Source: Giardia muris
Taxonomy: Eukaryota; Fornicata; Diplomonadida; Hexamitidae
Assembly: GCA_006247105.1 (NCBI GenBank)
Contig: CM016925.1
Location: forward strand, 806,001-870,000
Length of the DNA stretch: 64,000 nt
Reading direction: 5' to 3'
Part shown: positions 1 through 64,000 of the stretch, piece after piece
How positions within the stretch are numbered: the first letter of the stretch is position 1
Layout of the letters: each line of letters begins with the position of its first letter
Notes under the pieces: generated by a model
Seen by the model: only the letters and a program-made list of their open reading frames with translations
The model's database searches: none
What the model was told of the DNA's origin: nothing
Translations under genes and position numbers: made by a program

Positions 1-505
1 CCTTCGAGCCGATAAGCCGGTCATCCTTCTACATCATATGCTTCTCGGTCTTGTTGGTGGGAAGATGAGCAAGTCCATTGCAGGGTCAGCAATTTACATG
101 GACGACCCTTTCGAAGACATTCAACAGAAGGTTTTGGCGGCCGATTGCCCGTCTCCTAAAGAGCTTGTTGAGGAGGATAACAATAAGAACCCCATCCTTG
201 AGTATTATCAATACGTCATATTCGGTGCACTTGAACAAGGATTGATTCGAAGCCTCCCTTCGGATATCAATGGCCTTCCTATCCCGCACGCCTCCTTAAC
301 TTCAGCCGCCTCAACAGGTGGACAATATGAATCATTCGAAGCCCTAGAAAAGGCGTACATGGCCGAAGAATTGACACCCGACATCTTGAAGACTTCTCTA
401 ATCCATTATCTGGATGACCTCATCTCCCCTATAAGGACTCACTTCTCTAGTACCGAGGAATTACGTCGGCTCTTGGCTGACGTCCATGCCCTTCGTGGGA
501 AGTGA
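1..505 (+). CDS. Tyrosyl-tRNA synthetase, C-terminal part (5' end outside window)
   Basis: The frame is open from base 2 to the TGA at 503-505, so this is the last 167 codons or so of a gene that starts before the window. The visible protein holds the class I signature G-G-K-M-S-K-S just after a hydrophobic H-H-M-L-L-G-L segment, then C-P, N-P-I-L-E and a late E-E-L-T-P-D-I-L-K...PIR block. This order is that of archaeal/eukaryotic tyrosyl-tRNA synthetases, which charge tRNA-Tyr in the cytosol. The KMSKS loop stabilises the transition state of amino-acid activation. The C-terminus follows the catalytic domain directly, with no added EMAP-like domain. The last 45 bp overlap the 3' end of the opposite-strand ATPase gene. 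TrpRS is the main alternative, but the C-terminal pattern fits TyrRS better. Confidence 0.8.
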   Translation, partial: LRADKPVILLHHMLLGLVGGKMSKSIAGSAIYMDDPFEDIQQKVLAADCPSPKELVEEDNNKNPILEYYQYVIFGALEQGLIRSLPSDINGLPIPHASLTSAASTGGQYESFEALEKAYMAEELTPDILKTSLIHYLDDLISPIRTHFSSTEELRRLLADVHALRGK

Positions 506-1273
506 GGAGGATACAAGACCCGAGAGATCGACGGTACTGGTATCGACCAGATGTTGTAGTTCCTCGAGGGTCACCTGTTGTTGAATCATGGTCGTCATAT
601 TCGAGGTTGTCGCCCGGACCTGTAAATACCCATGCTTTCTAAGGAACATGATGTCTCCCGTCAGATTCGATGGGACAGGGATCCTTTTAAGCGAACAGAA
701 TGCACGGATACACTTCTTCAAGCGATGAATTGTGACAAAACCACTTTGGGAACCAGTCTTCTCCTTACTCATACCTCGTCTCATATCCGTCCCAAAGCGC
801 TTGGCATCATCACTTGGGTCACAGGTCGAGCAAGCATGTGCGATAAGAAGGACTAGGCGACGAGATAACGAAAGATGTTCAACATGTGGGGATATTTGAG
901 ATACTAATTTCTTCGTATAGCCCTGAGCCTGTGATAAAGGAGTATTAACGAGAGTGAGGTGGATATGATCCAATTGACCGGCATATGGTAATCGCCGAGT
1001 GGCGATGAAAAGGCTTGGAATCTCTTCTGGGTTCCATGCCTCTGGGAAGTTATCCAGTAAAAGCAATGGAGCGTCTCTTGGTAACTCTGTAGGCATAGTA
1101 ATGGTAGTTGATGGTATATTGAGGTTATGACTGATTGCGTCTGGTATGAGTTCCTTAATCCCTTGCAGGAGTCTACTCTTCCCACTACCCGGACCTCCAG
1201 TGATTATGAGGCGGAGATGAGCCCCAGCCATGAGGGCGTACTTGAGTCCTATCAAAGCCGTTGATACAAGCAT
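461..1273 (-). CDS. P-loop ATPase, AAA/MCM-like, function unknown
   Basis: The 270-aa protein has a clear Walker A loop G-G-P-G-S-G-K-S (residues 26-33) and a Walker B-like strand L-L-L-L-D-N about 45 residues later. Near residue 180 a helix reading V-T-I-H-R-L-K-K-C-I-R-A recalls the segment that follows the ATPase core in MCM-type AAA+ proteins, but no MCM arginine-finger motif is obvious, so the family stays open. ATP or GTP binding is well supported; substrate and process are not. The start lies 5 bp after the stop of the upstream UBA gene on the same strand, and the 3' end runs 45 bp into the opposite-strand tyrosyl-tRNA synthetase gene. A divergent replication or recombination ATPase is possible. 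Confidence 0.6.
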   Translation of the reverse strand: MLVSTALIGLKYALMAGAHLRLIITGGPGSGKSRLLQGIKELIPDAISHNLNIPSTTITMPTELPRDAPLLLLDNFPEAWNPEEIPSLFIATRRLPYAGQLDHIHLTLVNTPLSQAQGYTKKLVSQISPHVEHLSLSRRLVLLIAHACSTCDPSDDAKRFGTDMRRGMSKEKTGSQSGFVTIHRLKKCIRAFCSLKRIPVPSNLTGDIMFLRKHGYLQVRATTSNMTTMIQQQVTLEELQHLVDTSTVDLSGLVSSSLPTKGMDVSQEPT

Positions 1274-1278
1274 TTACA

Positions 1279-2013
1279 TTACACTCTAACGTGAATCATC
1301 GCGTTCGTCGTCAAACCAACCTCCTGAATCGTCTTAGTAGCCGCTTGTTGCCTTATCAATTTCTGGCACCTTGCGGGTATCCAAATGAAGTCCCTCTCCG
1401 TTAACCCAAGCTTCTCGAAAAGAGTCTCTGCAGAGTCCGTGATCTTCACGCTAATGACCTTATAACTACGAGATGAAACCCATACGGCCTTGACCTGAAT
1501 CGTCCCCTTTTCTGGCTTCTCCTCCCTCACTTCACACACATCCTCGGCACTACTCAGTATGTCTTCCCGCTTCGCATTATTGCAAGTGGACTTTAAAGCC
1601 TTCATCTCCTCACGTTGCTGCTCATAAATACGCTTCTGCTCAATCGCCTCGGCACGACGCGCCTCCATCTCCATCGCAATGCGATCCTGAGCTTGTTCCC
1701 GCATGGCCCTTTCCATCTTTCGTGACCTTTGGAACTCTTCAAGCTCGGCCCTCCGCCGCTTCTCCGCTAGGTCCTCACGCCCTGATACTATGTCCTCCGG
1801 ATTCTTTGAGAGGTCACGAAACGATAATTCAGGTGTTCCTCGTACAAAGGGTGCGGGTTCAGCCGAAGCTGGCGCCGATGCCATCTCTTCATCCTGCTCT
1901 TGGAGATAATCGAGGATCATATCGATGTCCTCTCCAACAACGCTAATCGCAGCACGAATCCTCTCCTCGGGGAAGCCATATCCATCGCGGATTGTCGAGA
2001 CAGGATCATCCAT
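1279..2013 (-). CDS. UBA/UBX-like ubiquitin adaptor protein
   Basis: This 244-aa protein has an N-terminal three-helix segment (residues 3-40, with G-Y-G-F-P and M-I-L-D-Y-L) that fits a UBA ubiquitin-binding domain. A charged coiled coil rich in R/E/Q follows (about 75-140). The C-terminal 75 residues have the strand pattern of a beta-grasp (ubiquitin-like or UBX) fold and end in I-H-V-R-V. UBA-coil-UBX is the layout of UBXN1-type cofactors that link ubiquitylated clients to Cdc48/p97. The UBX loop that normally contacts p97 (an F-P-R turn) is not seen, so Cdc48 binding is inference. The ATG follows the upstream coiled-coil gene's stop by only 2 bp (TAA AA ATG). Confidence 0.6.
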   Translation of the reverse strand: MDDPVSTIRDGYGFPEERIRAAISVVGEDIDMILDYLQEQDEEMASAPASAEPAPFVRGTPELSFRDLSKNPEDIVSGREDLAEKRRRAELEEFQRSRKMERAMREQAQDRIAMEMEARRAEAIEQKRIYEQQREEMKALKSTCNNAKREDILSSAEDVCEVREEKPEKGTIQVKAVWVSSRSYKVISVKITDSAETLFEKLGLTERDFIWIPARCQKLIRQQAATKTIQEVGLTTNAMIHVRV

Positions 2014-2015
2014 TT

Positions 2016-4805
2016 TTAATCGAGCAGGTCATGTTCAAGCTCGGCCAGGATTTCTTGGAGGCCAGGGTCAACGACGGTTTCTGACAGGCGTGCGGCATGG
2101 TGCTCTGTACGGGCCCGCCTCGCCTCGAGGGCAGCCTTCCGTTGTCGTCCGAGCTCCATTTCCACTTCGAAGCGTGCGTGGCCAGGTCTTGTGGGAGTTC
2201 CTGTTGGCGTCCCTTGACGAGAATTGAGCTTTTTCCGGAACTCCTCGATTCGTTGGTCACGCTTCTGTAATAACTGGTCCCGCGTCGTCGTTATGCTCGC
2301 CTGACGCTTACGTTCCTTCTCCTCATATGCCTTCCATCGCTGTATTGCCTTCCGTCGCTCTAGCTCGAACTGCGTCTCAGTTAGAAGCTTCGACTTCGTT
2401 ATTGCAGAACTTTGAGACCGTACCTCTGAGCGAGTACTCCACAGACTACTCTCGGCTAGAGGAGCCCCAGTAGAATCCTTGGTGCTTGCAGATCTCGGCC
2501 TTCGCACTCTACTTGATGGCCGAGTCGGGGTAACTGCCGTAGGTGTACGGCTATAGCTACACGTTGACATAGGCCTACTTCGTGGAAGGTCTACCGTAGG
2601 TGGAGAAATACCAGGATTGAGATTACTGACTCCAGGCTCCGGTGTTTCTGGAGGCGAGGTTACTCTTTGAGAAAGCCGTGGAATCTTAGAGACGGACGGG
2701 GTCTCCGAAGTTAGCTCTTTTCGTAACTCATCGAAGGTTTTTGAGGAAATATCGCTTGGATCAAAGACGACGGTCCTCCGCTCTCGTGATGGCTCTTTCT
2801 GAGGCGTGACCGTCGATTGCTGACGACTTCGCGTCCGTTTCGGTGTTGTTGCTGATTTGCGCACCTCTTCTTCCACCGGAGGTTCAGGAGGTTTTTCATA
2901 ACGCTTCTTTGGCATTGAGAGACGATTCCAATCCGGAGTACTACGCTTGCGTGCACTTTGGGGTTGTGACCGCGGTTCAGGAGCAGGGGGGACATCTCCT
3001 ACTAGGGGTGATGACTTTCCTTCCGGTTCTCGAGAGATGGAGACATCCCGTTCGGAGGGTGGAGGAACGGGCATTGAGTGAACGACAACTACTCCTCCTT
3101 CCTGTGATCGAGCTTCTTGAAGAAGGAACTCCTTCCGCTTCTGCAGCTCCTGAAGTCTCTGGAGGAGCTGCTCACGGCGTGTCTTATCAATGGCGGGCCG
3201 TGAATGCTTCTCTTGCCCATCTCGAAGGAAATGAGGAAGCGAATCCTGAGAGGAGATCGTGTCAAATGTCAGTGTAGAGCGTTGTCTCGGACTTGGAACA
3301 TCCAACTTTGCTGTAGGGCGGTCAAACGCTGGGTCTGGTTCTATTCCGGCCTCCCAATCGTAAGTGTTTCGCTCAGACTCAGACTGGCGAGAAACCACAC
3401 TAGGAAGCCTTTCGCAGCGAGCTACACTCGAAGGGACGGTAGGAGACTCTGATCGACCCTCGGTCAAGGAATCAAGCCTATGAGCTTGCTCTCTCGCCAC
3501 TAATAAGAGTTCTTGCTCGCTAGCCGGGGATGAAACACTCATCTGGCGCTGGGTAGACATCGAGGCTCGTGCGTATTCAGAATCTTTCAACTCCGGATGG
3601 TCAATGCCGACGATTGTTGAAACTCCAGATACGTCCGGAAACGGGACCTTGGAGCTGGCAAGAACCGATCCGGAGGCCGGGGCCTTCATGCGATGGACCT
3701 GTTGTTCCATAACAAGGACGCTTCCATCAGGTGCAGAATCATTGACTGAATTCTGGGCCAGTACAGTTACAAGTCGATGTGGAGTGGCAACTTGTACTGG
3801 GGCTGTGACTTCGCTATATGTCGGTAGAAACTCTGGGTACTCTGTAATCTTCAGGTCCGACGTCGTGAGACTACTTCCATGAGTCATGGTGTCCTTTCGT
3901 CGATGTTCTCGGACGGTCGCTAAGACTCCTGGCGCAGCCTCTGCGATTTCCTTTGCTAAGCCCGTCCTTTCTGCTGCTAGGATAGCGTTGTAGCTATTGC
4001 AGAAGTCTCCCAGAGATATGAAGTCACAGATGCGTTCACGTGCCTCCAAGAGTCGTCCTTCCAAGGCTTCATGTTCCTCAGCTGCCTCCGTCATGCTTTG
4101 GAGTTCGGCGAGGAGGACCGCCTGGCGAGATGTCACATCGCAGGTGTCAATGAGTTGCACGTATTCTGATAAAACATCGTCCCGTAGAGTGAGGAACTCA
4201 GAAAGGGCGTGAACTCTTGCATAAACATGCAAAAGCTCGTCAAGCTTGTTCGTAGCCTCATCCGATGTCTTCTCCAGAAGTGCTCGAAGAGACTCGAGTT
4301 CGCTCTGTTCTGCTTTTTCTCGCTCCGAGTAGAGCTTTTCTAGCCTTGCCAGTTGCTCTTCAAGGTTGATGCTATTATCTTTGCGTTCTAACCTTCGTCC
4401 AGTTGGTGCAGGTGCCAAAGAAATATGGGGAGCCGGGATGACAATAGCATCCATGGGAGCACCATGCTGAGGTGGTGAAAGAGGGGTGACTGATGGATGA
4501 GTATGATGACTGGGAGTAACTGAGACAGGTGGCGAGCATTTTGTCATCTCCACCTCCTTGACCACAGTTCGCATGCGGGTAATGAATGCGATGTTTGCCT
4601 TGAAGATCCCTCGCTCGTTGCAGACGATGGGGCCAGTATAATGCTCTTGAAAGCTCTGCGCGGGAAGTAAACGATGAAGCAGTGAGGCTGCCTCGAAGCG
4701 GATGCCCTCTTCGGCGGCAGAGGCCTCTTGGGAGGTGATGGCCTTCCCCAGCACCTGGACCTGCAGGCCGATGACGCGGTGGCGGAGGGCTTCGACCACC
4801 TCCAT
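2016..4805 (-). CDS. Large coiled-coil protein, function unknown
   Basis: I place the start at the ATG ending at 4805 (929 aa, beginning M-E-V-V-E-A-L) and not at the in-frame ATG at 4862. The longer form would overlap the lipase gene by 50 bp, and the 4805 ATG follows an A-rich stretch (accaaaaATG) like other starts here. Residues 1-90 look globular and helical. A coiled coil follows at about 140-290, then a long low-complexity Ser/Pro/Thr/Arg-rich middle (about 330-790), and a strongly charged helix at the C-terminus (R-R-K-A-I-Q-R-W-K-A-Y-E-E-K-E-R-K-R). The basic, disordered, coiled-coil composition suggests a cytoskeletal or microtubule-associated protein, but no named family is recognised. 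Confidence 0.7.
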   Translation of the reverse strand: MEVVEALRHRVIGLQVQVLGKAITSQEASAAEEGIRFEAASLLHRLLPAQSFQEHYTGPIVCNERGIFKANIAFITRMRTVVKEVEMTKCSPPVSVTPSHHTHPSVTPLSPPQHGAPMDAIVIPAPHISLAPAPTGRRLERKDNSINLEEQLARLEKLYSEREKAEQSELESLRALLEKTSDEATNKLDELLHVYARVHALSEFLTLRDDVLSEYVQLIDTCDVTSRQAVLLAELQSMTEAAEEHEALEGRLLEARERICDFISLGDFCNSYNAILAAERTGLAKEIAEAAPGVLATVREHRRKDTMTHGSSLTTSDLKITEYPEFLPTYSEVTAPVQVATPHRLVTVLAQNSVNDSAPDGSVLVMEQQVHRMKAPASGSVLASSKVPFPDVSGVSTIVGIDHPELKDSEYARASMSTQRQMSVSSPASEQELLLVAREQAHRLDSLTEGRSESPTVPSSVARCERLPSVVSRQSESERNTYDWEAGIEPDPAFDRPTAKLDVPSPRQRSTLTFDTISSQDSLPHFLRDGQEKHSRPAIDKTRREQLLQRLQELQKRKEFLLQEARSQEGGVVVVHSMPVPPPSERDVSISREPEGKSSPLVGDVPPAPEPRSQPQSARKRSTPDWNRLSMPKKRYEKPPEPPVEEEVRKSATTPKRTRSRQQSTVTPQKEPSRERRTVVFDPSDISSKTFDELRKELTSETPSVSKIPRLSQRVTSPPETPEPGVSNLNPGISPPTVDLPRSRPMSTCSYSRTPTAVTPTRPSSRVRRPRSASTKDSTGAPLAESSLWSTRSEVRSQSSAITKSKLLTETQFELERRKAIQRWKAYEEKERKRQASITTTRDQLLQKRDQRIEEFRKKLNSRQGTPTGTPTRPGHARFEVEMELGRQRKAALEARRARTEHHAARLSETVVDPGLQEILAELEHDLLD

Positions 4806-4812
4806 TTTTGGT

Positions 4813-5868
4813 TCAAAGGTTAAGTACCTCGCGATATGAGAGATGGTCACAGAGGCCGGCAAACCGGAGGATCAGCTCTCCAATGTCGTGCTGATCGACC
4901 CGGTAAGCGACGACGAGTTGATACTTAGACCGGCGAAGATTCTCTGTATTGACGAGAAGGTTTTTGAACTGCCTGAAGAGACCAAGCAGTTGGAGGACGC
5001 CCCGGGTTCTGGGAGGGAAGCAGCGTAGGAGAAATATTTGACCAGGGCAGAAGAGTGAAGTTGGCTTTAGGAGGCTTTTCGAGATCTGTCGCGTCAATAA
5101 CTGGTCCTTACCTTGCTGTACGAGGCATAGGCGTTGAATTGCCACGTCGACAGAGTGCACGGATAAGCGTGGGACCAGATCCCAGTCCAGGACGACACTG
5201 ATGAAGTTTGTGAGATCTCGAGCAAGATCGAGACTACAAACGGCTGGAGTGCCAAATCCAAGTCCTCGAACTTTCATGGTCTTCGAGAGGAGGTATGTCA
5301 GAATCGCCCCGATCCCAGCACCAAGGCTGAATCCTATAATATTGACCTGGGATAACGATGCGGTCTGAACCACAGAAGCAATAATAGATGCATCTATTAA
5401 CATCCCCCTGTGAACGTAATGTGTATCAAGTGCGGTTGATTGGAAATGGGAGTTAACAAGAACATCCTCCATTGTTGCCGTACCTTGAATAATGATGATG
5501 GGTACATCCGGGTCTTGAATGAGGCTTCCTGGTAAGATGAGCTTTCCCATGTACTTCAAGAGAAACCAAGTTGGTTGAGAAGGTATATCCATGGGAAGTA
5601 TACGGTACGACCCGTTGTTCTTCGTGGCACACACGCAATAGTCGCCGATCATCTCCATCTCTTCGTGCTCACGCTCGAATACTTGACGGTAAAGAACTAA
5701 CGCTCTAGCAAGTTCCTGCATATCAAGGGAATCGGGGTCGACTACCTCATGCAACTGGCTACCAAGCCAGTCCCATGGGTCGTGCCTTTGGTATTCCCCA
5801 ACAACCGATATGAGCTGGAGAGCGCTTAGTGCCTTGAACTCGGCCATGATGCGTGCTAGTTCAGACAT
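4813..5868 (-). CDS. Class 3 lipase, diacylglycerol-lipase-like
   Basis: The 351-aa protein has the alpha/beta-hydrolase core of lipase family 3. The nucleophile elbow is G-F-S-L-G-A-G (a GxSxG motif), an upstream V-H-R-G-M-L-I-D-A segment precedes it, and downstream V-V-L-D-W-D-L-V-P-R provides the likely catalytic Asp. The GHSLGAG-like elbow and the D-L-V-P-R block are characteristic of sn-1-specific diacylglycerol lipases, which release 2-monoacylglycerol and a fatty acid. Unlike animal DAGL there is no N-terminal four-span membrane domain, so a soluble or peripherally attached enzyme is likely. The catalytic His is probably in the last third but is not assigned. Transcription diverges from the dynein gene across 8 bp. 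Confidence 0.8.
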   Translation of the reverse strand: MSELARIMAEFKALSALQLISVVGEYQRHDPWDWLGSQLHEVVDPDSLDMQELARALVLYRQVFEREHEEMEMIGDYCVCATKNNGSYRILPMDIPSQPTWFLLKYMGKLILPGSLIQDPDVPIIIIQGTATMEDVLVNSHFQSTALDTHYVHRGMLIDASIIASVVQTASLSQVNIIGFSLGAGIGAILTYLLSKTMKVRGLGFGTPAVCSLDLARDLTNFISVVLDWDLVPRLSVHSVDVAIQRLCLVQQGKDQLLTRQISKSLLKPTSLFCPGQIFLLRCFPPRTRGVLQLLGLFRQFKNLLVNTENLRRSKYQLVVAYRVDQHDIGELILRFAGLCDHLSYREVLNL

Positions 5869-5876
5869 TCAAAAAG
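5869..5876. promoter_or_regulatory. 8-bp divergent intergenic, A-rich initiator
   Basis: Only the eight bases tcaaaaag separate the lipase ATG (minus strand) from the preferred dynein ATG (plus strand). Giardia promoters are known to be short AT-rich elements at the start codon, so this A-run may serve as a shared initiator, with further promoter sequence lying inside one of the coding regions. Confidence 0.5.
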
Positions 5877-8800
5877 ATGAGTCTGACTCGTGAATACGTC
5901 GAGACCGCTCGCGCGGCAGGCCGTGAGCCGAACCCGACGATCTGCCGGGTCCTTGAAGCCGCCGGCCACGATCCTGCAGGTGCTCTTGTGCTTTCAACCG
6001 AAGCAGAGCTTCATAAGTGGGAGGAGAGACAACGTCTCGAGCCTTCAGAGAATACAGCCGCGCTTCTTCCCCATCTGCAGGCGCTCTGCGAGGCCCTCGA
6101 AAACCCAATAAAGAAGGCAGCAGGCGTATTGGCTGCAGTCGATGCCCTTCAGAACTTACACCCTTCCTTTTCGGAATACCGTGACGATGTTCTAGGCCGC
6201 GAGCTTCTTGACGGAGTTTCTAGGCACTTGTCTCATGTCTATCCTGGTCCACTTCTCTCCCTAACCGACAATGAGTTTGAGTCCGTTAACTTTTTCCTTG
6301 AAGACAAGACTTTCAGCAGCCTCTTTGTCACCCCTGCGCTGAAGGAGCGGTATGATTCCCTCAAGGAGCGTATCAAGCCGCTCCAGGACACATATTCCAT
6401 TTCCACGACCCTGTTGCACTTCCTGCCCGAGCTGCGCCCCTCTCTAGCGTCTCTTACCGTCCCAGAGCGCTTTTTCGTATGCTCACCCGACGAAGCCGCA
6501 TCCTTTGCTCGCGTCTGGAGCGCCAGCTTGGATGCAGCCGACTCCTTGGCGGTCTCAAGAATTACAGACCTCGTGCAGCAGCTTTCTGCGGAGAACCTGG
6601 TCAGCCACATGCCAATTCTAGCAGAGCTCGTGATCCTCCTAAGGAAGCCTTCGATCGCTGCCGCCCTCAACAGCGAGGCGTTGCATTTCAATAGCGTAGT
6701 CGTCAACGCATTAGAGAGTTACCTCCGCCACGCCAGAGATGATCTTCAGGCCCCATGTAGTAATACAAACTTGGCTCTCATCACAAGGTTGACGTCCATC
6801 CGCCAGTATCGTATGGTTCTCAACTCTAGCCTCGATTCTCTGACACCATTGCTTCAGAACGACGCTAATGGAATGGCGAAGGTAACGGAGGTGAGCCAAA
6901 CGCTCAGAACCCTCCTGACCACTGGGGAAGAAAGTACCGTAAGAGCGGCGCGAGAGCTTCTGAAACAGCATCAGAAGGGCATTCAGACGGCGATCACAGA
7001 GTTCGCAGGCGCTCCCGCCAATGGCTTTGCGACGACTACCCCTCCGGCTAATAGCGTTTTCCTTATCTATGCAAAACCAGACGGACACCTGGTTGCGGGC
7101 TTTCCCAAGGCAATTGAAGACCTTTGCCAGCTGATGACTTCCTTGGCGGCAATCGGCTACGACCCACAACGCTTAGCCCTACCTGCAGACGCAACGTGCT
7201 GTGCTCAGATGGCTCAGCACCTTATGCCCTGTGTCATCACGCTTCAGACGGCGGCGACCTTCTATAACGGGCTGAGTAACAGCATTCGCCCGTACCAGAA
7301 GATTATGGTGCTGAAACTGGCCCAAACGTTTGAACAAGAGCTTCATAAGGTCGTATCGAACTCGCATATCCAACCGCTTCAAACGTTTTCCTTCAATATC
7401 GGGTCAGCAGAGGCGCTCCAGGACCCATCGAACCCTATTGGGCGTATTAGGAAGATCACCTCATACGTCCAGAACGCGTACACAGTTTTCAAACAGAAGC
7501 TGGGTGTACTTGAGCAGTTTCACGCGAAGAACTTCGGCATCCTCAGCACGCTTTCACAGACGTCCCTGGCACGGAACGGCATCCGTTGGGAGCAGTTAAT
7601 TTCTGATCTGAAGGATAGCATACGCGAGTTTTCGAAACGGCTCCCTGATACAGCGGGAAATTCGGTTGAGCAGTACTGGGCGGGTGCATTGGCAAAGATA
7701 TTAGCCGTTAGTTATGATCACACGCTTTCCACGAATCTAGCCCTTCTCTCGCCACTAAAGGAGCCCTTGACGATTATCCAAGGAACACTCACCTTATCAC
7801 GTCGGCCCACAGAGGTCCGAGACGAACTCCTTCGCCAACTGGGAGTGATCGTTTCGGTTCCGACTCGTAAAAGCTATCAGATCTCGGACAACCCACTCAT
7901 TGTCTCCCTGTACGACCAAATGCGTCTCCTAGCGATTGAGAAGCTTCCTCGCGCCTATGCGATCATCACGAGTATTATGAGCGAGCTGCGAGACATTGAG
8001 GCGTTCCTTCAGGAGCGCTGCACGATCGTCCTTCTTTCGGGGACCCAGAACTCGGAAGAGTGCGCCTCCAGGATTAAGGACGTTGAGACCTGTCGGAATC
8101 TTATAGAGTACAGCCAGAAGTGTATGTCGGATATCACGGGTCCCGAGGAGTTTCTTACTGCGAGTCTCCCATTCCTAATCCCGAAATCAGCCTCGGAGCG
8201 TTATCATTACGTCCTTCGGTCGTCACACGGTCTTGTAACCGTCAATATTGAGGGGGCGCTCAGATTAATGGAGCGTCGTCCTTTAGCGATCACAGAGGTA
8301 ACCGTATCTGCGGCAAGCTTCCATGCGGAGCGTCTTGCTAGTGAGATTCTCAACGTATCCATACGGTTTACGAAACAATATGAGGCAACCTTTAACGCCG
8401 TCGTCACGTCCGAGACGTTTTCTAGCATCACCGACTTCTTAAAGGAGTCGCATGACATCATCTCCTCAACACTCCTCAAAAGTCATAAAAAGATGATGCA
8501 GTTCCGAGAGATTCTGCAGTACTCAGCACACCTTCAGGAAGGGATCATCCGTCTTGTGGATTCGGCTGATGCAGCATTCCAGAAACTTCAGGAGCAGCAT
8601 TCCAACATTCAATCCGATTTAGATAACAAGAAGAAGGACTATTGGGATGTGTTAGTCGAGCGACTAGTTGGTTCCAAGGACTCTCTCTTAACGATCGGAA
8701 CCAACCAGCTTTCGGTCATTGCAAGCTTGGTCCAGGATCTCACAGACCACTGTAAGCGTTGCGTTTCCATCCGCGCTCCAGCGTCGAGTGAGGACCATAA

Positions 8801-11800
8801 TCACTTTTTCAAGTGTCTATTCTTCGTAACCGTAGGTGATGGCGGGGAATTAGTATTTCCAGAGGTGACATCAATGAAGATCGTGGAGGCTCTTCATGAT
8901 CCCCTCGAAAAGGTGAGAAAGGTTCTGACTGGTCTCGAGGACATTAACAAGGAAGCAACTGTCCTCTTCTCGACAGATTATACGTCTCTCCTAGATCCTC
9001 GTGACGCCTCACAGTTGCGCCAGTGTGTCACCATGCTTCAGGCTTTGAATCCATCCTTTTGGGATATCCTGAAGCTCATTGGAGACGTTGAACAGAGGGT
9101 TTCTGAGTTTCTTCGTTACGAATGGGCAATCGCGAAAGGTCGCTTGGACCTTCTCGAGTCAATCGCCTCGCTCGCTCAAAGCTGTTGTACGGCACTTGGG
9201 GCGGAGTTTCAGGCGATGTATACGGCCATAGGCTCGGTCTCCTATTCTGACTCGCCTCTCACAAACACTTTGTTCCAGACTCTGGGTTACAGCTGCGAAA
9301 GTTACCTCTACTTCATCTCTCAGCTCTGTACCCTCTCGCAGCCCGTCTTCAAGGCCCTTCGAAGTCCTTCCCTTAGTTCTTCGCACTTCCTCGAGCTTGC
9401 TGAGAAGACAGGTCTGGGAATGACGACTAAGTACTTCCAGAAGAATGGATCTTCGCGATTACCTGACGGGATTACTGGCGCCGTGGTCCTCTTCATTACC
9501 GCAGCTAGTTTGTTTACAGGGGTGTCCGTCGTGACTGCAGAGACCGTACAAACCCATGAGTACAAGAAGCTACTCTCCACTCTGAAGGAGATATGTACGC
9601 GCGCAGAGAACGAGCAATCTATTCGGTCCGCCGTCGATGAGACGGCTTATTGGATCCGGTCCGAAACCACTCTTCCCTTCACAATTTATCAGCTCAGTCC
9701 TCATGGACGTGAGGAGCTACACTTCGTAGAGATCGGTATTGACCGGCAGACAGGAGTCTGGAACGTACCACTTTCGGCCAGTTGGAAGCAGATCTTGAGT
9801 CGTATTGTTGAGAAGAAGGCCATTCTTTCTGCTGTCCGTTCAAATCCGTACGCTCGTGCGATTAAAGATCAGCTGGAGGAGTGTTCCGCGATCCTTGAGT
9901 GCTTGGCACGGCTCGGACATGTGTTGGCCACGAGTGCGCGTCAGGTTAACATTCTAGAACCCGTCATGGGCCGGAAGGTGCTTCCGGAGGAGTTGCGTAA
10001 GTTCTACGACTCGTTATCCATCCTATACTCCCTCTTTCTGAATGATTGCGATGAGGAGACTGCGAATGTCTGTCTTAATGAATGCACGACCGAATCCTCG
10101 GTCTCGATCTCTATCTCATTGATGAATATATTACAAGCACCTCTTCCTTCGAACGTTGGAGTACTTCAGCGGTACACGGCTCATCATGCGGGGACCATTG
10201 TCGATACGTCCGTACTCGGGCCCTTCAAGGATACGATCGTGGCATTAGAGAACATTTCCGCTGTGTTTAGCGACGTACAAATTAGTCTTCGGCGCTATCT
10301 GGAGCAGAAGCGGATACTCTTCCCTCGGTTCTACTTCCTGGCGGATATAGACGTTCTGGAGATCCTTTCCACAGGGAGTACGAAGCCCGAGGCCACACTC
10401 AAACAGTTCACGAAGAAGTTGTTCGCCACGATTGAGTCACTCCAGTTTACGGCGTCTGGAGACCAGATAGCGATTTCCGGATTTGTTTCGCCTGAGGGAG
10501 AGAAGGTTGATCTCCTATCGGCGGTGACGATTGCGCCATCGGCACCGCCAGAGCTATGGCTCAACCGGTTCGATATTGCACATAAGGACACTCTTCGCCA
10601 GCAGCTTCTCTACATGCTCAAGTTGGTTCCCGAGGCGAAGTCCTCTCGACAGATCAATAGTTTGAACCTTCCAACACCAAATACTACGTCCCAGGACTTA
10701 GCGACGACTTCCCCATTCGACATTGTCACCTCGTATAGTATGGTTAAGGCCACTGTCTCACCCTTTGGCTATGACACTTCAGACTTCTACCAGCTCGAGG
10801 ATTATCGTGCGGCGATCAGTCAAAAGCTCGACTTTCAAGGCCCATCAGGCGAGATTCTTTGTGTTGGGTTCGCTGTCCTCACGACGGCAAGGATCGACGA
10901 CGCCCTTTATAGGAAGGACACTCTTGCGGCTTGTACCGAGGCACTCCAGGCGAATCAGAAGCAGATGCAACAGTACCTCGCAGCCTTTTCCGAAAAGCTT
11001 TGTAGTGCTCGGATCTCTACCGCCGCCTTCGGAACTACTGATTATGTCATGGGACTCAAGCTCAAGAACATGGCCGTCGACATTACTCATTATTTGGACG
11101 TCTTAGAGGAGTTACTTGTACAGACTGGCACGGATGATGAGGTGCTTACCGCGCGTCAATGGATCTGGGCGCGAGAGCTTAAGTATCGCATACACCGACA
11201 GACTCAGGAGCTCTACGTCTTTGCTTTGGATAGCATCACTCCCTATCTCTTTGAGTATCAAGGCCTTCAGGCACGACTCATCCATACACCACTTACAAGC
11301 CGTTGTTATAACACGCTATCGGAGGCAATTGCTCTCAGACTTGGAGGTGTGCTCCAAGGGCCTGCAGGTACTGGAAAGACAGAATCCACGAAGGCCCTTG
11401 GATCGAAGCTCGGTAGGACCGTCCTTTGCTTTAATTGCGATACCTCGATCGAGCGTTCGGACCTTTCACGTCTTCTTATCGGGATCATCCTCTCAGGGAG
11501 CATTGGTTGCTTCGACGAATTCAATCGTCTTGCCAGCTCCGTCCTTAGCGCCGTTGCGACGGACATAGAAGCGATTCAGAAGGTGATCTTTCTCCGTTCT
11601 GGTGGGATCCTTGAGACGATCAACGAGACTTCTGGAATAGACTTTGTCGGGAAAACCTTCACGCTTGGGGAAATCACTGTTCCAATCTCCACAATTTCCC
11701 CGTATTCTTGTCTCTATGTTACGTTGAATCCGGCGTCTCGCGAATATCGCGGGCGTTCCGAACTCCCCCACTCTCTAACACGTCTTCTACGTGGCTGTTA

Positions 11801-14800
11801 CATGGGGTCTGCGAATACAAGTCTGATTGTGACAACGATACTCTCAACCTCCGGCTTTACAAACGCCAAGGTCCTTGCCGAGAAATGCACGTTGGCATAC
11901 CTTCTCTGCGCCAGACGTATCCCTGCTCAGGTTCACTTGGATTGGGGTCTACGTAGCATGCAGGCTGTGCTACGTCAGGCGGCACTCATCCGTGCTAATG
12001 AATGCAAGGTTGATCCGAAGTTCGCCGAAGCTGGTGGTGCTTCTGAGAGCGAGCGTTTACAAATGGAGACAAGTATCATAATCAAGTGTATCTCCGACGC
12101 AACCCTCTCTAGAATTACAGGTGGATCCATTTCGATATTTATGGAGATCCTCAAAGGAGTCTTTGGAGAACAAGCTGTTGAAAGATGCTTCGGTGCTACC
12201 AAACGCTACGGATCGGCAAACGCCCTTGAGGATAAAATCGTTGCAGTGCTCCAGGATGACCTCCCCGAGAAGTATGGGGTTGCCGTCCTTCAGCTCTACC
12301 GAGCCCTGACAGCAAAAATGGGCGTTGCACTCCTAGGACCACCGGGCTCAGGGAAAACGTGCATCATCGAGCTCTTAAAAACTGCAGTGTCTACTCTTAC
12401 TGGGGGGAAGCTAGAAATCCGTGAGTTCAGGATTGCTCCCAAGTCAATGAGTCGCCAAGACTTACTCGGGTACGTCGATCCCTTGACGGGAGAATGGAAT
12501 GATGGTGCTCTTTCAAGTGCAGCAAGGCATGCGATGCGACTCCTCGCCATAACGTCAGCCCCTCATATCTGGCCCTTTATCGTTTTGGATGGAAGCATCG
12601 ATCCATTATGGATCGAGGCCCTTAACTCAGTTCTTGACGACAATAGGTTACTAACTATGAGCTCTGGAGAACGAATCCGTTTCCCGGCCTGTATCGACCC
12701 TCTGGCAGCCTTCTTTAATTCAGCTGATAGTCCAGATAGGCATTTACAGATGCCACTCTCGTTTCTTTTTGAGACGGACTCGCTTCAGCATGCATCACCC
12801 GCAACCGTATCCCGTTTAGCAGTTATCGTCGTTCCCGCACGTACTGTTGATGATGTGATGAAGAGTATCGACTCTCCCGACATTCCTCTTGATGGTTTCC
12901 GCAAGTTCTGCACTGGTGGGTTACCACAAGCGGTCGCTGAGTGCGCCGCCGAAGTTTGTGAGCACATGTTTCTCTGTGGCCAAGGGGAGATTAAACTCCA
13001 CGGCCGTACGTTAGGATCTGCGGCAGCATTTGCACGAGGCTGTATTCGTGCTTGGTATTCAGAACTGACAAATCGTATTCGTGATGGCGCTCCAGGAGAA
13101 TTGACTGATATGTCGCTGGGTGCAATGGCCAGTACGGTGTCTATGGGAACCCTCATGCTGCAGGGTTCGCTTGCAACGCCGCGCCACGCTGCCGGCAGCG
13201 GTTCGACAATGCCCCAGATAGACTGGGCGAAGGCAACCATCCATAGCTTCATAGCAAGCCGGACCCCCATTCTAGTGGTTGGAAGAGATACTTGTGGGAA
13301 GTATACGTCAGTCATTCAAGCGGTGGAGAGTGCAAACCCACCATGTGTCGCATTGACTCTGAGCTGTTCGCGATTGACGACCCGAAACGACATTATTAGC
13401 ATGCTCATGTCTCAATGCATTGAGTCTCAGACTCCAGAAGGTGCTCGATTGATTCGACCACGGACGGAAGGGACGACACTCTTACTTGTGGTTCGTGACT
13501 GTGACGTTATTCAATTGGATGAGTTCCATCATATCGAAACGTTCACGTTTCTTTGGTCTCTTGTGGCGCATGGGAAGTATTATGGGCGTGGGGGTGTTCC
13601 AGTCCATATTTCGGACATTGTAGTCGTCATTATCGTGAAATCGTTAGCACGAGTTCCTTTACGTTTGAGGCGACGCATGGGGATCGTTTTTATGGAGCAT
13701 AACACCCTTGATATCGAGGCGATTTGTGGGCCTTCCTTTTACAAATACTATGCTCAGCTCGAAAAGCGCTCTCAGAATCTTCATTCGTGGAAGACCCAAA
13801 TGGTGCACGAGGCGGAGATGGCGCATCTGAAGGCTCTTCAAACGGGGAAGACAGACGTGATAACTCTCATTGAGTATCTGAAGAACATCGGCACCCTTAA
13901 CATGTTCGGGGTGGCCACCATCTCCGCCTTCTTACAAGAGAACGAGGGCCTTTCTGCAGATCACATCGTGAAGCTTTTGGAGCTACTACTCGAGGTTCCA
14001 ATCCCTTACGCCCAAGGTAAGAGCACGGCACGCAACGAGCTTCGTACCCTCGGGAATAATGACGATAATCATGTACTGACATACGCGCAACCAGGGTCGA
14101 CTGCCCAGGAGTTCCAGCGTGCGTTCTCAACAGAGCAGTGTATTCCACCAGAATTTTATAAGACCCTGTCTTTGAACCTCATCACCAATAAGGAGCGCGT
14201 GTCACGGTTGCAGGAACTGCTTGGATACGCCACGGAGTATTACCCTGGACTCAGACTATATCAAACCTATGTTCAGATCCTCGCTATGAGCCAGCCACTC
14301 GTTTCCACAGTGCTGCATGAGTACTTGAAACTGCTCTCGGCGATTGAGGTCGGTCTCATGACGGCAGCTGGGCTCGTCGTTTTAGCTCAACCCTATTGTT
14401 ACTCAATCGAGACGGCGGTGGTTGGAGCATTAACCGTTGGTTGTAGCATCTGCTTCGCCGGGACGGATCCTATCTCTCCCGTTGCTCTTCGTGCGATAGC
14501 AGAGCGTGTTGCAGCTGGGCATCAACGTATCGCATACTTCATCGACGACAACACTCTTGAAACTGATAAGAACTGGTATGGCTTCCTCTCGGCCATCGCC
14601 AATAAGGACATTCTCTACTTCCAGAATCGTCTATCCGCGGCAGATATACGCAGTCTCGTTGCGACGTTTACCGATAACTGTGGGATTGTCGGGTTCGACT
14701 CGCTTAGCGAGCTTGAGGCTACTCGGATCTTCTTTGGAAAATTGGTCGTAGCTATTCAACCGATTATCATCCTGAGCCCTGAACGGGAGGCCTGTGACGA

Positions 14801-17800
14801 TCTCTTTCTAATTATCCCCGCCGTTCGCCGTCGTTTCCGGCTCGTTGCATTCGAGATGCTGAATATCGATATTGACACAGTACCAATTACCCCCTCGGAG
14901 AACTTCTTCGAGCGACCCAGTCGCGACCTGGCATATAGCGTTGCGGTCCGTACTGTGGCCATCGTATCAGGAGCTTTTGCGGTGTCGAATGGTGGGCAGA
15001 ATATGAAACCGCTTACGATCATTGAAAACATCCTCAAGATCACCTCAAGTTATACTCACAAGTTCCTAACAACGTACTCCCTCAACGCCCCACCGATTTC
15101 TTCGTACGTGAAGACCTACGTAATGTACCATCTTCTCAAGTCGAAGTGGATGTTCGCTCTCAATAAGCGAAAGGATCGTCTTTCTAAGGGACTTGAGCAG
15201 CTTCAGAAGGCGCAAAAGGAAGTGGATGGTCTATCGCAGCAGATCACTCAACGAAGCAAGCAGGTTGAGGAGTCACAGTTAGCTGCAAACCAAGCGCTCG
15301 AAGAGATAACAAAGAAGATGAGCGACGCGTCCAACAGGAAGCTCTCCGCGACCGAGTTGCAACGGGAACTTGCATTGCGTGAGAAGGAGATCTTGAAAGA
15401 CAAAGAGCAGGCGGACCAGGAATTGAGTCATGTCCTCCCGGTGCTTCAAGAGGCCACGAAGGCTGTCCAATCCATTCCTGCAGATGCCCTCACCGAAATC
15501 AAGTCGTTCGCCTCTCCTCCACCTGCCGTTGCGACAGTGCTTGAGGCGGTCTTAAAGCTATTGGGCCATCAAGATATCTCTTGGAAAGGAATGAGGGCGT
15601 TTCTCTCGCAGGCAGGTGCGCTCCGGATGATTGCGGCGTTTGATGTTAAGAATGCAAGCAAATCCGCCCTAGCTGCCGTCAACAAGGTTATTAAGGGAAA
15701 TCCGGAATGTTTCGAACCTAGTAAGATCCAACGCGTCTCACGAGCTGCCGCTCCTCTTGCAAAGTGGATCTGTGCTAATATGGAATACGGAGCGGTTTGT
15801 GCAAAGATCGAGCCGCTGATGAATGCCGTGAAGCGCGCAGACGATAGTCTAAATGACATGCGGAAACGGATTGACGAGATCAACCAGGAAGTCACCGAGA
15901 TCGAGAAGCAGACGGAGGCGCTGCACGTAGACTTCAACTTGAAGACCCAGCAGCTTATGAAGTATAAGCAAGAGCTTGAGACACTGCAAGACCGGCAGCG
16001 GCATGGAACTGCGCTTCTCCAAGGTCTTACGACTGAACGCCAACGCTGGGCCGGAGGCATGAAGGAAGCCGCCCAACAATTGGATAATATCGACAAATGT
16101 GCCGTCAATGCGGCGATCCTATTTACACTTGCAGGAAAGTGTACCGACGATGTGCGTTCAGACTTCTTTTCCCAGCCATTACTTAAGGATGGTCCAAAGA
16201 CCGTGCGAGAGGCTTTTGATGAGCTTCTCGTCAACTCCGTCACCTCAAACCGTTTCATCAGTTTAGGGCTTTCGGCAGGAACGAGTGCCTTTGAGAACGC
16301 TGCCATCCTGGATCTACTTTACAGCTGCGCAAAGCTTCCTAACATCAAGGATGAGTCCGGCGATAACAGAGATATGCGAAACTACAACATCTTCCGCGCA
16401 TTCGTCCTATCTCATGCTACTGAGAACACTGGGGTCCAGCGGTTCCTTGAAAAGAATCCTCAGTTTGAGGGCGCCACGTTTGCTAGTGCAACCTCAGAAC
16501 ACCTCCCAAACCTCGTCGCCATTGCCGCGCGCTTCGGAAAAACCATCATCATCACAAACTGCGACTCGGGCCATCTTCCTTCATGTCTGTTCCCATATCT
16601 CCGATATAGTGGAAACTGTTATGCCTCCTCGGGCAGCGTTGCGACTAGCGGGCCTATTGGGACTGGACATGTCGTCGGAGGGTACGTCATGCCTATGGAG
16701 ACTGTTTCTATTCCGATCCAGTCTGCAAAGCTAAGCGATATGCATCCTGATTTCCGAATGATAATCACGTCTTCCGTCAGCATGCACATCCCTCTAGATA
16801 TATCTCAAAACGTACTCGAACTCTCGTTTGCACCAACAAAGAAGTCTCTGACTAACCAATACATGGATTGTATTCTGGCGGAGTGGTCCCCATCTTCGTT
16901 ACAGAAGATCAAGGAGTTGGGGGAGACCCAGCTTGAGTTCTCTACGAAGCTTCATGAGATTGAGGATAATCTTCTTGATGCTCTATCGGCCGCAGCCTTA
17001 CAGAAGGATCAGTCCCTTCTAGAAAACCAAACACTCTTCAATGTACTTAAGCAGGCCGAAGTACAGACTGCAGAGATTAAAGCGGCCACCGATGAGGTCA
17101 AGATCATAGAGCAAGAGCTGGATGCAATCAAGAACGTCATTTCCCCTCTTGCACAGGCTGTTGACCAGTGTGTCACGACATTCGCATCCATGTGCATGGT
17201 TAACTCTCTTTATGTAACGGATCAAGAGGCAATCCTTCCATTACTCAAGCATTGCCTACGAACAAATAGGCCCGCCTCAGACAATGATAAAATTACCCCC
17301 GAACAGGTCTTAAAGACGCTCCGGGCCTTCCAAGCTTTGACAGCGTCGCGGATTCAGTCTAGCTTCTTTGGGACCGACGTGGTTGCAGCGTGTCTTCTCC
17401 TTCTACGCAACTACTCTCCTAAACTTCTCACACCAGAGCTCTTTGCGTACTTCACCGGGACTGGGAAGGTGTATGCGGGCCAGGTTCCAAGTTGGGTTCC
17501 AAACAACTCTCGTAATGATTTCGCGATGCTCCTTGGTACCTTTACTCCGGATAGGTTAGAAAAGCTTGCGGTCACAAATCAGTCCGTCTGGGGTACATTC
17601 ATCTCGAGGTTGAATAGCTGCAAGGACCTTGTGCAATTGGATCAGGTCTTCCCCGACTCTGCTAAGTCGCTGAATCCGCTGGAGATGGCTGCCTTTGCAT
17701 CCTCCGTACGCCCGGATATGACCAATGACATCATACGAACGGTTGTGGCACGTGTACTTGCAGTGGATGATCGACCGATCGACTCTTTGCTCTTCGCCAT

Positions 17801-19853
17801 GACCCATGCCTCTGGGCTTTCACAACCCATTGCTATATATTCAGCCGTAGGCCAAGACATCACAACCGGATTGCAGGACGTTACAGCGATTAATATCGTG
17901 CCCGGGAAGGAGAAGCAAGCAGATGAACAGCTGCTCGCAGCTCTAGACGCTGCAGGGCAATCCTTTGAGGCGTGGCCTAATAAGCAACATGGATCAGTGT
18001 TGCATACAGTCGTCATCGCGGGTGCACACCTCTCTCTTGGGTGGCTTGGAAGACTACCTAATTATCTTAATGAGCTATCATCATCGTTATCGACCAAGTA
18101 CGGTCCTATGTTCCCACACTATGTGCGTGTGATCCTCCTTTTAGAACCGAAGCCACATATGCCAGAGAGCCTCAACCGGATTGCCTGGCGTATTTGCCTT
18201 ACGCCTGAAGGTCTTCCACGGGAGATGTTCCTTCAGGCGCTTTCCGAGTGGCCGACCAGATCTACCACGCACAAGTTTACTGAGGCCTTTGTTAAGAAGA
18301 TTGCGGCTCTCATGTATATCCTCACGGCACTGCACATCACACTCGAGTCGCGACGCTTTTATACCCCCCGTGGGGTTGCGATAGACCCTAACTGGAACTA
18401 CAACGACCTAGCTGCGTCGTTGACGATCTGCAGCAACGTTTTCAACTACAAAGTAGCCGATGAGGTTGCGTTTCTCAACTCTTTTACGCAACGTCTACAA
18501 GGCCTCTTCTTAGATGCGATCTATGGGGTGAGTACAAAGGACCCCAATGATAAGTATCTGATTCAAAGCCTGATCAGGCTAGCTCTGGGGAGCACGATTA
18601 CAACCGCCATCTTCACCCTCATTGACGCTGGGGGTCATCCCCTAACGGTCGCCAATTCGGTTACTGACATGATATTGGGGTATAAGATGGTTAGCGTCAT
18701 CAATTTATGCGATACCATCCCAGTATTAAGGTACATTCTACCACCAATCCATATACTATGTAATGCAGCTCTTTCCGGACTTGACATGAAGCCTCTTGTG
18801 GACCAACTGAAGGAGTACGTCTCAATGTGTTACCCTGAAAAGACGACTCCTGACCAGCTTGGATTACCACGGAATGCATTGATCACGCGCGGGATGAAGA
18901 GCAGTTTGACCACCCGCTCGGTCCTATTGCGTGTCTGCGCGAGCAGTGCAATGGGTTCAATTCGCTCGGGACTTTATGATAAGCTCCTTCAAATCAGAGA
19001 TTTATACACTCGAGACATTAAGAATAAGCTTTCCGCGTTTGCAGAACTTCTTGAGGAATACCGTGGAGGGGCGAGAGGATCCACAGCACCGCTCGTGGAC
19101 GAACTCATACTTCAAGGAGATACTCTTCTTGCAGTATCCAAGATCCTTGACGCAGACTTTGATGAGGCTGTCACTGCCGCCCAAAACTATCTCTTCGCAA
19201 GCCCTTATATCAGGGAGATCGCTACTTTGATCTATGGTGGTGTGACGCCCGAACGTTGGTGCTCCGGCATTGTTGCGGTTCCATCACCTTCTGCACCACA
19301 TGATTCTCCAGAACTCGCAACGGTGCGAAAGGGGAGTCCATCAGATTATATTACCTATCTCTTGCGAGCCAGTAACGCAATAGGAGAGACTCTTGCTCTC
19401 TGCCGTGTTGCAGATACGCAGCCCACAAAGATAACTATTTCTCTAGCTGATCTTCCACGACCTGCAGCCTTCCTCGAAGCCATCCGTCGCTTCGAAGGTA
19501 TCATCACAAAGCAGGAACTGAACCACATCTGCCTTCATGCAGTGACTGGAATTGACCTGAAGCGCACGACTTCATATGTTGCTATCAAGCAAGCGAACTG
19601 CATCTTACAAGGATGTAGTCTTGGAACCCTGGTTAATTTCAATACAGAGGAGGAGCCACTCGATGAAGTGGTTATCTTTTCCGGTTCTCAAGTATCGCAT
19701 GAAACGGTGGCTGTCCCCTTCTATGTTGATCAGAACCGCGAAATAGGTATGTCTGGAGTGGAGAATATTCATGTACGCTTATCGGCACGCGTGGGGGACA
19801 TTGATACAACCCTCCTTCTTGCAGGTGTATATGTACACCTATCTAGTCGCTGA
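5877..19853 (+). CDS. DYNC2H1: Dynein heavy chain, probable IFT dynein-2 (DHC1b) type
   Basis: I take the ATG at 5877 (4658 aa, M-S-L-T-R-E-Y-V), which follows aaaaag and avoids overlap with the lipase; an in-frame ATG exists at 5853. The tail fills about 1800 residues. AAA1 has Walker A G-P-A-G-T-G-K-T (about residue 1828) and Walker B C-F-D-E-F-N-R-L (about 1878). AAA2 has G-P-P-G-S-G-K-T (about 2154), then L-N-S-V-L-D-D-N-R-L-L-T-M. AAA3 reads G-R-D-T-C-G-K-Y (about 2469), so the Thr/Ser after Lys is lost, and AAA4 (about 2840) has no P-loop. The coiled-coil stalk with its microtubule-binding tip spans about 3095-3400, followed by AAA5-6 and the C-terminal domain. The AAA1 F-N-C-D-T-S-I and AAA2 S-R-Q-D-L-L-G-Y-V-D stretches resemble dynein-2, the retrograde intraflagellar transport motor, more than axonemal dyneins. 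Flagellum-linked genes to the right agree. Confidence 0.93.
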   Translation: MSLTREYVETARAAGREPNPTICRVLEAAGHDPAGALVLSTEAELHKWEERQRLEPSENTAALLPHLQALCEALENPIKKAAGVLAAVDALQNLHPSFSEYRDDVLGRELLDGVSRHLSHVYPGPLLSLTDNEFESVNFFLEDKTFSSLFVTPALKERYDSLKERIKPLQDTYSISTTLLHFLPELRPSLASLTVPERFFVCSPDEAASFARVWSASLDAADSLAVSRITDLVQQLSAENLVSHMPILAELVILLRKPSIAAALNSEALHFNSVVVNALESYLRHARDDLQAPCSNTNLALITRLTSIRQYRMVLNSSLDSLTPLLQNDANGMAKVTEVSQTLRTLLTTGEESTVRAARELLKQHQKGIQTAITEFAGAPANGFATTTPPANSVFLIYAKPDGHLVAGFPKAIEDLCQLMTSLAAIGYDPQRLALPADATCCAQMAQHLMPCVITLQTAATFYNGLSNSIRPYQKIMVLKLAQTFEQELHKVVSNSHIQPLQTFSFNIGSAEALQDPSNPIGRIRKITSYVQNAYTVFKQKLGVLEQFHAKNFGILSTLSQTSLARNGIRWEQLISDLKDSIREFSKRLPDTAGNSVEQYWAGALAKILAVSYDHTLSTNLALLSPLKEPLTIIQGTLTLSRRPTEVRDELLRQLGVIVSVPTRKSYQISDNPLIVSLYDQMRLLAIEKLPRAYAIITSIMSELRDIEAFLQERCTIVLLSGTQNSEECASRIKDVETCRNLIEYSQKCMSDITGPEEFLTASLPFLIPKSASERYHYVLRSSHGLVTVNIEGALRLMERRPLAITEVTVSAASFHAERLASEILNVSIRFTKQYEATFNAVVTSETFSSITDFLKESHDIISSTLLKSHKKMMQFREILQYSAHLQEGIIRLVDSADAAFQKLQEQHSNIQSDLDNKKKDYWDVLVERLVGSKDSLLTIGTNQLSVIASLVQDLTDHCKRCVSIRAPASSEDHNHFFKCLFFVTVGDGGELVFPEVTSMKIVEALHDPLEKVRKVLTGLEDINKEATVLFSTDYTSLLDPRDASQLRQCVTMLQALNPSFWDILKLIGDVEQRVSEFLRYEWAIAKGRLDLLESIASLAQSCCTALGAEFQAMYTAIGSVSYSDSPLTNTLFQTLGYSCESYLYFISQLCTLSQPVFKALRSPSLSSSHFLELAEKTGLGMTTKYFQKNGSSRLPDGITGAVVLFITAASLFTGVSVVTAETVQTHEYKKLLSTLKEICTRAENEQSIRSAVDETAYWIRSETTLPFTIYQLSPHGREELHFVEIGIDRQTGVWNVPLSASWKQILSRIVEKKAILSAVRSNPYARAIKDQLEECSAILECLARLGHVLATSARQVNILEPVMGRKVLPEELRKFYDSLSILYSLFLNDCDEETANVCLNECTTESSVSISISLMNILQAPLPSNVGVLQRYTAHHAGTIVDTSVLGPFKDTIVALENISAVFSDVQISLRRYLEQKRILFPRFYFLADIDVLEILSTGSTKPEATLKQFTKKLFATIESLQFTASGDQIAISGFVSPEGEKVDLLSAVTIAPSAPPELWLNRFDIAHKDTLRQQLLYMLKLVPEAKSSRQINSLNLPTPNTTSQDLATTSPFDIVTSYSMVKATVSPFGYDTSDFYQLEDYRAAISQKLDFQGPSGEILCVGFAVLTTARIDDALYRKDTLAACTEALQANQKQMQQYLAAFSEKLCSARISTAAFGTTDYVMGLKLKNMAVDITHYLDVLEELLVQTGTDDEVLTARQWIWARELKYRIHRQTQELYVFALDSITPYLFEYQGLQARLIHTPLTSRCYNTLSEAIALRLGGVLQGPAGTGKTESTKALGSKLGRTVLCFNCDTSIERSDLSRLLIGIILSGSIGCFDEFNRLASSVLSAVATDIEAIQKVIFLRSGGILETINETSGIDFVGKTFTLGEITVPISTISPYSCLYVTLNPASREYRGRSELPHSLTRLLRGCYMGSANTSLIVTTILSTSGFTNAKVLAEKCTLAYLLCARRIPAQVHLDWGLRSMQAVLRQAALIRANECKVDPKFAEAGGASESERLQMETSIIIKCISDATLSRITGGSISIFMEILKGVFGEQAVERCFGATKRYGSANALEDKIVAVLQDDLPEKYGVAVLQLYRALTAKMGVALLGPPGSGKTCIIELLKTAVSTLTGGKLEIREFRIAPKSMSRQDLLGYVDPLTGEWNDGALSSAARHAMRLLAITSAPHIWPFIVLDGSIDPLWIEALNSVLDDNRLLTMSSGERIRFPACIDPLAAFFNSADSPDRHLQMPLSFLFETDSLQHASPATVSRLAVIVVPARTVDDVMKSIDSPDIPLDGFRKFCTGGLPQAVAECAAEVCEHMFLCGQGEIKLHGRTLGSAAAFARGCIRAWYSELTNRIRDGAPGELTDMSLGAMASTVSMGTLMLQGSLATPRHAAGSGSTMPQIDWAKATIHSFIASRTPILVVGRDTCGKYTSVIQAVESANPPCVALTLSCSRLTTRNDIISMLMSQCIESQTPEGARLIRPRTEGTTLLLVVRDCDVIQLDEFHHIETFTFLWSLVAHGKYYGRGGVPVHISDIVVVIIVKSLARVPLRLRRRMGIVFMEHNTLDIEAICGPSFYKYYAQLEKRSQNLHSWKTQMVHEAEMAHLKALQTGKTDVITLIEYLKNIGTLNMFGVATISAFLQENEGLSADHIVKLLELLLEVPIPYAQGKSTARNELRTLGNNDDNHVLTYAQPGSTAQEFQRAFSTEQCIPPEFYKTLSLNLITNKERVSRLQELLGYATEYYPGLRLYQTYVQILAMSQPLVSTVLHEYLKLLSAIEVGLMTAAGLVVLAQPYCYSIETAVVGALTVGCSICFAGTDPISPVALRAIAERVAAGHQRIAYFIDDNTLETDKNWYGFLSAIANKDILYFQNRLSAADIRSLVATFTDNCGIVGFDSLSELEATRIFFGKLVVAIQPIIILSPEREACDDLFLIIPAVRRRFRLVAFEMLNIDIDTVPITPSENFFERPSRDLAYSVAVRTVAIVSGAFAVSNGGQNMKPLTIIENILKITSSYTHKFLTTYSLNAPPISSYVKTYVMYHLLKSKWMFALNKRKDRLSKGLEQLQKAQKEVDGLSQQITQRSKQVEESQLAANQALEEITKKMSDASNRKLSATELQRELALREKEILKDKEQADQELSHVLPVLQEATKAVQSIPADALTEIKSFASPPPAVATVLEAVLKLLGHQDISWKGMRAFLSQAGALRMIAAFDVKNASKSALAAVNKVIKGNPECFEPSKIQRVSRAAAPLAKWICANMEYGAVCAKIEPLMNAVKRADDSLNDMRKRIDEINQEVTEIEKQTEALHVDFNLKTQQLMKYKQELETLQDRQRHGTALLQGLTTERQRWAGGMKEAAQQLDNIDKCAVNAAILFTLAGKCTDDVRSDFFSQPLLKDGPKTVREAFDELLVNSVTSNRFISLGLSAGTSAFENAAILDLLYSCAKLPNIKDESGDNRDMRNYNIFRAFVLSHATENTGVQRFLEKNPQFEGATFASATSEHLPNLVAIAARFGKTIIITNCDSGHLPSCLFPYLRYSGNCYASSGSVATSGPIGTGHVVGGYVMPMETVSIPIQSAKLSDMHPDFRMIITSSVSMHIPLDISQNVLELSFAPTKKSLTNQYMDCILAEWSPSSLQKIKELGETQLEFSTKLHEIEDNLLDALSAAALQKDQSLLENQTLFNVLKQAEVQTAEIKAATDEVKIIEQELDAIKNVISPLAQAVDQCVTTFASMCMVNSLYVTDQEAILPLLKHCLRTNRPASDNDKITPEQVLKTLRAFQALTASRIQSSFFGTDVVAACLLLLRNYSPKLLTPELFAYFTGTGKVYAGQVPSWVPNNSRNDFAMLLGTFTPDRLEKLAVTNQSVWGTFISRLNSCKDLVQLDQVFPDSAKSLNPLEMAAFASSVRPDMTNDIIRTVVARVLAVDDRPIDSLLFAMTHASGLSQPIAIYSAVGQDITTGLQDVTAINIVPGKEKQADEQLLAALDAAGQSFEAWPNKQHGSVLHTVVIAGAHLSLGWLGRLPNYLNELSSSLSTKYGPMFPHYVRVILLLEPKPHMPESLNRIAWRICLTPEGLPREMFLQALSEWPTRSTTHKFTEAFVKKIAALMYILTALHITLESRRFYTPRGVAIDPNWNYNDLAASLTICSNVFNYKVADEVAFLNSFTQRLQGLFLDAIYGVSTKDPNDKYLIQSLIRLALGSTITTAIFTLIDAGGHPLTVANSVTDMILGYKMVSVINLCDTIPVLRYILPPIHILCNAALSGLDMKPLVDQLKEYVSMCYPEKTTPDQLGLPRNALITRGMKSSLTTRSVLLRVCASSAMGSIRSGLYDKLLQIRDLYTRDIKNKLSAFAELLEEYRGGARGSTAPLVDELILQGDTLLAVSKILDADFDEAVTAAQNYLFASPYIREIATLIYGGVTPERWCSGIVAVPSPSAPHDSPELATVRKGSPSDYITYLLRASNAIGETLALCRVADTQPTKITISLADLPRPAAFLEAIRRFEGIITKQELNHICLHAVTGIDLKRTTSYVAIKQANCILQGCSLGTLVNFNTEEEPLDEVVIFSGSQVSHETVAVPFYVDQNREIGMSGVENIHVRLSARVGDIDTTLLLAGVYVHLSSR

Positions 19854-19984
19854 TTACTGGAAAAGCAGAATGCTAGTGTAAAGTCCAACACTATTGGCCA
19901 TGCACCACCGTTCTTCGAGCTAGAAGGGGTGTCTGTTGAAAACTTGATATCGCTAAGTGATAGCTAGAACTCACTCCTCAGCAG

Positions 19985-21761
19985 TTTTGCAGACCGCTCA
20001 GCGAGGCGACTTTTCTAGACCGCCGACTTAAATGCTTTTTGCCACCTTCCTCCTGGGTGCCTCGGCGATCACCTGCCCCAAGGACGAGGTGGAGGTCGAT
20101 GGGGCTTGCTATCCGGAGACCTGTGTCTTCGACGGGACTGTGTGCAACAATAAGGGCAAGTGCGAGGACAACGCCTGCGTCTGTGACTTCAGGTACCTTC
20201 TCTCGGACAAGGGCTGCTACCCGACGGAGTGCGTTGACACTTTGAGCCACCTTTGCAGCGATCATGGGACGTGTGTCTACGATGATCAGTGGAAGATCTA
20301 CACGTGCGATTGCGAAGAAGGGTTCATGGGCTTTGGATCGTCCTGTGTTCACCCCAATTGCATGAAGGATGACGCAGTTTGCAGTTATTATGGTGAGTGC
20401 GCTGATGATGAGAACGGCGTCCCGCACTGCGTTTGCCCATACGTTACAGAGGGCGAATACTGTGAGCGCTGCTCGGATGTCGCCGTCGCGACGGCTGACG
20501 ACCGGTGCGTAGATCCCACCTGCATGACTGAGCAGCCTGATGGAACTTCTTTGGAGTGCAACGGACATGGATACTGCTTCGTTCCTAACGTGGATGATGA
20601 TCATACTTGGATGTGCATCTGCGACTTTGGAACCTTCCCCATGAACTCCGGTCTCAGCTGTGTCTCTCTCATGTGCATAAGTGATACGGCGAAAGAGGAG
20701 ATCTGCAGCAATCACGGTGTCTGCCTGAACGACAAGTGCGCTTGCGATGATGATTATACTGGCGATCGGTGTGAGTACAAGAAGAAGGACTGCGGTGTTG
20801 ATGAGGAGTTTGTCGAAGGCGATTGCGTCGCGAAGACTTGCATCTCATCTGACAGGGACCACAACAGCCCTGTCTGCACCGGCCACGGTAAGTGCGACGA
20901 CGGCGTCTGCCAATGCGACAAGGGCTTTACTCGCGTTGGTACGAACGATTGTGTTCCTGAGAGCTGCATCAACGATGGCCGTCTCTGCCCTAACGGATAT
21001 TGCTCGATCAGAGGGACCAGCGGGCAGTGTGTCTGCAATGATGGGTACTACGGCTTCGGGGGTGTTTGCTATCCGGAAAGCTGCATTACGAAGAAGTTCA
21101 CTCACAATCCGCCTCTCCTTTGCCGTGATAGGGGTGAGTGCGACTTCGACATGGGCATCTGCAAGTGCGACTGGCTATATGGAGGAATTGACTGCGGTGA
21201 CTGCGGAGTTCACTCTAAGCTGCTCCACGGCGAGTGCGTCCCTGACTCCTGTCTCTCTTCGGTAAGCCCGGAGCCCGTTATGTGTCGCGGGCATGGGAAC
21301 TGCTTTGAGGACAGCTATCTAGGTGTTCACTTCTGCTCGTGCGAACAGAATTATGTGTCCATCGACACGGATACCTGCATTCACAAGAATTGCATGACGC
21401 AGAGGCCGGGTGGAGATGACTTCGGGACAGAGTGCAGTGGAAATGGATATTGCGACAACAATGCCGGTGCCTGTGTCTGCGACCCCGACTTCAGCGGGAA
21501 ACATTGCGAAGAGAAGAAGTGCCCGAGTGGCCAAAAGTACGTCTACGGGGAGGGCTGTGTCTCCACCCGTTGCATTACAAAATATTCGGACGGTCAGGAG
21601 ACGGTCTGCGGCGGACTCGGTGACTGTGTTGATGGAAAATGCGTCTGCCGTGGCACATCTATTCCCTATGCCGGTGCTTGCGTATCGCAGGCCTGCCTTA
21701 ACGGTAACCCCGACGGTCCCGTCTGCGATGGTAAGGGGGAGTGCGTTAACGGCGTGTGCCG
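19985..21761 (+). repeat. 1777-bp direct repeat, left copy
   Basis: Bases 19985-21761 recur in the same orientation at 46776-48552 (offset 26791). The repeat starts 47 bp upstream of the tenascin-like ATG (ttttgcagaccgctc) and ends inside its last codons (ggcgtgtgccg). I see no differences between the copies. The flanks are unrelated on both sides. Confidence 0.95.
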
Positions 21762-21774
21762 CAATTCTTCTTGA
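20032..21774 (+). CDS. EGF/tenascin-like secreted Cys-rich protein, left copy
   Basis: The 580-aa protein opens with a signal peptide (M-L-F-A-T-F-L-L-G-A-S-A). A chain of EGF-like modules follows, each with a core such as C-N-G-H-G-Y-C, C-S-N-H-G-V-C, C-T-G-H-G-K-C, C-S-G-N-G-Y-C or C-D-G-K-G-E-C, then a C-x-C pair. No C-terminal membrane span is seen, so secretion is likely, as for Giardia tenascin-like proteins found on or shed from the trophozoite. It differs from VSPs, which use CxxC repeats, a membrane span and a C-R-G-K tail. The repeat ends at 21761, so the last residues (V-C-R-N-S-S, then TGA) come from unrelated sequence; the other copy ends V-C-R-G-G-K. It lies 178 bp after the dynein stop and is probably a duplicate of the right copy, with its own 3' signal lost. 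Confidence 0.85.
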   Translation: MLFATFLLGASAITCPKDEVEVDGACYPETCVFDGTVCNNKGKCEDNACVCDFRYLLSDKGCYPTECVDTLSHLCSDHGTCVYDDQWKIYTCDCEEGFMGFGSSCVHPNCMKDDAVCSYYGECADDENGVPHCVCPYVTEGEYCERCSDVAVATADDRCVDPTCMTEQPDGTSLECNGHGYCFVPNVDDDHTWMCICDFGTFPMNSGLSCVSLMCISDTAKEEICSNHGVCLNDKCACDDDYTGDRCEYKKKDCGVDEEFVEGDCVAKTCISSDRDHNSPVCTGHGKCDDGVCQCDKGFTRVGTNDCVPESCINDGRLCPNGYCSIRGTSGQCVCNDGYYGFGGVCYPESCITKKFTHNPPLLCRDRGECDFDMGICKCDWLYGGIDCGDCGVHSKLLHGECVPDSCLSSVSPEPVMCRGHGNCFEDSYLGVHFCSCEQNYVSIDTDTCIHKNCMTQRPGGDDFGTECSGNGYCDNNAGACVCDPDFSGKHCEEKKCPSGQKYVYGEGCVSTRCITKYSDGQETVCGGLGDCVDGKCVCRGTSIPYAGACVSQACLNGNPDGPVCDGKGECVNGVCRNSS

Positions 21775-21851
21775 TTGGGGAATGTAAATGCGTGCTGTTT
21801 GGTTAAAATTAGTGGTCTCTGGTATATTCAAATCATAATGAAGAGGAGTCT

Positions 21852-22557
21852 TCTTTTGAAGCCATGGAGAGAGAGGAGAAGGCCAGAATCTGATGGCATG
21901 AAAGGTAGGCTCATGAGTGTCCGCATCGCGTTGAGTCGATAATTATTCCAACGGGTTACAGATGAAGTAGGAAGTGTGAGTAGAAGGGAGAAATCTCCGT
22001 TAGCGCAAATCTGGATGGTGTATGATGTGCTGGAAAAGACTGACTCTTTGGAATCGTGACTCTGACAGTCTAGACGTTGACTTATTTGTACCTACTACCC
22101 TATCAGTTACAGCCACAGACTATAGGCATATCCCAAATTGCTTGAACGCAATAAGTCTCTCCTATTCGCTTTTCCTTGGAGTCTATTGATATTAGTCCTT
22201 ATTTCACATCACAACTCATCGATGAATCAGTATCTGTATTCTCATCGCACTGGAGTCTGTCTCCACTCCTCACAGTGGATGTCCACGCATCTTTCAGAAG
22301 CACGCTGACCGTGGCAGCCTGGCCATATCGATCCCCCCATGATACCAGTACTGCAGAACGAGCTTCTCCGGGCCTAGATAACTATAGTGGCGGCCTGCAC
22401 AAACACTCGGTGTCTAAGTGTGCTAGCTCCGATCCCAGTGGTATAGCCTCCTAGAGCGACAAGCTGATGGAGTCAGACGGGCCTGTTGGAGAAGGACACA
22501 GCCCAGAGTGAGTGGTCACCACAAGTCTGTCTTCTGGCAGATGACGCAGAAAAAGAT
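21852..22557. other. Gene-free outer end of left arm (706 bp)
   Basis: The sequence from the arm boundary to the peroxiredoxin start holds no convincing gene. The longest open frame (22176-22454, 92 codons) has no family resemblance and its composition is not like neighbouring genes. It is richer in A/T than the rest of the arm and probably carries the peroxiredoxin promoter near its right end (cgcagaaaaagat just before the ATG). Confidence 0.5.
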
Positions 22558-23163
22558 ATGCCCGTCCCTCTCCCTGGCACGCCCTGCCCCGACTTCGAGG
22601 TCTCCGTCCTCACCCCGTCGATGAAGTTCGAGACACGCCGTCTCAAGGACTACGCGGGGAAGTACCTCGTCGTCTTCTTCTACCCACTCGACTTCACCTT
22701 CGTCTGCCCCTCGGAGATCATCCACTTCGCGGAGCTCTCGACCTTCCTCCGCAGCAAGTGCAACGCCGAGATCATCATCGGCTCGACGGACTCCGTCTAC
22801 AGCCACTACGCGTGGTGCCTCCAGGGCCACGAGGAGGGCGGGATTGGGGCCTGCAAGTGCGACCTCTTCGCCGACACGAACCATAAGATGGCCCGCGACT
22901 TTGGTGTGCTGATTGAGGATCAGGGCATTGCTCTTCGCGGGCTCTTCATCGTTTCCGACAAGGGACTCATCCGTCACGTCTGCATCAACGACCTCCCTGT
23001 CGGCCGCTCTATCGAGGAGTGCAAGCGCCTCGTCCAGGCATTCCAGTATGCTGACAAGACTGGAGGCGTCATCCCTTGTGGCTGGACTCCCGAGAACAGC
23101 GCGACGATCAACCCGGACCCCGAGAAGAAGAAGGAGTACTTCTCGAAGGCCTTCAAGAAGTGA
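22558..23163 (+). CDS. Typical 2-Cys peroxiredoxin, left-arm copy
   Basis: I choose the ATG at 22558 (201 aa, M-P-V-P-L-P-G) over the one at 22486, because it follows an A-rich stretch and gives the usual family length. The enzyme reduces hydrogen peroxide and organic peroxides with thioredoxin-type electrons, central in an organism without catalase. The peroxidatic site is F-T-F-V-C-P-S-E. The G-G-I-G loop and the C-terminal K-E-Y-F-S-K (YF motif) mark the over-oxidation-sensitive class. The resolving Cys region reads G-G-V-I-P-C-G-W where the family usually has V-C-P-A-x-W, so the Cys is displaced by two positions. An AGTAAA signal lies 21 bp after the stop. The right-arm copy is identical. 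Confidence 0.92.
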   Translation: MPVPLPGTPCPDFEVSVLTPSMKFETRRLKDYAGKYLVVFFYPLDFTFVCPSEIIHFAELSTFLRSKCNAEIIIGSTDSVYSHYAWCLQGHEEGGIGACKCDLFADTNHKMARDFGVLIEDQGIALRGLFIVSDKGLIRHVCINDLPVGRSIEECKRLVQAFQYADKTGGVIPCGWTPENSATINPDPEKKKEYFSKAFKK

Positions 23164-23184
23164 GAGGTATCCCTGACAGTCGGG

Positions 23185-23190
23185 AGTAAA
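23185..23190 (+). terminator. Polyadenylation signal AGTAAA (peroxiredoxin)
   Basis: AGTAAA fits the Giardia polyadenylation consensus AGTRAA and starts 21 bp after the peroxiredoxin stop. The mirror copy is at 44838-44843 on the minus strand. Confidence 0.6.
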
Positions 23191-23594
23191 CCCCGAACAA
23201 GCCCTGGAGGGCGCTTTGATCGTAGGCCTCCTCCATGAGTGACTCCCCCAGGACGGTAATGGAACGACCGAAGCCTCTACAGGGCGGTCCGTTCACTCGA
23301 GAGCGGGTCGTAGTCCTGGAGCCCCCCGCGCTCCGAGTGCTTGGGAAAGTCCTTCGTCCTGCACTCCCCGTTGATGAGGCCTTGCAGTGTCCTCGCCTCA
23401 GTCGGATGTCCTCTGGGACGCTCTGAAGGCCACTGGTCGAGAGACGAATCATCCCAGGAGTCTAGATCTGGGGCTGGGAGGCTCGAAAGGAAGTGGGATG
23501 GCTGGTTCTGGGAGGAAGATTCTATGTCATATCAGGTCGGGAAGAGGTGGGGCAGGTCTCTGGAAAGGGGATAAGGAAATAACGCCTCAGAGGC
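23191..23594. other. Gene-free stretch, probably decayed sequence
   Basis: About 400 bp of GC-rich sequence between the peroxiredoxin and the ankyrin pseudogene. Short open frames on both strands have no recognisable domain. One minus-strand frame includes G-G-L-Q-D-Y-D-P-L-S and may be an old gene remnant, but I cannot name it. Mirrored at 44434-44837. Confidence 0.4.
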
Positions 23595-23952
23595 GTCCTT
23601 CACTGGGTTATCGATGATGCCCGGAAGAGGAGATCTCAAGCCTGTGAAGGAGAACATTGATGATACTGGGAAGAAGGATAACGAGGGATGGAGGCTGCCC
23701 ACCATAGTAAGATGGACTGTGTTCAGCTCCTCCTCTCTGAGGCGAGGAAGTGGTAGACAAAGGAACGGGATGAATCCCACTTCGGAGCGACCGCTCTCAT
23801 GTGCAGCCCGTCAGCATTGGCCTGAGAACCCCCAACGTTCCTTCCCCCACGAAAAGGGAGTGGAAGGCTCTGAAGGGCGCACAGCCAAGTGGTACGCGAA
23901 CAACGGCGACCCAAGGGGAGGAGCTTTCACCCGGGCTCACAAACTCCTCTAG
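23595..23952 (+). pseudogene. Ankyrin-repeat gene remnant, left arm
   Basis: This stretch aligns with the intact ankyrin gene at 33386-33865. The start (gggttatcgatgatgcccgg, then ggagatctcaagcc) matches that gene's D-L-M-K-A-A-K-K-G-D-L, the middle shares the run ctcctcctctctgaggcgag, and the end reads E-G-R-T-A-K-W-Y-A-N-N-G against E-G-H-T-A-K-W-H-A-N-K-G. Frameshifts destroy the repeats between these blocks (the frame turns to L-R-R-G-S-G-R-Q-R-N), and a TAG ends the final H-K-L-L. It is a decayed paralogue of the Giardia ankyrin ('Protein 21.1'-like) family. One substitution separates the arms here, at 23840. Confidence 0.75.
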
Positions 23953-24023
23953 AACGAGGGCACAAGGCATATTCTCCTCCCATCGAATCCTACCGAGATG
24001 TTGAGGTCCTTGGAGCGCGTTAA

Positions 24024-25325
24024 CAAACCGGTATTGAGGACGGATCTCTCAAGAAGGGAGTTGCCCAAGAATGCCAAGGGAAAACAGAAGAGAAACTCTC
24101 TCAATTGAATCGGGAAGTCTCCTCACTCAAACAGCAGCTCGACAATGCTATCGATGAGTCCAAGAGGCATGCAAAGATGTGCGAGGACCTTCGGAAGGCC
24201 TCCGATCAGAAACAAGCCCTCATCAACGCCCTCACCACCGAGAAGGGGACCCTTCAGGAGCAGCTCTCCAAGACCACTGAGGACCTCAAGAGAGCACTTG
24301 CAGACCAGAAGGCCCAGAACCTCGCCCTCGAGAAGGAGGTTACCCAATTGAGGACCGAGAGCCATGACATGAAAGACCTTCAGAGACGCCTCGAGGAGGT
24401 GGAGGAGGAGAAGAAGGCCCTCCTCCAGAACCTCGCTGCTGTCGGGGGCAGGCTTCCCCCTGCACGGGAGGACAGCTCTCTCATCTCATCTGCCATCCAG
24501 GGAGACCTCAGCACACTCCGAAGGCATCTCGACCAGGCAGGACAGAAGGACTCCTCAGGCATGACGGCCCTGATGCACGCCGCCTCCCGAGGCCAGACCG
24601 AGGTCGTCCGCCTCCTTCGACCCCTCGAGGCCCACCTCCAGGACGGGAGGGGATGGACGGCCCTGATGCATGCAGTGGGGGGAGGACACGAGGAGTGTGT
24701 CGGCCTCCTCCTCCTGGAGAGGGACCTGAAGGACGGGGAGGGCAGGACGGCAGAGGACGTCGCCAACGGCCTTCCCGACGGGGAGAGGAGGAGGATCACA
24801 CCTCTCCTCAGAAAGAAGGTCCAGCTCCCCGACCTTCCCGATGAGCTCTCGTCCTTCCAGCTTACGGGGAGGCTCGGAAGGGGGGCCTTCGGGACCGTCT
24901 TCTCCGCCTGGTCCGAGGAGCACGGGAACTGCGCCCTGAAGGTCGTCGAGTACGAGGAGATGGAGAGGACGATCGTCGACTCCCTCCGAAGGGAGATGGG
25001 GACCATTCCCTCCCTCAAGCACCCCCACGTCCTCCGCTACCACCGGGTGCACGACGACCCGGACAACGGGACCGCCTACCTCGTGATGGAGTGGTGCTCC
25101 GGGACGCTCCTCGACGAGGTCCGGGGGCGCGGGGAGAGGAGAGAGCCCTTCAGGGACGATGAGGTGTGGAGATGCCTTCGGGAGATGGCGAGCGGTCTTG
25201 CCTACCTCCACGAGAAGAGGTATGTTCATAGAGACCTGAAGCCGGAGAACGTCCTCCTCTCCTATTATGGTTTCATTGGCCTTGGAGTATTGATATGTGA
25301 TACGCGGCATGTTCCTGTTGCTTGA
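24024..25325 (+). pseudogene. Coiled-coil/ankyrin/protein-kinase gene, broken at both ends (left arm)
   Basis: The open frame runs from just after a stop at 24021 to a TGA at 25323. No ATG precedes the coiled coil; the first in-frame ATG lies inside it (K-M-C-E-D). Order of parts: coiled coil (about 95 residues), two ankyrin repeats (S-G-M-T-A-L-M-H-A-A and G-W-T-A-L-M-H-A-V), then a kinase domain with G-R-G-A-F-G-T-V, the A-L-K-V-V Lys and H-R-D-L-K-P-E-N. The kinase stops right after the catalytic loop. The D-F-G magnesium motif and the whole activation segment are missing, replaced by unrelated residues and a stop, so it cannot phosphorylate. Giardia NEK-like kinases usually carry ankyrins after the kinase, so this order is unusual. 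Seven substitutions between arms fall here, six of them changing residues. Confidence 0.8.
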
Positions 25326-25418
25326 AAGATGGAATAGGTCTCCGAGTGGTCGCAGGACAACGTAAGCAGAGACAGTCCCCGAATCCGGGTGGACTGCCAC
25401 AGTAGACACATCTCCGAA

Positions 25419-26786
25419 ATGCTTTGGTTTGTGACCATTTGTGCAGCCTCACTTGTTGAGGCCTATGCCCGTGGAGAGCGTGAGTACAACGAGCTGACGT
25501 CTGCAGGTCCGGACGACGCCTGCTTCGCATCTCTCGGCCTGGACCTCAGAGAGATCTGCCCCCAGGTACTGGAAAGTGAGGGCGACGATGTGATACATCA
25601 GTATGCTGCCCTGCGTCTGACCAGCTGTTACCTCGAACTCACCGGACTCTCCCCTGTTCGGTGCTGCCCCCGTCGTCCCGGAAGAGCTTCCAAGCTTCGG
25701 GCATGTATCCGTACACTGGGCAAGGAGGAGGGAGGCACTGGGGTTGCGGTCTTCGTGCACCAGCTCGGTCGCATCTTTGATCTTTGCGTCTACCTCGAGG
25801 CATCGGCCTTCCAGCGACGTTCAGCGTCGGCTTCTCGTGACCTCCTGGCCTCATCCGAGCGTGCACATGATGCCTTGATTACATTGCAACAGACTGCGCA
25901 TAGCACACTCGAGGAGCTCTCCGCCCAAAGCTCTAATCTCCAGGCGTTGATCGAAGCTCTATCCGACTTGGCCCTGCATGCGGTCACTGCACAGGAGCAA
26001 TTGGGGAAGAGGATGGAGACACTAGATACGGCACTGTCGAGTCAGACGGCAAGTCTCCAAAAAGGTCTGAACGATGCCCTCGTCGCCCAGGAGTCTGTCA
26101 TAGCCCGGGTTGGTGCTCTGGTAGAAAGTCTCGAGGCCCGTCTGGACATCATACACGAGTCGCTCAACGTCACTGCCGATACTGTGAGGCACGTGTCGGA
26201 TGAGCTTGAGATAGCGGGAGGAAGGCTGTCCGGGATCGCTGCTTCCACAAATACTCTTCAAGGGGCAGTCGAGACGCTTACAGAGGAGGTCGAACGTCAT
26301 TCAGTCTACGTTGCTGAGGTGCACAAAGAGCAGCAAGCCTCGTCCGAAGCACTTTCAGCGGCCCTGGAGTCAGTCGAGCACCAAGCAAGACAGCAGACCG
26401 CTGCCCTGATCGCAGTTGGAGAGGCCGTGGAGAGGGTTACGACGATCGGCTTCCGCCCCTTCCACATCCTCGGCCTTCTCGAGAAGCGAGCTCCAGGCGG
26501 GGTCGTCTGGCATCTAGGCGGATATGTCGTGGCCCGTGCCTCTTCAGCCCTCTGTCACTCAGGAGATTCCGTCTCACTCGCCGCTCTCTTCTGCGCGACG
26601 TACCTCGTTGAGTATGCAGTCGGTAGCGGCGGAGCCCTTCTGGCATCATGCGTACCGCGCCCAGACGTCCTTGTTGCTGTGACACGTGGTCTGCAGTATC
26701 TGATACGTGCCCTGTCTATCCTTCCTATTATCCTCCCCCTCTTCCCGGCATACCACACCAAGAGAGCATCGAGGAAAGGGCGGTGA
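25419..26786 (+). CDS. Probable GEX1/KAR5/Brambleberry nuclear-fusion protein, left-arm copy
   Basis: The frame opens with GTG at 25389, but the first ATG (25419) gives a 455-aa protein with a good signal peptide (M-L-W-F-V-T-I-C-A-A-S-L-V-E-A-Y-A). A Cys-rich domain follows with Cys at 35, 47, 70, 82 and 83, in the pattern C-x11-C-x22-C-x11-C and with A-A-L-R-L-T-S-C before G. Next come L-C-V-Y-L-E-A-S-A-F-Q-R, a coiled coil of about 220 residues, and two or three hydrophobic spans near the C-terminus (S-L-A-A-L-F-C-A-T-Y-L-V-E-Y-A). Signal, Cys-rich domain, coil and C-terminal spans is the layout of GEX1/KAR5/Brambleberry, nuclear-envelope proteins needed for karyogamy. The Cys spacing and the L-T-x-C and A-T-Y-L-V-E stretches are what I rely on; the function is inferred. 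Arm copies are identical. Confidence 0.7.
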   Translation: MLWFVTICAASLVEAYARGEREYNELTSAGPDDACFASLGLDLREICPQVLESEGDDVIHQYAALRLTSCYLELTGLSPVRCCPRRPGRASKLRACIRTLGKEEGGTGVAVFVHQLGRIFDLCVYLEASAFQRRSASASRDLLASSERAHDALITLQQTAHSTLEELSAQSSNLQALIEALSDLALHAVTAQEQLGKRMETLDTALSSQTASLQKGLNDALVAQESVIARVGALVESLEARLDIIHESLNVTADTVRHVSDELEIAGGRLSGIAASTNTLQGAVETLTEEVERHSVYVAEVHKEQQASSEALSAALESVEHQARQQTAALIAVGEAVERVTTIGFRPFHILGLLEKRAPGGVVWHLGGYVVARASSALCHSGDSVSLAALFCATYLVEYAVGSGGALLASCVPRPDVLVAVTRGLQYLIRALSILPIILPLFPAYHTKRASRKGR

Positions 26787-27266
26787 CGAAGTCCGTTCAT
26801 AGATCAAGAGCTCGTAACGCCCGGGCCAGCGACTCGTCCTCTGACGGAGTCCGGATGGAGGCGAGGTCCACGAACGAGGGGATCTGGTCAGGGCTGTATC
26901 GTCGGAACTCGTCTGGAGTAGCCGCGAGTGGCGAGACGAGTTGTCCGTGTAAGGCATCCTCGGTTGGGCGCCTTGTGGGGAAGGGGTCTCTGGGAAGTAC
27001 TTTTTGCCTCCTCATGGATGGAAGGTCAGGAGCATCGTAGGAATACAGACTCGATGATGCAGAATCCACGGGGGATGAAGTCTTGAGGGCAGGGGGCCAG
27101 TGAGACTCTTTCTTTTGTACATCGAGCCCCAGTTCTGGCCTCTCTTGCCTCTTTCAGAGGTTGGGGTGTCTTCTCAGAAGATCCTGGCCACATCGTACTC
27201 TGCACGCCCTCACCCAATTATCGCTAGTTCGGCTATCGATAGAGTGTATCCCTCGATTAAAAGAAG
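26787..27266. other. Gene-free stretch between the GEX1-like and quinone reductase genes
   Basis: About 480 bp with no supported gene. The open frames are short and do not resemble any family. An A-rich tract (ttaaaagaag) sits just before the quinone reductase ATG and is the likely initiator. Mirrored at 40762-41241. Confidence 0.5.
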
Positions 27267-27761
27267 ATGCGCATCGTCCTCTACTACTCCCACCTGGCCG
27301 AGCCTGTGAGCGTCGTCAACGCCCCTCTGATCGAGGAGGCGAAGAAGCTCCCCAACGTCCAGGTCCGTTGGCTCGACTCTCTCTACCCCTCCTTCCGTCT
27401 GACCCCCGAACAGATTGCTGCCGAGCAGAAGATCATCGAGGGTGCTGACGCGGTCTTCTTCCAGTTTCCAGTCCACTGGTTCTCCTGCCCTGCAATGCTC
27501 AAGAGCTTCATCGATTCGGTCTTCGCCTATGGGTGGGCCTACGGGACAGGAGAGGCGTTACGTGGAAAGAAGTACCGCGTGATCATGACGACCGGTGGGA
27601 ACTCTAAGAGCTATTCTGGAGAGTTCACGATCAACGATCTCGCAAAGCCCTTCATCACCTCCGCGAAGTATTGCAGCATGGAGCCACTGCCTTTCCACGT
27701 GATCTACTCCGACAGTCCGAGTGAGGGCCGTGTGGAGAAGTACCTCTCCCTCTTCAAGTGA
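27267..27761 (+). CDS. NAD(P)H quinone reductase, flavodoxin fold, left-arm copy
   Basis: The 164-aa protein begins M-R-I-V-L-Y-Y-S-H (phosphate-loop strand of the flavodoxin-like fold). It contains F-F-Q-F-P-V-H-W-F-S-C-P-A-M-L-K and the M-T-T-G-G-N loop, both flavin-contacting segments of the KefF/MdaB/DT-diaphorase family. Such enzymes use FMN or FAD to pass two electrons from NAD(P)H to quinones, avoiding semiquinone radicals. Giardia quinone reductases resemble bacterial ones and have been discussed as laterally acquired; I infer the same may hold here. The stop codon lies within an AGTGAA polyadenylation signal (27757-27762). The right-arm copy is identical. Together with the peroxiredoxin it gives each arm two oxygen-defence genes. 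Confidence 0.85.
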   Translation: MRIVLYYSHLAEPVSVVNAPLIEEAKKLPNVQVRWLDSLYPSFRLTPEQIAAEQKIIEGADAVFFQFPVHWFSCPAMLKSFIDSVFAYGWAYGTGEALRGKKYRVIMTTGGNSKSYSGEFTINDLAKPFITSAKYCSMEPLPFHVIYSDSPSEGRVEKYLSLFK

Positions 27762-27762
27762 A
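27757..27762 (+). terminator. Polyadenylation signal AGTGAA overlapping the stop
   Basis: The last Lys codon and TGA stop of the quinone reductase gene spell a-AGTGAA-t, matching AGTRAA. The mirror is at 40266-40271. Confidence 0.6.
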
Positions 27763-28124
27763 TCCTCCTGGAGCGGGGTCGGCATCGAGGTCCTCTAGTG
27801 TGGAGTGCTCAGAGAGGGGAGGATCATCTCCAGTCTTCTCTGAAGGGCGGGAACGAACAGGACCGATGGAACAGCAGTCCAGAGCTCTCATCAACGGCCT
27901 GACATCCCTGGGTGGCTGTGGAGTGGGCCGCATCATCGACTCGTCAACCTCCAAACGACCTCGAGGCACCTCTGGAGATACAGGCACCCGGGTGCAGACG
28001 GGACGAGTCAGTTCGGGGGCTGGCCCTTGCCCTCCAATGGAGCCCGGACGACCCGCAATGCTCGGGACGATCGACCGCTCCTCCGGGAGAGCAGCATCGG
28101 AGATCGACGTCCTCGAGGGCTCGA

Positions 28125-29262
28125 TGGAGGTGAAAGCTCGAGATGCGGGAGCATGTGAGACAGGTTCGACCTTCACCATCCCGGGGGTTGAGGGGACGTT
28201 CTGCAAGAAGTGTTCGGCTGATGCTGAGGCCCCGATCAATGGGAAGTGTGGGGCGACTACTGCTGTCACGGATGCTGAATGCGCCAATGGTGTCTGTACA
28301 AAGTGTGGAGACTCAAGTACGGACTACTTCCTCTTCTATGGTGGGTGCTACAAGACGGACACCTCTCCCGGGAACAAGCTCTGCAAGACCGTGGTTGCTG
28401 GGAAGTGCACCGATCTCCAGGATAACTCTCCCGCCTTCATCAAGAGTGAGGTTCTCTACCTCTGCAGTGACACCTCAGAAGATGCAGGAGGAAAAGAGAA
28501 CTGCGGTACATGCACCTATGCGGCCCCAACTCCAGGAGGGAACTCAGGTGGAAACGGAGGTTCGACCACCTCCCGTAACGGAGAGGTCTTCACCTGCAAG
28601 TCCTGCCTTCCCGGCTTTGGCCTTGTTGGAGAGACTGGCAAGACCTGCAAGGCCTGTACCATCCAGAACTGCAAGACGTGCGACACGGACGAGAAGACCT
28701 GCAAGGTCTGCCTCCCCTCCTTCGGCCCGACCTACAGCTCCTCCCTTGCCATCACGTCCTGCGACTCCTGTCCCAAGAACTGCACCTCCTGCACCAACCT
28801 CGGTCCGGGGCTCGTCTGCACCGAGTGTCAGACTGATCAGGCCCCGATCGACGGGGGGTGTGTTCCTGCAAACGAGACCACCAAGAAGGTCTGCGCCGAC
28901 TCCTCCGGCTCCTGCACGTCCTGCCTCAATGGATACGTCCCCTACCTCGAGGGATGCTACTCGACCTTCAAGGCCGCCGAGCTGGGCGTCTGTGCGAAGG
29001 AGAAGCAGTTCCTGGTCGGGAACACGACGGTCTGCTCCGAGTGCAAGCCGGGCTTCGTCCCGATCAACGGAGAGTGCTTCCCGGTCGCCTCGACGAGCGT
29101 GACGAGGGCGACCCAGATCTGCCAGAAGGAGGACGGAACCGCCCTCGATGCGTCCTCCACGAGGTGCGGGAAGTGCCAGGACGTGACCGGGACCCCGGCT
29201 ACTCAGTTCTTCCTCCTCAACGGGGGCTGCTACAACGTCTCCTCGGAAATCAAGATGGCATC
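28125..29262 (+). pseudogene. VSP gene fragment without ends, left arm
   Basis: The open frame covers about 375 residues of typical VSP sequence: many CxxC pairs (C-K-K-C, C-T-K-C, C-K-S-C, C-K-A-C, C-K-T-C, C-D-S-C), Gly-Gly-Cys-Tyr blocks (F-L-L-N-G-G-C-Y) and F-V-P-I-N-G. No signal peptide precedes it; the wider frame begins at a GTG inside unrelated sequence. Homology stops after N-G-G-C-Y-N-V-S-S, with no membrane span or C-R-G-K tail. As it stands it cannot make a surface VSP, but it could serve as a silent donor for gene conversion of the full VSP 2 kb downstream, with which it shares modules. Five substitutions between arms cluster in 47 bp of its Gly/Ser linker. Edges are approximate; 27763-28124 holds nothing I recognise. 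Confidence 0.8.
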
Positions 29263-31210
29263 TTCTTTAGGGAGTCCGGGATGCTTCCCCATAGGGGAGA
29301 TGGGGGTTGATCACACCTCCCGTTTCCCGGCCGGCTCTGGGAGGGAGCCAGCAGACAGGACCCCCGCTCCTTGGCTCGGTGGGCCCTGGGCGTTCTAGTC
29401 AGAGAAGTGGCGGGAGATGCTTCCAGTCGACCGGGGGCTGGAGGCTCTTTCGACAAGAAGGCCGATGTGCTTGGAGCCCTTCGGTCATCCTCCTCAGAGA
29501 AGGGAGAGGGGAAGACTCGCTCCGGGATGTCCGAGGGAGGGGATGGTGGGGGCTCGTCCACGTTGGTGATAGCAGTCCATTCGATCGGCCCCTCCCCGAG
29601 CAGCTGGTGGGCTCAGGCCGGGGAGCTGTGTGATTATCCCGCTCTCCTGAGGTGTCCAGGAACAACAGAACGGACCGGGACGTCCTGGATGAGCAGGCCC
29701 GAACCATGAGCATCGATCTGGCCCTCGACCTGTCAAGGAACGACGCACCATCCTTTCGGAGAGCCCCGGTGGGACGCACATCTGACGCCGTTCCTCGTTG
29801 GTTAGAAGCCGGGGGAGCCATGACCACTCAGAAGGACTCCTGCCTGTGGCTTCGAGCGGAGCATAACTGCCGGGATCTGTCCCTCACGACCTGAAGCCGC
29901 CCCGGGCGTGGCTAATCTCCTCTCGATGGCCGGTGTACGATACCCCGGAGGTAAGGACAGTCGAGCAGTCCCTTGGGCCCGGGGTTGCACGATGAAGTCC
30001 TCCACAAGCGACCTCTTGGCCTCCCCTGTTTCCCCCTCCTCGTCTTTGTAGTCACAGAGAGGGTAGAAGGTCTGCATGGCCTGGGGCCGAGCCATCGGGG
30101 AGTAGAAGGATGCTTCTGACTTCTCGGTACGCAGAGGAGGCTGCAGGAACCGGCCACCAAAGAGCCCGCAAGTCGTAGGCCAGGCCGGCCCCGGAGGATC
30201 GTGTCGACTGGGCGCTTCTTGTTGGACTGCACGACCGCCCAATGGGACTTCCTGGGCGTCTTCGGAACCCCCCTGCCCCTCGGTTCTCTGTGGTCCAGGA
30301 CGTCCTGCTGGCCCCCACGATCCGAGCTGGGATGACCGCTGACCTCAGAGGCGTGGGATGTCTGGACGGAAGCACAGCATTGAGGAAACCTTCGACCGGT
30401 CTCCTTTCGGACTGGGAGACGAGCAACGGGGCAACTACGGGGTCTTCCGGGCCGACTGGAAGCGATGAAGTCTGTCCTTCAGAGTGGAGTCAGTGGCATA
30501 CGAGCCCTCTAACGTCCCAGACCATCAGCCCCGAAGACGAGGACCGAGCCTTCGTCTGAGCATCGTCGTCGGTCCAGTCCTGACCGAGTACGCCAAGGAT
30601 ACTGCCTCCCTGTGCAGTCCCCAGGCGGATCGATGCCCAGGACGTTCCTCCACCAGAGGCGTCTTGAGGCATGCGAGACTGCTCAGGACTTCCGGATGCT
30701 GCGAGTCTCCTGTCAGGGATCGGCACGCCATCTCAACTATCAGCCGTGCTCCTCGTCCACCAGCGTGGTCCTGGACTGGTCCACGTAGCACTCGCACAAG
30801 TGGAGCCGGGACAACCAGGGTGCTGGTAGAGTTGTCCAGTGCCGAGGGATGTGATCACATGCTCCCCGTCGAAGCGGACCCCCGGGCCCTGTCATGGCCG
30901 GACTTGTCCCTGAGGGCAGACGACCACATGAGGTCATGAACCTGCCTGCAGAACGGCCTCTCCCCTCAACTCAAAGGCGTCCGATGTCCTCCAGATCCAC
31001 GGGGGGAGTGAGTCCAGGACGGGGGATGGGCCTTCGGACTATTCCCAAGTCGGATCTGTCCCGTCCTGCGGGATGTCCCTTCCCCCTTGACAATACCGTG
31101 ACCCCTCTGGACGACCTCGAACGCCTCTTCCCACATCCCGACAGTCCTTCTGAGCCCTCTGTCCGGCACCAGCACATCCCGGAACCCCGCTTCGACCCTC
31201 TACCGGTAGA
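29263..31210. other. 1.9-kb gene-free GC-rich stretch, left arm
   Basis: Frames are open on both strands because of the base composition, but none starts well or shows a family signature. A minus-strand piece near 30000-30100 (C-D-Y-K-D-E-E-G-E-T-G-E-A-K-R) looks somewhat protein-like and may be a remnant. The right end supplies the VSP upstream region; the start context is taga-ATGTT, close to the initiator reported for Giardia VSP genes. Mirrored at 36818-38765. Confidence 0.4.
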
Positions 31211-33001
31211 ATGTTCGTTTCACTCCTGCTCGTGGTGAGTGCTGTCCTCGCTGCCCAAGTAAGGGCCTCTCTTCCCGGCGACAACGAGGTTCGAAAAGTC
31301 AGGAGCGACACTTGTTCCATCGACAACTGCAAGACGTGCAACTCTGCTGACAGCACGAAGTGTGACGCCTGCAACGACGGCTTCCTTCCCAAGGAAGACA
31401 AGACCGCCTGCTACACCTGCGCCGCTTGCACCAACTGTGCCACGGCGAGTTCTGACAACACCTGCGACACCTGCAAGACTGGATATGACACTCCAGCCAG
31501 TAAGTGCAACACCTGCGCCTCGGGCTACAAACCCGACAGCTCGACCTCCATGACTCAGTGCTTCGAGTGCACGAGCTGCGACCACTGCACCGAGGCGAGC
31601 CAGGCCAACACCTGCAAGACGTGCGCAACTGGATACGCTGTTGGAACCGGGAAGTGCGACGCCTGCGCTTCGGGCTTCCTTCCGAAAGCTGACGGGACCT
31701 GCGTCTCCTGCACTGACACCACCAAGTGTTCTAACTGTGTCCAGGCGAGTGATGTTGACACCTGCTCAGGTTGTGCGGACGAGTACTTCCTCGACACCAC
31801 ATGTAAGAAGTGCAGCGCGGGTTGTAAGACGTGCTCCGATGCCAACACCTGCTCCAAGTGCCTTGATGGATACAAGCTTGACAACAGTGCCTGCACTGCT
31901 TGCACCGTCACCAACTGCAAGACATGTGACACCGACGTCAGCACATGCACCGCCTGCAAGGAGGGCTTCGGCCTTACTGGGACAGCCACCAAGGCCTGCA
32001 CCGCCTGTGGGATCGATGGCTGTGGGACTTGTGACGACGACGTGACGAAGTGCACAAAGTGCAAGACCGGCCTCGCATCCCTCGGCACCCCCATCTCGGC
32101 CTGCCTCGACCTCCAGGACCCCGAGTGCCAGCAGGCCGAGAAGGTCGGGTCGAACGACGTCTGCGTCCAGTGCTCCCAGACCCACGCCCCCGTCGACGGG
32201 AAGTGCGTCCCGATCTCCTCGGCTGTCTGCACCACCCCCTCCATCTGCACGTCCTGCAAGAACGGCTTCATGCTGTACTCCGGGGGCTGCTACTCGACCC
32301 GGAAGGCCGCGGACCTCGGGATCTGCGCCCGGAGCCGCCAGAGCCTCGTCGGGGATGCGCTCGTCTGTGGTGAGTGCTCTGCCGGGTTCGTCCCAATCGA
32401 CGGGTCCTGCCGTCCTGTCTCGGGGTCTGTGAGGACGAACATCAACACGATCTGCTTCGATGACGCGACTGGGACGACGGCCGCCAACAAGGACTCGAGG
32501 AGCTGCAAGGCGTGCAGGAACGGGTATTTCCTCTTCAACGGAGGCTGCTACCCAACAACCGGGAACTCTGTCGGGGCGTCCATCTGCACCAATGTCGACA
32601 ACAACGGGAAGTGCACTGCCGCCCCGACCGGCGGCGCACCCCTCATCCTCAACAGCGACGGGACCTTCAGCCCCTGCCCCACCGGGTGCGGGATGTGCCA
32701 GAAGGACGCGACGAGCGGGGACGTCACCTGCTCCTCCTGCGGCCTGGGGTACTACAACTCGGCCTCTAGTGGCACCACCTGCACGGCCTGTCCCAGTGGG
32801 TGCACCTCCTGTCCAAGTGGGACGTGCGACCTCTGCTGGGACGGCTCCACTCCCACCAACGATGTCTGCCCCTCTCCCCCCTCCTCCAGCTCCTCGGGAC
32901 TCTCGGGGGGTGCCATTGCGGGAATCGTCATTGCCGTCCTGCTGGTGCTGGGAGGCCTCGGGGGCTTCCTCGGTTGGTGGTTCGGATGCAGGAGGAAGTG
33001 A
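31211..33001 (+). CDS. Variant-specific surface protein, left-arm copy, CRRK tail
   Basis: The complete 596-aa VSP has a signal peptide (M-F-V-S-L-L-L-V-V-S-A-V-L-A-A), about 540 residues of Cys-rich ectodomain with some thirty CxxC motifs, Gly-Gly-Cys-Tyr blocks, a Ser-rich stalk, one membrane span (A-I-A-G-I-V-I-A-V-L-L-V-L-G-G-L-G-G) and a five-residue cytoplasmic tail C-R-R-K after G. VSPs coat the trophozoite and are exchanged for antigenic variation, one being expressed at a time. In G. intestinalis the CRGKA tail is palmitoylated on Cys and its Arg is a target of arginine deiminase. Here Gly is replaced by Arg through a single base (32993, A in place of G); the right-arm copy keeps C-R-G-K. 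No other residue differs between the two copies. Confidence 0.95.
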   Translation: MFVSLLLVVSAVLAAQVRASLPGDNEVRKVRSDTCSIDNCKTCNSADSTKCDACNDGFLPKEDKTACYTCAACTNCATASSDNTCDTCKTGYDTPASKCNTCASGYKPDSSTSMTQCFECTSCDHCTEASQANTCKTCATGYAVGTGKCDACASGFLPKADGTCVSCTDTTKCSNCVQASDVDTCSGCADEYFLDTTCKKCSAGCKTCSDANTCSKCLDGYKLDNSACTACTVTNCKTCDTDVSTCTACKEGFGLTGTATKACTACGIDGCGTCDDDVTKCTKCKTGLASLGTPISACLDLQDPECQQAEKVGSNDVCVQCSQTHAPVDGKCVPISSAVCTTPSICTSCKNGFMLYSGGCYSTRKAADLGICARSRQSLVGDALVCGECSAGFVPIDGSCRPVSGSVRTNINTICFDDATGTTAANKDSRSCKACRNGYFLFNGGCYPTTGNSVGASICTNVDNNGKCTAAPTGGAPLILNSDGTFSPCPTGCGMCQKDATSGDVTCSSCGLGYYNSASSGTTCTACPSGCTSCPSGTCDLCWDGSTPTNDVCPSPPSSSSSGLSGGAIAGIVIAVLLVLGGLGGFLGWWFGCRRK

Positions 33002-33006
33002 GTGAA
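33001..33006 (+). terminator. Polyadenylation signal AGTGAA at the VSP stop
   Basis: AGTGAA begins on the last base of the VSP stop codon. The inverted repeat ends three bases later (33009). The mirror copy is at 35022-35027. Confidence 0.65.
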
Positions 33007-33009
33007 TGG

Positions 33010-33385
33010 AAGTGAGGAGGAAGCACGAGGATGTCCGGGAGGTGCAGACATGAGATCTGGACACCAAAGCGTCCTGGAAGTGCTCGGATGACCCGGAGGC
33101 CCGTGTCCCTGCAAGACCTCCCTGTCGTCGGGGACGGATCCGCCACCTGGGACGGTGAGAGGTGCTCCTCTTGGGGCGGGGTGGTAGTCATCCCCGCGGG
33201 CCTGGAGGCACGAGTAGGGCTGTGGAGGAGTGAACGGACGTGGGGCCTCTGTCCGCCCGGGGAGACCGTTCCGAGAGTCCTCTCAGGCAGGGACGTGGGG
33301 AACGCCCTGTCGTGCCCCTTCTGAGAGGACTGGGGTGGGGGCACTCTCAGATAAGGGGTGGGAGGTTAATGTTCGATTCTTAAAA
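33010..33385. other. Start of central spacer, no firm gene
   Basis: An open plus-strand frame at 33031-33324 (97 codons ending A-L-S-C-P-F) has Trp- and Gly-rich stretches (T-W-D-G-E-R-C-S-S-W-G-G) but no recognisable family. I leave it uncalled. The right end (ttcttaaaa) is the likely initiator of the ankyrin gene. Confidence 0.4.
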
Positions 33386-33865
33386 ATGTCCACGGACTTG
33401 ATGAAGGCGGCCAAGAAGGGAGATCTCGATGGCATAAAGGACAATCTCCATGAGGCTGGAGCGAAGGATGGAAATGGAAAGACGGCCTTGATGTTTGCTG
33501 CAGAGAAAGGCCATTCCAATTGCATTCCTTCACTTAAGAAGGAGTTCGGAATGCAGAACAGCTGGGGATGGACCGCCTTGATGAATGCCGCCTATAATGG
33601 CAAGAAAGACTGTGCCCGACTCCTCCTCTCTGAGGCGAGGATGCAGACGACAGGGGAATGGAATGGACTTCCCTCCGGAATGACTGCCCTCATGATTGCG
33701 GCTCGTCAGAATCACTCCGAGGTCGTCAAACATCTCCTCCCCCACGAACAAGGAATGAAAGACTCTGAAGGGCACACAGCTAAATGGCATGCGAACAAAG
33801 GAGAGTCATTGGGAGGTGACTTCACTCGAGTCCGCAAACTTCTCGAGAATGAGTCAGTACAGTGA
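33386..33865 (+). CDS. Small ankyrin-repeat protein in the spacer
   Basis: I start at the ATG at 33386, which follows ttaaaa and gives 159 aa (M-S-T-D-L-M-K-A-A); the open frame extends further upstream but without related sequence. Four ankyrin-type units are visible, with T-A-L-M-F-A-A-E-K-G-H, W-T-A-L-M-N-A-A-Y-N-G-K, M-T-A-L-M-I-A-A-R-Q-N-H and a last H-T-A-K-W-H-A-N-K-G unit, then a short polar tail. It resembles Giardia 'Protein 21.1'-type ankyrin proteins, whose roles are mostly unknown; they are probably protein-binding scaffolds. It is the only intact gene in the 2-kb spacer and would be inverted by recombination between the arms. Decayed relatives lie in both arms and directly downstream. 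Confidence 0.85.
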   Translation: MSTDLMKAAKKGDLDGIKDNLHEAGAKDGNGKTALMFAAEKGHSNCIPSLKKEFGMQNSWGWTALMNAAYNGKKDCARLLLSEARMQTTGEWNGLPSGMTALMIAARQNHSEVVKHLLPHEQGMKDSEGHTAKWHANKGESLGGDFTRVRKLLENESVQ

Positions 33866-34141
33866 CAAGAGTCATACCCCATTGGAGTATACGACCTCTA
33901 TAAATAGTAACTGTGCTCAGACGATTCCTAATAGGGCCTGTGAGTCATATGGGATGGGTTTCCCAGAAGGAGCGCAGAGAGACGACTGATCCAAGGAAAG
34001 CTCCTCCAGTGACGAGAGCACCCCAAGTGAACGAGCCAAGGAGGCCTCAATCAGCGCCCCAAAGAGAAGTGTAGGCCTCTCGTCATCGGGGTGGGAAGGA
34101 TGTCCTCAGTCTGATGAGGGTCGATGCTTGATTATCAGACA

Positions 34142-34932
34142 ATGCCTTTCACCGGGTTGATGAATGGAGCTAGGAATGGAGACCTTGAGGGGGCGGAGAG
34201 AGGCCTTGAAAATGCGTGAAGATGGATAGAAAGGAGTGGGCGCCTCGATACACTGCCCGGAGCAGTCATGTCAGTTGAGGCCCTCTCCTCGAAGGAGAGG
34301 CTGGGATGCAGAACAACTGGGGACGACAGCCCTGATGATGGCCGCCTATCACGGACGCCCCGCATCTGTCCTCCTGCTCCTCCCACTCGAGGGGGCTGTT
34401 CAACAACCGGAAGGAGACGGCCCTTCTACTTGCACTCCAGGAGGGCCGGGTCGAGTGCAAGACTCCTGGCGGACGAGGCGGCAGTCCACGAAGGGGACGG
34501 AAGAATGCACATCGAGGGGATCCGAAGGCTTGTTCGGGAGTGGCCTGACTCACTCTTCAAGGACGTACCGAGCAGTTGCAGATGCCCTGGAGGAGGCGGT
34601 CATGCGGAAGGTACGGGAGAGGCTGGAGATGCTCAGCCCGCACCACGTCCTGGCCCTCCTGTCCCCGATCGAGCAGTCGGAGGCCCGGGAGCTCGGAGAG
34701 ATGGTCTGGTCGGCACTACCTCTGCGAGCCCGGAGTACTGGACGACGCCTTCTGTGAGGACGAGATGATTGATAGGTGCGTCGTCTGCCTCTCACGCCAG
34801 AAGGACGCGATCCTCCTTCCCTGCCGGCACCTCGTCGTCTGTGCGGACCGGATCGAGCACCGCTGTCCGTACTGCCGGGGGAAGGCCGACGAGGCCCTTG
34901 TCGTCGAGTATCCTGAGTGGCCGGATGTGTAG
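34142..34932 (+). pseudogene. Ankyrin-RING finger gene, broken
   Basis: The ATG at 34142 opens an ankyrin start (M-P-F-T-G-L-M-N-G-A-R-N-G-D-L-E-G) that stops at a TGA after 25 codons. Ankyrin-like pieces continue in other frames (acagccctgatgatggccgc at about 34327). A helical segment, M-L-S-P-H-H-V-L-A-L-L-S-P, is in one frame, and a shift near 34710 moves to a frame with a C3HC4 RING finger: C-V-V-C, then C-R-H-L-V-V-C, and C-P-Y-C, ending P-E-W-P-D-V. Ankyrin repeats followed by a C-terminal RING suggest a former E3 ubiquitin ligase of the ankyrin family. At least one stop and one frameshift make the full protein unlikely. A short RING-only product from the ATG at 34765 cannot be excluded. 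Confidence 0.75.
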
Positions 34933-35021
34933 CCATATGACCCCCTCTCCGTCCATCCAGATGAGCTGGAGGTCTATAATGAGCTCGATGTCACCTCTCG
35001 CTCCAGGTCTCCCCTTCACCA

Positions 35022-35027
35022 TTCACT
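35022..35027 (-). terminator. Polyadenylation signal AGTGAA, right VSP
   Basis: Mirror of 33001-33006. It overlaps the right VSP stop by one base and lies three bases from the inner repeat boundary. Confidence 0.65.
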
Positions 35028-36817
35028 CACTTCCCCCTGCATCCGAACCACCAACCGAGGAAGCCCCCGAGGCCTCCCAGCACCAGCAGGACGGCAATGA
35101 CGATTCCCGCAATGGCACCCCCCGAGAGTCCCGAGGAGCTGGAGGAGGGGGGAGAGGGGCAGACATCGTTGGTGGGAGTGGAGCCGTCCCAGCAGAGGTC
35201 GCACGTCCCACTTGGACAGGAGGTGCACCCACTGGGACAGGCCGTGCAGGTGGTGCCACTAGAGGCCGAGTTGTAGTACCCCAGGCCGCAGGAGGAGCAG
35301 GTGACGTCCCCGCTCGTCGCGTCCTTCTGGCACATCCCGCACCCGGTGGGGCAGGGGCTGAAGGTCCCGTCGCTGTTGAGGATGAGGGGTGCGCCGCCGG
35401 TCGGGGCGGCAGTGCACTTCCCGTTGTTGTCGACATTGGTGCAGATGGACGCCCCGACAGAGTTCCCGGTTGTTGGGTAGCAGCCTCCGTTGAAGAGGAA
35501 ATACCCGTTCCTGCACGCCTTGCAGCTCCTCGAGTCCTTGTTGGCGGCCGTCGTCCCAGTCGCGTCATCGAAGCAGATCGTGTTGATGTTCGTCCTCACA
35601 GACCCCGAGACAGGACGGCAGGACCCGTCGATTGGGACGAACCCGGCAGAGCACTCACCACAGACGAGCGCATCCCCGACGAGGCTCTGGCGGCTCCGGG
35701 CGCAGATCCCGAGGTCCGCGGCCTTCCGGGTCGAGTAGCAGCCCCCGGAGTACAGCATGAAGCCGTTCTTGCAGGACGTGCAGATGGAGGGGGTGGTGCA
35801 GACAGCCGAGGAGATCGGGACGCACTTCCCGTCGACGGGGGCGTGGGTCTGGGAGCACTGGACGCAGACGTCGTTCGACCCGACCTTCTCGGCCTGCTGG
35901 CACTCGGGGTCCTGGAGGTCGAGGCAGGCCGAGATGGGGGTGCCGAGGGATGCGAGGCCGGTCTTGCACTTTGTGCACTTCGTCACGTCGTCGTCACAAG
36001 TCCCACAGCCATCGATCCCACAGGCGGTGCAGGCCTTGGTGGCTGTCCCAGTAAGGCCGAAGCCCTCCTTGCAGGCGGTGCATGTGCTGACGTCGGTGTC
36101 ACATGTCTTGCAGTTGGTGACGGTGCAAGCAGTGCAGGCACTGTTGTCAAGCTTGTATCCATCAAGGCACTTGGAGCAGGTGTTGGCATCGGAGCACGTC
36201 TTACAACCCGCGCTGCACTTCTTACATGTGGTGTCGAGGAAGTACTCGTCCGCACAACCTGAGCAGGTGTCAACATCACTCGCCTGGACACAGTTAGAAC
36301 ACTTGGTGGTGTCAGTGCAGGAGACGCAGGTCCCGTCAGCTTTCGGAAGGAAGCCCGAAGCGCAGGCGTCGCACTTCCCGGTTCCAACAGCGTATCCAGT
36401 TGCGCACGTCTTGCAGGTGTTGGCCTGGCTCGCCTCGGTGCAGTGGTCGCAGCTCGTGCACTCGAAGCACTGAGTCATGGAGGTCGAGCTGTCGGGTTTG
36501 TAGCCCGAGGCGCAGGTGTTGCACTTACTGGCTGGAGTGTCATATCCAGTCTTGCAGGTGTCGCAGGTGTTGTCAGAACTCGCCGTGGCACAGTTGGTGC
36601 AAGCGGCGCAGGTGTAGCAGGCGGTCTTGTCTTCCTTGGGAAGGAAGCCGTCGTTGCAGGCGTCACACTTCGTGCTGTCAGCAGAGTTGCACGTCTTGCA
36701 GTTGTCGATGGAACAAGTGTCGCTCCTGACTTTTCGAACCTCGTTGTCGCCGGGAAGAGAGGCCCTTACTTGGGCAGCGAGGACAGCACTCACCACGAGC
36801 AGGAGTGAAACGAACAT
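35027..36817 (-). CDS. Variant-specific surface protein, right-arm copy, CRGK tail
   Basis: Same 596-aa VSP as at 31211-33001, with signal peptide, about thirty CxxC motifs, membrane span and tail, but with the tail G-C-R-G-K (base 35035, C on the plus strand). This is the form expected for a functional Giardia VSP and lacks the final Ala of the G. intestinalis CRGKA. The start context on the minus strand is taga-ATGTT. It faces the left copy tail to tail, 2025 bp separating the two stop codons. Both copies look intact, so which is expressed cannot be told from sequence. Because the ectodomains are identical, switching between them would not change the antigen, only the tail. Confidence 0.95.
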   Translation of the reverse strand: MFVSLLLVVSAVLAAQVRASLPGDNEVRKVRSDTCSIDNCKTCNSADSTKCDACNDGFLPKEDKTACYTCAACTNCATASSDNTCDTCKTGYDTPASKCNTCASGYKPDSSTSMTQCFECTSCDHCTEASQANTCKTCATGYAVGTGKCDACASGFLPKADGTCVSCTDTTKCSNCVQASDVDTCSGCADEYFLDTTCKKCSAGCKTCSDANTCSKCLDGYKLDNSACTACTVTNCKTCDTDVSTCTACKEGFGLTGTATKACTACGIDGCGTCDDDVTKCTKCKTGLASLGTPISACLDLQDPECQQAEKVGSNDVCVQCSQTHAPVDGKCVPISSAVCTTPSICTSCKNGFMLYSGGCYSTRKAADLGICARSRQSLVGDALVCGECSAGFVPIDGSCRPVSGSVRTNINTICFDDATGTTAANKDSRSCKACRNGYFLFNGGCYPTTGNSVGASICTNVDNNGKCTAAPTGGAPLILNSDGTFSPCPTGCGMCQKDATSGDVTCSSCGLGYYNSASSGTTCTACPSGCTSCPSGTCDLCWDGSTPTNDVCPSPPSSSSSGLSGGAIAGIVIAVLLVLGGLGGFLGWWFGCRGK

Positions 36818-38765
36818 TCTACCGGTAGAGGGTCGAAGCGGGGTTCCGGGATGTGCTGGTGCCGGACAGAGGGCTCAGAAGGACTGTCGGGATGTGGGAA
36901 GAGGCGTTCGAGGTCGTCCAGAGGGGTCACGGTATTGTCAAGGGGGAAGGGACATCCCGCAGGACGGGACAGATCCGACTTGGGAATAGTCCGAAGGCCC
37001 ATCCCCCGTCCTGGACTCACTCCCCCCGTGGATCTGGAGGACATCGGACGCCTTTGAGTTGAGGGGAGAGGCCGTTCTGCAGGCAGGTTCATGACCTCAT
37101 GTGGTCGTCTGCCCTCAGGGACAAGTCCGGCCATGACAGGGCCCGGGGGTCCGCTTCGACGGGGAGCATGTGATCACATCCCTCGGCACTGGACAACTCT
37201 ACCAGCACCCTGGTTGTCCCGGCTCCACTTGTGCGAGTGCTACGTGGACCAGTCCAGGACCACGCTGGTGGACGAGGAGCACGGCTGATAGTTGAGATGG
37301 CGTGCCGATCCCTGACAGGAGACTCGCAGCATCCGGAAGTCCTGAGCAGTCTCGCATGCCTCAAGACGCCTCTGGTGGAGGAACGTCCTGGGCATCGATC
37401 CGCCTGGGGACTGCACAGGGAGGCAGTATCCTTGGCGTACTCGGTCAGGACTGGACCGACGACGATGCTCAGACGAAGGCTCGGTCCTCGTCTTCGGGGC
37501 TGATGGTCTGGGACGTTAGAGGGCTCGTATGCCACTGACTCCACTCTGAAGGACAGACTTCATCGCTTCCAGTCGGCCCGGAAGACCCCGTAGTTGCCCC
37601 GTTGCTCGTCTCCCAGTCCGAAAGGAGACCGGTCGAAGGTTTCCTCAATGCTGTGCTTCCGTCCAGACATCCCACGCCTCTGAGGTCAGCGGTCATCCCA
37701 GCTCGGATCGTGGGGGCCAGCAGGACGTCCTGGACCACAGAGAACCGAGGGGCAGGGGGGTTCCGAAGACGCCCAGGAAGTCCCATTGGGCGGTCGTGCA
37801 GTCCAACAAGAAGCGCCCAGTCGACACGATCCTCCGGGGCCGGCCTGGCCTACGACTTGCGGGCTCTTTGGTGGCCGGTTCCTGCAGCCTCCTCTGCGTA
37901 CCGAGAAGTCAGAAGCATCCTTCTACTCCCCGATGGCTCGGCCCCAGGCCATGCAGACCTTCTACCCTCTCTGTGACTACAAAGACGAGGAGGGGGAAAC
38001 AGGGGAGGCCAAGAGGTCGCTTGTGGAGGACTTCATCGTGCAACCCCGGGCCCAAGGGACTGCTCGACTGTCCTTACCTCCGGGGTATCGTACACCGGCC
38101 ATCGAGAGGAGATTAGCCACGCCCGGGGCGGCTTCAGGTCGTGAGGGACAGATCCCGGCAGTTATGCTCCGCTCGAAGCCACAGGCAGGAGTCCTTCTGA
38201 GTGGTCATGGCTCCCCCGGCTTCTAACCAACGAGGAACGGCGTCAGATGTGCGTCCCACCGGGGCTCTCCGAAAGGATGGTGCGTCGTTCCTTGACAGGT
38301 CGAGGGCCAGATCGATGCTCATGGTTCGGGCCTGCTCATCCAGGACGTCCCGGTCCGTTCTGTTGTTCCTGGACACCTCAGGAGAGCGGGATAATCACAC
38401 AGCTCCCCGGCCTGAGCCCACCAGCTGCTCGGGGAGGGGCCGATCGAATGGACTGCTATCACCAACGTGGACGAGCCCCCACCATCCCCTCCCTCGGACA
38501 TCCCGGAGCGAGTCTTCCCCTCTCCCTTCTCTGAGGAGGATGACCGAAGGGCTCCAAGCACATCGGCCTTCTTGTCGAAAGAGCCTCCAGCCCCCGGTCG
38601 ACTGGAAGCATCTCCCGCCACTTCTCTGACTAGAACGCCCAGGGCCCACCGAGCCAAGGAGCGGGGGTCCTGTCTGCTGGCTCCCTCCCAGAGCCGGCCG
38701 GGAAACGGGAGGTGTGATCAACCCCCATCTCCCCTATGGGGAAGCATCCCGGACTCCCTAAAGAA
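36818..38765. other. 1.9-kb gene-free GC-rich stretch, right arm
   Basis: Mirror of 29263-31210. It has the same features and no firm gene. Confidence 0.4.
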
Positions 38766-39903
38766 GATGCCATCTTGATTTCCGAGGAGACGTTGTAGCA
38801 GCCCCCGTTGAGGAGGAAGAACTGAGTAGCCGGGGTCCCGGTCACGTCCTGGCACTTCCCGCACCTCGTGGAGGACGCATCGAGGGCGGTTCCGTCCTCC
38901 TTCTGGCAGATCTGGGTCGCCCTCGTCACGCTCGTCGAGGCGACCGGGAAGCACTCTCCGTTGATCGGGACGAAGCCCGGCTTGCACTCGGAGCAGACCG
39001 TCGTGTTCCCGACCAGGAACTGCTTCTCCTTCGCACAGACGCCCAGCTCGGCGGCCTTGAAGGTCGAGTAGCATCCCTCGAGGTAGGGGACGTATCCATT
39101 GAGGCAGGACGTGCAGGAGCCGGAGGAGTCGGCGCAGACCTTCTTGGTGGTCTCGTTTGCAGGAACACACCCCCCGTCGATCGGGGCCTGATCAGTCTGA
39201 CACTCGGTGCAGACGAGCCCCGGACCGAGGTTGGTGCAGGAGGTGCAGTTCTTGGGACAGGAGTCGCAGGACGTGATGGCAAGGGAGGAGCTGTAGGTCG
39301 GGCCGAAGGAGGGGAGGCAGACCTTGCAGGTCTTCTCGTCCGTGTCGCACGTCTTGCAGTTCTGGATGGTACAGGCCTTGCAGGTCTTGCCAGTCTCTCC
39401 AACAAGGCCAAAGCCGGGAAGGCAGGACTTGCAGGTGAAGACCTCTCCGGCACGGGAGGTGGTCGAACCTCCGTTTCCACCTGACCTCCCTCCTGTAGTT
39501 GGGGCCGCATAGGTGCATGTACCGCAGTTCTCTTTTCCTCCTGCATCTTCTGAGGTGTCACTGCAGAGGTAGAGAACCTCACTCTTGATGAAGGCGGGAG
39601 AGTTATCCTGGAGATCGGTGCACTTCCCAGCAACCACGGTCTTGCAGAGCTTGTTCCCGGGAGAGGTGTCCGTCTTGTAGCACCCACCATAGAAGAGGAA
39701 GTAGTCCGTACTTGAGTCTCCACACTTTGTACAGACACCATTGGCGCATTCAGCATCCGTGACAGCAGTAGTCGCCCCACACTTCCCATTGATCGGGGCC
39801 TCAGCATCAGCCGAACACTTCTTGCAGAACGTCCCCTCAACCCCCGGGATGGTGAAGGTCGAACCTGTCTCACATGCTCCCGCATCTCGAGCTTTCACCT
39901 CCA
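38766..39903 (-). pseudogene. VSP gene fragment without ends, right arm
   Basis: Counterpart of 28125-29262, also lacking signal peptide, membrane span and tail. Compared with the left copy its linker reads T-T-G-G-R-S-G-G and S-R-A-G-E where the left has T-P-G-G-N-S-G-G and S-R-N-G-E; all three codon changes alter the residue. The Cys framework is the same in both arms. Edges are approximate. Confidence 0.8.
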
Positions 39904-40266
39904 TCGAGCCCTCGAGGACGTCGATCTCCGATGCTGCTCTCCCGGAGGAGCGGTCGATCGTCCCGAGCATTGCGGGTCGTCCGGGCTCCATTGGAGGGCA
40001 AGGGCCAGCCCCCGAACTGACTCGTCCCGTCTGCACCCGGGTGCCTGTATCTCCAGAGGTGCCTCGAGGTCGTTTGGAGGTTGACGAGTCGATGATGCGG
40101 CCCACTCCACAGCCACCCAGGGATGTCAGGCCGTTGATGAGAGCTCTGGACTGCTGTTCCATCGGTCCTGTTCGTTCCCGCCCTTCAGAGAAGACTGGAG
40201 ATGATCCTCCCCTCTCTGAGCACTCCACACTAGAGGACCTCGATGCCGACCCCGCTCCAGGAGGAT

Positions 40267-40761
40267 TCACTTGAAGAGGGAGAGGTACTTCTCCACACGG
40301 CCCTCACTCGGACTGTCGGAGTAGATCACGTGGAAAGGCAGTGGCTCCATGCTGCAATACTTCGCGGAGGTGATGAAGGGCTTTGCGAGATCGTTGATCG
40401 TGAACTCTCCAGAATAGCTCTTAGAGTTCCCACCGGTCGTCATGATCACGCGGTACTTCTTTCCACGTAACGCCTCTCCTGTCCCGTAGGCCCACCCATA
40501 GGCGAAGACCGAATCGATGAAGCTCTTGAGCATTGCAGGGCAGGAGAACCAGTGGACTGGAAACTGGAAGAAGACCGCGTCAGCACCCTCGATGATCTTC
40601 TGCTCGGCAGCAATCTGTTCGGGGGTCAGACGGAAGGAGGGGTAGAGAGAGTCGAGCCAACGGACCTGGACGTTGGGGAGCTTCTTCGCCTCCTCGATCA
40701 GAGGGGCGTTGACGACGCTCACAGGCTCGGCCAGGTGGGAGTAGTAGAGGACGATGCGCAT
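40267..40761 (-). CDS. NAD(P)H quinone reductase, right-arm copy
   Basis: Identical to the 164-aa flavodoxin-fold enzyme at 27267-27761, including the AGTGAA signal over the stop (40266-40271). Two identical copies would double dosage; no sign of decay is seen in either. Its neighbours in the arm are the GEX1-like gene (upstream) and the VSP fragment (downstream). Confidence 0.85.
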   Translation of the reverse strand: MRIVLYYSHLAEPVSVVNAPLIEEAKKLPNVQVRWLDSLYPSFRLTPEQIAAEQKIIEGADAVFFQFPVHWFSCPAMLKSFIDSVFAYGWAYGTGEALRGKKYRVIMTTGGNSKSYSGEFTINDLAKPFITSAKYCSMEPLPFHVIYSDSPSEGRVEKYLSLFK

Positions 40762-41241
40762 CTTCTTTTAATCGAGGGATACACTCTATCGATAGCCGAA
40801 CTAGCGATAATTGGGTGAGGGCGTGCAGAGTACGATGTGGCCAGGATCTTCTGAGAAGACACCCCAACCTCTGAAAGAGGCAAGAGAGGCCAGAACTGGG
40901 GCTCGATGTACAAAAGAAAGAGTCTCACTGGCCCCCTGCCCTCAAGACTTCATCCCCCGTGGATTCTGCATCATCGAGTCTGTATTCCTACGATGCTCCT
41001 GACCTTCCATCCATGAGGAGGCAAAAAGTACTTCCCAGAGACCCCTTCCCCACAAGGCGCCCAACCGAGGATGCCTTACACGGACAACTCGTCTCGCCAC
41101 TCGCGGCTACTCCAGACGAGTTCCGACGATACAGCCCTGACCAGATCCCCTCGTTCGTGGACCTCGCCTCCATCCGGACTCCGTCAGAGGACGAGTCGCT
41201 GGCCCGGGCGTTACGAGCTCTTGATCTATGAACGGACTTCG
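40762..41241. other. Gene-free stretch, right arm
   Basis: Mirror of 26787-27266. I see nothing beyond the A-rich initiator next to the quinone reductase start. Confidence 0.5.
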
Positions 41242-42609
41242 TCACCGCCCTTTCCTCGATGCTCTCTTGGTGTGGTATGCCGGGAAGAGGGGGAGGATAA
41301 TAGGAAGGATAGACAGGGCACGTATCAGATACTGCAGACCACGTGTCACAGCAACAAGGACGTCTGGGCGCGGTACGCATGATGCCAGAAGGGCTCCGCC
41401 GCTACCGACTGCATACTCAACGAGGTACGTCGCGCAGAAGAGAGCGGCGAGTGAGACGGAATCTCCTGAGTGACAGAGGGCTGAAGAGGCACGGGCCACG
41501 ACATATCCGCCTAGATGCCAGACGACCCCGCCTGGAGCTCGCTTCTCGAGAAGGCCGAGGATGTGGAAGGGGCGGAAGCCGATCGTCGTAACCCTCTCCA
41601 CGGCCTCTCCAACTGCGATCAGGGCAGCGGTCTGCTGTCTTGCTTGGTGCTCGACTGACTCCAGGGCCGCTGAAAGTGCTTCGGACGAGGCTTGCTGCTC
41701 TTTGTGCACCTCAGCAACGTAGACTGAATGACGTTCGACCTCCTCTGTAAGCGTCTCGACTGCCCCTTGAAGAGTATTTGTGGAAGCAGCGATCCCGGAC
41801 AGCCTTCCTCCCGCTATCTCAAGCTCATCCGACACGTGCCTCACAGTATCGGCAGTGACGTTGAGCGACTCGTGTATGATGTCCAGACGGGCCTCGAGAC
41901 TTTCTACCAGAGCACCAACCCGGGCTATGACAGACTCCTGGGCGACGAGGGCATCGTTCAGACCTTTTTGGAGACTTGCCGTCTGACTCGACAGTGCCGT
42001 ATCTAGTGTCTCCATCCTCTTCCCCAATTGCTCCTGTGCAGTGACCGCATGCAGGGCCAAGTCGGATAGAGCTTCGATCAACGCCTGGAGATTAGAGCTT
42101 TGGGCGGAGAGCTCCTCGAGTGTGCTATGCGCAGTCTGTTGCAATGTAATCAAGGCATCATGTGCACGCTCGGATGAGGCCAGGAGGTCACGAGAAGCCG
42201 ACGCTGAACGTCGCTGGAAGGCCGATGCCTCGAGGTAGACGCAAAGATCAAAGATGCGACCGAGCTGGTGCACGAAGACCGCAACCCCAGTGCCTCCCTC
42301 CTCCTTGCCCAGTGTACGGATACATGCCCGAAGCTTGGAAGCTCTTCCGGGACGACGGGGGCAGCACCGAACAGGGGAGAGTCCGGTGAGTTCGAGGTAA
42401 CAGCTGGTCAGACGCAGGGCAGCATACTGATGTATCACATCGTCGCCCTCACTTTCCAGTACCTGGGGGCAGATCTCTCTGAGGTCCAGGCCGAGAGATG
42501 CGAAGCAGGCGTCGTCCGGACCTGCAGACGTCAGCTCGTTGTACTCACGCTCTCCACGGGCATAGGCCTCAACAAGTGAGGCTGCACAAATGGTCACAAA
42601 CCAAAGCAT
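41242..42609 (-). CDS. Probable GEX1/KAR5/Brambleberry nuclear-fusion protein, right-arm copy
   Basis: Identical to the 455-aa protein at 25419-26786: signal peptide, Cys-rich domain (Cys 35, 47, 70, 82, 83), long coiled coil and C-terminal hydrophobic spans. The preferred ATG ends at 42609; a longer GTG-initiated frame reaches 42639 but would spoil the signal peptide. Giardia has two nuclei that fuse or exchange material in the cyst (diplomixis), and a GEX1-type protein would be a natural candidate for the membrane step; this is inference from the family alone. Confidence 0.7.
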   Translation of the reverse strand: MLWFVTICAASLVEAYARGEREYNELTSAGPDDACFASLGLDLREICPQVLESEGDDVIHQYAALRLTSCYLELTGLSPVRCCPRRPGRASKLRACIRTLGKEEGGTGVAVFVHQLGRIFDLCVYLEASAFQRRSASASRDLLASSERAHDALITLQQTAHSTLEELSAQSSNLQALIEALSDLALHAVTAQEQLGKRMETLDTALSSQTASLQKGLNDALVAQESVIARVGALVESLEARLDIIHESLNVTADTVRHVSDELEIAGGRLSGIAASTNTLQGAVETLTEEVERHSVYVAEVHKEQQASSEALSAALESVEHQARQQTAALIAVGEAVERVTTIGFRPFHILGLLEKRAPGGVVWHLGGYVVARASSALCHSGDSVSLAALFCATYLVEYAVGSGGALLASCVPRPDVLVAVTRGLQYLIRALSILPIILPLFPAYHTKRASRKGR

Positions 42610-42702
42610 TTCGGAGATGTGTCTACTGTGGCAGTCCACCCGGATTCGGGGACTGTCTCTGCTTACGTTGTCCTGCGACCACTCGGAGACCTATTCCATC
42701 TT

Positions 42703-44004
42703 TCAAGCAACAGGAACATGCCGCGTATCACATATCAATACTCCAAGGCCAATGAAACCATAATAGGAGAGGAGGACGTTCTCCGGCTTCAGGTCTCTAT
42801 GAACATACCTCTTCTCGTGGAGGTAGGCAAGACCGCTCGCCATCTCCCGAAGGCATCTCCACACCTCATCGTCCCTGAAGGGCTCTCTCCTCTCCCCGCG
42901 CCCCCGGACCTCGTCGAGGAGCGTCCCGGAGCACCACTCCATCACGAGGTAGGCGGTCCCGTTGTCCGGGTCGTCGTGCACCCGGTGGTAGCGGAGGACG
43001 TGGGGGTGCTCGAGGGAGGGGATGGTCCCCATCTCCCTTCGGAGGGAGTCGACGATCGTCCTCTCCATCTCCTCGTACTCGACGACCTTCAAGGCGCAGT
43101 TCCCGTGCTCCTCGGACCAGGCGGAGAAGACGGTCCCGAAGGCCCCCCTTCCGATCTTCCCCGTAAGCTGGAAGGATGAGAGCTCATCGGGAAGGTCGGG
43201 GAGCTGGACCTTCTTTCTGAGGAGAGGTGTGATCCTCCTCCTCTCCCCGTCGGGAAGGCCGTTGGCGACGTCCTCTGCCGTCCTGCCCTCCCCGTCCTTC
43301 AGGTCCCTCTCCAGGAGGAGGAGGCCGACACACTCCTCGTGTCCTCCCCCCACTGCATGCATCAGGGCCGTCCATCCCCTCCCGTCCTGGAGGTGGGCCT
43401 CGAGGGGTCGAAGGAGGCGGACGACCTCGGTCTGGCCTCGGGAGGCGGCGTGCATCAGGGCCGTCATGCCTGAGGAGTCCTTCTGTCCTGCCTGGTCGAG
43501 GTGCCTTCGGAGTGTGTTGAGGTCTCCCTGGATGGCAGATGAGATGAGAGAGCTGTCCTCCCGTGCAGGGGGAAGCCTGCCCCCGACAGCAGCGAGGTTC
43601 TGGAGGAGGGCCTTCTTCTCCTCCTCCACCTCCTCGAGGCGTCTCTGAAGGTCTTTCATGTCATGGCTCTCGGTCCTCAATTGGGTAACCTCCTTCTCGA
43701 GGGCGATGTTCTGGGTCTTCTGGTCTGCAAGTGCTCTCTTGAGGTCCTCAGTGGTCTTGGAGAGCTGCTCCTGAAGGGTCCCCTTCTCGGTGGTGAGGGC
43801 GTTGATGAGGGCTTGTTTCTGATCGGAGGCCTTCCGAAGGTCCTCGCACATCTTTGCATGCCTCTTGGACTCATCGATAGCATTGTCGAGCTGCTGTTTG
43901 AGTGAGGAGACTTCCCGATTCAATTGAGAGAGTTTCTCTTCTGTTTTCCCTTGGCATTCTTGGGCAACTCCCTTCTTGAGAGATCCGTCCTCAATACCGG
44001 TTTG
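42703..44004 (-). pseudogene. Coiled-coil/ankyrin/protein-kinase gene, broken at both ends (right arm)
   Basis: Counterpart of 24024-25325 with the same missing start and the same truncation after H-R-D-L-K-P-E-N, so both breaks predate the arm duplication or have been copied between arms. It differs from the left copy at six residues: A to T, L to I, S to N, R to K, L to I and K to E (left to right). The Gly-rich loop context reads T-G-K-I-G-R-G-A-F here, closer to the usual kinase consensus than the left copy's T-G-R-L-G-R-G-A-F. Confidence 0.8.
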
Positions 44005-44075
44005 TTAACGCGCTCCAAGGACCTCAACATCTCGGTAGGATTCGATGGGAGGAGAATATGCCTTGTGCCCTCGTT

Positions 44076-44433
44076 CTAGAGGAGTTTGTGAGCCCGGGTG
44101 AAAGCTCCTCCCCTTGGGTCGCCGTTGTTCGCGTACCACTTGGCTGTGCGCCCTTCAGAGCCTTCCACTCCCTTTTCGTGGGGGAAGAAACGTTGGGGGT
44201 TCTCAGGCCAATGCTGACGGGCTGCACATGAGAGCGGTCGCTCCGAAGTGGGATTCATCCCGTTCCTTTGTCTACCACTTCCTCGCCTCAGAGAGGAGGA
44301 GCTGAACACAGTCCATCTTACTATGGTGGGCAGCCTCCATCCCTCGTTATCCTTCTTCCCAGTATCATCAATGTTCTCCTTCACAGGCTTGAGATCTCCT
44401 CTTCCGGGCATCATCGATAACCCAGTGAAGGAC
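44076..44433 (-). pseudogene. Ankyrin-repeat gene remnant, right arm
   Basis: Counterpart of 23595-23952 with the same frameshifts. One base differs (44188; Q-R-F-F-P-H here, Q-R-S-F-P-H on the left). The adjacent 44434-44837 is gene-free. Confidence 0.75.
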
Positions 44434-44864
44434 GCCTCTGAGGCGTTATTTCCTTATCCCCTTTCCAGAGACCTGCCCCACCTCTTCCCGACCTGATATG
44501 ACATAGAATCTTCCTCCCAGAACCAGCCATCCCACTTCCTTTCGAGCCTCCCAGCCCCAGATCTAGACTCCTGGGATGATTCGTCTCTCGACCAGTGGCC
44601 TTCAGAGCGTCCCAGAGGACATCCGACTGAGGCGAGGACACTGCAAGGCCTCATCAACGGGGAGTGCAGGACGAAGGACTTTCCCAAGCACTCGGAGCGC
44701 GGGGGGCTCCAGGACTACGACCCGCTCTCGAGTGAACGGACCGCCCTGTAGAGGCTTCGGTCGTTCCATTACCGTCCTGGGGGAGTCACTCATGGAGGAG
44801 GCCTACGATCAAAGCGCCCTCCAGGGCTTGTTCGGGGTTTACTCCCGACTGTCAGGGATACCTC

Positions 44865-45470
44865 TCACTTCTTGAAGGCCTTCGAGAAGTACTCCTTCTT
44901 CTTCTCGGGGTCCGGGTTGATCGTCGCGCTGTTCTCGGGAGTCCAGCCACAAGGGATGACGCCTCCAGTCTTGTCAGCATACTGGAATGCCTGGACGAGG
45001 CGCTTGCACTCCTCGATAGAGCGGCCGACAGGGAGGTCGTTGATGCAGACGTGACGGATGAGTCCCTTGTCGGAAACGATGAAGAGCCCGCGAAGAGCAA
45101 TGCCCTGATCCTCAATCAGCACACCAAAGTCGCGGGCCATCTTATGGTTCGTGTCGGCGAAGAGGTCGCACTTGCAGGCCCCAATCCCGCCCTCCTCGTG
45201 GCCCTGGAGGCACCACGCGTAGTGGCTGTAGACGGAGTCCGTCGAGCCGATGATGATCTCGGCGTTGCACTTGCTGCGGAGGAAGGTCGAGAGCTCCGCG
45301 AAGTGGATGATCTCCGAGGGGCAGACGAAGGTGAAGTCGAGTGGGTAGAAGAAGACGACGAGGTACTTCCCCGCGTAGTCCTTGAGACGGCGTGTCTCGA
45401 ACTTCATCGACGGGGTGAGGACGGAGACCTCGAAGTCGGGGCAGGGCGTGCCAGGGAGAGGGACGGGCAT
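44865..45470 (-). CDS. Typical 2-Cys peroxiredoxin, right-arm copy
   Basis: Identical to the 201-aa enzyme at 22558-23163. The ATG ending at 45470 is preferred over 45542. Peroxidatic site F-T-F-V-C-P, G-G-I-G and Y-F motifs are present, and the resolving Cys is again in I-P-C-G-W. The AGTAAA signal is at 44838-44843 on the minus strand. Confidence 0.92.
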   Translation of the reverse strand: MPVPLPGTPCPDFEVSVLTPSMKFETRRLKDYAGKYLVVFFYPLDFTFVCPSEIIHFAELSTFLRSKCNAEIIIGSTDSVYSHYAWCLQGHEEGGIGACKCDLFADTNHKMARDFGVLIEDQGIALRGLFIVSDKGLIRHVCINDLPVGRSIEECKRLVQAFQYADKTGGVIPCGWTPENSATINPDPEKKKEYFSKAFKK

Positions 45471-46176
45471 ATCTTTTTCTGCGTCATCTGCCAGAAGACA
45501 GACTTGTGGTGACCACTCACTCTGGGCTGTGTCCTTCTCCAACAGGCCCGTCTGACTCCATCAGCTTGTCGCTCTAGGAGGCTATACCACTGGGATCGGA
45601 GCTAGCACACTTAGACACCGAGTGTTTGTGCAGGCCGCCACTATAGTTATCTAGGCCCGGAGAAGCTCGTTCTGCAGTACTGGTATCATGGGGGGATCGA
45701 TATGGCCAGGCTGCCACGGTCAGCGTGCTTCTGAAAGATGCGTGGACATCCACTGTGAGGAGTGGAGACAGACTCCAGTGCGATGAGAATACAGATACTG
45801 ATTCATCGATGAGTTGTGATGTGAAATAAGGACTAATATCAATAGACTCCAAGGAAAAGCGAATAGGAGAGACTTATTGCGTTCAAGCAATTTGGGATAT
45901 GCCTATAGTCTGTGGCTGTAACTGATAGGGTAGTAGGTACAAATAAGTCAACGTCTAGACTGTCAGAGTCACGATTCCAAAGAGTCAGTCTTTTCCAGCA
46001 CATCATACACCATCCAGATTTGCGCTAACGGAGATTTCTCCCTTCTACTCACACTTCCTACTTCATCTGTAACCCGTTGGAATAATTATCGACTCAACGC
46101 GATGCGGACACTCATGAGCCTACCTTTCATGCCATCAGATTCTGGCCTTCTCCTCTCTCTCCATGGCTTCAAAAGA
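45471..46176. other. Gene-free outer end of right arm
   Basis: Mirror of 21852-22557; no supported gene. The arm ends at 46176, after which AT-rich unique sequence begins. Confidence 0.5.
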
Positions 46177-46775
46177 GGAAGAATGAAGGCAACAGTAGCA
46201 CAATGGTAGACTTACAAGTTATAACAGATATTTTCGCAGGGACATATCCACTATTGGTCATATATCTTTTCCTCATGTGTCTCGGAGATACAAGATCACT
46301 TTGAAAATATATGCGTCTAGAGCCTATATACGACTATTGGAGCAAGAGTTCGATAAAGTAGAGAAGCATCTAGATTCTGAAACCTATCCCCAGCATGATG
46401 CACTTAGGAACAATATAGGGATACATTATAACTCTGGATTGCTTTCTTTAAGAGAATATTCTTTGAAAAAGAGTTACAAGACTGCTCATCTCCATTATTT
46501 CTGGCTTTAATATGTGGGCATGCAACTCTGTCGCTTGCTAATGTGTTACAATTCATACCTGCCTTCAATATCGTAGGTTGAATGAGTCCTTCATTGTTAA
46601 ATTGAAGACCTTCATATGCTTCTTCCTATATTCAGTACTTCGTACTTCAAAGCATTAAAATCATACAGTTTAGCTGAGGTAGGAGTGCGATACAAGAAAA
46701 GAGTAGTCTATTTAGAAGTAAACTGCAACCTCAAACATATTCATTGACTCAGGACACAAGCTTATACTTCGACCA
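46177..46775. other. AT-rich unique stretch between right arm and direct repeat
   Basis: These 599 bp occur only here; the left side of the island has just 90 bp at the matching place (21762-21851). The sequence is much richer in A/T than anything around it. The one open frame of note (46277-46510) starts with GTG, lacks an ATG and has no recognisable domain, so I do not call it. An AGTAAA is present near 46717. Confidence 0.6.
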
Positions 46776-48552
46776 TTTTGCAGACCGCTCAGCGAGGCGA
46801 CTTTTCTAGACCGCCGACTTAAATGCTTTTTGCCACCTTCCTCCTGGGTGCCTCGGCGATCACCTGCCCCAAGGACGAGGTGGAGGTCGATGGGGCTTGC
46901 TATCCGGAGACCTGTGTCTTCGACGGGACTGTGTGCAACAATAAGGGCAAGTGCGAGGACAACGCCTGCGTCTGTGACTTCAGGTACCTTCTCTCGGACA
47001 AGGGCTGCTACCCGACGGAGTGCGTTGACACTTTGAGCCACCTTTGCAGCGATCATGGGACGTGTGTCTACGATGATCAGTGGAAGATCTACACGTGCGA
47101 TTGCGAAGAAGGGTTCATGGGCTTTGGATCGTCCTGTGTTCACCCCAATTGCATGAAGGATGACGCAGTTTGCAGTTATTATGGTGAGTGCGCTGATGAT
47201 GAGAACGGCGTCCCGCACTGCGTTTGCCCATACGTTACAGAGGGCGAATACTGTGAGCGCTGCTCGGATGTCGCCGTCGCGACGGCTGACGACCGGTGCG
47301 TAGATCCCACCTGCATGACTGAGCAGCCTGATGGAACTTCTTTGGAGTGCAACGGACATGGATACTGCTTCGTTCCTAACGTGGATGATGATCATACTTG
47401 GATGTGCATCTGCGACTTTGGAACCTTCCCCATGAACTCCGGTCTCAGCTGTGTCTCTCTCATGTGCATAAGTGATACGGCGAAAGAGGAGATCTGCAGC
47501 AATCACGGTGTCTGCCTGAACGACAAGTGCGCTTGCGATGATGATTATACTGGCGATCGGTGTGAGTACAAGAAGAAGGACTGCGGTGTTGATGAGGAGT
47601 TTGTCGAAGGCGATTGCGTCGCGAAGACTTGCATCTCATCTGACAGGGACCACAACAGCCCTGTCTGCACCGGCCACGGTAAGTGCGACGACGGCGTCTG
47701 CCAATGCGACAAGGGCTTTACTCGCGTTGGTACGAACGATTGTGTTCCTGAGAGCTGCATCAACGATGGCCGTCTCTGCCCTAACGGATATTGCTCGATC
47801 AGAGGGACCAGCGGGCAGTGTGTCTGCAATGATGGGTACTACGGCTTCGGGGGTGTTTGCTATCCGGAAAGCTGCATTACGAAGAAGTTCACTCACAATC
47901 CGCCTCTCCTTTGCCGTGATAGGGGTGAGTGCGACTTCGACATGGGCATCTGCAAGTGCGACTGGCTATATGGAGGAATTGACTGCGGTGACTGCGGAGT
48001 TCACTCTAAGCTGCTCCACGGCGAGTGCGTCCCTGACTCCTGTCTCTCTTCGGTAAGCCCGGAGCCCGTTATGTGTCGCGGGCATGGGAACTGCTTTGAG
48101 GACAGCTATCTAGGTGTTCACTTCTGCTCGTGCGAACAGAATTATGTGTCCATCGACACGGATACCTGCATTCACAAGAATTGCATGACGCAGAGGCCGG
48201 GTGGAGATGACTTCGGGACAGAGTGCAGTGGAAATGGATATTGCGACAACAATGCCGGTGCCTGTGTCTGCGACCCCGACTTCAGCGGGAAACATTGCGA
48301 AGAGAAGAAGTGCCCGAGTGGCCAAAAGTACGTCTACGGGGAGGGCTGTGTCTCCACCCGTTGCATTACAAAATATTCGGACGGTCAGGAGACGGTCTGC
48401 GGCGGACTCGGTGACTGTGTTGATGGAAAATGCGTCTGCCGTGGCACATCTATTCCCTATGCCGGTGCTTGCGTATCGCAGGCCTGCCTTAACGGTAACC
48501 CCGACGGTCCCGTCTGCGATGGTAAGGGGGAGTGCGTTAACGGCGTGTGCCG
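46776..48552 (+). repeat. 1777-bp direct repeat, right copy
   Basis: Same sequence and orientation as 19985-21761. Its right end lies 13 bp inside the tenascin-like stop, so the final Gly-Gly-Lys codons are outside the repeat. Confidence 0.95.
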
Positions 48553-48565
48553 TGGAGGTAAATAA
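46823..48565 (+). CDS. EGF/tenascin-like secreted Cys-rich protein, right copy
   Basis: Same 580-aa length as the left copy and identical to it up to V-C-R; it then ends G-G-K. Signal peptide and EGF-like modules are as described for the left copy, with no membrane span. Its stop codon is followed by AA and then the ATG of the MYCBP gene (TAA AA ATG), so the two genes are 2 bp apart, the spacing style of the housekeeping flanks. That tight fit suggests this copy is the resident gene and the left one the duplicate. The C-R-G-G-K end looks like a VSP tail but has no membrane span before it. Confidence 0.85.
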   Translation: MLFATFLLGASAITCPKDEVEVDGACYPETCVFDGTVCNNKGKCEDNACVCDFRYLLSDKGCYPTECVDTLSHLCSDHGTCVYDDQWKIYTCDCEEGFMGFGSSCVHPNCMKDDAVCSYYGECADDENGVPHCVCPYVTEGEYCERCSDVAVATADDRCVDPTCMTEQPDGTSLECNGHGYCFVPNVDDDHTWMCICDFGTFPMNSGLSCVSLMCISDTAKEEICSNHGVCLNDKCACDDDYTGDRCEYKKKDCGVDEEFVEGDCVAKTCISSDRDHNSPVCTGHGKCDDGVCQCDKGFTRVGTNDCVPESCINDGRLCPNGYCSIRGTSGQCVCNDGYYGFGGVCYPESCITKKFTHNPPLLCRDRGECDFDMGICKCDWLYGGIDCGDCGVHSKLLHGECVPDSCLSSVSPEPVMCRGHGNCFEDSYLGVHFCSCEQNYVSIDTDTCIHKNCMTQRPGGDDFGTECSGNGYCDNNAGACVCDPDFSGKHCEEKKCPSGQKYVYGEGCVSTRCITKYSDGQETVCGGLGDCVDGKCVCRGTSIPYAGACVSQACLNGNPDGPVCDGKGECVNGVCRGGK

Positions 48566-48567
48566 AA

Positions 48568-48822
48568 ATGTCTGACACTGATCTTCGTCGAGCCGAGTTC
48601 CGTCGCTTCCTTCAGCGGACGGGTGTTGCTGATGCCATTACGAAGGCATTTGTTGCATTATATGAGGAAGCGGAGAAGCCGCCCAATGCCCTCGAGTACA
48701 TTGCCCAGTTCCTCGGATGTTCTGGAGATGACAAAATCGCTAGTCTCCAAGCTCAGATCAACAATCTGAAGCGAGAGAATGCAGATCTTAAGCGTCGACT
48801 GGAGATGAAAGCTGACGAGTAA
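48568..48822 (+). CDS. MYCBP: MYCBP (AMY-1) homologue
   Basis: The 84-aa protein (M-S-D-T-D-L-R-R-A-E-F-R-R-F-L) matches the c-Myc-binding protein family along its whole length: F-R-R-F-L-Q-R-T-G-V, V-A-L-Y-E-E-A-E-K-P, then a C-terminal coiled coil (L-K-R-E-N-A-D-L-K-R-R-L). In organisms without Myc the family acts as a dimeric adaptor that binds A-kinase anchoring proteins; in Chlamydomonas the orthologue FAP174 sits on the central pair of the flagellum. The latter role is the plausible one here. The A-rich sequence before the ATG is shared with the upstream stop. AGTAAA (48818-48823) overlaps its own stop. Confidence 0.85.
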   Translation: MSDTDLRRAEFRRFLQRTGVADAITKAFVALYEEAEKPPNALEYIAQFLGCSGDDKIASLQAQINNLKRENADLKRRLEMKADE

Positions 48823-48825
48823 AAA

Positions 48826-49581
48826 ATGCAGAACGTTGGCGACCCTGCGCTGATGGAGTATTTAGAGCGACATCAGATATACACGCGTTTCCAGCAGGCG
48901 ATCGAGGCGCTTGCGGTCCACAAGCCGGAGTCCCCATGCGCATACCTTAAGAGCTTCTTCGATCCATCTGGAGATAAAACTACAAAGACTGTTAGGCGAG
49001 TCATCCTATTGGGACCGCCACGTGTTGGGAAGACCGTACAAGGTCGAAGGCTTGCTGAGGAATCATTCTGGACGTTCATTGAGACTCCTCGTGATGGAGC
49101 GGCTATTGAGGACATCAAGGTCGTTGAACTTGTACGACAACGGCTTAGTGAGTGTTCTGGTTCATGGGTTCTCGACGGGTTTCCCGCGACGGAGCTCGAG
49201 GCATACTCGTTGAGGATCAATGCGTCCTTCCTCCCAACTGTCGTTATTGATCTTCAAGCATCATTGGAAAGCATTCTAGCACGGACTCCTGATAATGAGC
49301 AGGATAGAGTCCGAACTCAATACGAGGCGTATCGAATCACACGACCTGCGATGCACCGCTTTTTCGACGCCTGTCTACGCGTCATTGATTGCGAAGGTTT
49401 GAGCGAAAGTGCTGTTGCAGCAAGAATATCCGCCATCCTTCTAGAGGCACCCGTTGTGAAGACGCGGGAGAATGAGGTCATCCCACGTGGTCCCGCACTC
49501 ATTAGCGATGAGGCCGAGACGGTAGCGTACACCATGAGCGAGGTTCCAAACACGAGGCCTAAAATAGAGGAGGTAAACTAG
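48826..49581 (+). CDS. Adenylate kinase 8-like protein with RIIa/DPY-30-like N-terminus
   Basis: The 251-aa protein starts 3 bp after the MYCBP stop. Residues 5-45 (Y-L-E-R-H-Q-I-Y-T-R-F-Q, H-K-P-E-S-P-C-A-Y-L) fit the dimerisation/docking helices found at the start of ciliary AK7/AK8-type proteins. The kinase core follows with I-L-L-G-P-P-R-V-G-K-T and W-V-L-D-G-F-P. AK8 phosphorylates AMP with ATP and belongs to the ciliary nucleotide system. A clear LID domain is not visible (only R-T-P-D-N-E-Q-D), as in short-type kinases, and the P-loop has R-V for the usual A-S or G-S, so activity may be low. It converges with the next gene across 3 bp. Confidence 0.8.
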   Translation: MQNVGDPALMEYLERHQIYTRFQQAIEALAVHKPESPCAYLKSFFDPSGDKTTKTVRRVILLGPPRVGKTVQGRRLAEESFWTFIETPRDGAAIEDIKVVELVRQRLSECSGSWVLDGFPATELEAYSLRINASFLPTVVIDLQASLESILARTPDNEQDRVRTQYEAYRITRPAMHRFFDACLRVIDCEGLSESAVAARISAILLEAPVVKTRENEVIPRGPALISDEAETVAYTMSEVPNTRPKIEEVN

Positions 49582-49584
49582 AGT

Positions 49585-52500
49585 TTACTGCGAGTATCTG
49601 CTCAGCTCCACCTGAAGCTCCTGAGCCGTCGTATAGAGTGCGGCACGATAGCCTTCAGTCGATTCTCCATCCTTGAGACGAGATGCATCTTCGTATTCAC
49701 GGGCTATGTTCCTAAGTGTGTCACAAAGCCGTCTGATGCGCGTATTGTCGAAGACGACCCCATTACTCACGTCGGAAAGCCCGATCGAGCCCGCCACGAG
49801 ACTATCAGCTCCACTCTGACTAAGAGCGACCTGTCCATACGTGGTGCTCGCACTGACGAGTGCCGACCGCATCACTTCGTTCTGCCGCTGGGTTTGGTCC
49901 TTCGAACGCCGAGTCGCACTTGCAGCCGCAGTCTGTGACTTGACCGCCTGAAGTAGAAGGTCGATCATATCCTGCTTGTCAAGAAGTTCACGCTGGAGCT
50001 CCTCTACCATCCCTGACGTGCTATTCTCAAGAGGCTGAGCGCGTAGACGTTCGAGCTCCTCTTGGAGCTTCTGATTCTGGTCAGAGAGTTCCTCGATCTT
50101 CTTAATGTTCGTATCGACTTGCTTCTCAAGGATAAGGAGCTGAGCCATACCTATATCGACAAGTTCGTCCTTCGCATCTAAAGCATCACGCATCGACCGA
50201 TGAGAACCACAATCCCGTGGGATATCCTCTGCCTCCAGATATAAGTTTGCTAGCTCAACGTACTTCCCACAGATCTGCTTAACATCATCAGGTGTCGATT
50301 TCTGTGCAAGCCGCTCCCGATCGCATTGAATCTCAGCCCTCTTCCGTTCGATTCGGGCAAGGAGCTCCTGAGATGGTTTCTTCTTCTCTTCAGGCTGCGG
50401 AGTACGTGCGATGACATCCTCAAGTTTCCGAATCCGCTCCTGTGCGTCTTGAAGAACGCTCTCGTCAACTTGTCCGGGAACTTCGACAACCTTGGGAAGC
50501 GCGGTCATCTCAGCCCGGAGTGCCTCCTTTTCGTTCAGAAGGTTACGTACCTTTCCACGAAGCTCCCCAATCTCCTCCCGCTTATCATCAATCTCTTCTC
50601 TCATCGTTCCGTTATCTGCCCGAAGAGCTTCGATGATCTCGTCGCGGTCGTCAGGATCCACGGAAACAACCGCCTGTGACTCGGGTTGAGCCAGCCCCGC
50701 GATAATCTTGTCCTTCTCCGCGAGCTTATTCTGGTAGAATCGTTCGATCTCCTTCTCACGCTGAGCGGCAGTCGCAATGAAATCGTCATCTCTAGTGCGC
50801 GGGGAGAGAAGGATCTTATCTGCGGGACTGGCATTGCGGAGCCTCTCAAGCTCCTCTTCAGTCTCACGAAGCCTATTGCGAAGATCTTCAGTCTCTTGGC
50901 TAGCGAGCTGGTCACGAAGAAGAGCGACTTCCTCCTCTAGCTTTGTAATCTTATCGTGAAGAACCTTTTTCTCACCCGTCAAATCATCTACGTCCTGTGT
51001 GAGTTTTGCAACCTGAATCTCCTTCTCCTCGAGGGTCCTACGCAAGTCTTCCTTGGCTTCATTGATGCGCTCGCGGAGGACATCAAGCTGTTGGTCCTTA
51101 AACTCGTTCGCGGCGTGAGCAATGTCAAGAGCCCTGCGAAGGACGGTGAGGTCGTACGCCTGGTCTGTCAAGCGATCTGTAAGAGCCTCCACACGATTGA
51201 GAGCATCCTCAAGGGCACCGGCATCATCAGACGCTAAAGCGACCGGAACAGCTTCTGCCTGCTGAGCTTGCTGGAGTAGTGAAAGCTTCTGCGCCTCAAG
51301 GATGCGGATCGTATCTTGAAGGCAGCTGATCTCGTCCTTGCGAGCACGAAGCTCTTCTTGAAGACGCGTAACCTCCTCCAAATCGACCTGAGGCTCCGAC
51401 TCCACATGAACGATCTCCGTCGCTTGAGGCACATGGTAAAGTGCATCCTTGAGCCCCTCGATGATGCGGCGGGCCTCGGATAACTGATGGCGAAGCTTGG
51501 AGATGTCATTCGTCTTGTCGCGCGATTCCTCCTTAAGGGTATTGATGTCGGCGCGAAGGGCGGCAATGACCTCATCTTTGGGATCGATGCGTGGCCCCGT
51601 TGGCTGCTGCATGCTGTTATAGAGACTATCCGCAAGCTGGTCGATAACGTCCTGGGCCGTCTTGAGCCGAGTGCTCAACGTACTCAAGTCCGCCGCCTTA
51701 TCGATGATTTCGTCCATGAGAGTATCGCGATCTGCACGAAGAGCCTCAAGCTCCTCGATTGTCGCATCGCTACGGCGGTCCTGAATCATCCCGTCAACGA
51801 TCGTCTCTACAACCTCCTGGGTTGTGGGAACCGCAGGAGCATCCGTGCATGTTGCCGCATCCTGCCTGACGACCGCCTGGATCATCATGAGCTTCTCCTC
51901 TCGATCATTAAGGTCGCGGCGAAGGGCGTCAATAACCTCATTCAGCTGATCGATCTGGTCAGAAGGAACCGACATACTGCGCTGAAGAGATAACTCCTCG
52001 TCCTTCTGAGCCAGAAGCTTACGGTAGTAGTGATCGAGCTCCTTCTCGCGTTGAGCTGCAGTCGATATTAGGTCGGCCGCAGAGATCTCATCTGGATCGG
52101 GGACTGAAACGAGCAAAGACGCGGCCGCGAGCTGCGCGATTTCAGCATCCTTTGCCGCCAGGGTTTCCATAGCCTTTCGTTCTTGCTCATCCAGGAGATG
52201 GCGCATCCCTTCTAGAAGGGCGCGGAGCCTAGAGGCTTCAGCGTCTTTCTCCGTGATGAGAGGTTCGAAGTCAATCGGAGCACTCGTTGGAGCAAGACTC
52301 CTAGTGATTGCATCGTTAAGCTTGTCTGTCAGCTCGGTGAGAAGGAGATCCTTCGCGCGAAGCTCTTCCATTAGCCTCTGAACCTCTTCAAGTTCCATAA
52401 TATCTACTACCGCCTGTGTGGTCATCTCTGCACGTTCGGGGCCGGGCTCGGGAACCGCCCTTTCTGCGAGCTGCTCACGCAGGCTATTGCACTCTACTGC

Positions 52501-55500
52501 AAGGCGAACAACCTCATCATTAAGGCCATCCTTCTCCTGAAGAAGATCCTTGAGACGAGAAATCTGCTCGTTCGCGGAATCGAGGTCACCCTTCCGTGGA
52601 GCGTGAAGTAGCTCGTTGTACAGCTCATCAATCTTCCGCGTCGCCCCACGGAGCCGGCTCCTCAACTCGTTGATCTCGGCGGTCTTGTCGGCAGCATCCT
52701 CCTTCAACATTCGCCTATCAGCCTTGAGCGCCTCCAACTCTTCGGGGTCCGCCCCGGTAGTAACAACCTGGACGATAGGAGGCTGGGCCTCTTGTTCTAG
52801 TCCTTTAGCAATAAGTTCGTCTATGAGGTCGCGTAAGCGTTCGATCTCCGCATCCCGTTCAGCGATAATGTCTCCACCAATAAACTCTGTTGGCTGCATC
52901 TCGAGCGGCTCAATGCGGGCATCAACCATCTCTTTGTAAGATGTAAGCTCATCCCGAGCCCGGGCCAGCTCATCGACGAGCTCTCGCGCTGGCTCACCTG
53001 GGCGAGCCTGCAGCTCATCAATAGTCTTCTGAAGATCACAGATTTTCTGCTCAAGGAACCGTCCGCGCATGACGAGAAGCTGGATTTCATCCTTGAGCTT
53101 CGCATCATTGTCAGTCGAGGCGACCGTAACCGTCCGCTCGGATGCGACTGCCGGAAGATTGGCACCAGTATCCTCTCGTTGCTGAACAGTTTCCATGGCA
53201 CGTAGAGCCTCCTCGAGCCCCTTGACACGGTCACTCTGCGCCGAAGCGCTGGCTTGAGCGATCGTGAGGGCGCGATATAGGACTCTAGAGTCGTAGACGG
53301 CATTCCCAGCCTCATTCTCAAGAATCCTAATGCGATCAGCAGCATCCGCAAAGGACTCAGCACCTCTGGCGGCCAGCTCCTCCCGAAGCTCAGAAATGGC
53401 AGCGGTAAGCGTCGCAATCTCCTCATTCTTGCGAGCTATCTCTTCATCCCGCGCGGCAATCCTCTCGGCAAAGCTGTCGGCCTCCATGGAATGGCTCAGG
53501 CGCTCGTTGTCGAAAGACCTCCTCAGAGTGTCAGCCTCGTCCTCCTTGTCTCGGAGCGTCTCAAGAAGCGTTGTCGCGAGGGTCTGAAGCTGCTCCTCAC
53601 GCAGGGCAGATACTTCTGGCTTCTGATCCTGTCGCAAACGCTGAATGACAACATCCTTGTGGAGAAGCTCCTCTTTGAGGAACCCGATCTGCTCCTCGAG
53701 TCGGCGGGTGGTTTCCTGGTCAGCAGGTGCCTCAATCGACTCTCCGTTGTTGAGTCTGTGGAGCTTCTCCTTGAGCTCCGCAAGCTCTTCATCTTGCGCT
53801 TTCAAGAGGCCGCGAAGAACCTCCTCATCGGAAAGTCCACGCGACTTGGCACTTTGTTGAGCCTCCCTCTCGAGATCTGAGAGACGAGTCTGAAGGTACT
53901 TCGTGTGAATCTTAAGGGACTCGATTTGGTCGTTTAGGTCCTTAATCCGGCCGCTTCCGTCATCGGGGACAAACTTGACGTCGTTCTCCGCCTTCTCTAT
54001 ATAGTACTGAAGGTTCTGGATCAACTGGTCCTTCTCACTGTTGTCCCCGCTAACACGGGTGAGAGCACGTTGAAGAACACCGATGTCAGTCTTGTGTTCG
54101 TGGACCTCGCTCTCTAGCTCGCGGATGCGGCACATCGCGTCCTGGATAAGATCGATATACCCCTGAACCATCGAGTCTGTTGCGGCCGCACTGCGAATAC
54201 GCTCCTCGTAGTGGGTGTTTGCCTGTCGCAAGAGCTCGAGCTCGCTGTTCTTCTGATCGAGCCTGCGGGTGAGAGCTGCGAGCTGCTCGCGAAGGTCATT
54301 AAGCTCAGCGTCGTGGCCAGTCATCCGCATCTCGAGAAGTCGGACCTCCTCATCCTTTTGAGAAATCACATTCTGGAGCTCAGCGATCTCATCACTGCGC
54401 ATCCTGATTCGCTCTCTAAGGTCATCTAACTCCTCCAGTGTTTCACCGCGGGACGTTGTGAGCTGCTCAACCTCTGCGGTCTTCTCGGCGACATGGTCCG
54501 ATAGAAGGCGAACCTGCTCCTTGAGCCTCTCTTCTGTCTCAAGGGCATCCCCGCGAACCCTATCGAGCGTGCTACGAAGGGACTGGATGGTCTGATCCTG
54601 TTCCTGCTTCAGCGACTCGTAGAACGACGTCAAAAGCCCCTTCTCCTGGCTATGAAGGTCATCCTTGAGTTCAATTGCATGCCGGAGGGCCTCGAGCTCG
54701 TTGTCGCGTTCCTCTATGATGTTGACGAGGTTCCGGATGTATCCGTCCTTCTCCCGATATTGCTCCTGGAGGGCCCCAAGTTCCGTCCGGAGAGCATTGA
54801 CGTGCTCCTGGGCAACCGCAACAGAATCGTCTCCGCGTGCGCGCGCCTCCTCGAGTGCCTTTTGCATTTGGTTAACCCGCTCTAGATGCTCCCGAAGTGT
54901 CTCAATCTCCCGATCCTTCGCGGCTGCCGTCTCTCGAAGCGCATCCACCTCGCTGTCATACCGACCCTGGAGCTCAGAGATCTGGTGTGTTTTCTCGCGC
55001 ACATCACCCTCCAGCTTCACCACGGTCGCGTTAGAGGCCTGAAGTGCACTCTGAGTTGTTTCAATCTGTTCGCGGAGCAAGGCAACCTCTGTATTATCGG
55101 TGGAGACAGTCGGGAGGGGCCCACCCTTCTTCTCATATTCCTCAAGCCTACCGCGAATTTCTTTGAGCTCGGCCTCCTTTGCCATGAGTTGAAGGCGAAC
55201 TTTCTTCAATTGCCGCTCCTTACGTTCAACATCCCGGGCCGAGACGGCATCAGGGTTGCGGGACCCAGCAGTATACGACGAAGCGGGAGAGCTACACAGA
55301 ATCGAGCTGACCATGTCCTCCTGGGCCTTGAGTGCCTCGTTAAGTGCGGCAACCTCCTTCTCCTTGAGTTCAGCGGCGGCGAGAAGACCTTGAGTCGTCT
55401 GGCGCTCCTGCTGTAATGCTTCGCGAAGGCTCGCCGCCTCCGAGATGGAGGCGCCGCTGGATAGGAGATCCTGGTGAGCGGTACGAAGGGCCATGCGGAG

Positions 55501-56592
55501 CTCGCCAATCTCTCGGTCCTTGTGAGCAATTTCCTCTCGAAGAGTAACAAGGGTCTTACTATCACCAGCATCGCGCGGAACCCAGGGGAGCGTACTGTTG
55601 CTTCCAAATGCCTGAGAAAACGTGGTACGGTCCGATTCTGTCATGGGTCCAATGTCGATAAGGGTTGCGTCATCGTCCGAACCCGTGAGAGGGATCCGCG
55701 CTCCGAGAATTGTCATCGCTCCTTCGAGTTCCGAAAGCATCCGTTCCTGGTCAGGAGTTTGTTGGCGGAGAGCTTCTTTTGCCGTCGCCAGCAGGTCAGA
55801 TGCAAGTTGGAGTTCAAGCCGACCGGCTGCAGAGGCGTCTCCATTGGCACACGCAATCGCGGTAGCATAACGTACATAAGCCGGAAGGATTGCTGCCTTG
55901 AATGCAGCTGCAGACCTGACAGGTATCGCAGGCTCAAGCGTAGAGGCGCTGAGTGCAGAACGAACGGCCTCATAACGGTTGGCAGCTTCTGTAAGTATGC
56001 GCAATACCTCTCGGAGGTCTGAGTCGTCGATTATCCGATCGGCATGCTGGGCGAGGGCACTAGCCCCAGCAACTTCAAGTGCCTGTGCGTACGAAAAGTC
56101 AGAAAGTGTACGTAGATAGTCCGCCTTGAAATAGCCGCAGAGTCGCCCGTGTTCAGCAACCGTGGCGGCGTCCCGAAGGATCCCAGATGCCTCAACGAAT
56201 AGACGCGCGGTCCCATGGCAGTTCCGAAGCCCGCTGAACATCCGAGAAGCTGCGACATTCATTGCAGTCGCTACGGCTTCCGCGGCAAGAGACGAGCACT
56301 CCAATGGCGTGCTCTCACACAACCACTTACTTGGGTTCTCGATTGCTGCGTTGCTCGCCTGCATAAGCAAATCTGGCTCCGCGTACGGGCGGATCAGCCC
56401 GTAGTAGCTGATCAAACTCTGCTCGTAGACCTCATCGGGAGTGCTCACCGCGTCGGAGAGAACGTGGCGCGCCTCAATGACAGCTGCAGCATTCGGACAG
56501 TCCAGAAGGGGGAGTGCTGCTCGGAGCATCGAGGCATCATCCGTGGCGCGCACGAAGGGCAGAGCTACCGATGTCAGCGTCGGTATTGTCAT
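49585..56592 (-). CDS. Giant coiled-coil protein (about 2335 aa)
   Basis: I prefer the ATG ending at 56592 (M-T-I-P-T-L-T-S-V), which overlaps the preceding gene's TGA as ATGA and follows an A-rich tract; a longer start at 56625 is possible. Residues 1-330 are helical and Ala-rich without heptads, perhaps a BRO1-like or TPR-like fold. From about 340 to the end the protein is nearly continuous coiled coil, broken by short linkers such as A-A-Q-R-E-K-E and L-R-A-D, which recur and point to internal duplication. Proteins of this shape act as long tethers or structural rods of the cytoskeleton, centrosome or flagellum, but no named family is recognised. Its stop codon lies in AGTAAA (49584-49589, minus). 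Confidence 0.85.
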   Translation of the reverse strand: MTIPTLTSVALPFVRATDDASMLRAALPLLDCPNAAAVIEARHVLSDAVSTPDEVYEQSLISYYGLIRPYAEPDLLMQASNAAIENPSKWLCESTPLECSSLAAEAVATAMNVAASRMFSGLRNCHGTARLFVEASGILRDAATVAEHGRLCGYFKADYLRTLSDFSYAQALEVAGASALAQHADRIIDDSDLREVLRILTEAANRYEAVRSALSASTLEPAIPVRSAAAFKAAILPAYVRYATAIACANGDASAAGRLELQLASDLLATAKEALRQQTPDQERMLSELEGAMTILGARIPLTGSDDDATLIDIGPMTESDRTTFSQAFGSNSTLPWVPRDAGDSKTLVTLREEIAHKDREIGELRMALRTAHQDLLSSGASISEAASLREALQQERQTTQGLLAAAELKEKEVAALNEALKAQEDMVSSILCSSPASSYTAGSRNPDAVSARDVERKERQLKKVRLQLMAKEAELKEIRGRLEEYEKKGGPLPTVSTDNTEVALLREQIETTQSALQASNATVVKLEGDVREKTHQISELQGRYDSEVDALRETAAAKDREIETLREHLERVNQMQKALEEARARGDDSVAVAQEHVNALRTELGALQEQYREKDGYIRNLVNIIEERDNELEALRHAIELKDDLHSQEKGLLTSFYESLKQEQDQTIQSLRSTLDRVRGDALETEERLKEQVRLLSDHVAEKTAEVEQLTTSRGETLEELDDLRERIRMRSDEIAELQNVISQKDEEVRLLEMRMTGHDAELNDLREQLAALTRRLDQKNSELELLRQANTHYEERIRSAAATDSMVQGYIDLIQDAMCRIRELESEVHEHKTDIGVLQRALTRVSGDNSEKDQLIQNLQYYIEKAENDVKFVPDDGSGRIKDLNDQIESLKIHTKYLQTRLSDLEREAQQSAKSRGLSDEEVLRGLLKAQDEELAELKEKLHRLNNGESIEAPADQETTRRLEEQIGFLKEELLHKDVVIQRLRQDQKPEVSALREEQLQTLATTLLETLRDKEDEADTLRRSFDNERLSHSMEADSFAERIAARDEEIARKNEEIATLTAAISELREELAARGAESFADAADRIRILENEAGNAVYDSRVLYRALTIAQASASAQSDRVKGLEEALRAMETVQQREDTGANLPAVASERTVTVASTDNDAKLKDEIQLLVMRGRFLEQKICDLQKTIDELQARPGEPARELVDELARARDELTSYKEMVDARIEPLEMQPTEFIGGDIIAERDAEIERLRDLIDELIAKGLEQEAQPPIVQVVTTGADPEELEALKADRRMLKEDAADKTAEINELRSRLRGATRKIDELYNELLHAPRKGDLDSANEQISRLKDLLQEKDGLNDEVVRLAVECNSLREQLAERAVPEPGPERAEMTTQAVVDIMELEEVQRLMEELRAKDLLLTELTDKLNDAITRSLAPTSAPIDFEPLITEKDAEASRLRALLEGMRHLLDEQERKAMETLAAKDAEIAQLAAASLLVSVPDPDEISAADLISTAAQREKELDHYYRKLLAQKDEELSLQRSMSVPSDQIDQLNEVIDALRRDLNDREEKLMMIQAVVRQDAATCTDAPAVPTTQEVVETIVDGMIQDRRSDATIEELEALRADRDTLMDEIIDKAADLSTLSTRLKTAQDVIDQLADSLYNSMQQPTGPRIDPKDEVIAALRADINTLKEESRDKTNDISKLRHQLSEARRIIEGLKDALYHVPQATEIVHVESEPQVDLEEVTRLQEELRARKDEISCLQDTIRILEAQKLSLLQQAQQAEAVPVALASDDAGALEDALNRVEALTDRLTDQAYDLTVLRRALDIAHAANEFKDQQLDVLRERINEAKEDLRRTLEEKEIQVAKLTQDVDDLTGEKKVLHDKITKLEEEVALLRDQLASQETEDLRNRLRETEEELERLRNASPADKILLSPRTRDDDFIATAAQREKEIERFYQNKLAEKDKIIAGLAQPESQAVVSVDPDDRDEIIEALRADNGTMREEIDDKREEIGELRGKVRNLLNEKEALRAEMTALPKVVEVPGQVDESVLQDAQERIRKLEDVIARTPQPEEKKKPSQELLARIERKRAEIQCDRERLAQKSTPDDVKQICGKYVELANLYLEAEDIPRDCGSHRSMRDALDAKDELVDIGMAQLLILEKQVDTNIKKIEELSDQNQKLQEELERLRAQPLENSTSGMVEELQRELLDKQDMIDLLLQAVKSQTAAASATRRSKDQTQRQNEVMRSALVSASTTYGQVALSQSGADSLVAGSIGLSDVSNGVVFDNTRIRRLCDTLRNIAREYEDASRLKDGESTEGYRAALYTTAQELQVELSRYSQ

Positions 56593-57410
56593 CCGCCTTT
56601 TCTTTTTGGAGTGAAAGTGCGCCATTCCTGCATCTTCATCTTTGGACTTGTAGCAGTTTGGCGAAGGATGCGCATTTCTCCACCCAGGGCTATCAAGGCT
56701 TGCTCTTCAACGGCCTCCCCCACCAGAACGCGGAGAAAGTCGACGTCTGAGCAGAGTTCTGGAACCCTAGCTGTCGGACCGCCTTCCAGAAGTGCGTCTG
56801 TATACCCTGTCGTGAACGTGCATGTCACGTGTCCCTTCATAGCCTCAAGATAGAGCCCGACATGAGGAAGACAAGATGGTGGAATCCTTCCAGGAGGAGC
56901 ACTTGCCGATGCTGTGGATACTATTGCTGCGGCTTGGGAGCGCTCCTTATTGACAGTCAGTAGGCCTATGGTATCGGTAGGTGCTCGGCTCTGGCAATCA
57001 ATGTGTGGCTGCGTTGCTCCCGATAATGAGAGTGGTTGTGCACCAAGCTGTAGACAATAATCAGTTGCTAACTGCCCGGTGATGATGGGTGGGGTCTCTC
57101 CTGTAAGGAGAGCTGGGAGGTATGCGGATGGAGTAAGGAGTCCTGTATTTAGAAGGGCGCAGTATCTGATGCGTGTCCCATCCCAGACTGCAGCACAAGC
57201 ATGGGTTTCCCGTGCACCAGAGACGCCTCCAGCTCCCATACGCCCACTTCTTTCAAGTTGTCCGGCCGTTATTGCTAACCTTTCGAAGAGGGAGATGTCG
57301 AGACGCTCTTCTAGCGCGTCGAACGCATCTGCTGCACATGCTAGTGTGAACTCAATGGCATCTGTGTTGTCCTCACGAATGGATAACGCTCCTGAGTGAG
57401 CCCAGAACAT
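56589..57410 (-). CDS. Hypothetical protein, 273 aa
   Basis: I choose the ATG ending at 57410 (M-F-W-A-H-S-G-A-L-S-I); the longer frame to 57479 would run into the opposite-strand gene. The protein alternates hydrophobic strands and helices, with G-G-V-S-G-A-R-E-T-H-A and the likely strand I-R-Y-C-A-L-L-N-T-G-L-L. I do not recognise the family; it looks like a folded globular protein, perhaps a longin-type or assembly factor, but that is a guess. It ends in a very basic tail (P-K-R-K-G-G) whose TGA overlaps the next gene's ATG. It shares a 13-bp divergent spacer with the coiled-coil gene at 57424. Confidence 0.65.
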   Translation of the reverse strand: MFWAHSGALSIREDNTDAIEFTLACAADAFDALEERLDISLFERLAITAGQLERSGRMGAGGVSGARETHACAAVWDGTRIRYCALLNTGLLTPSAYLPALLTGETPPIITGQLATDYCLQLGAQPLSLSGATQPHIDCQSRAPTDTIGLLTVNKERSQAAAIVSTASASAPPGRIPPSCLPHVGLYLEAMKGHVTCTFTTGYTDALLEGGPTARVPELCSDVDFLRVLVGEAVEEQALIALGGEMRILRQTATSPKMKMQEWRTFTPKRKGG

Positions 57411-57423
57411 CCGGGCCAAAAAA
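57411..57423. promoter_or_regulatory. 13-bp divergent intergenic with A-run
   Basis: ccgggccaaaaaa lies between two divergent ATGs. As at 5869-5876, an A-run touches the plus-strand start codon. Confidence 0.5.
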
Positions 57424-60400
57424 ATGGCCGTTGCGCCCCTACTTGTACGCTTGCCGCTCGCGACCATCAGCGATGACATTCTCGAGCCTACGTGGGCCTT
57501 TTCCTACGAGGAGGCTGGGCTAGGAGACCTTGGTGAGCTAGTCGGCTTCCGTGCCAGTGTACGTGAGGCTCTTCAAAGGCCAGACATGGAGCTGCTAGCA
57601 TCGGTCGGGCTCCTCGAGGAATATGTCAATCAGCTCCGACTCCTCTCGGCGTGCCCTTTCAACTCTTTGGAGACCTTGGAGACCAGCCTTCCGCAGACTA
57701 CGGCCTGGACGGTGAACGCACAGCTCTTCCATACGTCCCGCCCTGTAGACGAGCTTGTGATGGCGTTGTACGCGTGCGTGGCTGTAGATATGCTTCAAGT
57801 CACCCTCCCATCCACCACTCCCGATGCCGCAATTCAAATCCTTCAGGAGGCAAAGCTATACATAGATGAGGCCTCTGGACTTGCAAGTAAGGTCATTCCT
57901 GCTGAGACCCTGGCCGGACTCGGTTTATGGATAACTGGAACAATTTGCGAGATCAAGGGGACGACCTTTTTGGCAGATAACGGATCGTGGGTACTTTCCT
58001 CGGTGGAGCTTCAGGATGCACTCAAAAATCTTCTTCGTGCCTCAAAGTGCTACAGCGAGGCGATAGCCGGGCTTGCACTCTGCCCCGGGATCTTCGGAGA
58101 GCTCGACTCGATGATGCTCGCAAAGCCTCTGATTCTGACTGCATATGCGCGTATGGCTGGCGCCCGTTGTCTTCTTCGACAAGGCGATACTGAAAAGTGC
58201 TTGGCCGAGTGCCACGACGTTATGACTCTTCTCAGCCAGGTTACCCCTGTTGGTGACTATTCTTCCAGCTTGTACATTGCTGATCATGCCAAAAGCAAGA
58301 TTTCCGATGAGATCCTGAAGCTTACGAGCGAGGCCAGTGCGGCCGCTCAGATGAATGTTTCAACCGTCCGTCTCTCGATTCCCGGAGAAGCCTCACTTAT
58401 TCCTGAGGCCATTGAGCCTATAGCCCTCTTCGAGCCTCCACCGCCTCTTCCCAATGTCATTGACTTGGCCACACTATCCAATCTAGAGGAGGCAGAACGG
58501 CGAGGAAATCAGCTCACTCAGCGTGTTGGAGAGCTCGAAGAGCTCCTTGCTCAACGAGAGTTCGAGCTTGAGGAATGTCGTGAGGCGCTCTATATGGCTT
58601 GTCAAACTCAGGAGGAGACGCATGCGGTTCAAGAACCTACCCCTTCTGTTGACTATGGCTTCTTAATCGCCCAGAAGGATGCAGAGATTGGTCGCTTACA
58701 GGATCTTTTGATACGCGGCGTACCTCCTTTGGTCTTTCCTCCTCTTCATGAGTCGATATCAAAGCGCGACTCTGAACACCGAGTACAAATGGAATCGGGC
58801 TTCTTCGACCCTGATAAGCTCCCAATGAGCCCCGACTCTTCAGAGGTTGCGCAGCTCGAAGAAGAGATTCGGAACAAGGATATTCGCATTTCCGAGCTTG
58901 AAAATATCGTTCTTCGCTCGCTTGAGTGCGCTCCTGCGTCTGACGAGCTCCAGTTACAGGCTGCTGAGATGCGCGCCAAGATCAGCGAACTCGAGGCCAC
59001 TCTTTCCGCCCAATCTGTTGGCATTCCTGACAATTTTCAAGAGGAGCTTCAACGTCTACGTGCCTCTGAGGCGGAAAGCCACCGGATGCTTGATGTTTTA
59101 CGACAAGAGGTAATGACTCTTGGTCAAACACTCGCATCTCGTCCAATCTCTTCCCAAATGATTGAGCAGGATCTCGGCTCTAAGACTTCCAAGCCTGTCG
59201 TTTCTCCCGAGGAACTTAACGAATTGGAATCACGAGTTCTAGCTCTCGAGACCCAACTTTCTATCACTCAAATGGACCTCCAGAATGCTAATCAGACTGT
59301 AGCCGAACTCTATGCAAATGCACTTCAGACTGAAGACAAGCTGGACTTCATGGAGGCAGCTCTTCAGACGTCGGCTATCCATCTTCATTCCACTGAAGAT
59401 CTTCTCGCTACTACATCAGAGATTGGCGAAGCGGTTGTTGAAGCTACCGAAAATAAGCAGGAGCCGCGTATACTCCCCATTAAGGAGGATATCGTCCCGA
59501 TGTTTGCCAATACCCTGGCGGAGATGGGAGATATGCATCTGATGGATTCTTCTGACAAAATGTACTCTGACCTTCTAGAACTCGTTGCCGCCCTTGAGCT
59601 GGAGAATGAGAGACTTCGTGAGCTCGTCCCACAGCCCGTTTCCAACATGGAGGCGTGTCCACTTGCAGTTGAGAGTCTGATCGGGCGGCAAAATGAAGAA
59701 AATGCCGACGAGAACACTGACGAAACGCTCGGTACTAGTATGCTCATGTCCATTGGCGCGGAGATCGCTCTCTCCACTCCTTGGACCCCTCTTCAGTCAC
59801 TGGGAACTCAACTTCGCGCGGCCTATACATCTCTCGAGAATATTTGTAATGAACTGATGGCAGTACCCCTTGCACCTACCGAGGGGAAGTTTGTCGGGAG
59901 TAGCGATGAAGAAGATGACGATAACCTGAACATTACTGATCTCAGCGACCTTAGCGCACCTCTTGAGGATAGTGATCCTATGACTCGAGACCTCCAAAAG
60001 CTCGGGGCCCACGTTTTGCTCTTACTTAAGCATGCCCTTCTCCTTGATACTGTCGTCCTATCTGAGATACCCGATGACGAGGTGCTGGATCGGTTAAAGG
60101 ATGGTCTTTCGAAACCGATTCCTGACGGCCAAGCAGCTCAGGAACTCTTAATTAAGGCTGCCAATATGAGAGTATGTCTCCCAATGAGTCAAGACGTTGC
60201 TTTGATCGGCGCAAACCTCGGTAGTGCCGTTTGCACCCGTCTCCAGGAGCTCCAGAAGCTTGCAGACGCAAAGAACACTGAGTTGGCCGTCATCACACGC
60301 TGTCTTAGTGAGTGTGCACTCCTACTTGACGGTCTTCGTGCTCAAGGTCTTCTTGGAGCGAGCAAAAAGGATACTGAGGACGCAGTCACCACTCTTCTTG

Positions 60401-61827
60401 AGAAGGACGAGGAGATCCAGAAACTTCAGTTCCAGCACGAGCACTATGAACGCCGTATTGCTGACCTGAATCGTGATATTACCGAGCTACAGACCGAGCT
60501 CAAAGAACGCCGAACTCCGGAGCCGCAATGCTCGGATGAAAAGTTCTATGAGCTTCTTGCAGCTCGTGACAACGAAATTCGAGACTTGAAGGATGTTCTT
60601 TCGGCTCTTTCAAACCCTCAGGAGCTTTCTGTATTTGCTCCAGTTATTGCTACGAGCACAATGCCTACCGATATGGAGCACGACTGTGAGACCCGCATCC
60701 GAGCTCTGGAGTATGCATGCGCTGAGAAGTCCGCCGAGATCGTTGCGGTGAACGAAATGTTAACGATTGCAACGCACACAAATGAGATGCTCAACCAGCA
60801 AGTTACGGACTCTGAGCAGACACTAATACGACAGCGCGATACACTTTCCACTCTTCAACATGAGCGTGACACTCTTCTTGCATCGAGACCACCACCTGAC
60901 CAGCTAGCAGAGCTCCAACACCTACGGGAGATGAATTGCGACCTCAATCAGAAACTCGTTGCCGCAGAGTCGGAACATCAGCGCCTTCAGAACATCGTTA
61001 TCCAGCTGACAGAGGAGAAGCTGATTCCAAGCAAGATTATGAGTTCTCTTCAAGATACCTCTGTCTCGGCTCCATCCACCTTGTCATATGAAGTCCACGA
61101 TCTTCGAGAGAAGCTGGCGGCACGAGACCAGGAGATTCAGAGGCTCAACCACGAGGTAGATTCACTCCGTAAGCAGCTTATGGAGAAGTTTGAAATCCCA
61201 CCGCCTCTTGAGACGAAAATTGATATCCCACCAGGGATGCTGGAGAACGAGGTGATTGGAAACCTCGTAAATGGGATCCGGATGCAGGAGTCCAGCTTCA
61301 CACATCTACGTTCTCTCTTGAAGGATAAGAGTGCGGAGGTTATTCGCCTAAAAACAGCGCTAGAGCATCAAGAGAATACAGTCCGGAGCCTTCTGAACGC
61401 AGCCTCGATTCGTCAGTCCATAGATGAGCAAGCAGATACTCTTGGTGTACCGAATATGCCTATCGACTCAAGGGGCACGCCTGAGTATCTTGCCTTGGAA
61501 GATAAGCTTAAGGCGGTCCAGAGAGACTTAACTCAAAAGACAACTGAATACGGGACGCTTGTCAGAGAGCGTGATAGTTTCCAAGAGAAGCTAACCACTA
61601 CTCAGAGGCGACTTTCCGAGGTTGAGCAGATCTTGCGCCAGAAGGAGGAGGTAATATCGCAGTACAAGGCGCAGTTAGGAGAGACCAAGATGAGGCCGGC
61701 ACGCGATGTCATAGGAGACTCTTATACTCCAGAGCAATTACATGACCAAATCACTAGCCTCAACGACCAACTAGCTGCGAAGGATAGGGAGCTAACCGAT
61801 TATCGTTGGCACGCGGTCAGCGAGTAA
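57424..61827 (+). CDS. Large coiled-coil protein with helical N-terminal domain (1467 aa)
   Basis: Residues 1-330 form a helical domain without heptads (A-Y-A-R-M-A-G-A-R-C-L-L-R-Q-G-D looks TPR-like). After a Pro-rich hinge (F-E-P-P-P-P-L-P) come long coiled-coil stretches (about 355-720, 980-1200 and 1260-1460) with acidic breaks (S-S-D-E-E-D-D-D-N-L). The same plan, about 330 helical residues plus a long coil, is seen in the giant protein at 49585-56592, and both contain linkers such as A-x-R-D-x-E-I-x-x-L. They may be old paralogues, sitting head to head around one small gene. Function unknown; a cytoskeletal tether is likely. The stop codon lies within AGTAAA (61823-61828), and the convergent GTPase gene ends 3 bp further on. 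Confidence 0.85.
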   Translation: MAVAPLLVRLPLATISDDILEPTWAFSYEEAGLGDLGELVGFRASVREALQRPDMELLASVGLLEEYVNQLRLLSACPFNSLETLETSLPQTTAWTVNAQLFHTSRPVDELVMALYACVAVDMLQVTLPSTTPDAAIQILQEAKLYIDEASGLASKVIPAETLAGLGLWITGTICEIKGTTFLADNGSWVLSSVELQDALKNLLRASKCYSEAIAGLALCPGIFGELDSMMLAKPLILTAYARMAGARCLLRQGDTEKCLAECHDVMTLLSQVTPVGDYSSSLYIADHAKSKISDEILKLTSEASAAAQMNVSTVRLSIPGEASLIPEAIEPIALFEPPPPLPNVIDLATLSNLEEAERRGNQLTQRVGELEELLAQREFELEECREALYMACQTQEETHAVQEPTPSVDYGFLIAQKDAEIGRLQDLLIRGVPPLVFPPLHESISKRDSEHRVQMESGFFDPDKLPMSPDSSEVAQLEEEIRNKDIRISELENIVLRSLECAPASDELQLQAAEMRAKISELEATLSAQSVGIPDNFQEELQRLRASEAESHRMLDVLRQEVMTLGQTLASRPISSQMIEQDLGSKTSKPVVSPEELNELESRVLALETQLSITQMDLQNANQTVAELYANALQTEDKLDFMEAALQTSAIHLHSTEDLLATTSEIGEAVVEATENKQEPRILPIKEDIVPMFANTLAEMGDMHLMDSSDKMYSDLLELVAALELENERLRELVPQPVSNMEACPLAVESLIGRQNEENADENTDETLGTSMLMSIGAEIALSTPWTPLQSLGTQLRAAYTSLENICNELMAVPLAPTEGKFVGSSDEEDDDNLNITDLSDLSAPLEDSDPMTRDLQKLGAHVLLLLKHALLLDTVVLSEIPDDEVLDRLKDGLSKPIPDGQAAQELLIKAANMRVCLPMSQDVALIGANLGSAVCTRLQELQKLADAKNTELAVITRCLSECALLLDGLRAQGLLGASKKDTEDAVTTLLEKDEEIQKLQFQHEHYERRIADLNRDITELQTELKERRTPEPQCSDEKFYELLAARDNEIRDLKDVLSALSNPQELSVFAPVIATSTMPTDMEHDCETRIRALEYACAEKSAEIVAVNEMLTIATHTNEMLNQQVTDSEQTLIRQRDTLSTLQHERDTLLASRPPPDQLAELQHLREMNCDLNQKLVAAESEHQRLQNIVIQLTEEKLIPSKIMSSLQDTSVSAPSTLSYEVHDLREKLAARDQEIQRLNHEVDSLRKQLMEKFEIPPPLETKIDIPPGMLENEVIGNLVNGIRMQESSFTHLRSLLKDKSAEVIRLKTALEHQENTVRSLLNAASIRQSIDEQADTLGVPNMPIDSRGTPEYLALEDKLKAVQRDLTQKTTEYGTLVRERDSFQEKLTTTQRRLSEVEQILRQKEEVISQYKAQLGETKMRPARDVIGDSYTPEQLHDQITSLNDQLAAKDRELTDYRWHAVSE

Positions 61828-61828
61828 A
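61823..61828 (+). terminator. Polyadenylation signal AGTAAA containing the stop codon
   Basis: gcg-AGTAAA-att: the TAA stop of the coiled-coil gene is inside the signal. Confidence 0.6.
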
Positions 61829-61830
61829 AT

Positions 61831-62370
61831 TCACCTGGCGACTTTATCGAAGATGGCACGGAAGATAGCCTCGAAGCATGCTGACACACCTTCTCCACTT
61901 TGGCTACTCACTCGAAAGAACGGTGCTTTGATCTGCGTCGAGTACGTCTTAATCTCCTCCGGAGTCACGGCCGCAGGCTGATCAGCCTTGGTTCCAACAA
62001 GAAATAGTTGCGTGGGGCTGCTTGTTGCCTTCAGAAACTCCCGATGGTACTTATCTAACCCTAAGAAGGTTTCCTTCTTTGAAAGGTCAAAGATTAGGAT
62101 AAGTCCCTGTGTATCTCCATAGAACTCGGCCCGGATGTCGGTGTAATCGTCGAGGCCTGAAAGATCGAAGAAGTTCACGCGGACCGTGCACTTATCGATA
62201 TCGATTGGGCGAACTCCATAGTCCACCCCTATTGTTGGGAGATACTTCCGCACGAACCGCCCCTCGCAATAGTTCTTTATCAAACATGATTTCCCGACTT
62301 GCGGCATCCCTACCGTAGTGACCTTCAGGCGTATAACTGTAGGCCTATCTTTAGCAGACACACGATTCAT
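61831..62370 (-). CDS. RJL: RJL-family small GTPase (DNAJC27-like, without J domain)
   Basis: The 179-aa Ras-like GTPase has G1 G-M-P-Q-V-G-K-S-C-L-I-K, effector region Y-L-P-T-I-G-V-D-Y-G-V, G3 F-D-L-S-G-L, G4 G-T-K-A-D and G5 S-S-Q-S-G-E-G. The combination K-N-Y-C-E-G-R-F-V, T-I-G-V-D-Y-G-V and E-F-Y-G-D-T-Q-G is specific to RJL/DNAJC27, a family linked to the flagellum by its distribution. The G3 position usually occupied by catalytic Gln (or His in RJL) is Leu, so intrinsic GTP hydrolysis may be weak. No C-terminal Cys for prenylation is present, and the J domain of animal members is absent, as in many protists. The ATG follows aaaaa, 9 bp after the upstream gene. Confidence 0.85.
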   Translation of the reverse strand: MNRVSAKDRPTVIRLKVTTVGMPQVGKSCLIKNYCEGRFVRKYLPTIGVDYGVRPIDIDKCTVRVNFFDLSGLDDYTDIRAEFYGDTQGLILIFDLSKKETFLGLDKYHREFLKATSSPTQLFLVGTKADQPAAVTPEEIKTYSTQIKAPFFRVSSQSGEGVSACFEAIFRAIFDKVAR

Positions 62371-62379
62371 TTTTTGGGC

Positions 62380-62871
62380 TCACTTGAACAGGAGTCGGAC
62401 GGGGCTTTCTCTATACGCCTCCAAAGCCTCTCCAAGCGTCGGGGGTTTAGTAGTAAGCATGCACATGGGAGAAGTAGAAACTTCTGAGGCGGCAATGGGG
62501 GTTTGGGGGTTTGGAAGTAATACTTGTTGTGTCCATAATAACGGGCTAGAGGAAACGTTAGCCATGAGGTGACGAGGTACTAGTGAGTCATACAATGACA
62601 GAGGAGTAGACCCTGGCTTGCTTATGTTCATAACGGGGAGTAAATGGCGCTTGTCATGGGTCCGGAGTAGGGGCAAATTGTGCGTAAAGCTTATAGCAAT
62701 GTCATGTTCCAAACTACGGACCATCTGGAGCCAGGTGTCCCACACCTCGCAGACCAAACGACGGGCCTTCCACCCTCTATAAACAGCTTGTATTTTTGTT
62801 GCTCCCCATATATCCGCTTTTTGTACTTCTGTAAGAGCGTCGACTCGATTTGAGGACGTGCTACAGCACAT
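62380..62871 (-). CDS. IQ-motif protein, 163 aa
   Basis: One clear IQ motif, A-T-K-I-Q-A-V-Y-R-G-W-K-A-R-R (about residues 24-38), provides a calmodulin or centrin binding helix. The rest is Ser/Pro/Leu-rich without a known domain. IQ proteins of this kind are common in flagella and basal bodies, and its neighbour downstream on the same strand is the RJL GTPase gene (9 bp), but the role is inference. The start is the ATG ending at 62871, after an A-run (aaaaaactcgt). The following 156 bp to the next gene is AT-rich and probably a two-way promoter region. Confidence 0.65.
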   Translation of the reverse strand: MCCSTSSNRVDALTEVQKADIWGATKIQAVYRGWKARRLVCEVWDTWLQMVRSLEHDIAISFTHNLPLLRTHDKRHLLPVMNISKPGSTPLSLYDSLVPRHLMANVSSSPLLWTQQVLLPNPQTPIAASEVSTSPMCMLTTKPPTLGEALEAYRESPVRLLFK

Positions 62872-63027
62872 ACGAGTTTTTTTGAGACGTGATACTAATC
62901 ATCATTTCCATTCATAGACATGATCTAATGGCCATGTAGTCATAGTAAAGCACTGTATCACCTTCAAATAAGAGACCCCTGCACTTGTTAATGCCTACTC
63001 ATGAGATAAAGACTTTTCATCTTCAGT

Positions 63028-63681
63028 ATGATGTGCACGTACAGTGAGATCGTTCGAGAGATCATTTGCCAGAAGTGCCACCGCTCCCAGTATAGCTTCG
63101 AGTACACCCAGATGCTACTTCTGGACCTCCCCAAGGATCAACGATCCGAGGTCACTCTCGAAGACCTGCTTTGTCGGAAGAGGACGTCCGAGGTCGAAGG
63201 ATATCGATGTCCCGTATGCAAGGATTGTGTCACCGTCACGCTCACCGAGCGACTGGCCACGCCAGCAGAGTGCCTCATCATCGTCTTCAAGCGGTACGAG
63301 GAGGGGAGTGACTCTTGGTCCTTTGGGAGATCCGCCTCTCGCTTTCGTAAGAACAACATCTCTGTCAACTATCCCCTGGAGCTGGTGTTGTCCATTCCAG
63401 CCACTAAGCCTCCTGTGACTCAGACAGACGAGAAGATAGAGAGCATCGACAAGACGGGGGAGGGGGGAGATTCTGTGGAGACCAGTTACCCGGAGATATC
63501 TAAGAGCGAGAAGGGGCGTGACCTCCCTTCTTCGGGCAATGTGCCCAGTATGGACGAAGGACTCAAATATGATGGTATTGCGTCTAGCGGCCCTGAACTC
63601 CTCGCCAAGGCCAAGGGAACTGGGCAGGATATGGCTGGCGCCAGGACTTACGTGTACGGCTTTCGTGGATCATCAACCTAG
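63028..63681 (+). pseudogene. Ubiquitin-specific protease fragment lacking catalytic residues
   Basis: The 217-codon frame holds the zinc-ribbon part of a USP domain: I-C-Q-K-C-H (first Cys pair), L-D-L-P, V-T-L-E-D-L-L, G-Y-R-C-P-V-C-K-D-C (second pair), then L-A-T-P-A-E-C-L-I-I-V-F-K-R-Y. The Cys box that should precede it is absent, with only AT-rich non-coding sequence upstream of the ATG. The His box is also missing; the C-terminal 100 residues are polar and unrelated except for a K-Y-D-G-I-A-S-S-G stretch that recalls Y-x-L-x-A-V-x-x-H-x-G with the catalytic region lost. It is most likely a decayed gene or a fragment; a short ubiquitin-binding product without protease activity is possible. 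It is followed at 28 bp by the serpin-like gene. Confidence 0.6.
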
Positions 63682-63709
63682 AACTAAATCCTGAAATAGG
63701 ATAGGATTT

Positions 63710-64000
63710 ATGCCACTATCTACTCTCCTCCTATTCTTAGCAACCGCAACTGGACCTGTACATGACCAGCTTCTTACAGTGCTACACATCGATCCAACAG
63801 ATGCAACCCCTAGCGAGGCCGAGAAGCTCATACAGTCTCTCAAGGACGCGTCGATAGCGATGGGGGCGAACATCTACGCACGCTCTTGTCATCCCACTGC
63901 TGATTACCGTGCGACTCTGAAGCAGCACTTCGACGTCATTCCTGAGGAGTTGCGCTCTGCCACGCAAGTCAATAAGTGGTGCGCAGACCAGACCCACGGC
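63710..64000 (+). CDS. Secreted serpin-like protein, 5' part (runs off window)
   Basis: An ATG at 63710 opens 97 codons to the window edge, with an in-frame TGA just upstream. The protein begins with a signal peptide (M-P-L-S-T-L-L-L-F-L-A-T-A-T-G). It then reads Q-L-L-T-V-L-H-I-D, M-G-A-N-I-Y-A-R, Y-R-A-T-L-K-Q-H-F-D-V and Q-V-N-K-W-C-A-D-Q-T-H-G. The last block matches the I-N-x-W-V-x-x-x-T-x-G-K signature of serpins and the earlier ones fit the helices before it. If right, helices A-C of the usual serpin start are missing or very short. Serpins trap serine or cysteine proteases through a C-terminal reactive loop, which lies outside the window, so inhibitory function cannot be judged. Confidence 0.45.
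   Translation, partial: MPLSTLLLFLATATGPVHDQLLTVLHIDPTDATPSEAEKLIQSLKDASIAMGANIYARSCHPTADYRATLKQHFDVIPEELRSATQVNKWCADQTHG

What the first reader, a model, noticed from the sequence alone, without database searches (positions are those of the whole stretch)
21852..46176. Giant near-perfect inverted repeat with two facing VSP genes
Two arms of 11158 bp pair base for base without an indel and with only 14 substitutions found, around a 2009-bp spacer. Each arm holds two antioxidant genes, a candidate karyogamy gene, three pseudogenes and a VSP. Such identity over 11 kb with zero indels means either a very recent duplication or continuing arm-to-arm gene conversion, as in sex-chromosome palindromes. 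Recombination between arms would invert the spacer.
Basis: partly seen in the sequence, partly recalled or inferred. Interest (0 to 1): 0.9.

Follow-up and report, generated by a model that had tools for sequence, protein, structure and literature searches.

The report
Palindrome of twin Giardia surface genes
A mouse parasite, Giardia muris, carries a 24-kilobase DNA palindrome with two facing copies of a surface-antigen gene, and comparison with sister palindromes in the same genome suggests that the two halves keep being copied onto each other rather than being a single fresh duplication.

Summary
The genome is Giardia muris; the VSP pair is already listed among its identical inverted pairs (Xu et al. 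2020, Table 3), but I saw no account there of the palindrome, its length or its cause. Five other VSP pairs measured here are palindromes too (arms from at least 3.0 to at least 9.4 kb, 0-15 differences, no indels). The best evidence on cause comes from two of them, on chromosomes 1 and 4, with the same inner arm end and a homologous spacer: of 4,661 aligned arm sites, 293 group the arms by locus and none group them across loci. Arms of a locus therefore stayed alike, or were remade alike, after the loci diverged. Arm-to-arm gene conversion explains this best; for the window itself this is partly by analogy. Arm differences are clustered; one left-arm patch lies in a perfect 479-bp match to a chromosome-end VSP-like sequence. 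New: a 1,777-bp identical direct repeat (EGF-domain gene) flanks the palindrome. What it is for is unproven.

The parts
19985..21761 (+). Left copy of a 1,777-bp direct repeat: EGF-domain (tenascin-like, name recalled) gene, ORF 20032-21774
   Evidence: 100% identical to 46776-48552; only two copies found in the genome; Pfam EGF_2
21762..21848 (.). 87-bp AT-rich stretch between direct repeat and left arm (35.6% GC)
21849..33009 (+). Left palindrome arm, 11,161 bp
22558..23163 (+). Peroxiredoxin gene (mirror copy 44865-45470)
   Evidence: Pfam AhpC-TSA and 1-cysPrx_C; no residue differs between arms
24177..25325 (+). Ankyrin + truncated protein-kinase (NEK-type by PMC7641422) ORF; mirror 42703-43851; differs at 6 residues between arms
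24312..25017 (+). Patch 1: 10 of the 18 arm differences (mirror 43011-43716)
25419..26786 (+). 455-aa protein of unknown function (mirror 41242-42609)
   Evidence: no Pfam family above cut-off; only G. muris GMRT_20199 found
27267..27761 (+). Flavodoxin-like oxidoreductase (mirror 40267-40761)
   Evidence: Pfam Flavodoxin_2
27866..29398 (+). VSP-like ORF, probably a pseudo-VSP (mirror 38630-40162)
   Evidence: Pfam VSP; near-identical stretches at chromosome ends
28532..28578 (+). Patch 2: 5 arm differences in 47 bp (mirror 39450-39496); left arm equals C2:2370150-2371400 over 28430-28908
29301..31382 (+). VSP upstream region plus VSP start, shared with three other measured palindromes at 3.9-4.6% substitutions
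31211..33001 (+). VSP gene, 596 aa, left copy; tail reads GCRRK
33010..35018 (+). Spacer: psi-ARP-2 (ankyrin ORF 33386-33865; RING-finger 3' end within 34327-35018)
   Evidence: named psi-ARP-2 in PMC7641422 Table 3
35019..46179 (-). Right palindrome arm, 11,161 bp
35027..36817 (-). VSP gene, 596 aa, right copy; tail reads GCRGK
46180..46775 (.). 596-bp AT-rich stretch, no second copy found in the genome, between right arm and right direct repeat (36.7% GC)
46776..48552 (+). Right copy of the 1,777-bp direct repeat: EGF-domain gene, ORF 46823-48565

Best explanation
This is one of a set of VSP palindromes in Giardia muris, each holding two near-identical surface-antigen genes in opposite directions. 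Shown: the arm structure at six loci; that two palindromes on different chromosomes share arm end and spacer, and that three share their centre junctions; that arms of one locus are far more alike than the loci are. Inferred: the arms are kept alike by arm-to-arm gene conversion. Inferred too: patches copied in from dispersed relatives (chromosome-end VSP-like sequences, ankyrin/kinase genes) first land in one arm and are later erased or copied to the other. The arms contain segments known from elsewhere in the genome, and probably some local flank, so they seem to have grown beyond the VSP. The flanking 1.8-kb direct repeat offers a second way to rearrange the locus, deletion of the whole palindrome. 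Whether the pairing serves the parasite (keeping intact VSPs alive) or is a by-product is not settled.
For: (1) P3 (C1:2370209-2386500) and P7 (C4:953148-975000) share the same inner arm end and a homologous spacer (31 substitutions in about 1,052 sites of the part of P7's spacer that was fetched, 2.9%). Of 4,661 ungapped sites in the shared part of the arms, 293 have both arms of a locus alike and the loci different, 0 support either cross-locus pairing of arms, and 21 are odd in one arm. (2) The window, C1:1965 and C2:1192 share both centre junctions. The last two differ at 43 of 1,617 spacer sites (2.66%), yet their arms differ at 1 of 9,059 and 0 of the 3,043 fetched. (3) A 2.1-kb VSP upstream region differs by 0/2082, 0/2109, 0/2095 and 4/2102 within four loci but 3.9-4.6% between them. 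(4) Arm differences are clustered: the observed number of neighbour gaps <=200 bp was reached in 0, 2 and 3 of 20,000 uniform simulations for the window, P3 and P7. C1:1965 and P4 have one difference each and cannot be tested. (5) In patch 2 the left arm matches a sequence 28 kb from the chromosome-2 contig end perfectly (121/121; no difference over 28430-28908), while the right arm is closest to two sequences near the chromosome-4 contig end (98%).
Against: No reads and no second strain were available, so neither conversion nor a flip was seen happening. Spacer divergence could be inflated by exchange with other ARP-2 copies: the window's spacer differs from the other two centres by 15.7-15.9%, because its ankyrin middle is only 63-70% alike (about 40% in one further alignment window) and looks replaced. 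A centre copied into a new locus, followed by later rebuilding of arms, could mimic conversion. Outside the centre the window's arm shares with C1:1965 only 2,118 bp at 93.9%, 637 bp at 95.1% and shorter pieces, and with C2:1192 only the VSP tail (278 bp, 80.6%) and pieces of about 100 bp or less. The strongest test (P3/P7) therefore applies to the window by analogy.
Confidence: 0.72

Rival explanations
1. Very recent inverted duplication at each locus, with no continuing conversion (the view that Adam et al. 2010 favoured for G. lamblia identical pairs).
For: Near-zero arm divergence with no indels; the outermost arm parts are low in GC like the flanks at three of the four loci profiled (window, C1:1965, P3; not P4), as if recently recruited; the 1,777-bp direct repeat is 100% identical.
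Against: Needs separate recent events at each of six measured loci; P3 and P7 share arm end and spacer yet show 293 locus-type sites and 0 cross-locus sites; three loci share both centre junctions; differences are clustered, not scattered, at the three loci where this could be tested.
Confidence: 0.15
2. Assembly artefact: fold-back or wrongly duplicated arms.
For: HGAP assembly of PacBio RS II reads with Illumina correction (PMC7641422, passage); arms of 11 kb may be long for such reads (recalled); no read data here.
Against: Outer flanks differ on the two sides, and the repeat outside the arms is direct, not inverted, which a fold-back read cannot give; the arms carry 18 differences in patches with relatives elsewhere; the locus lies inside a 2.82-Mb contig; five other VSP pairs show the same architecture; G. 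lamblia has identical inverted pairs too (PMC2996952).
Confidence: 0.07
3. RNA hairpin locus: read-through across the short spacer makes VSP sense-antisense RNA that feeds Dicer and silences VSPs in trans, and selection for pairing keeps the arms alike.
For: Tail-to-tail near-identical genes with a 2,025-bp gap; Giardia lamblia small RNAs repress VSPs (PMC3937270, abstract read).
Against: Pairing extends over ordinary genes far beyond the VSP; two published pairs are head-to-head (PMC7641422), P4 here being one; no RNA data could be examined.
Confidence: 0.06

Closest known systems
Identical inverted vsp pairs of Giardia lamblia WB (Adam et al. 2010, PMC2996952; section 14 and passages read)
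   Same: Two identical VSP genes head-to-head or tail-to-tail, separated by 2-4 kb, with abrupt ends of identity (14 pairs).
   Different: In the parts read it gives divergence points 139-729 bp from the genes and no long arms, favours duplication and transposition, possibly recent, and calls the pairs cryptic. Here arms reach 11 kb, include ordinary genes, and a test favours conversion.
VSP pairs of G. muris (Xu et al. 2020, PMC7641422; sections 6, 9, 12, 14 and passages read)
   Same: Table 3 row 1 is this very pair (596 aa, 2,025 bp apart, psi-ARP-2 between). The paper also proposes exchange between VSPs and pseudo-VSPs, and its Fig. 1 plots matches over 95% and 1 kb.
   Different: In what I read it gives no arm lengths, no arm comparison, no flanking direct repeat and no arm-to-arm conversion ('palindrom' occurs 0 times in the main text). 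Figures and supplements were not seen.
Primate Y-chromosome palindromes, e.g. human P6 (PMC3723533, passages read)
   Same: Arms kept above 99.9% alike by gene conversion; spacer inversion occurs but is rare.
   Different: Sex chromosome; conversion counted across 378 Y chromosomes of known phylogeny. Here ordinary chromosomes of a protist and only one genome.
Inverted gene pairs of Caenorhabditis (Zhao et al. 2007, PMC1803023, passages read)
   Same: Inverted-repeat structure more conserved than its sequence; convergent and divergent gene pairs; gene conversion proposed.
   Different: Shown with orthologous loci in three species; here with paralogous palindromes in one genome; not antigen genes.

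Membership tests
Giardia VSP (variant-specific surface protein) | VSP Pfam domain, Cys-rich CXXC repeats, signal peptide-like N-terminus, membrane segment, conserved tail GCRGK in G. muris | tested here: met
   PF03302 E=1.4e-32 for the left copy; translations show CXXC repeats and tail GCRGK in the right copy, GCRRK in the left. Signal peptide and membrane segment judged by eye only.
Identical inverted vsp pair | Two identical VSP ORFs in opposite orientation a few kb apart | tested here: met
   One amino-acid difference in 596, so near-identical; tail-to-tail, 2,025 bp between stops; matches PMC7641422 Table 3 row 1
Palindrome maintained by arm-to-arm gene conversion | Arms near-identical (over 99%) | tested here: met
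   99.84% over 11,161 bp, no indel
Palindrome maintained by arm-to-arm gene conversion | Palindrome older than arm divergence: paralogous or orthologous palindromes with shared ends | tested here: inconclusive
   Met for P3/P7 (293 vs 0 vs 0 sites); for the window itself only the centre junctions are shared with two other palindromes
Palindrome maintained by arm-to-arm gene conversion | Conversion events seen among individuals or strains | not testable with these tools
   Only one genome held (no relatives)
Palindrome maintained by arm-to-arm gene conversion | GC-biased conversion | tested here: inconclusive
   Arms richer in GC than flanks at 4 of 4 loci profiled, but the resident gene families may be GC-rich anyway

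The most novel reading that the evidence does not exclude
Giardia VSP palindromes work as two-copy renewal sites: one arm is rewritten in patches from silent chromosome-end pseudo-VSPs and other relatives while the twin keeps an intact master, and arm-to-arm conversion then fixes or erases the change. This would keep a small set of intact antigen genes both whole and renewable. It would also explain why the identical VSP genes reported for G. lamblia WB were all in inverted pairs.
Probability: 0.3. Interest if true: 0.8.

Novelty: new variant of a known kind. Interest (0 to 1): 0.6.

Why it matters
Identical inverted VSP pairs have been known in Giardia for years and were called cryptic, with duplication, possibly recent, as the favoured cause (PMC2996952). 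The G. muris genome offers paralogous palindromes with shared ends, which turn that question into a countable test, and the count favours copying between arms. If confirmed, it points to a way of preserving and renewing antigen genes other than expression switching, in a genus where, in the words of a paper on G. [quoted passage not shown] It also warns that VSP loci may differ between isolates by spacer flips and by loss of whole palindromes.

Tried and rejected
Fold-back artefact: rejected as unlikely because the flanks differ, the outer repeat is direct, and arm differences match relatives elsewhere. Uniform scatter of arm differences: rejected. The window's whole spacer as a clock: dropped, because its ankyrin middle is 63-70% like the other centres (about 40% in one further window) while most of the rest is 84-98%, so it looks replaced. 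GC-biased conversion: looked at, left inconclusive because of confounding with gene family. C2:896 as a further palindrome: rejected; it has one VSP end, the psi-ARP-2 and no second VSP at the far side of it; one 375-bp inverted match was the only one of 100 bp or more in the 20 kb fetched. Karyogamy gene: no support. Solved structures for the VSP: none found by sequence. Literature: eight searches. One search (Giardia + 'vsp genes' + 'inverted repeat') found 0 papers, (Giardia muris + palindrom) one unrelated paper, (Giardia + tail-to-tail + vsp) two, of which PMC3610916 was not opened. PMC11169602 was searched by term and said nothing on VSP pairs in the passages shown. Subscription papers are mostly not in that library. 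Origin of the direct repeat: circle integration, template switching and tandem duplication before insertion were considered; no shared bases beyond the repeat ends, undecided.
Full report
WHAT IS THERE. The window is base 806,001-870,000 of a 2.82-Mb contig in a 9.74-Mb genome of 52 contigs. A protein of the left arm is 99% identical to GMRT_20199 of Giardia muris, and the VSP pair fits row 1 of Table 3 of Xu et al. 2020 in size, orientation, gap (2,025 bp) and spacer content. The inverted repeat is confirmed: arms 21849-33009 and 35019-46179, 11,161 bp, no indels, spacer 2,009 bp. Outside both ends the printed 300 positions look unpaired.

Just outside the palindrome lies a 1,777-bp direct repeat without a single difference (19985-21761 and 46776-48552). 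It holds an EGF-domain gene of which only these two copies were found in the genome. Between repeat and arm are 87 bp on the left and 596 bp on the right, at 35.6% and 36.7% GC; 0 of 537 half-overlapping flank windows of 596 bp around four palindromes were as low as the 596-bp stretch. That stretch has no second copy found in the genome. The left gene copy departs from the right one 13 bp before its stop. Order is therefore left flank, EGF gene, palindrome, EGF gene, right flank, as if 25 kb had been inserted with a duplicated gene. Recombination between the two gene copies would remove the palindrome cleanly (inference).

CONTENTS. Each arm carries a peroxiredoxin, a truncated ankyrin/kinase ORF, a 455-aa protein without a recognised family, a flavodoxin-like protein, a VSP-like ORF and the VSP. 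The spacer is the psi-ARP-2 of the paper; Pfam finds ankyrin repeats and a RING finger in its pieces. The arm is a mosaic: several stretches recur elsewhere at 93-99% identity, among them the 1,138-bp peroxiredoxin stretch twice more on the same chromosome in mirror arrangement and a 3.7-kb stretch on chromosome 4 (a capped list).

A GENOME-WIDE ARCHITECTURE. Table 3 of the paper has eight rows. I measured six, including the window; the assignment of the other five to rows rests on chromosome, orientation and gap, by my own arithmetic. They are the C1:1965 pair (arms 9,059 bp, 1 difference), the C1:2370-2386 pair P3 (6,575 bp, 15), the head-to-head C2:587-603 pair P4 (5,795 bp, 1), the C4:953-975 pair P7 (at least 9,402 bp, 12) and the C2:1189-1197 pair (at least 3,043 bp, 0), all without indels. 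The outer ends of the last two are limited by the stretch fetched. The chromosome-5 pair was not fetched; three pairs of hits there lie mirror-symmetric about one point. The four-copy cluster on chromosome 2 was not measured. A seventh fetched place, C2:896, has the same centre type as the window but only one VSP and no palindrome. At C1:1965, P3 and P4, with about 20 kb of flank each side, no direct repeat over 200 bp brackets the palindrome (P4 has one 77% direct match of 286 aligned bases between spacer and arm). P7 and C2:1192 could not be checked for this.

RECENT DUPLICATION OR CONVERSION. P3 and P7 lie on different contigs taken as chromosomes 1 and 4. They share the same inner arm end and a homologous spacer with 31 substitutions in about 1,052 compared sites; about a third of P7's spacer was fetched. 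Without later copying between arms, arms of one locus should be at least as different as the loci are. Over 4,661 ungapped sites of the four arms, 293 have the two arms of each locus alike and the loci different, 0 have either cross-locus pattern, and 21 are odd in one arm; columns with a gap in only one of the pair are 0, 0 and 72 for P3 arms, P7 arms and P3 against P7. Outside the VSP the counts are 14/2614 and 7/2612 within loci against 97/2609 and 108/2609 between. A second set, the window with C1:1965 and C2:1192, shares both centre junctions. The latter two differ at 43 of 1,617 spacer sites while their arms differ at 1 of 9,059 and 0 of 3,043. The window's spacer differs from these by 250/1589 and 255/1608, mostly in an ankyrin middle that looks replaced. 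The VSP upstream region gives 0 to 0.19% within four loci and 3.9-4.6% between. The simplest account is continuing copying between arms. The alternative, that each locus re-made its palindrome recently from an old centre, still implies copying of one side onto the other, but not repeated conversion.

PATCHES. Of the window's 18 differences, 10 fall in 24312-25017 and 5 in 28532-28578. Neighbour gaps of 200 bp or less exceed uniform expectation in the window, P3 and P7 (0, 2 and 3 of 20,000 simulations reach the observed number). In the second patch the left arm equals a sequence 28 kb from the chromosome-2 contig end (121 of 121), without a difference from 28430 to 28908, whereas the right arm is closest to two sequences near the chromosome-4 contig end at 98%. 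That these are members of the pseudo-VSP arrays is inferred from their position, from the VSP match of the window's own ORF and from the paper; I had no annotation. Both arms match the chromosome-2 copy on either side of the patch, so either arm may be the one that changed. In the first patch, the two relatives held side with the left arm at some sites and the right arm at others, and the best-scoring relatives of the two arms differ. The only VSP change, residue 595, gives the left copy GCRRK instead of the GCRGK tail; three other centres have the G form.

WHAT IS SHOWN AND WHAT IS INFERRED. Shown: anatomy, sister palindromes, locus-wise identity of arms, clustered differences, one-arm match to a chromosome-end VSP-like sequence. 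Inferred: gene conversion as the process, its direction, growth of arms, and any benefit to the parasite. Not shown: read support, spacer flips, loss through the direct repeat, expression.

AGAINST KNOWN WORK. Adam et al. 2010 described 14 identical inverted pairs in G. lamblia, attributed them to gene duplication and transposition, possibly recent, found no identical genes outside such pairs, and called them cryptic. Xu et al. 2020 listed the G. muris pairs and proposed exchange between VSPs and pseudo-VSPs. Arm-to-arm conversion is established for primate Y palindromes (passages) and proposed for Caenorhabditis inverted gene pairs (passages).

Noticed in passing
19985-21761 and 46776-48552: A 1,777-bp direct repeat with 100% identity (EGF-domain gene) brackets the palindrome; origin undecided, deletion of the whole palindrome predicted.
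   Followed up: partly
46180-46775 and 21762-21848: Unusually AT-rich stretches between arms and direct repeats (36.7% and 35.6% GC).
   Followed up: partly
G000 C1:1176047-1187040: Mirror-symmetric hits of the peroxiredoxin segment, with no VSP hit there in the capped lists: perhaps a non-VSP palindrome; similar symmetric hits at C5:124-130 kb, C1:1437-1460 kb and C3:497-503 kb.
   Followed up: no
G000 C1:1596030-1597856: A VSP 98% identical to the palindrome's VSP over its full length, with upstream 95% alike and no second copy nearby in the capped hit lists: possible gene exchange between loci.
   Followed up: no
window 25419-26786: A 455-aa gene without known family; the segment holding it recurs at 99, 98 and 93% at C4:540 kb, C5:61 kb and C1:318 kb.
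   Followed up: partly
window 34327-35018: This 3' end of psi-ARP-2 (RING finger) matches 39 other places at 91-97% (capped list), 31 of them up to the point where the VSP tail begins in the window; at several of these a VSP match starts at the next base: a recurrent ARP-2/VSP convergent pairing.
   Followed up: partly
window 32993: The left VSP copy reads GCRRK at its tail, the right copy GCRGK.
   Followed up: yes
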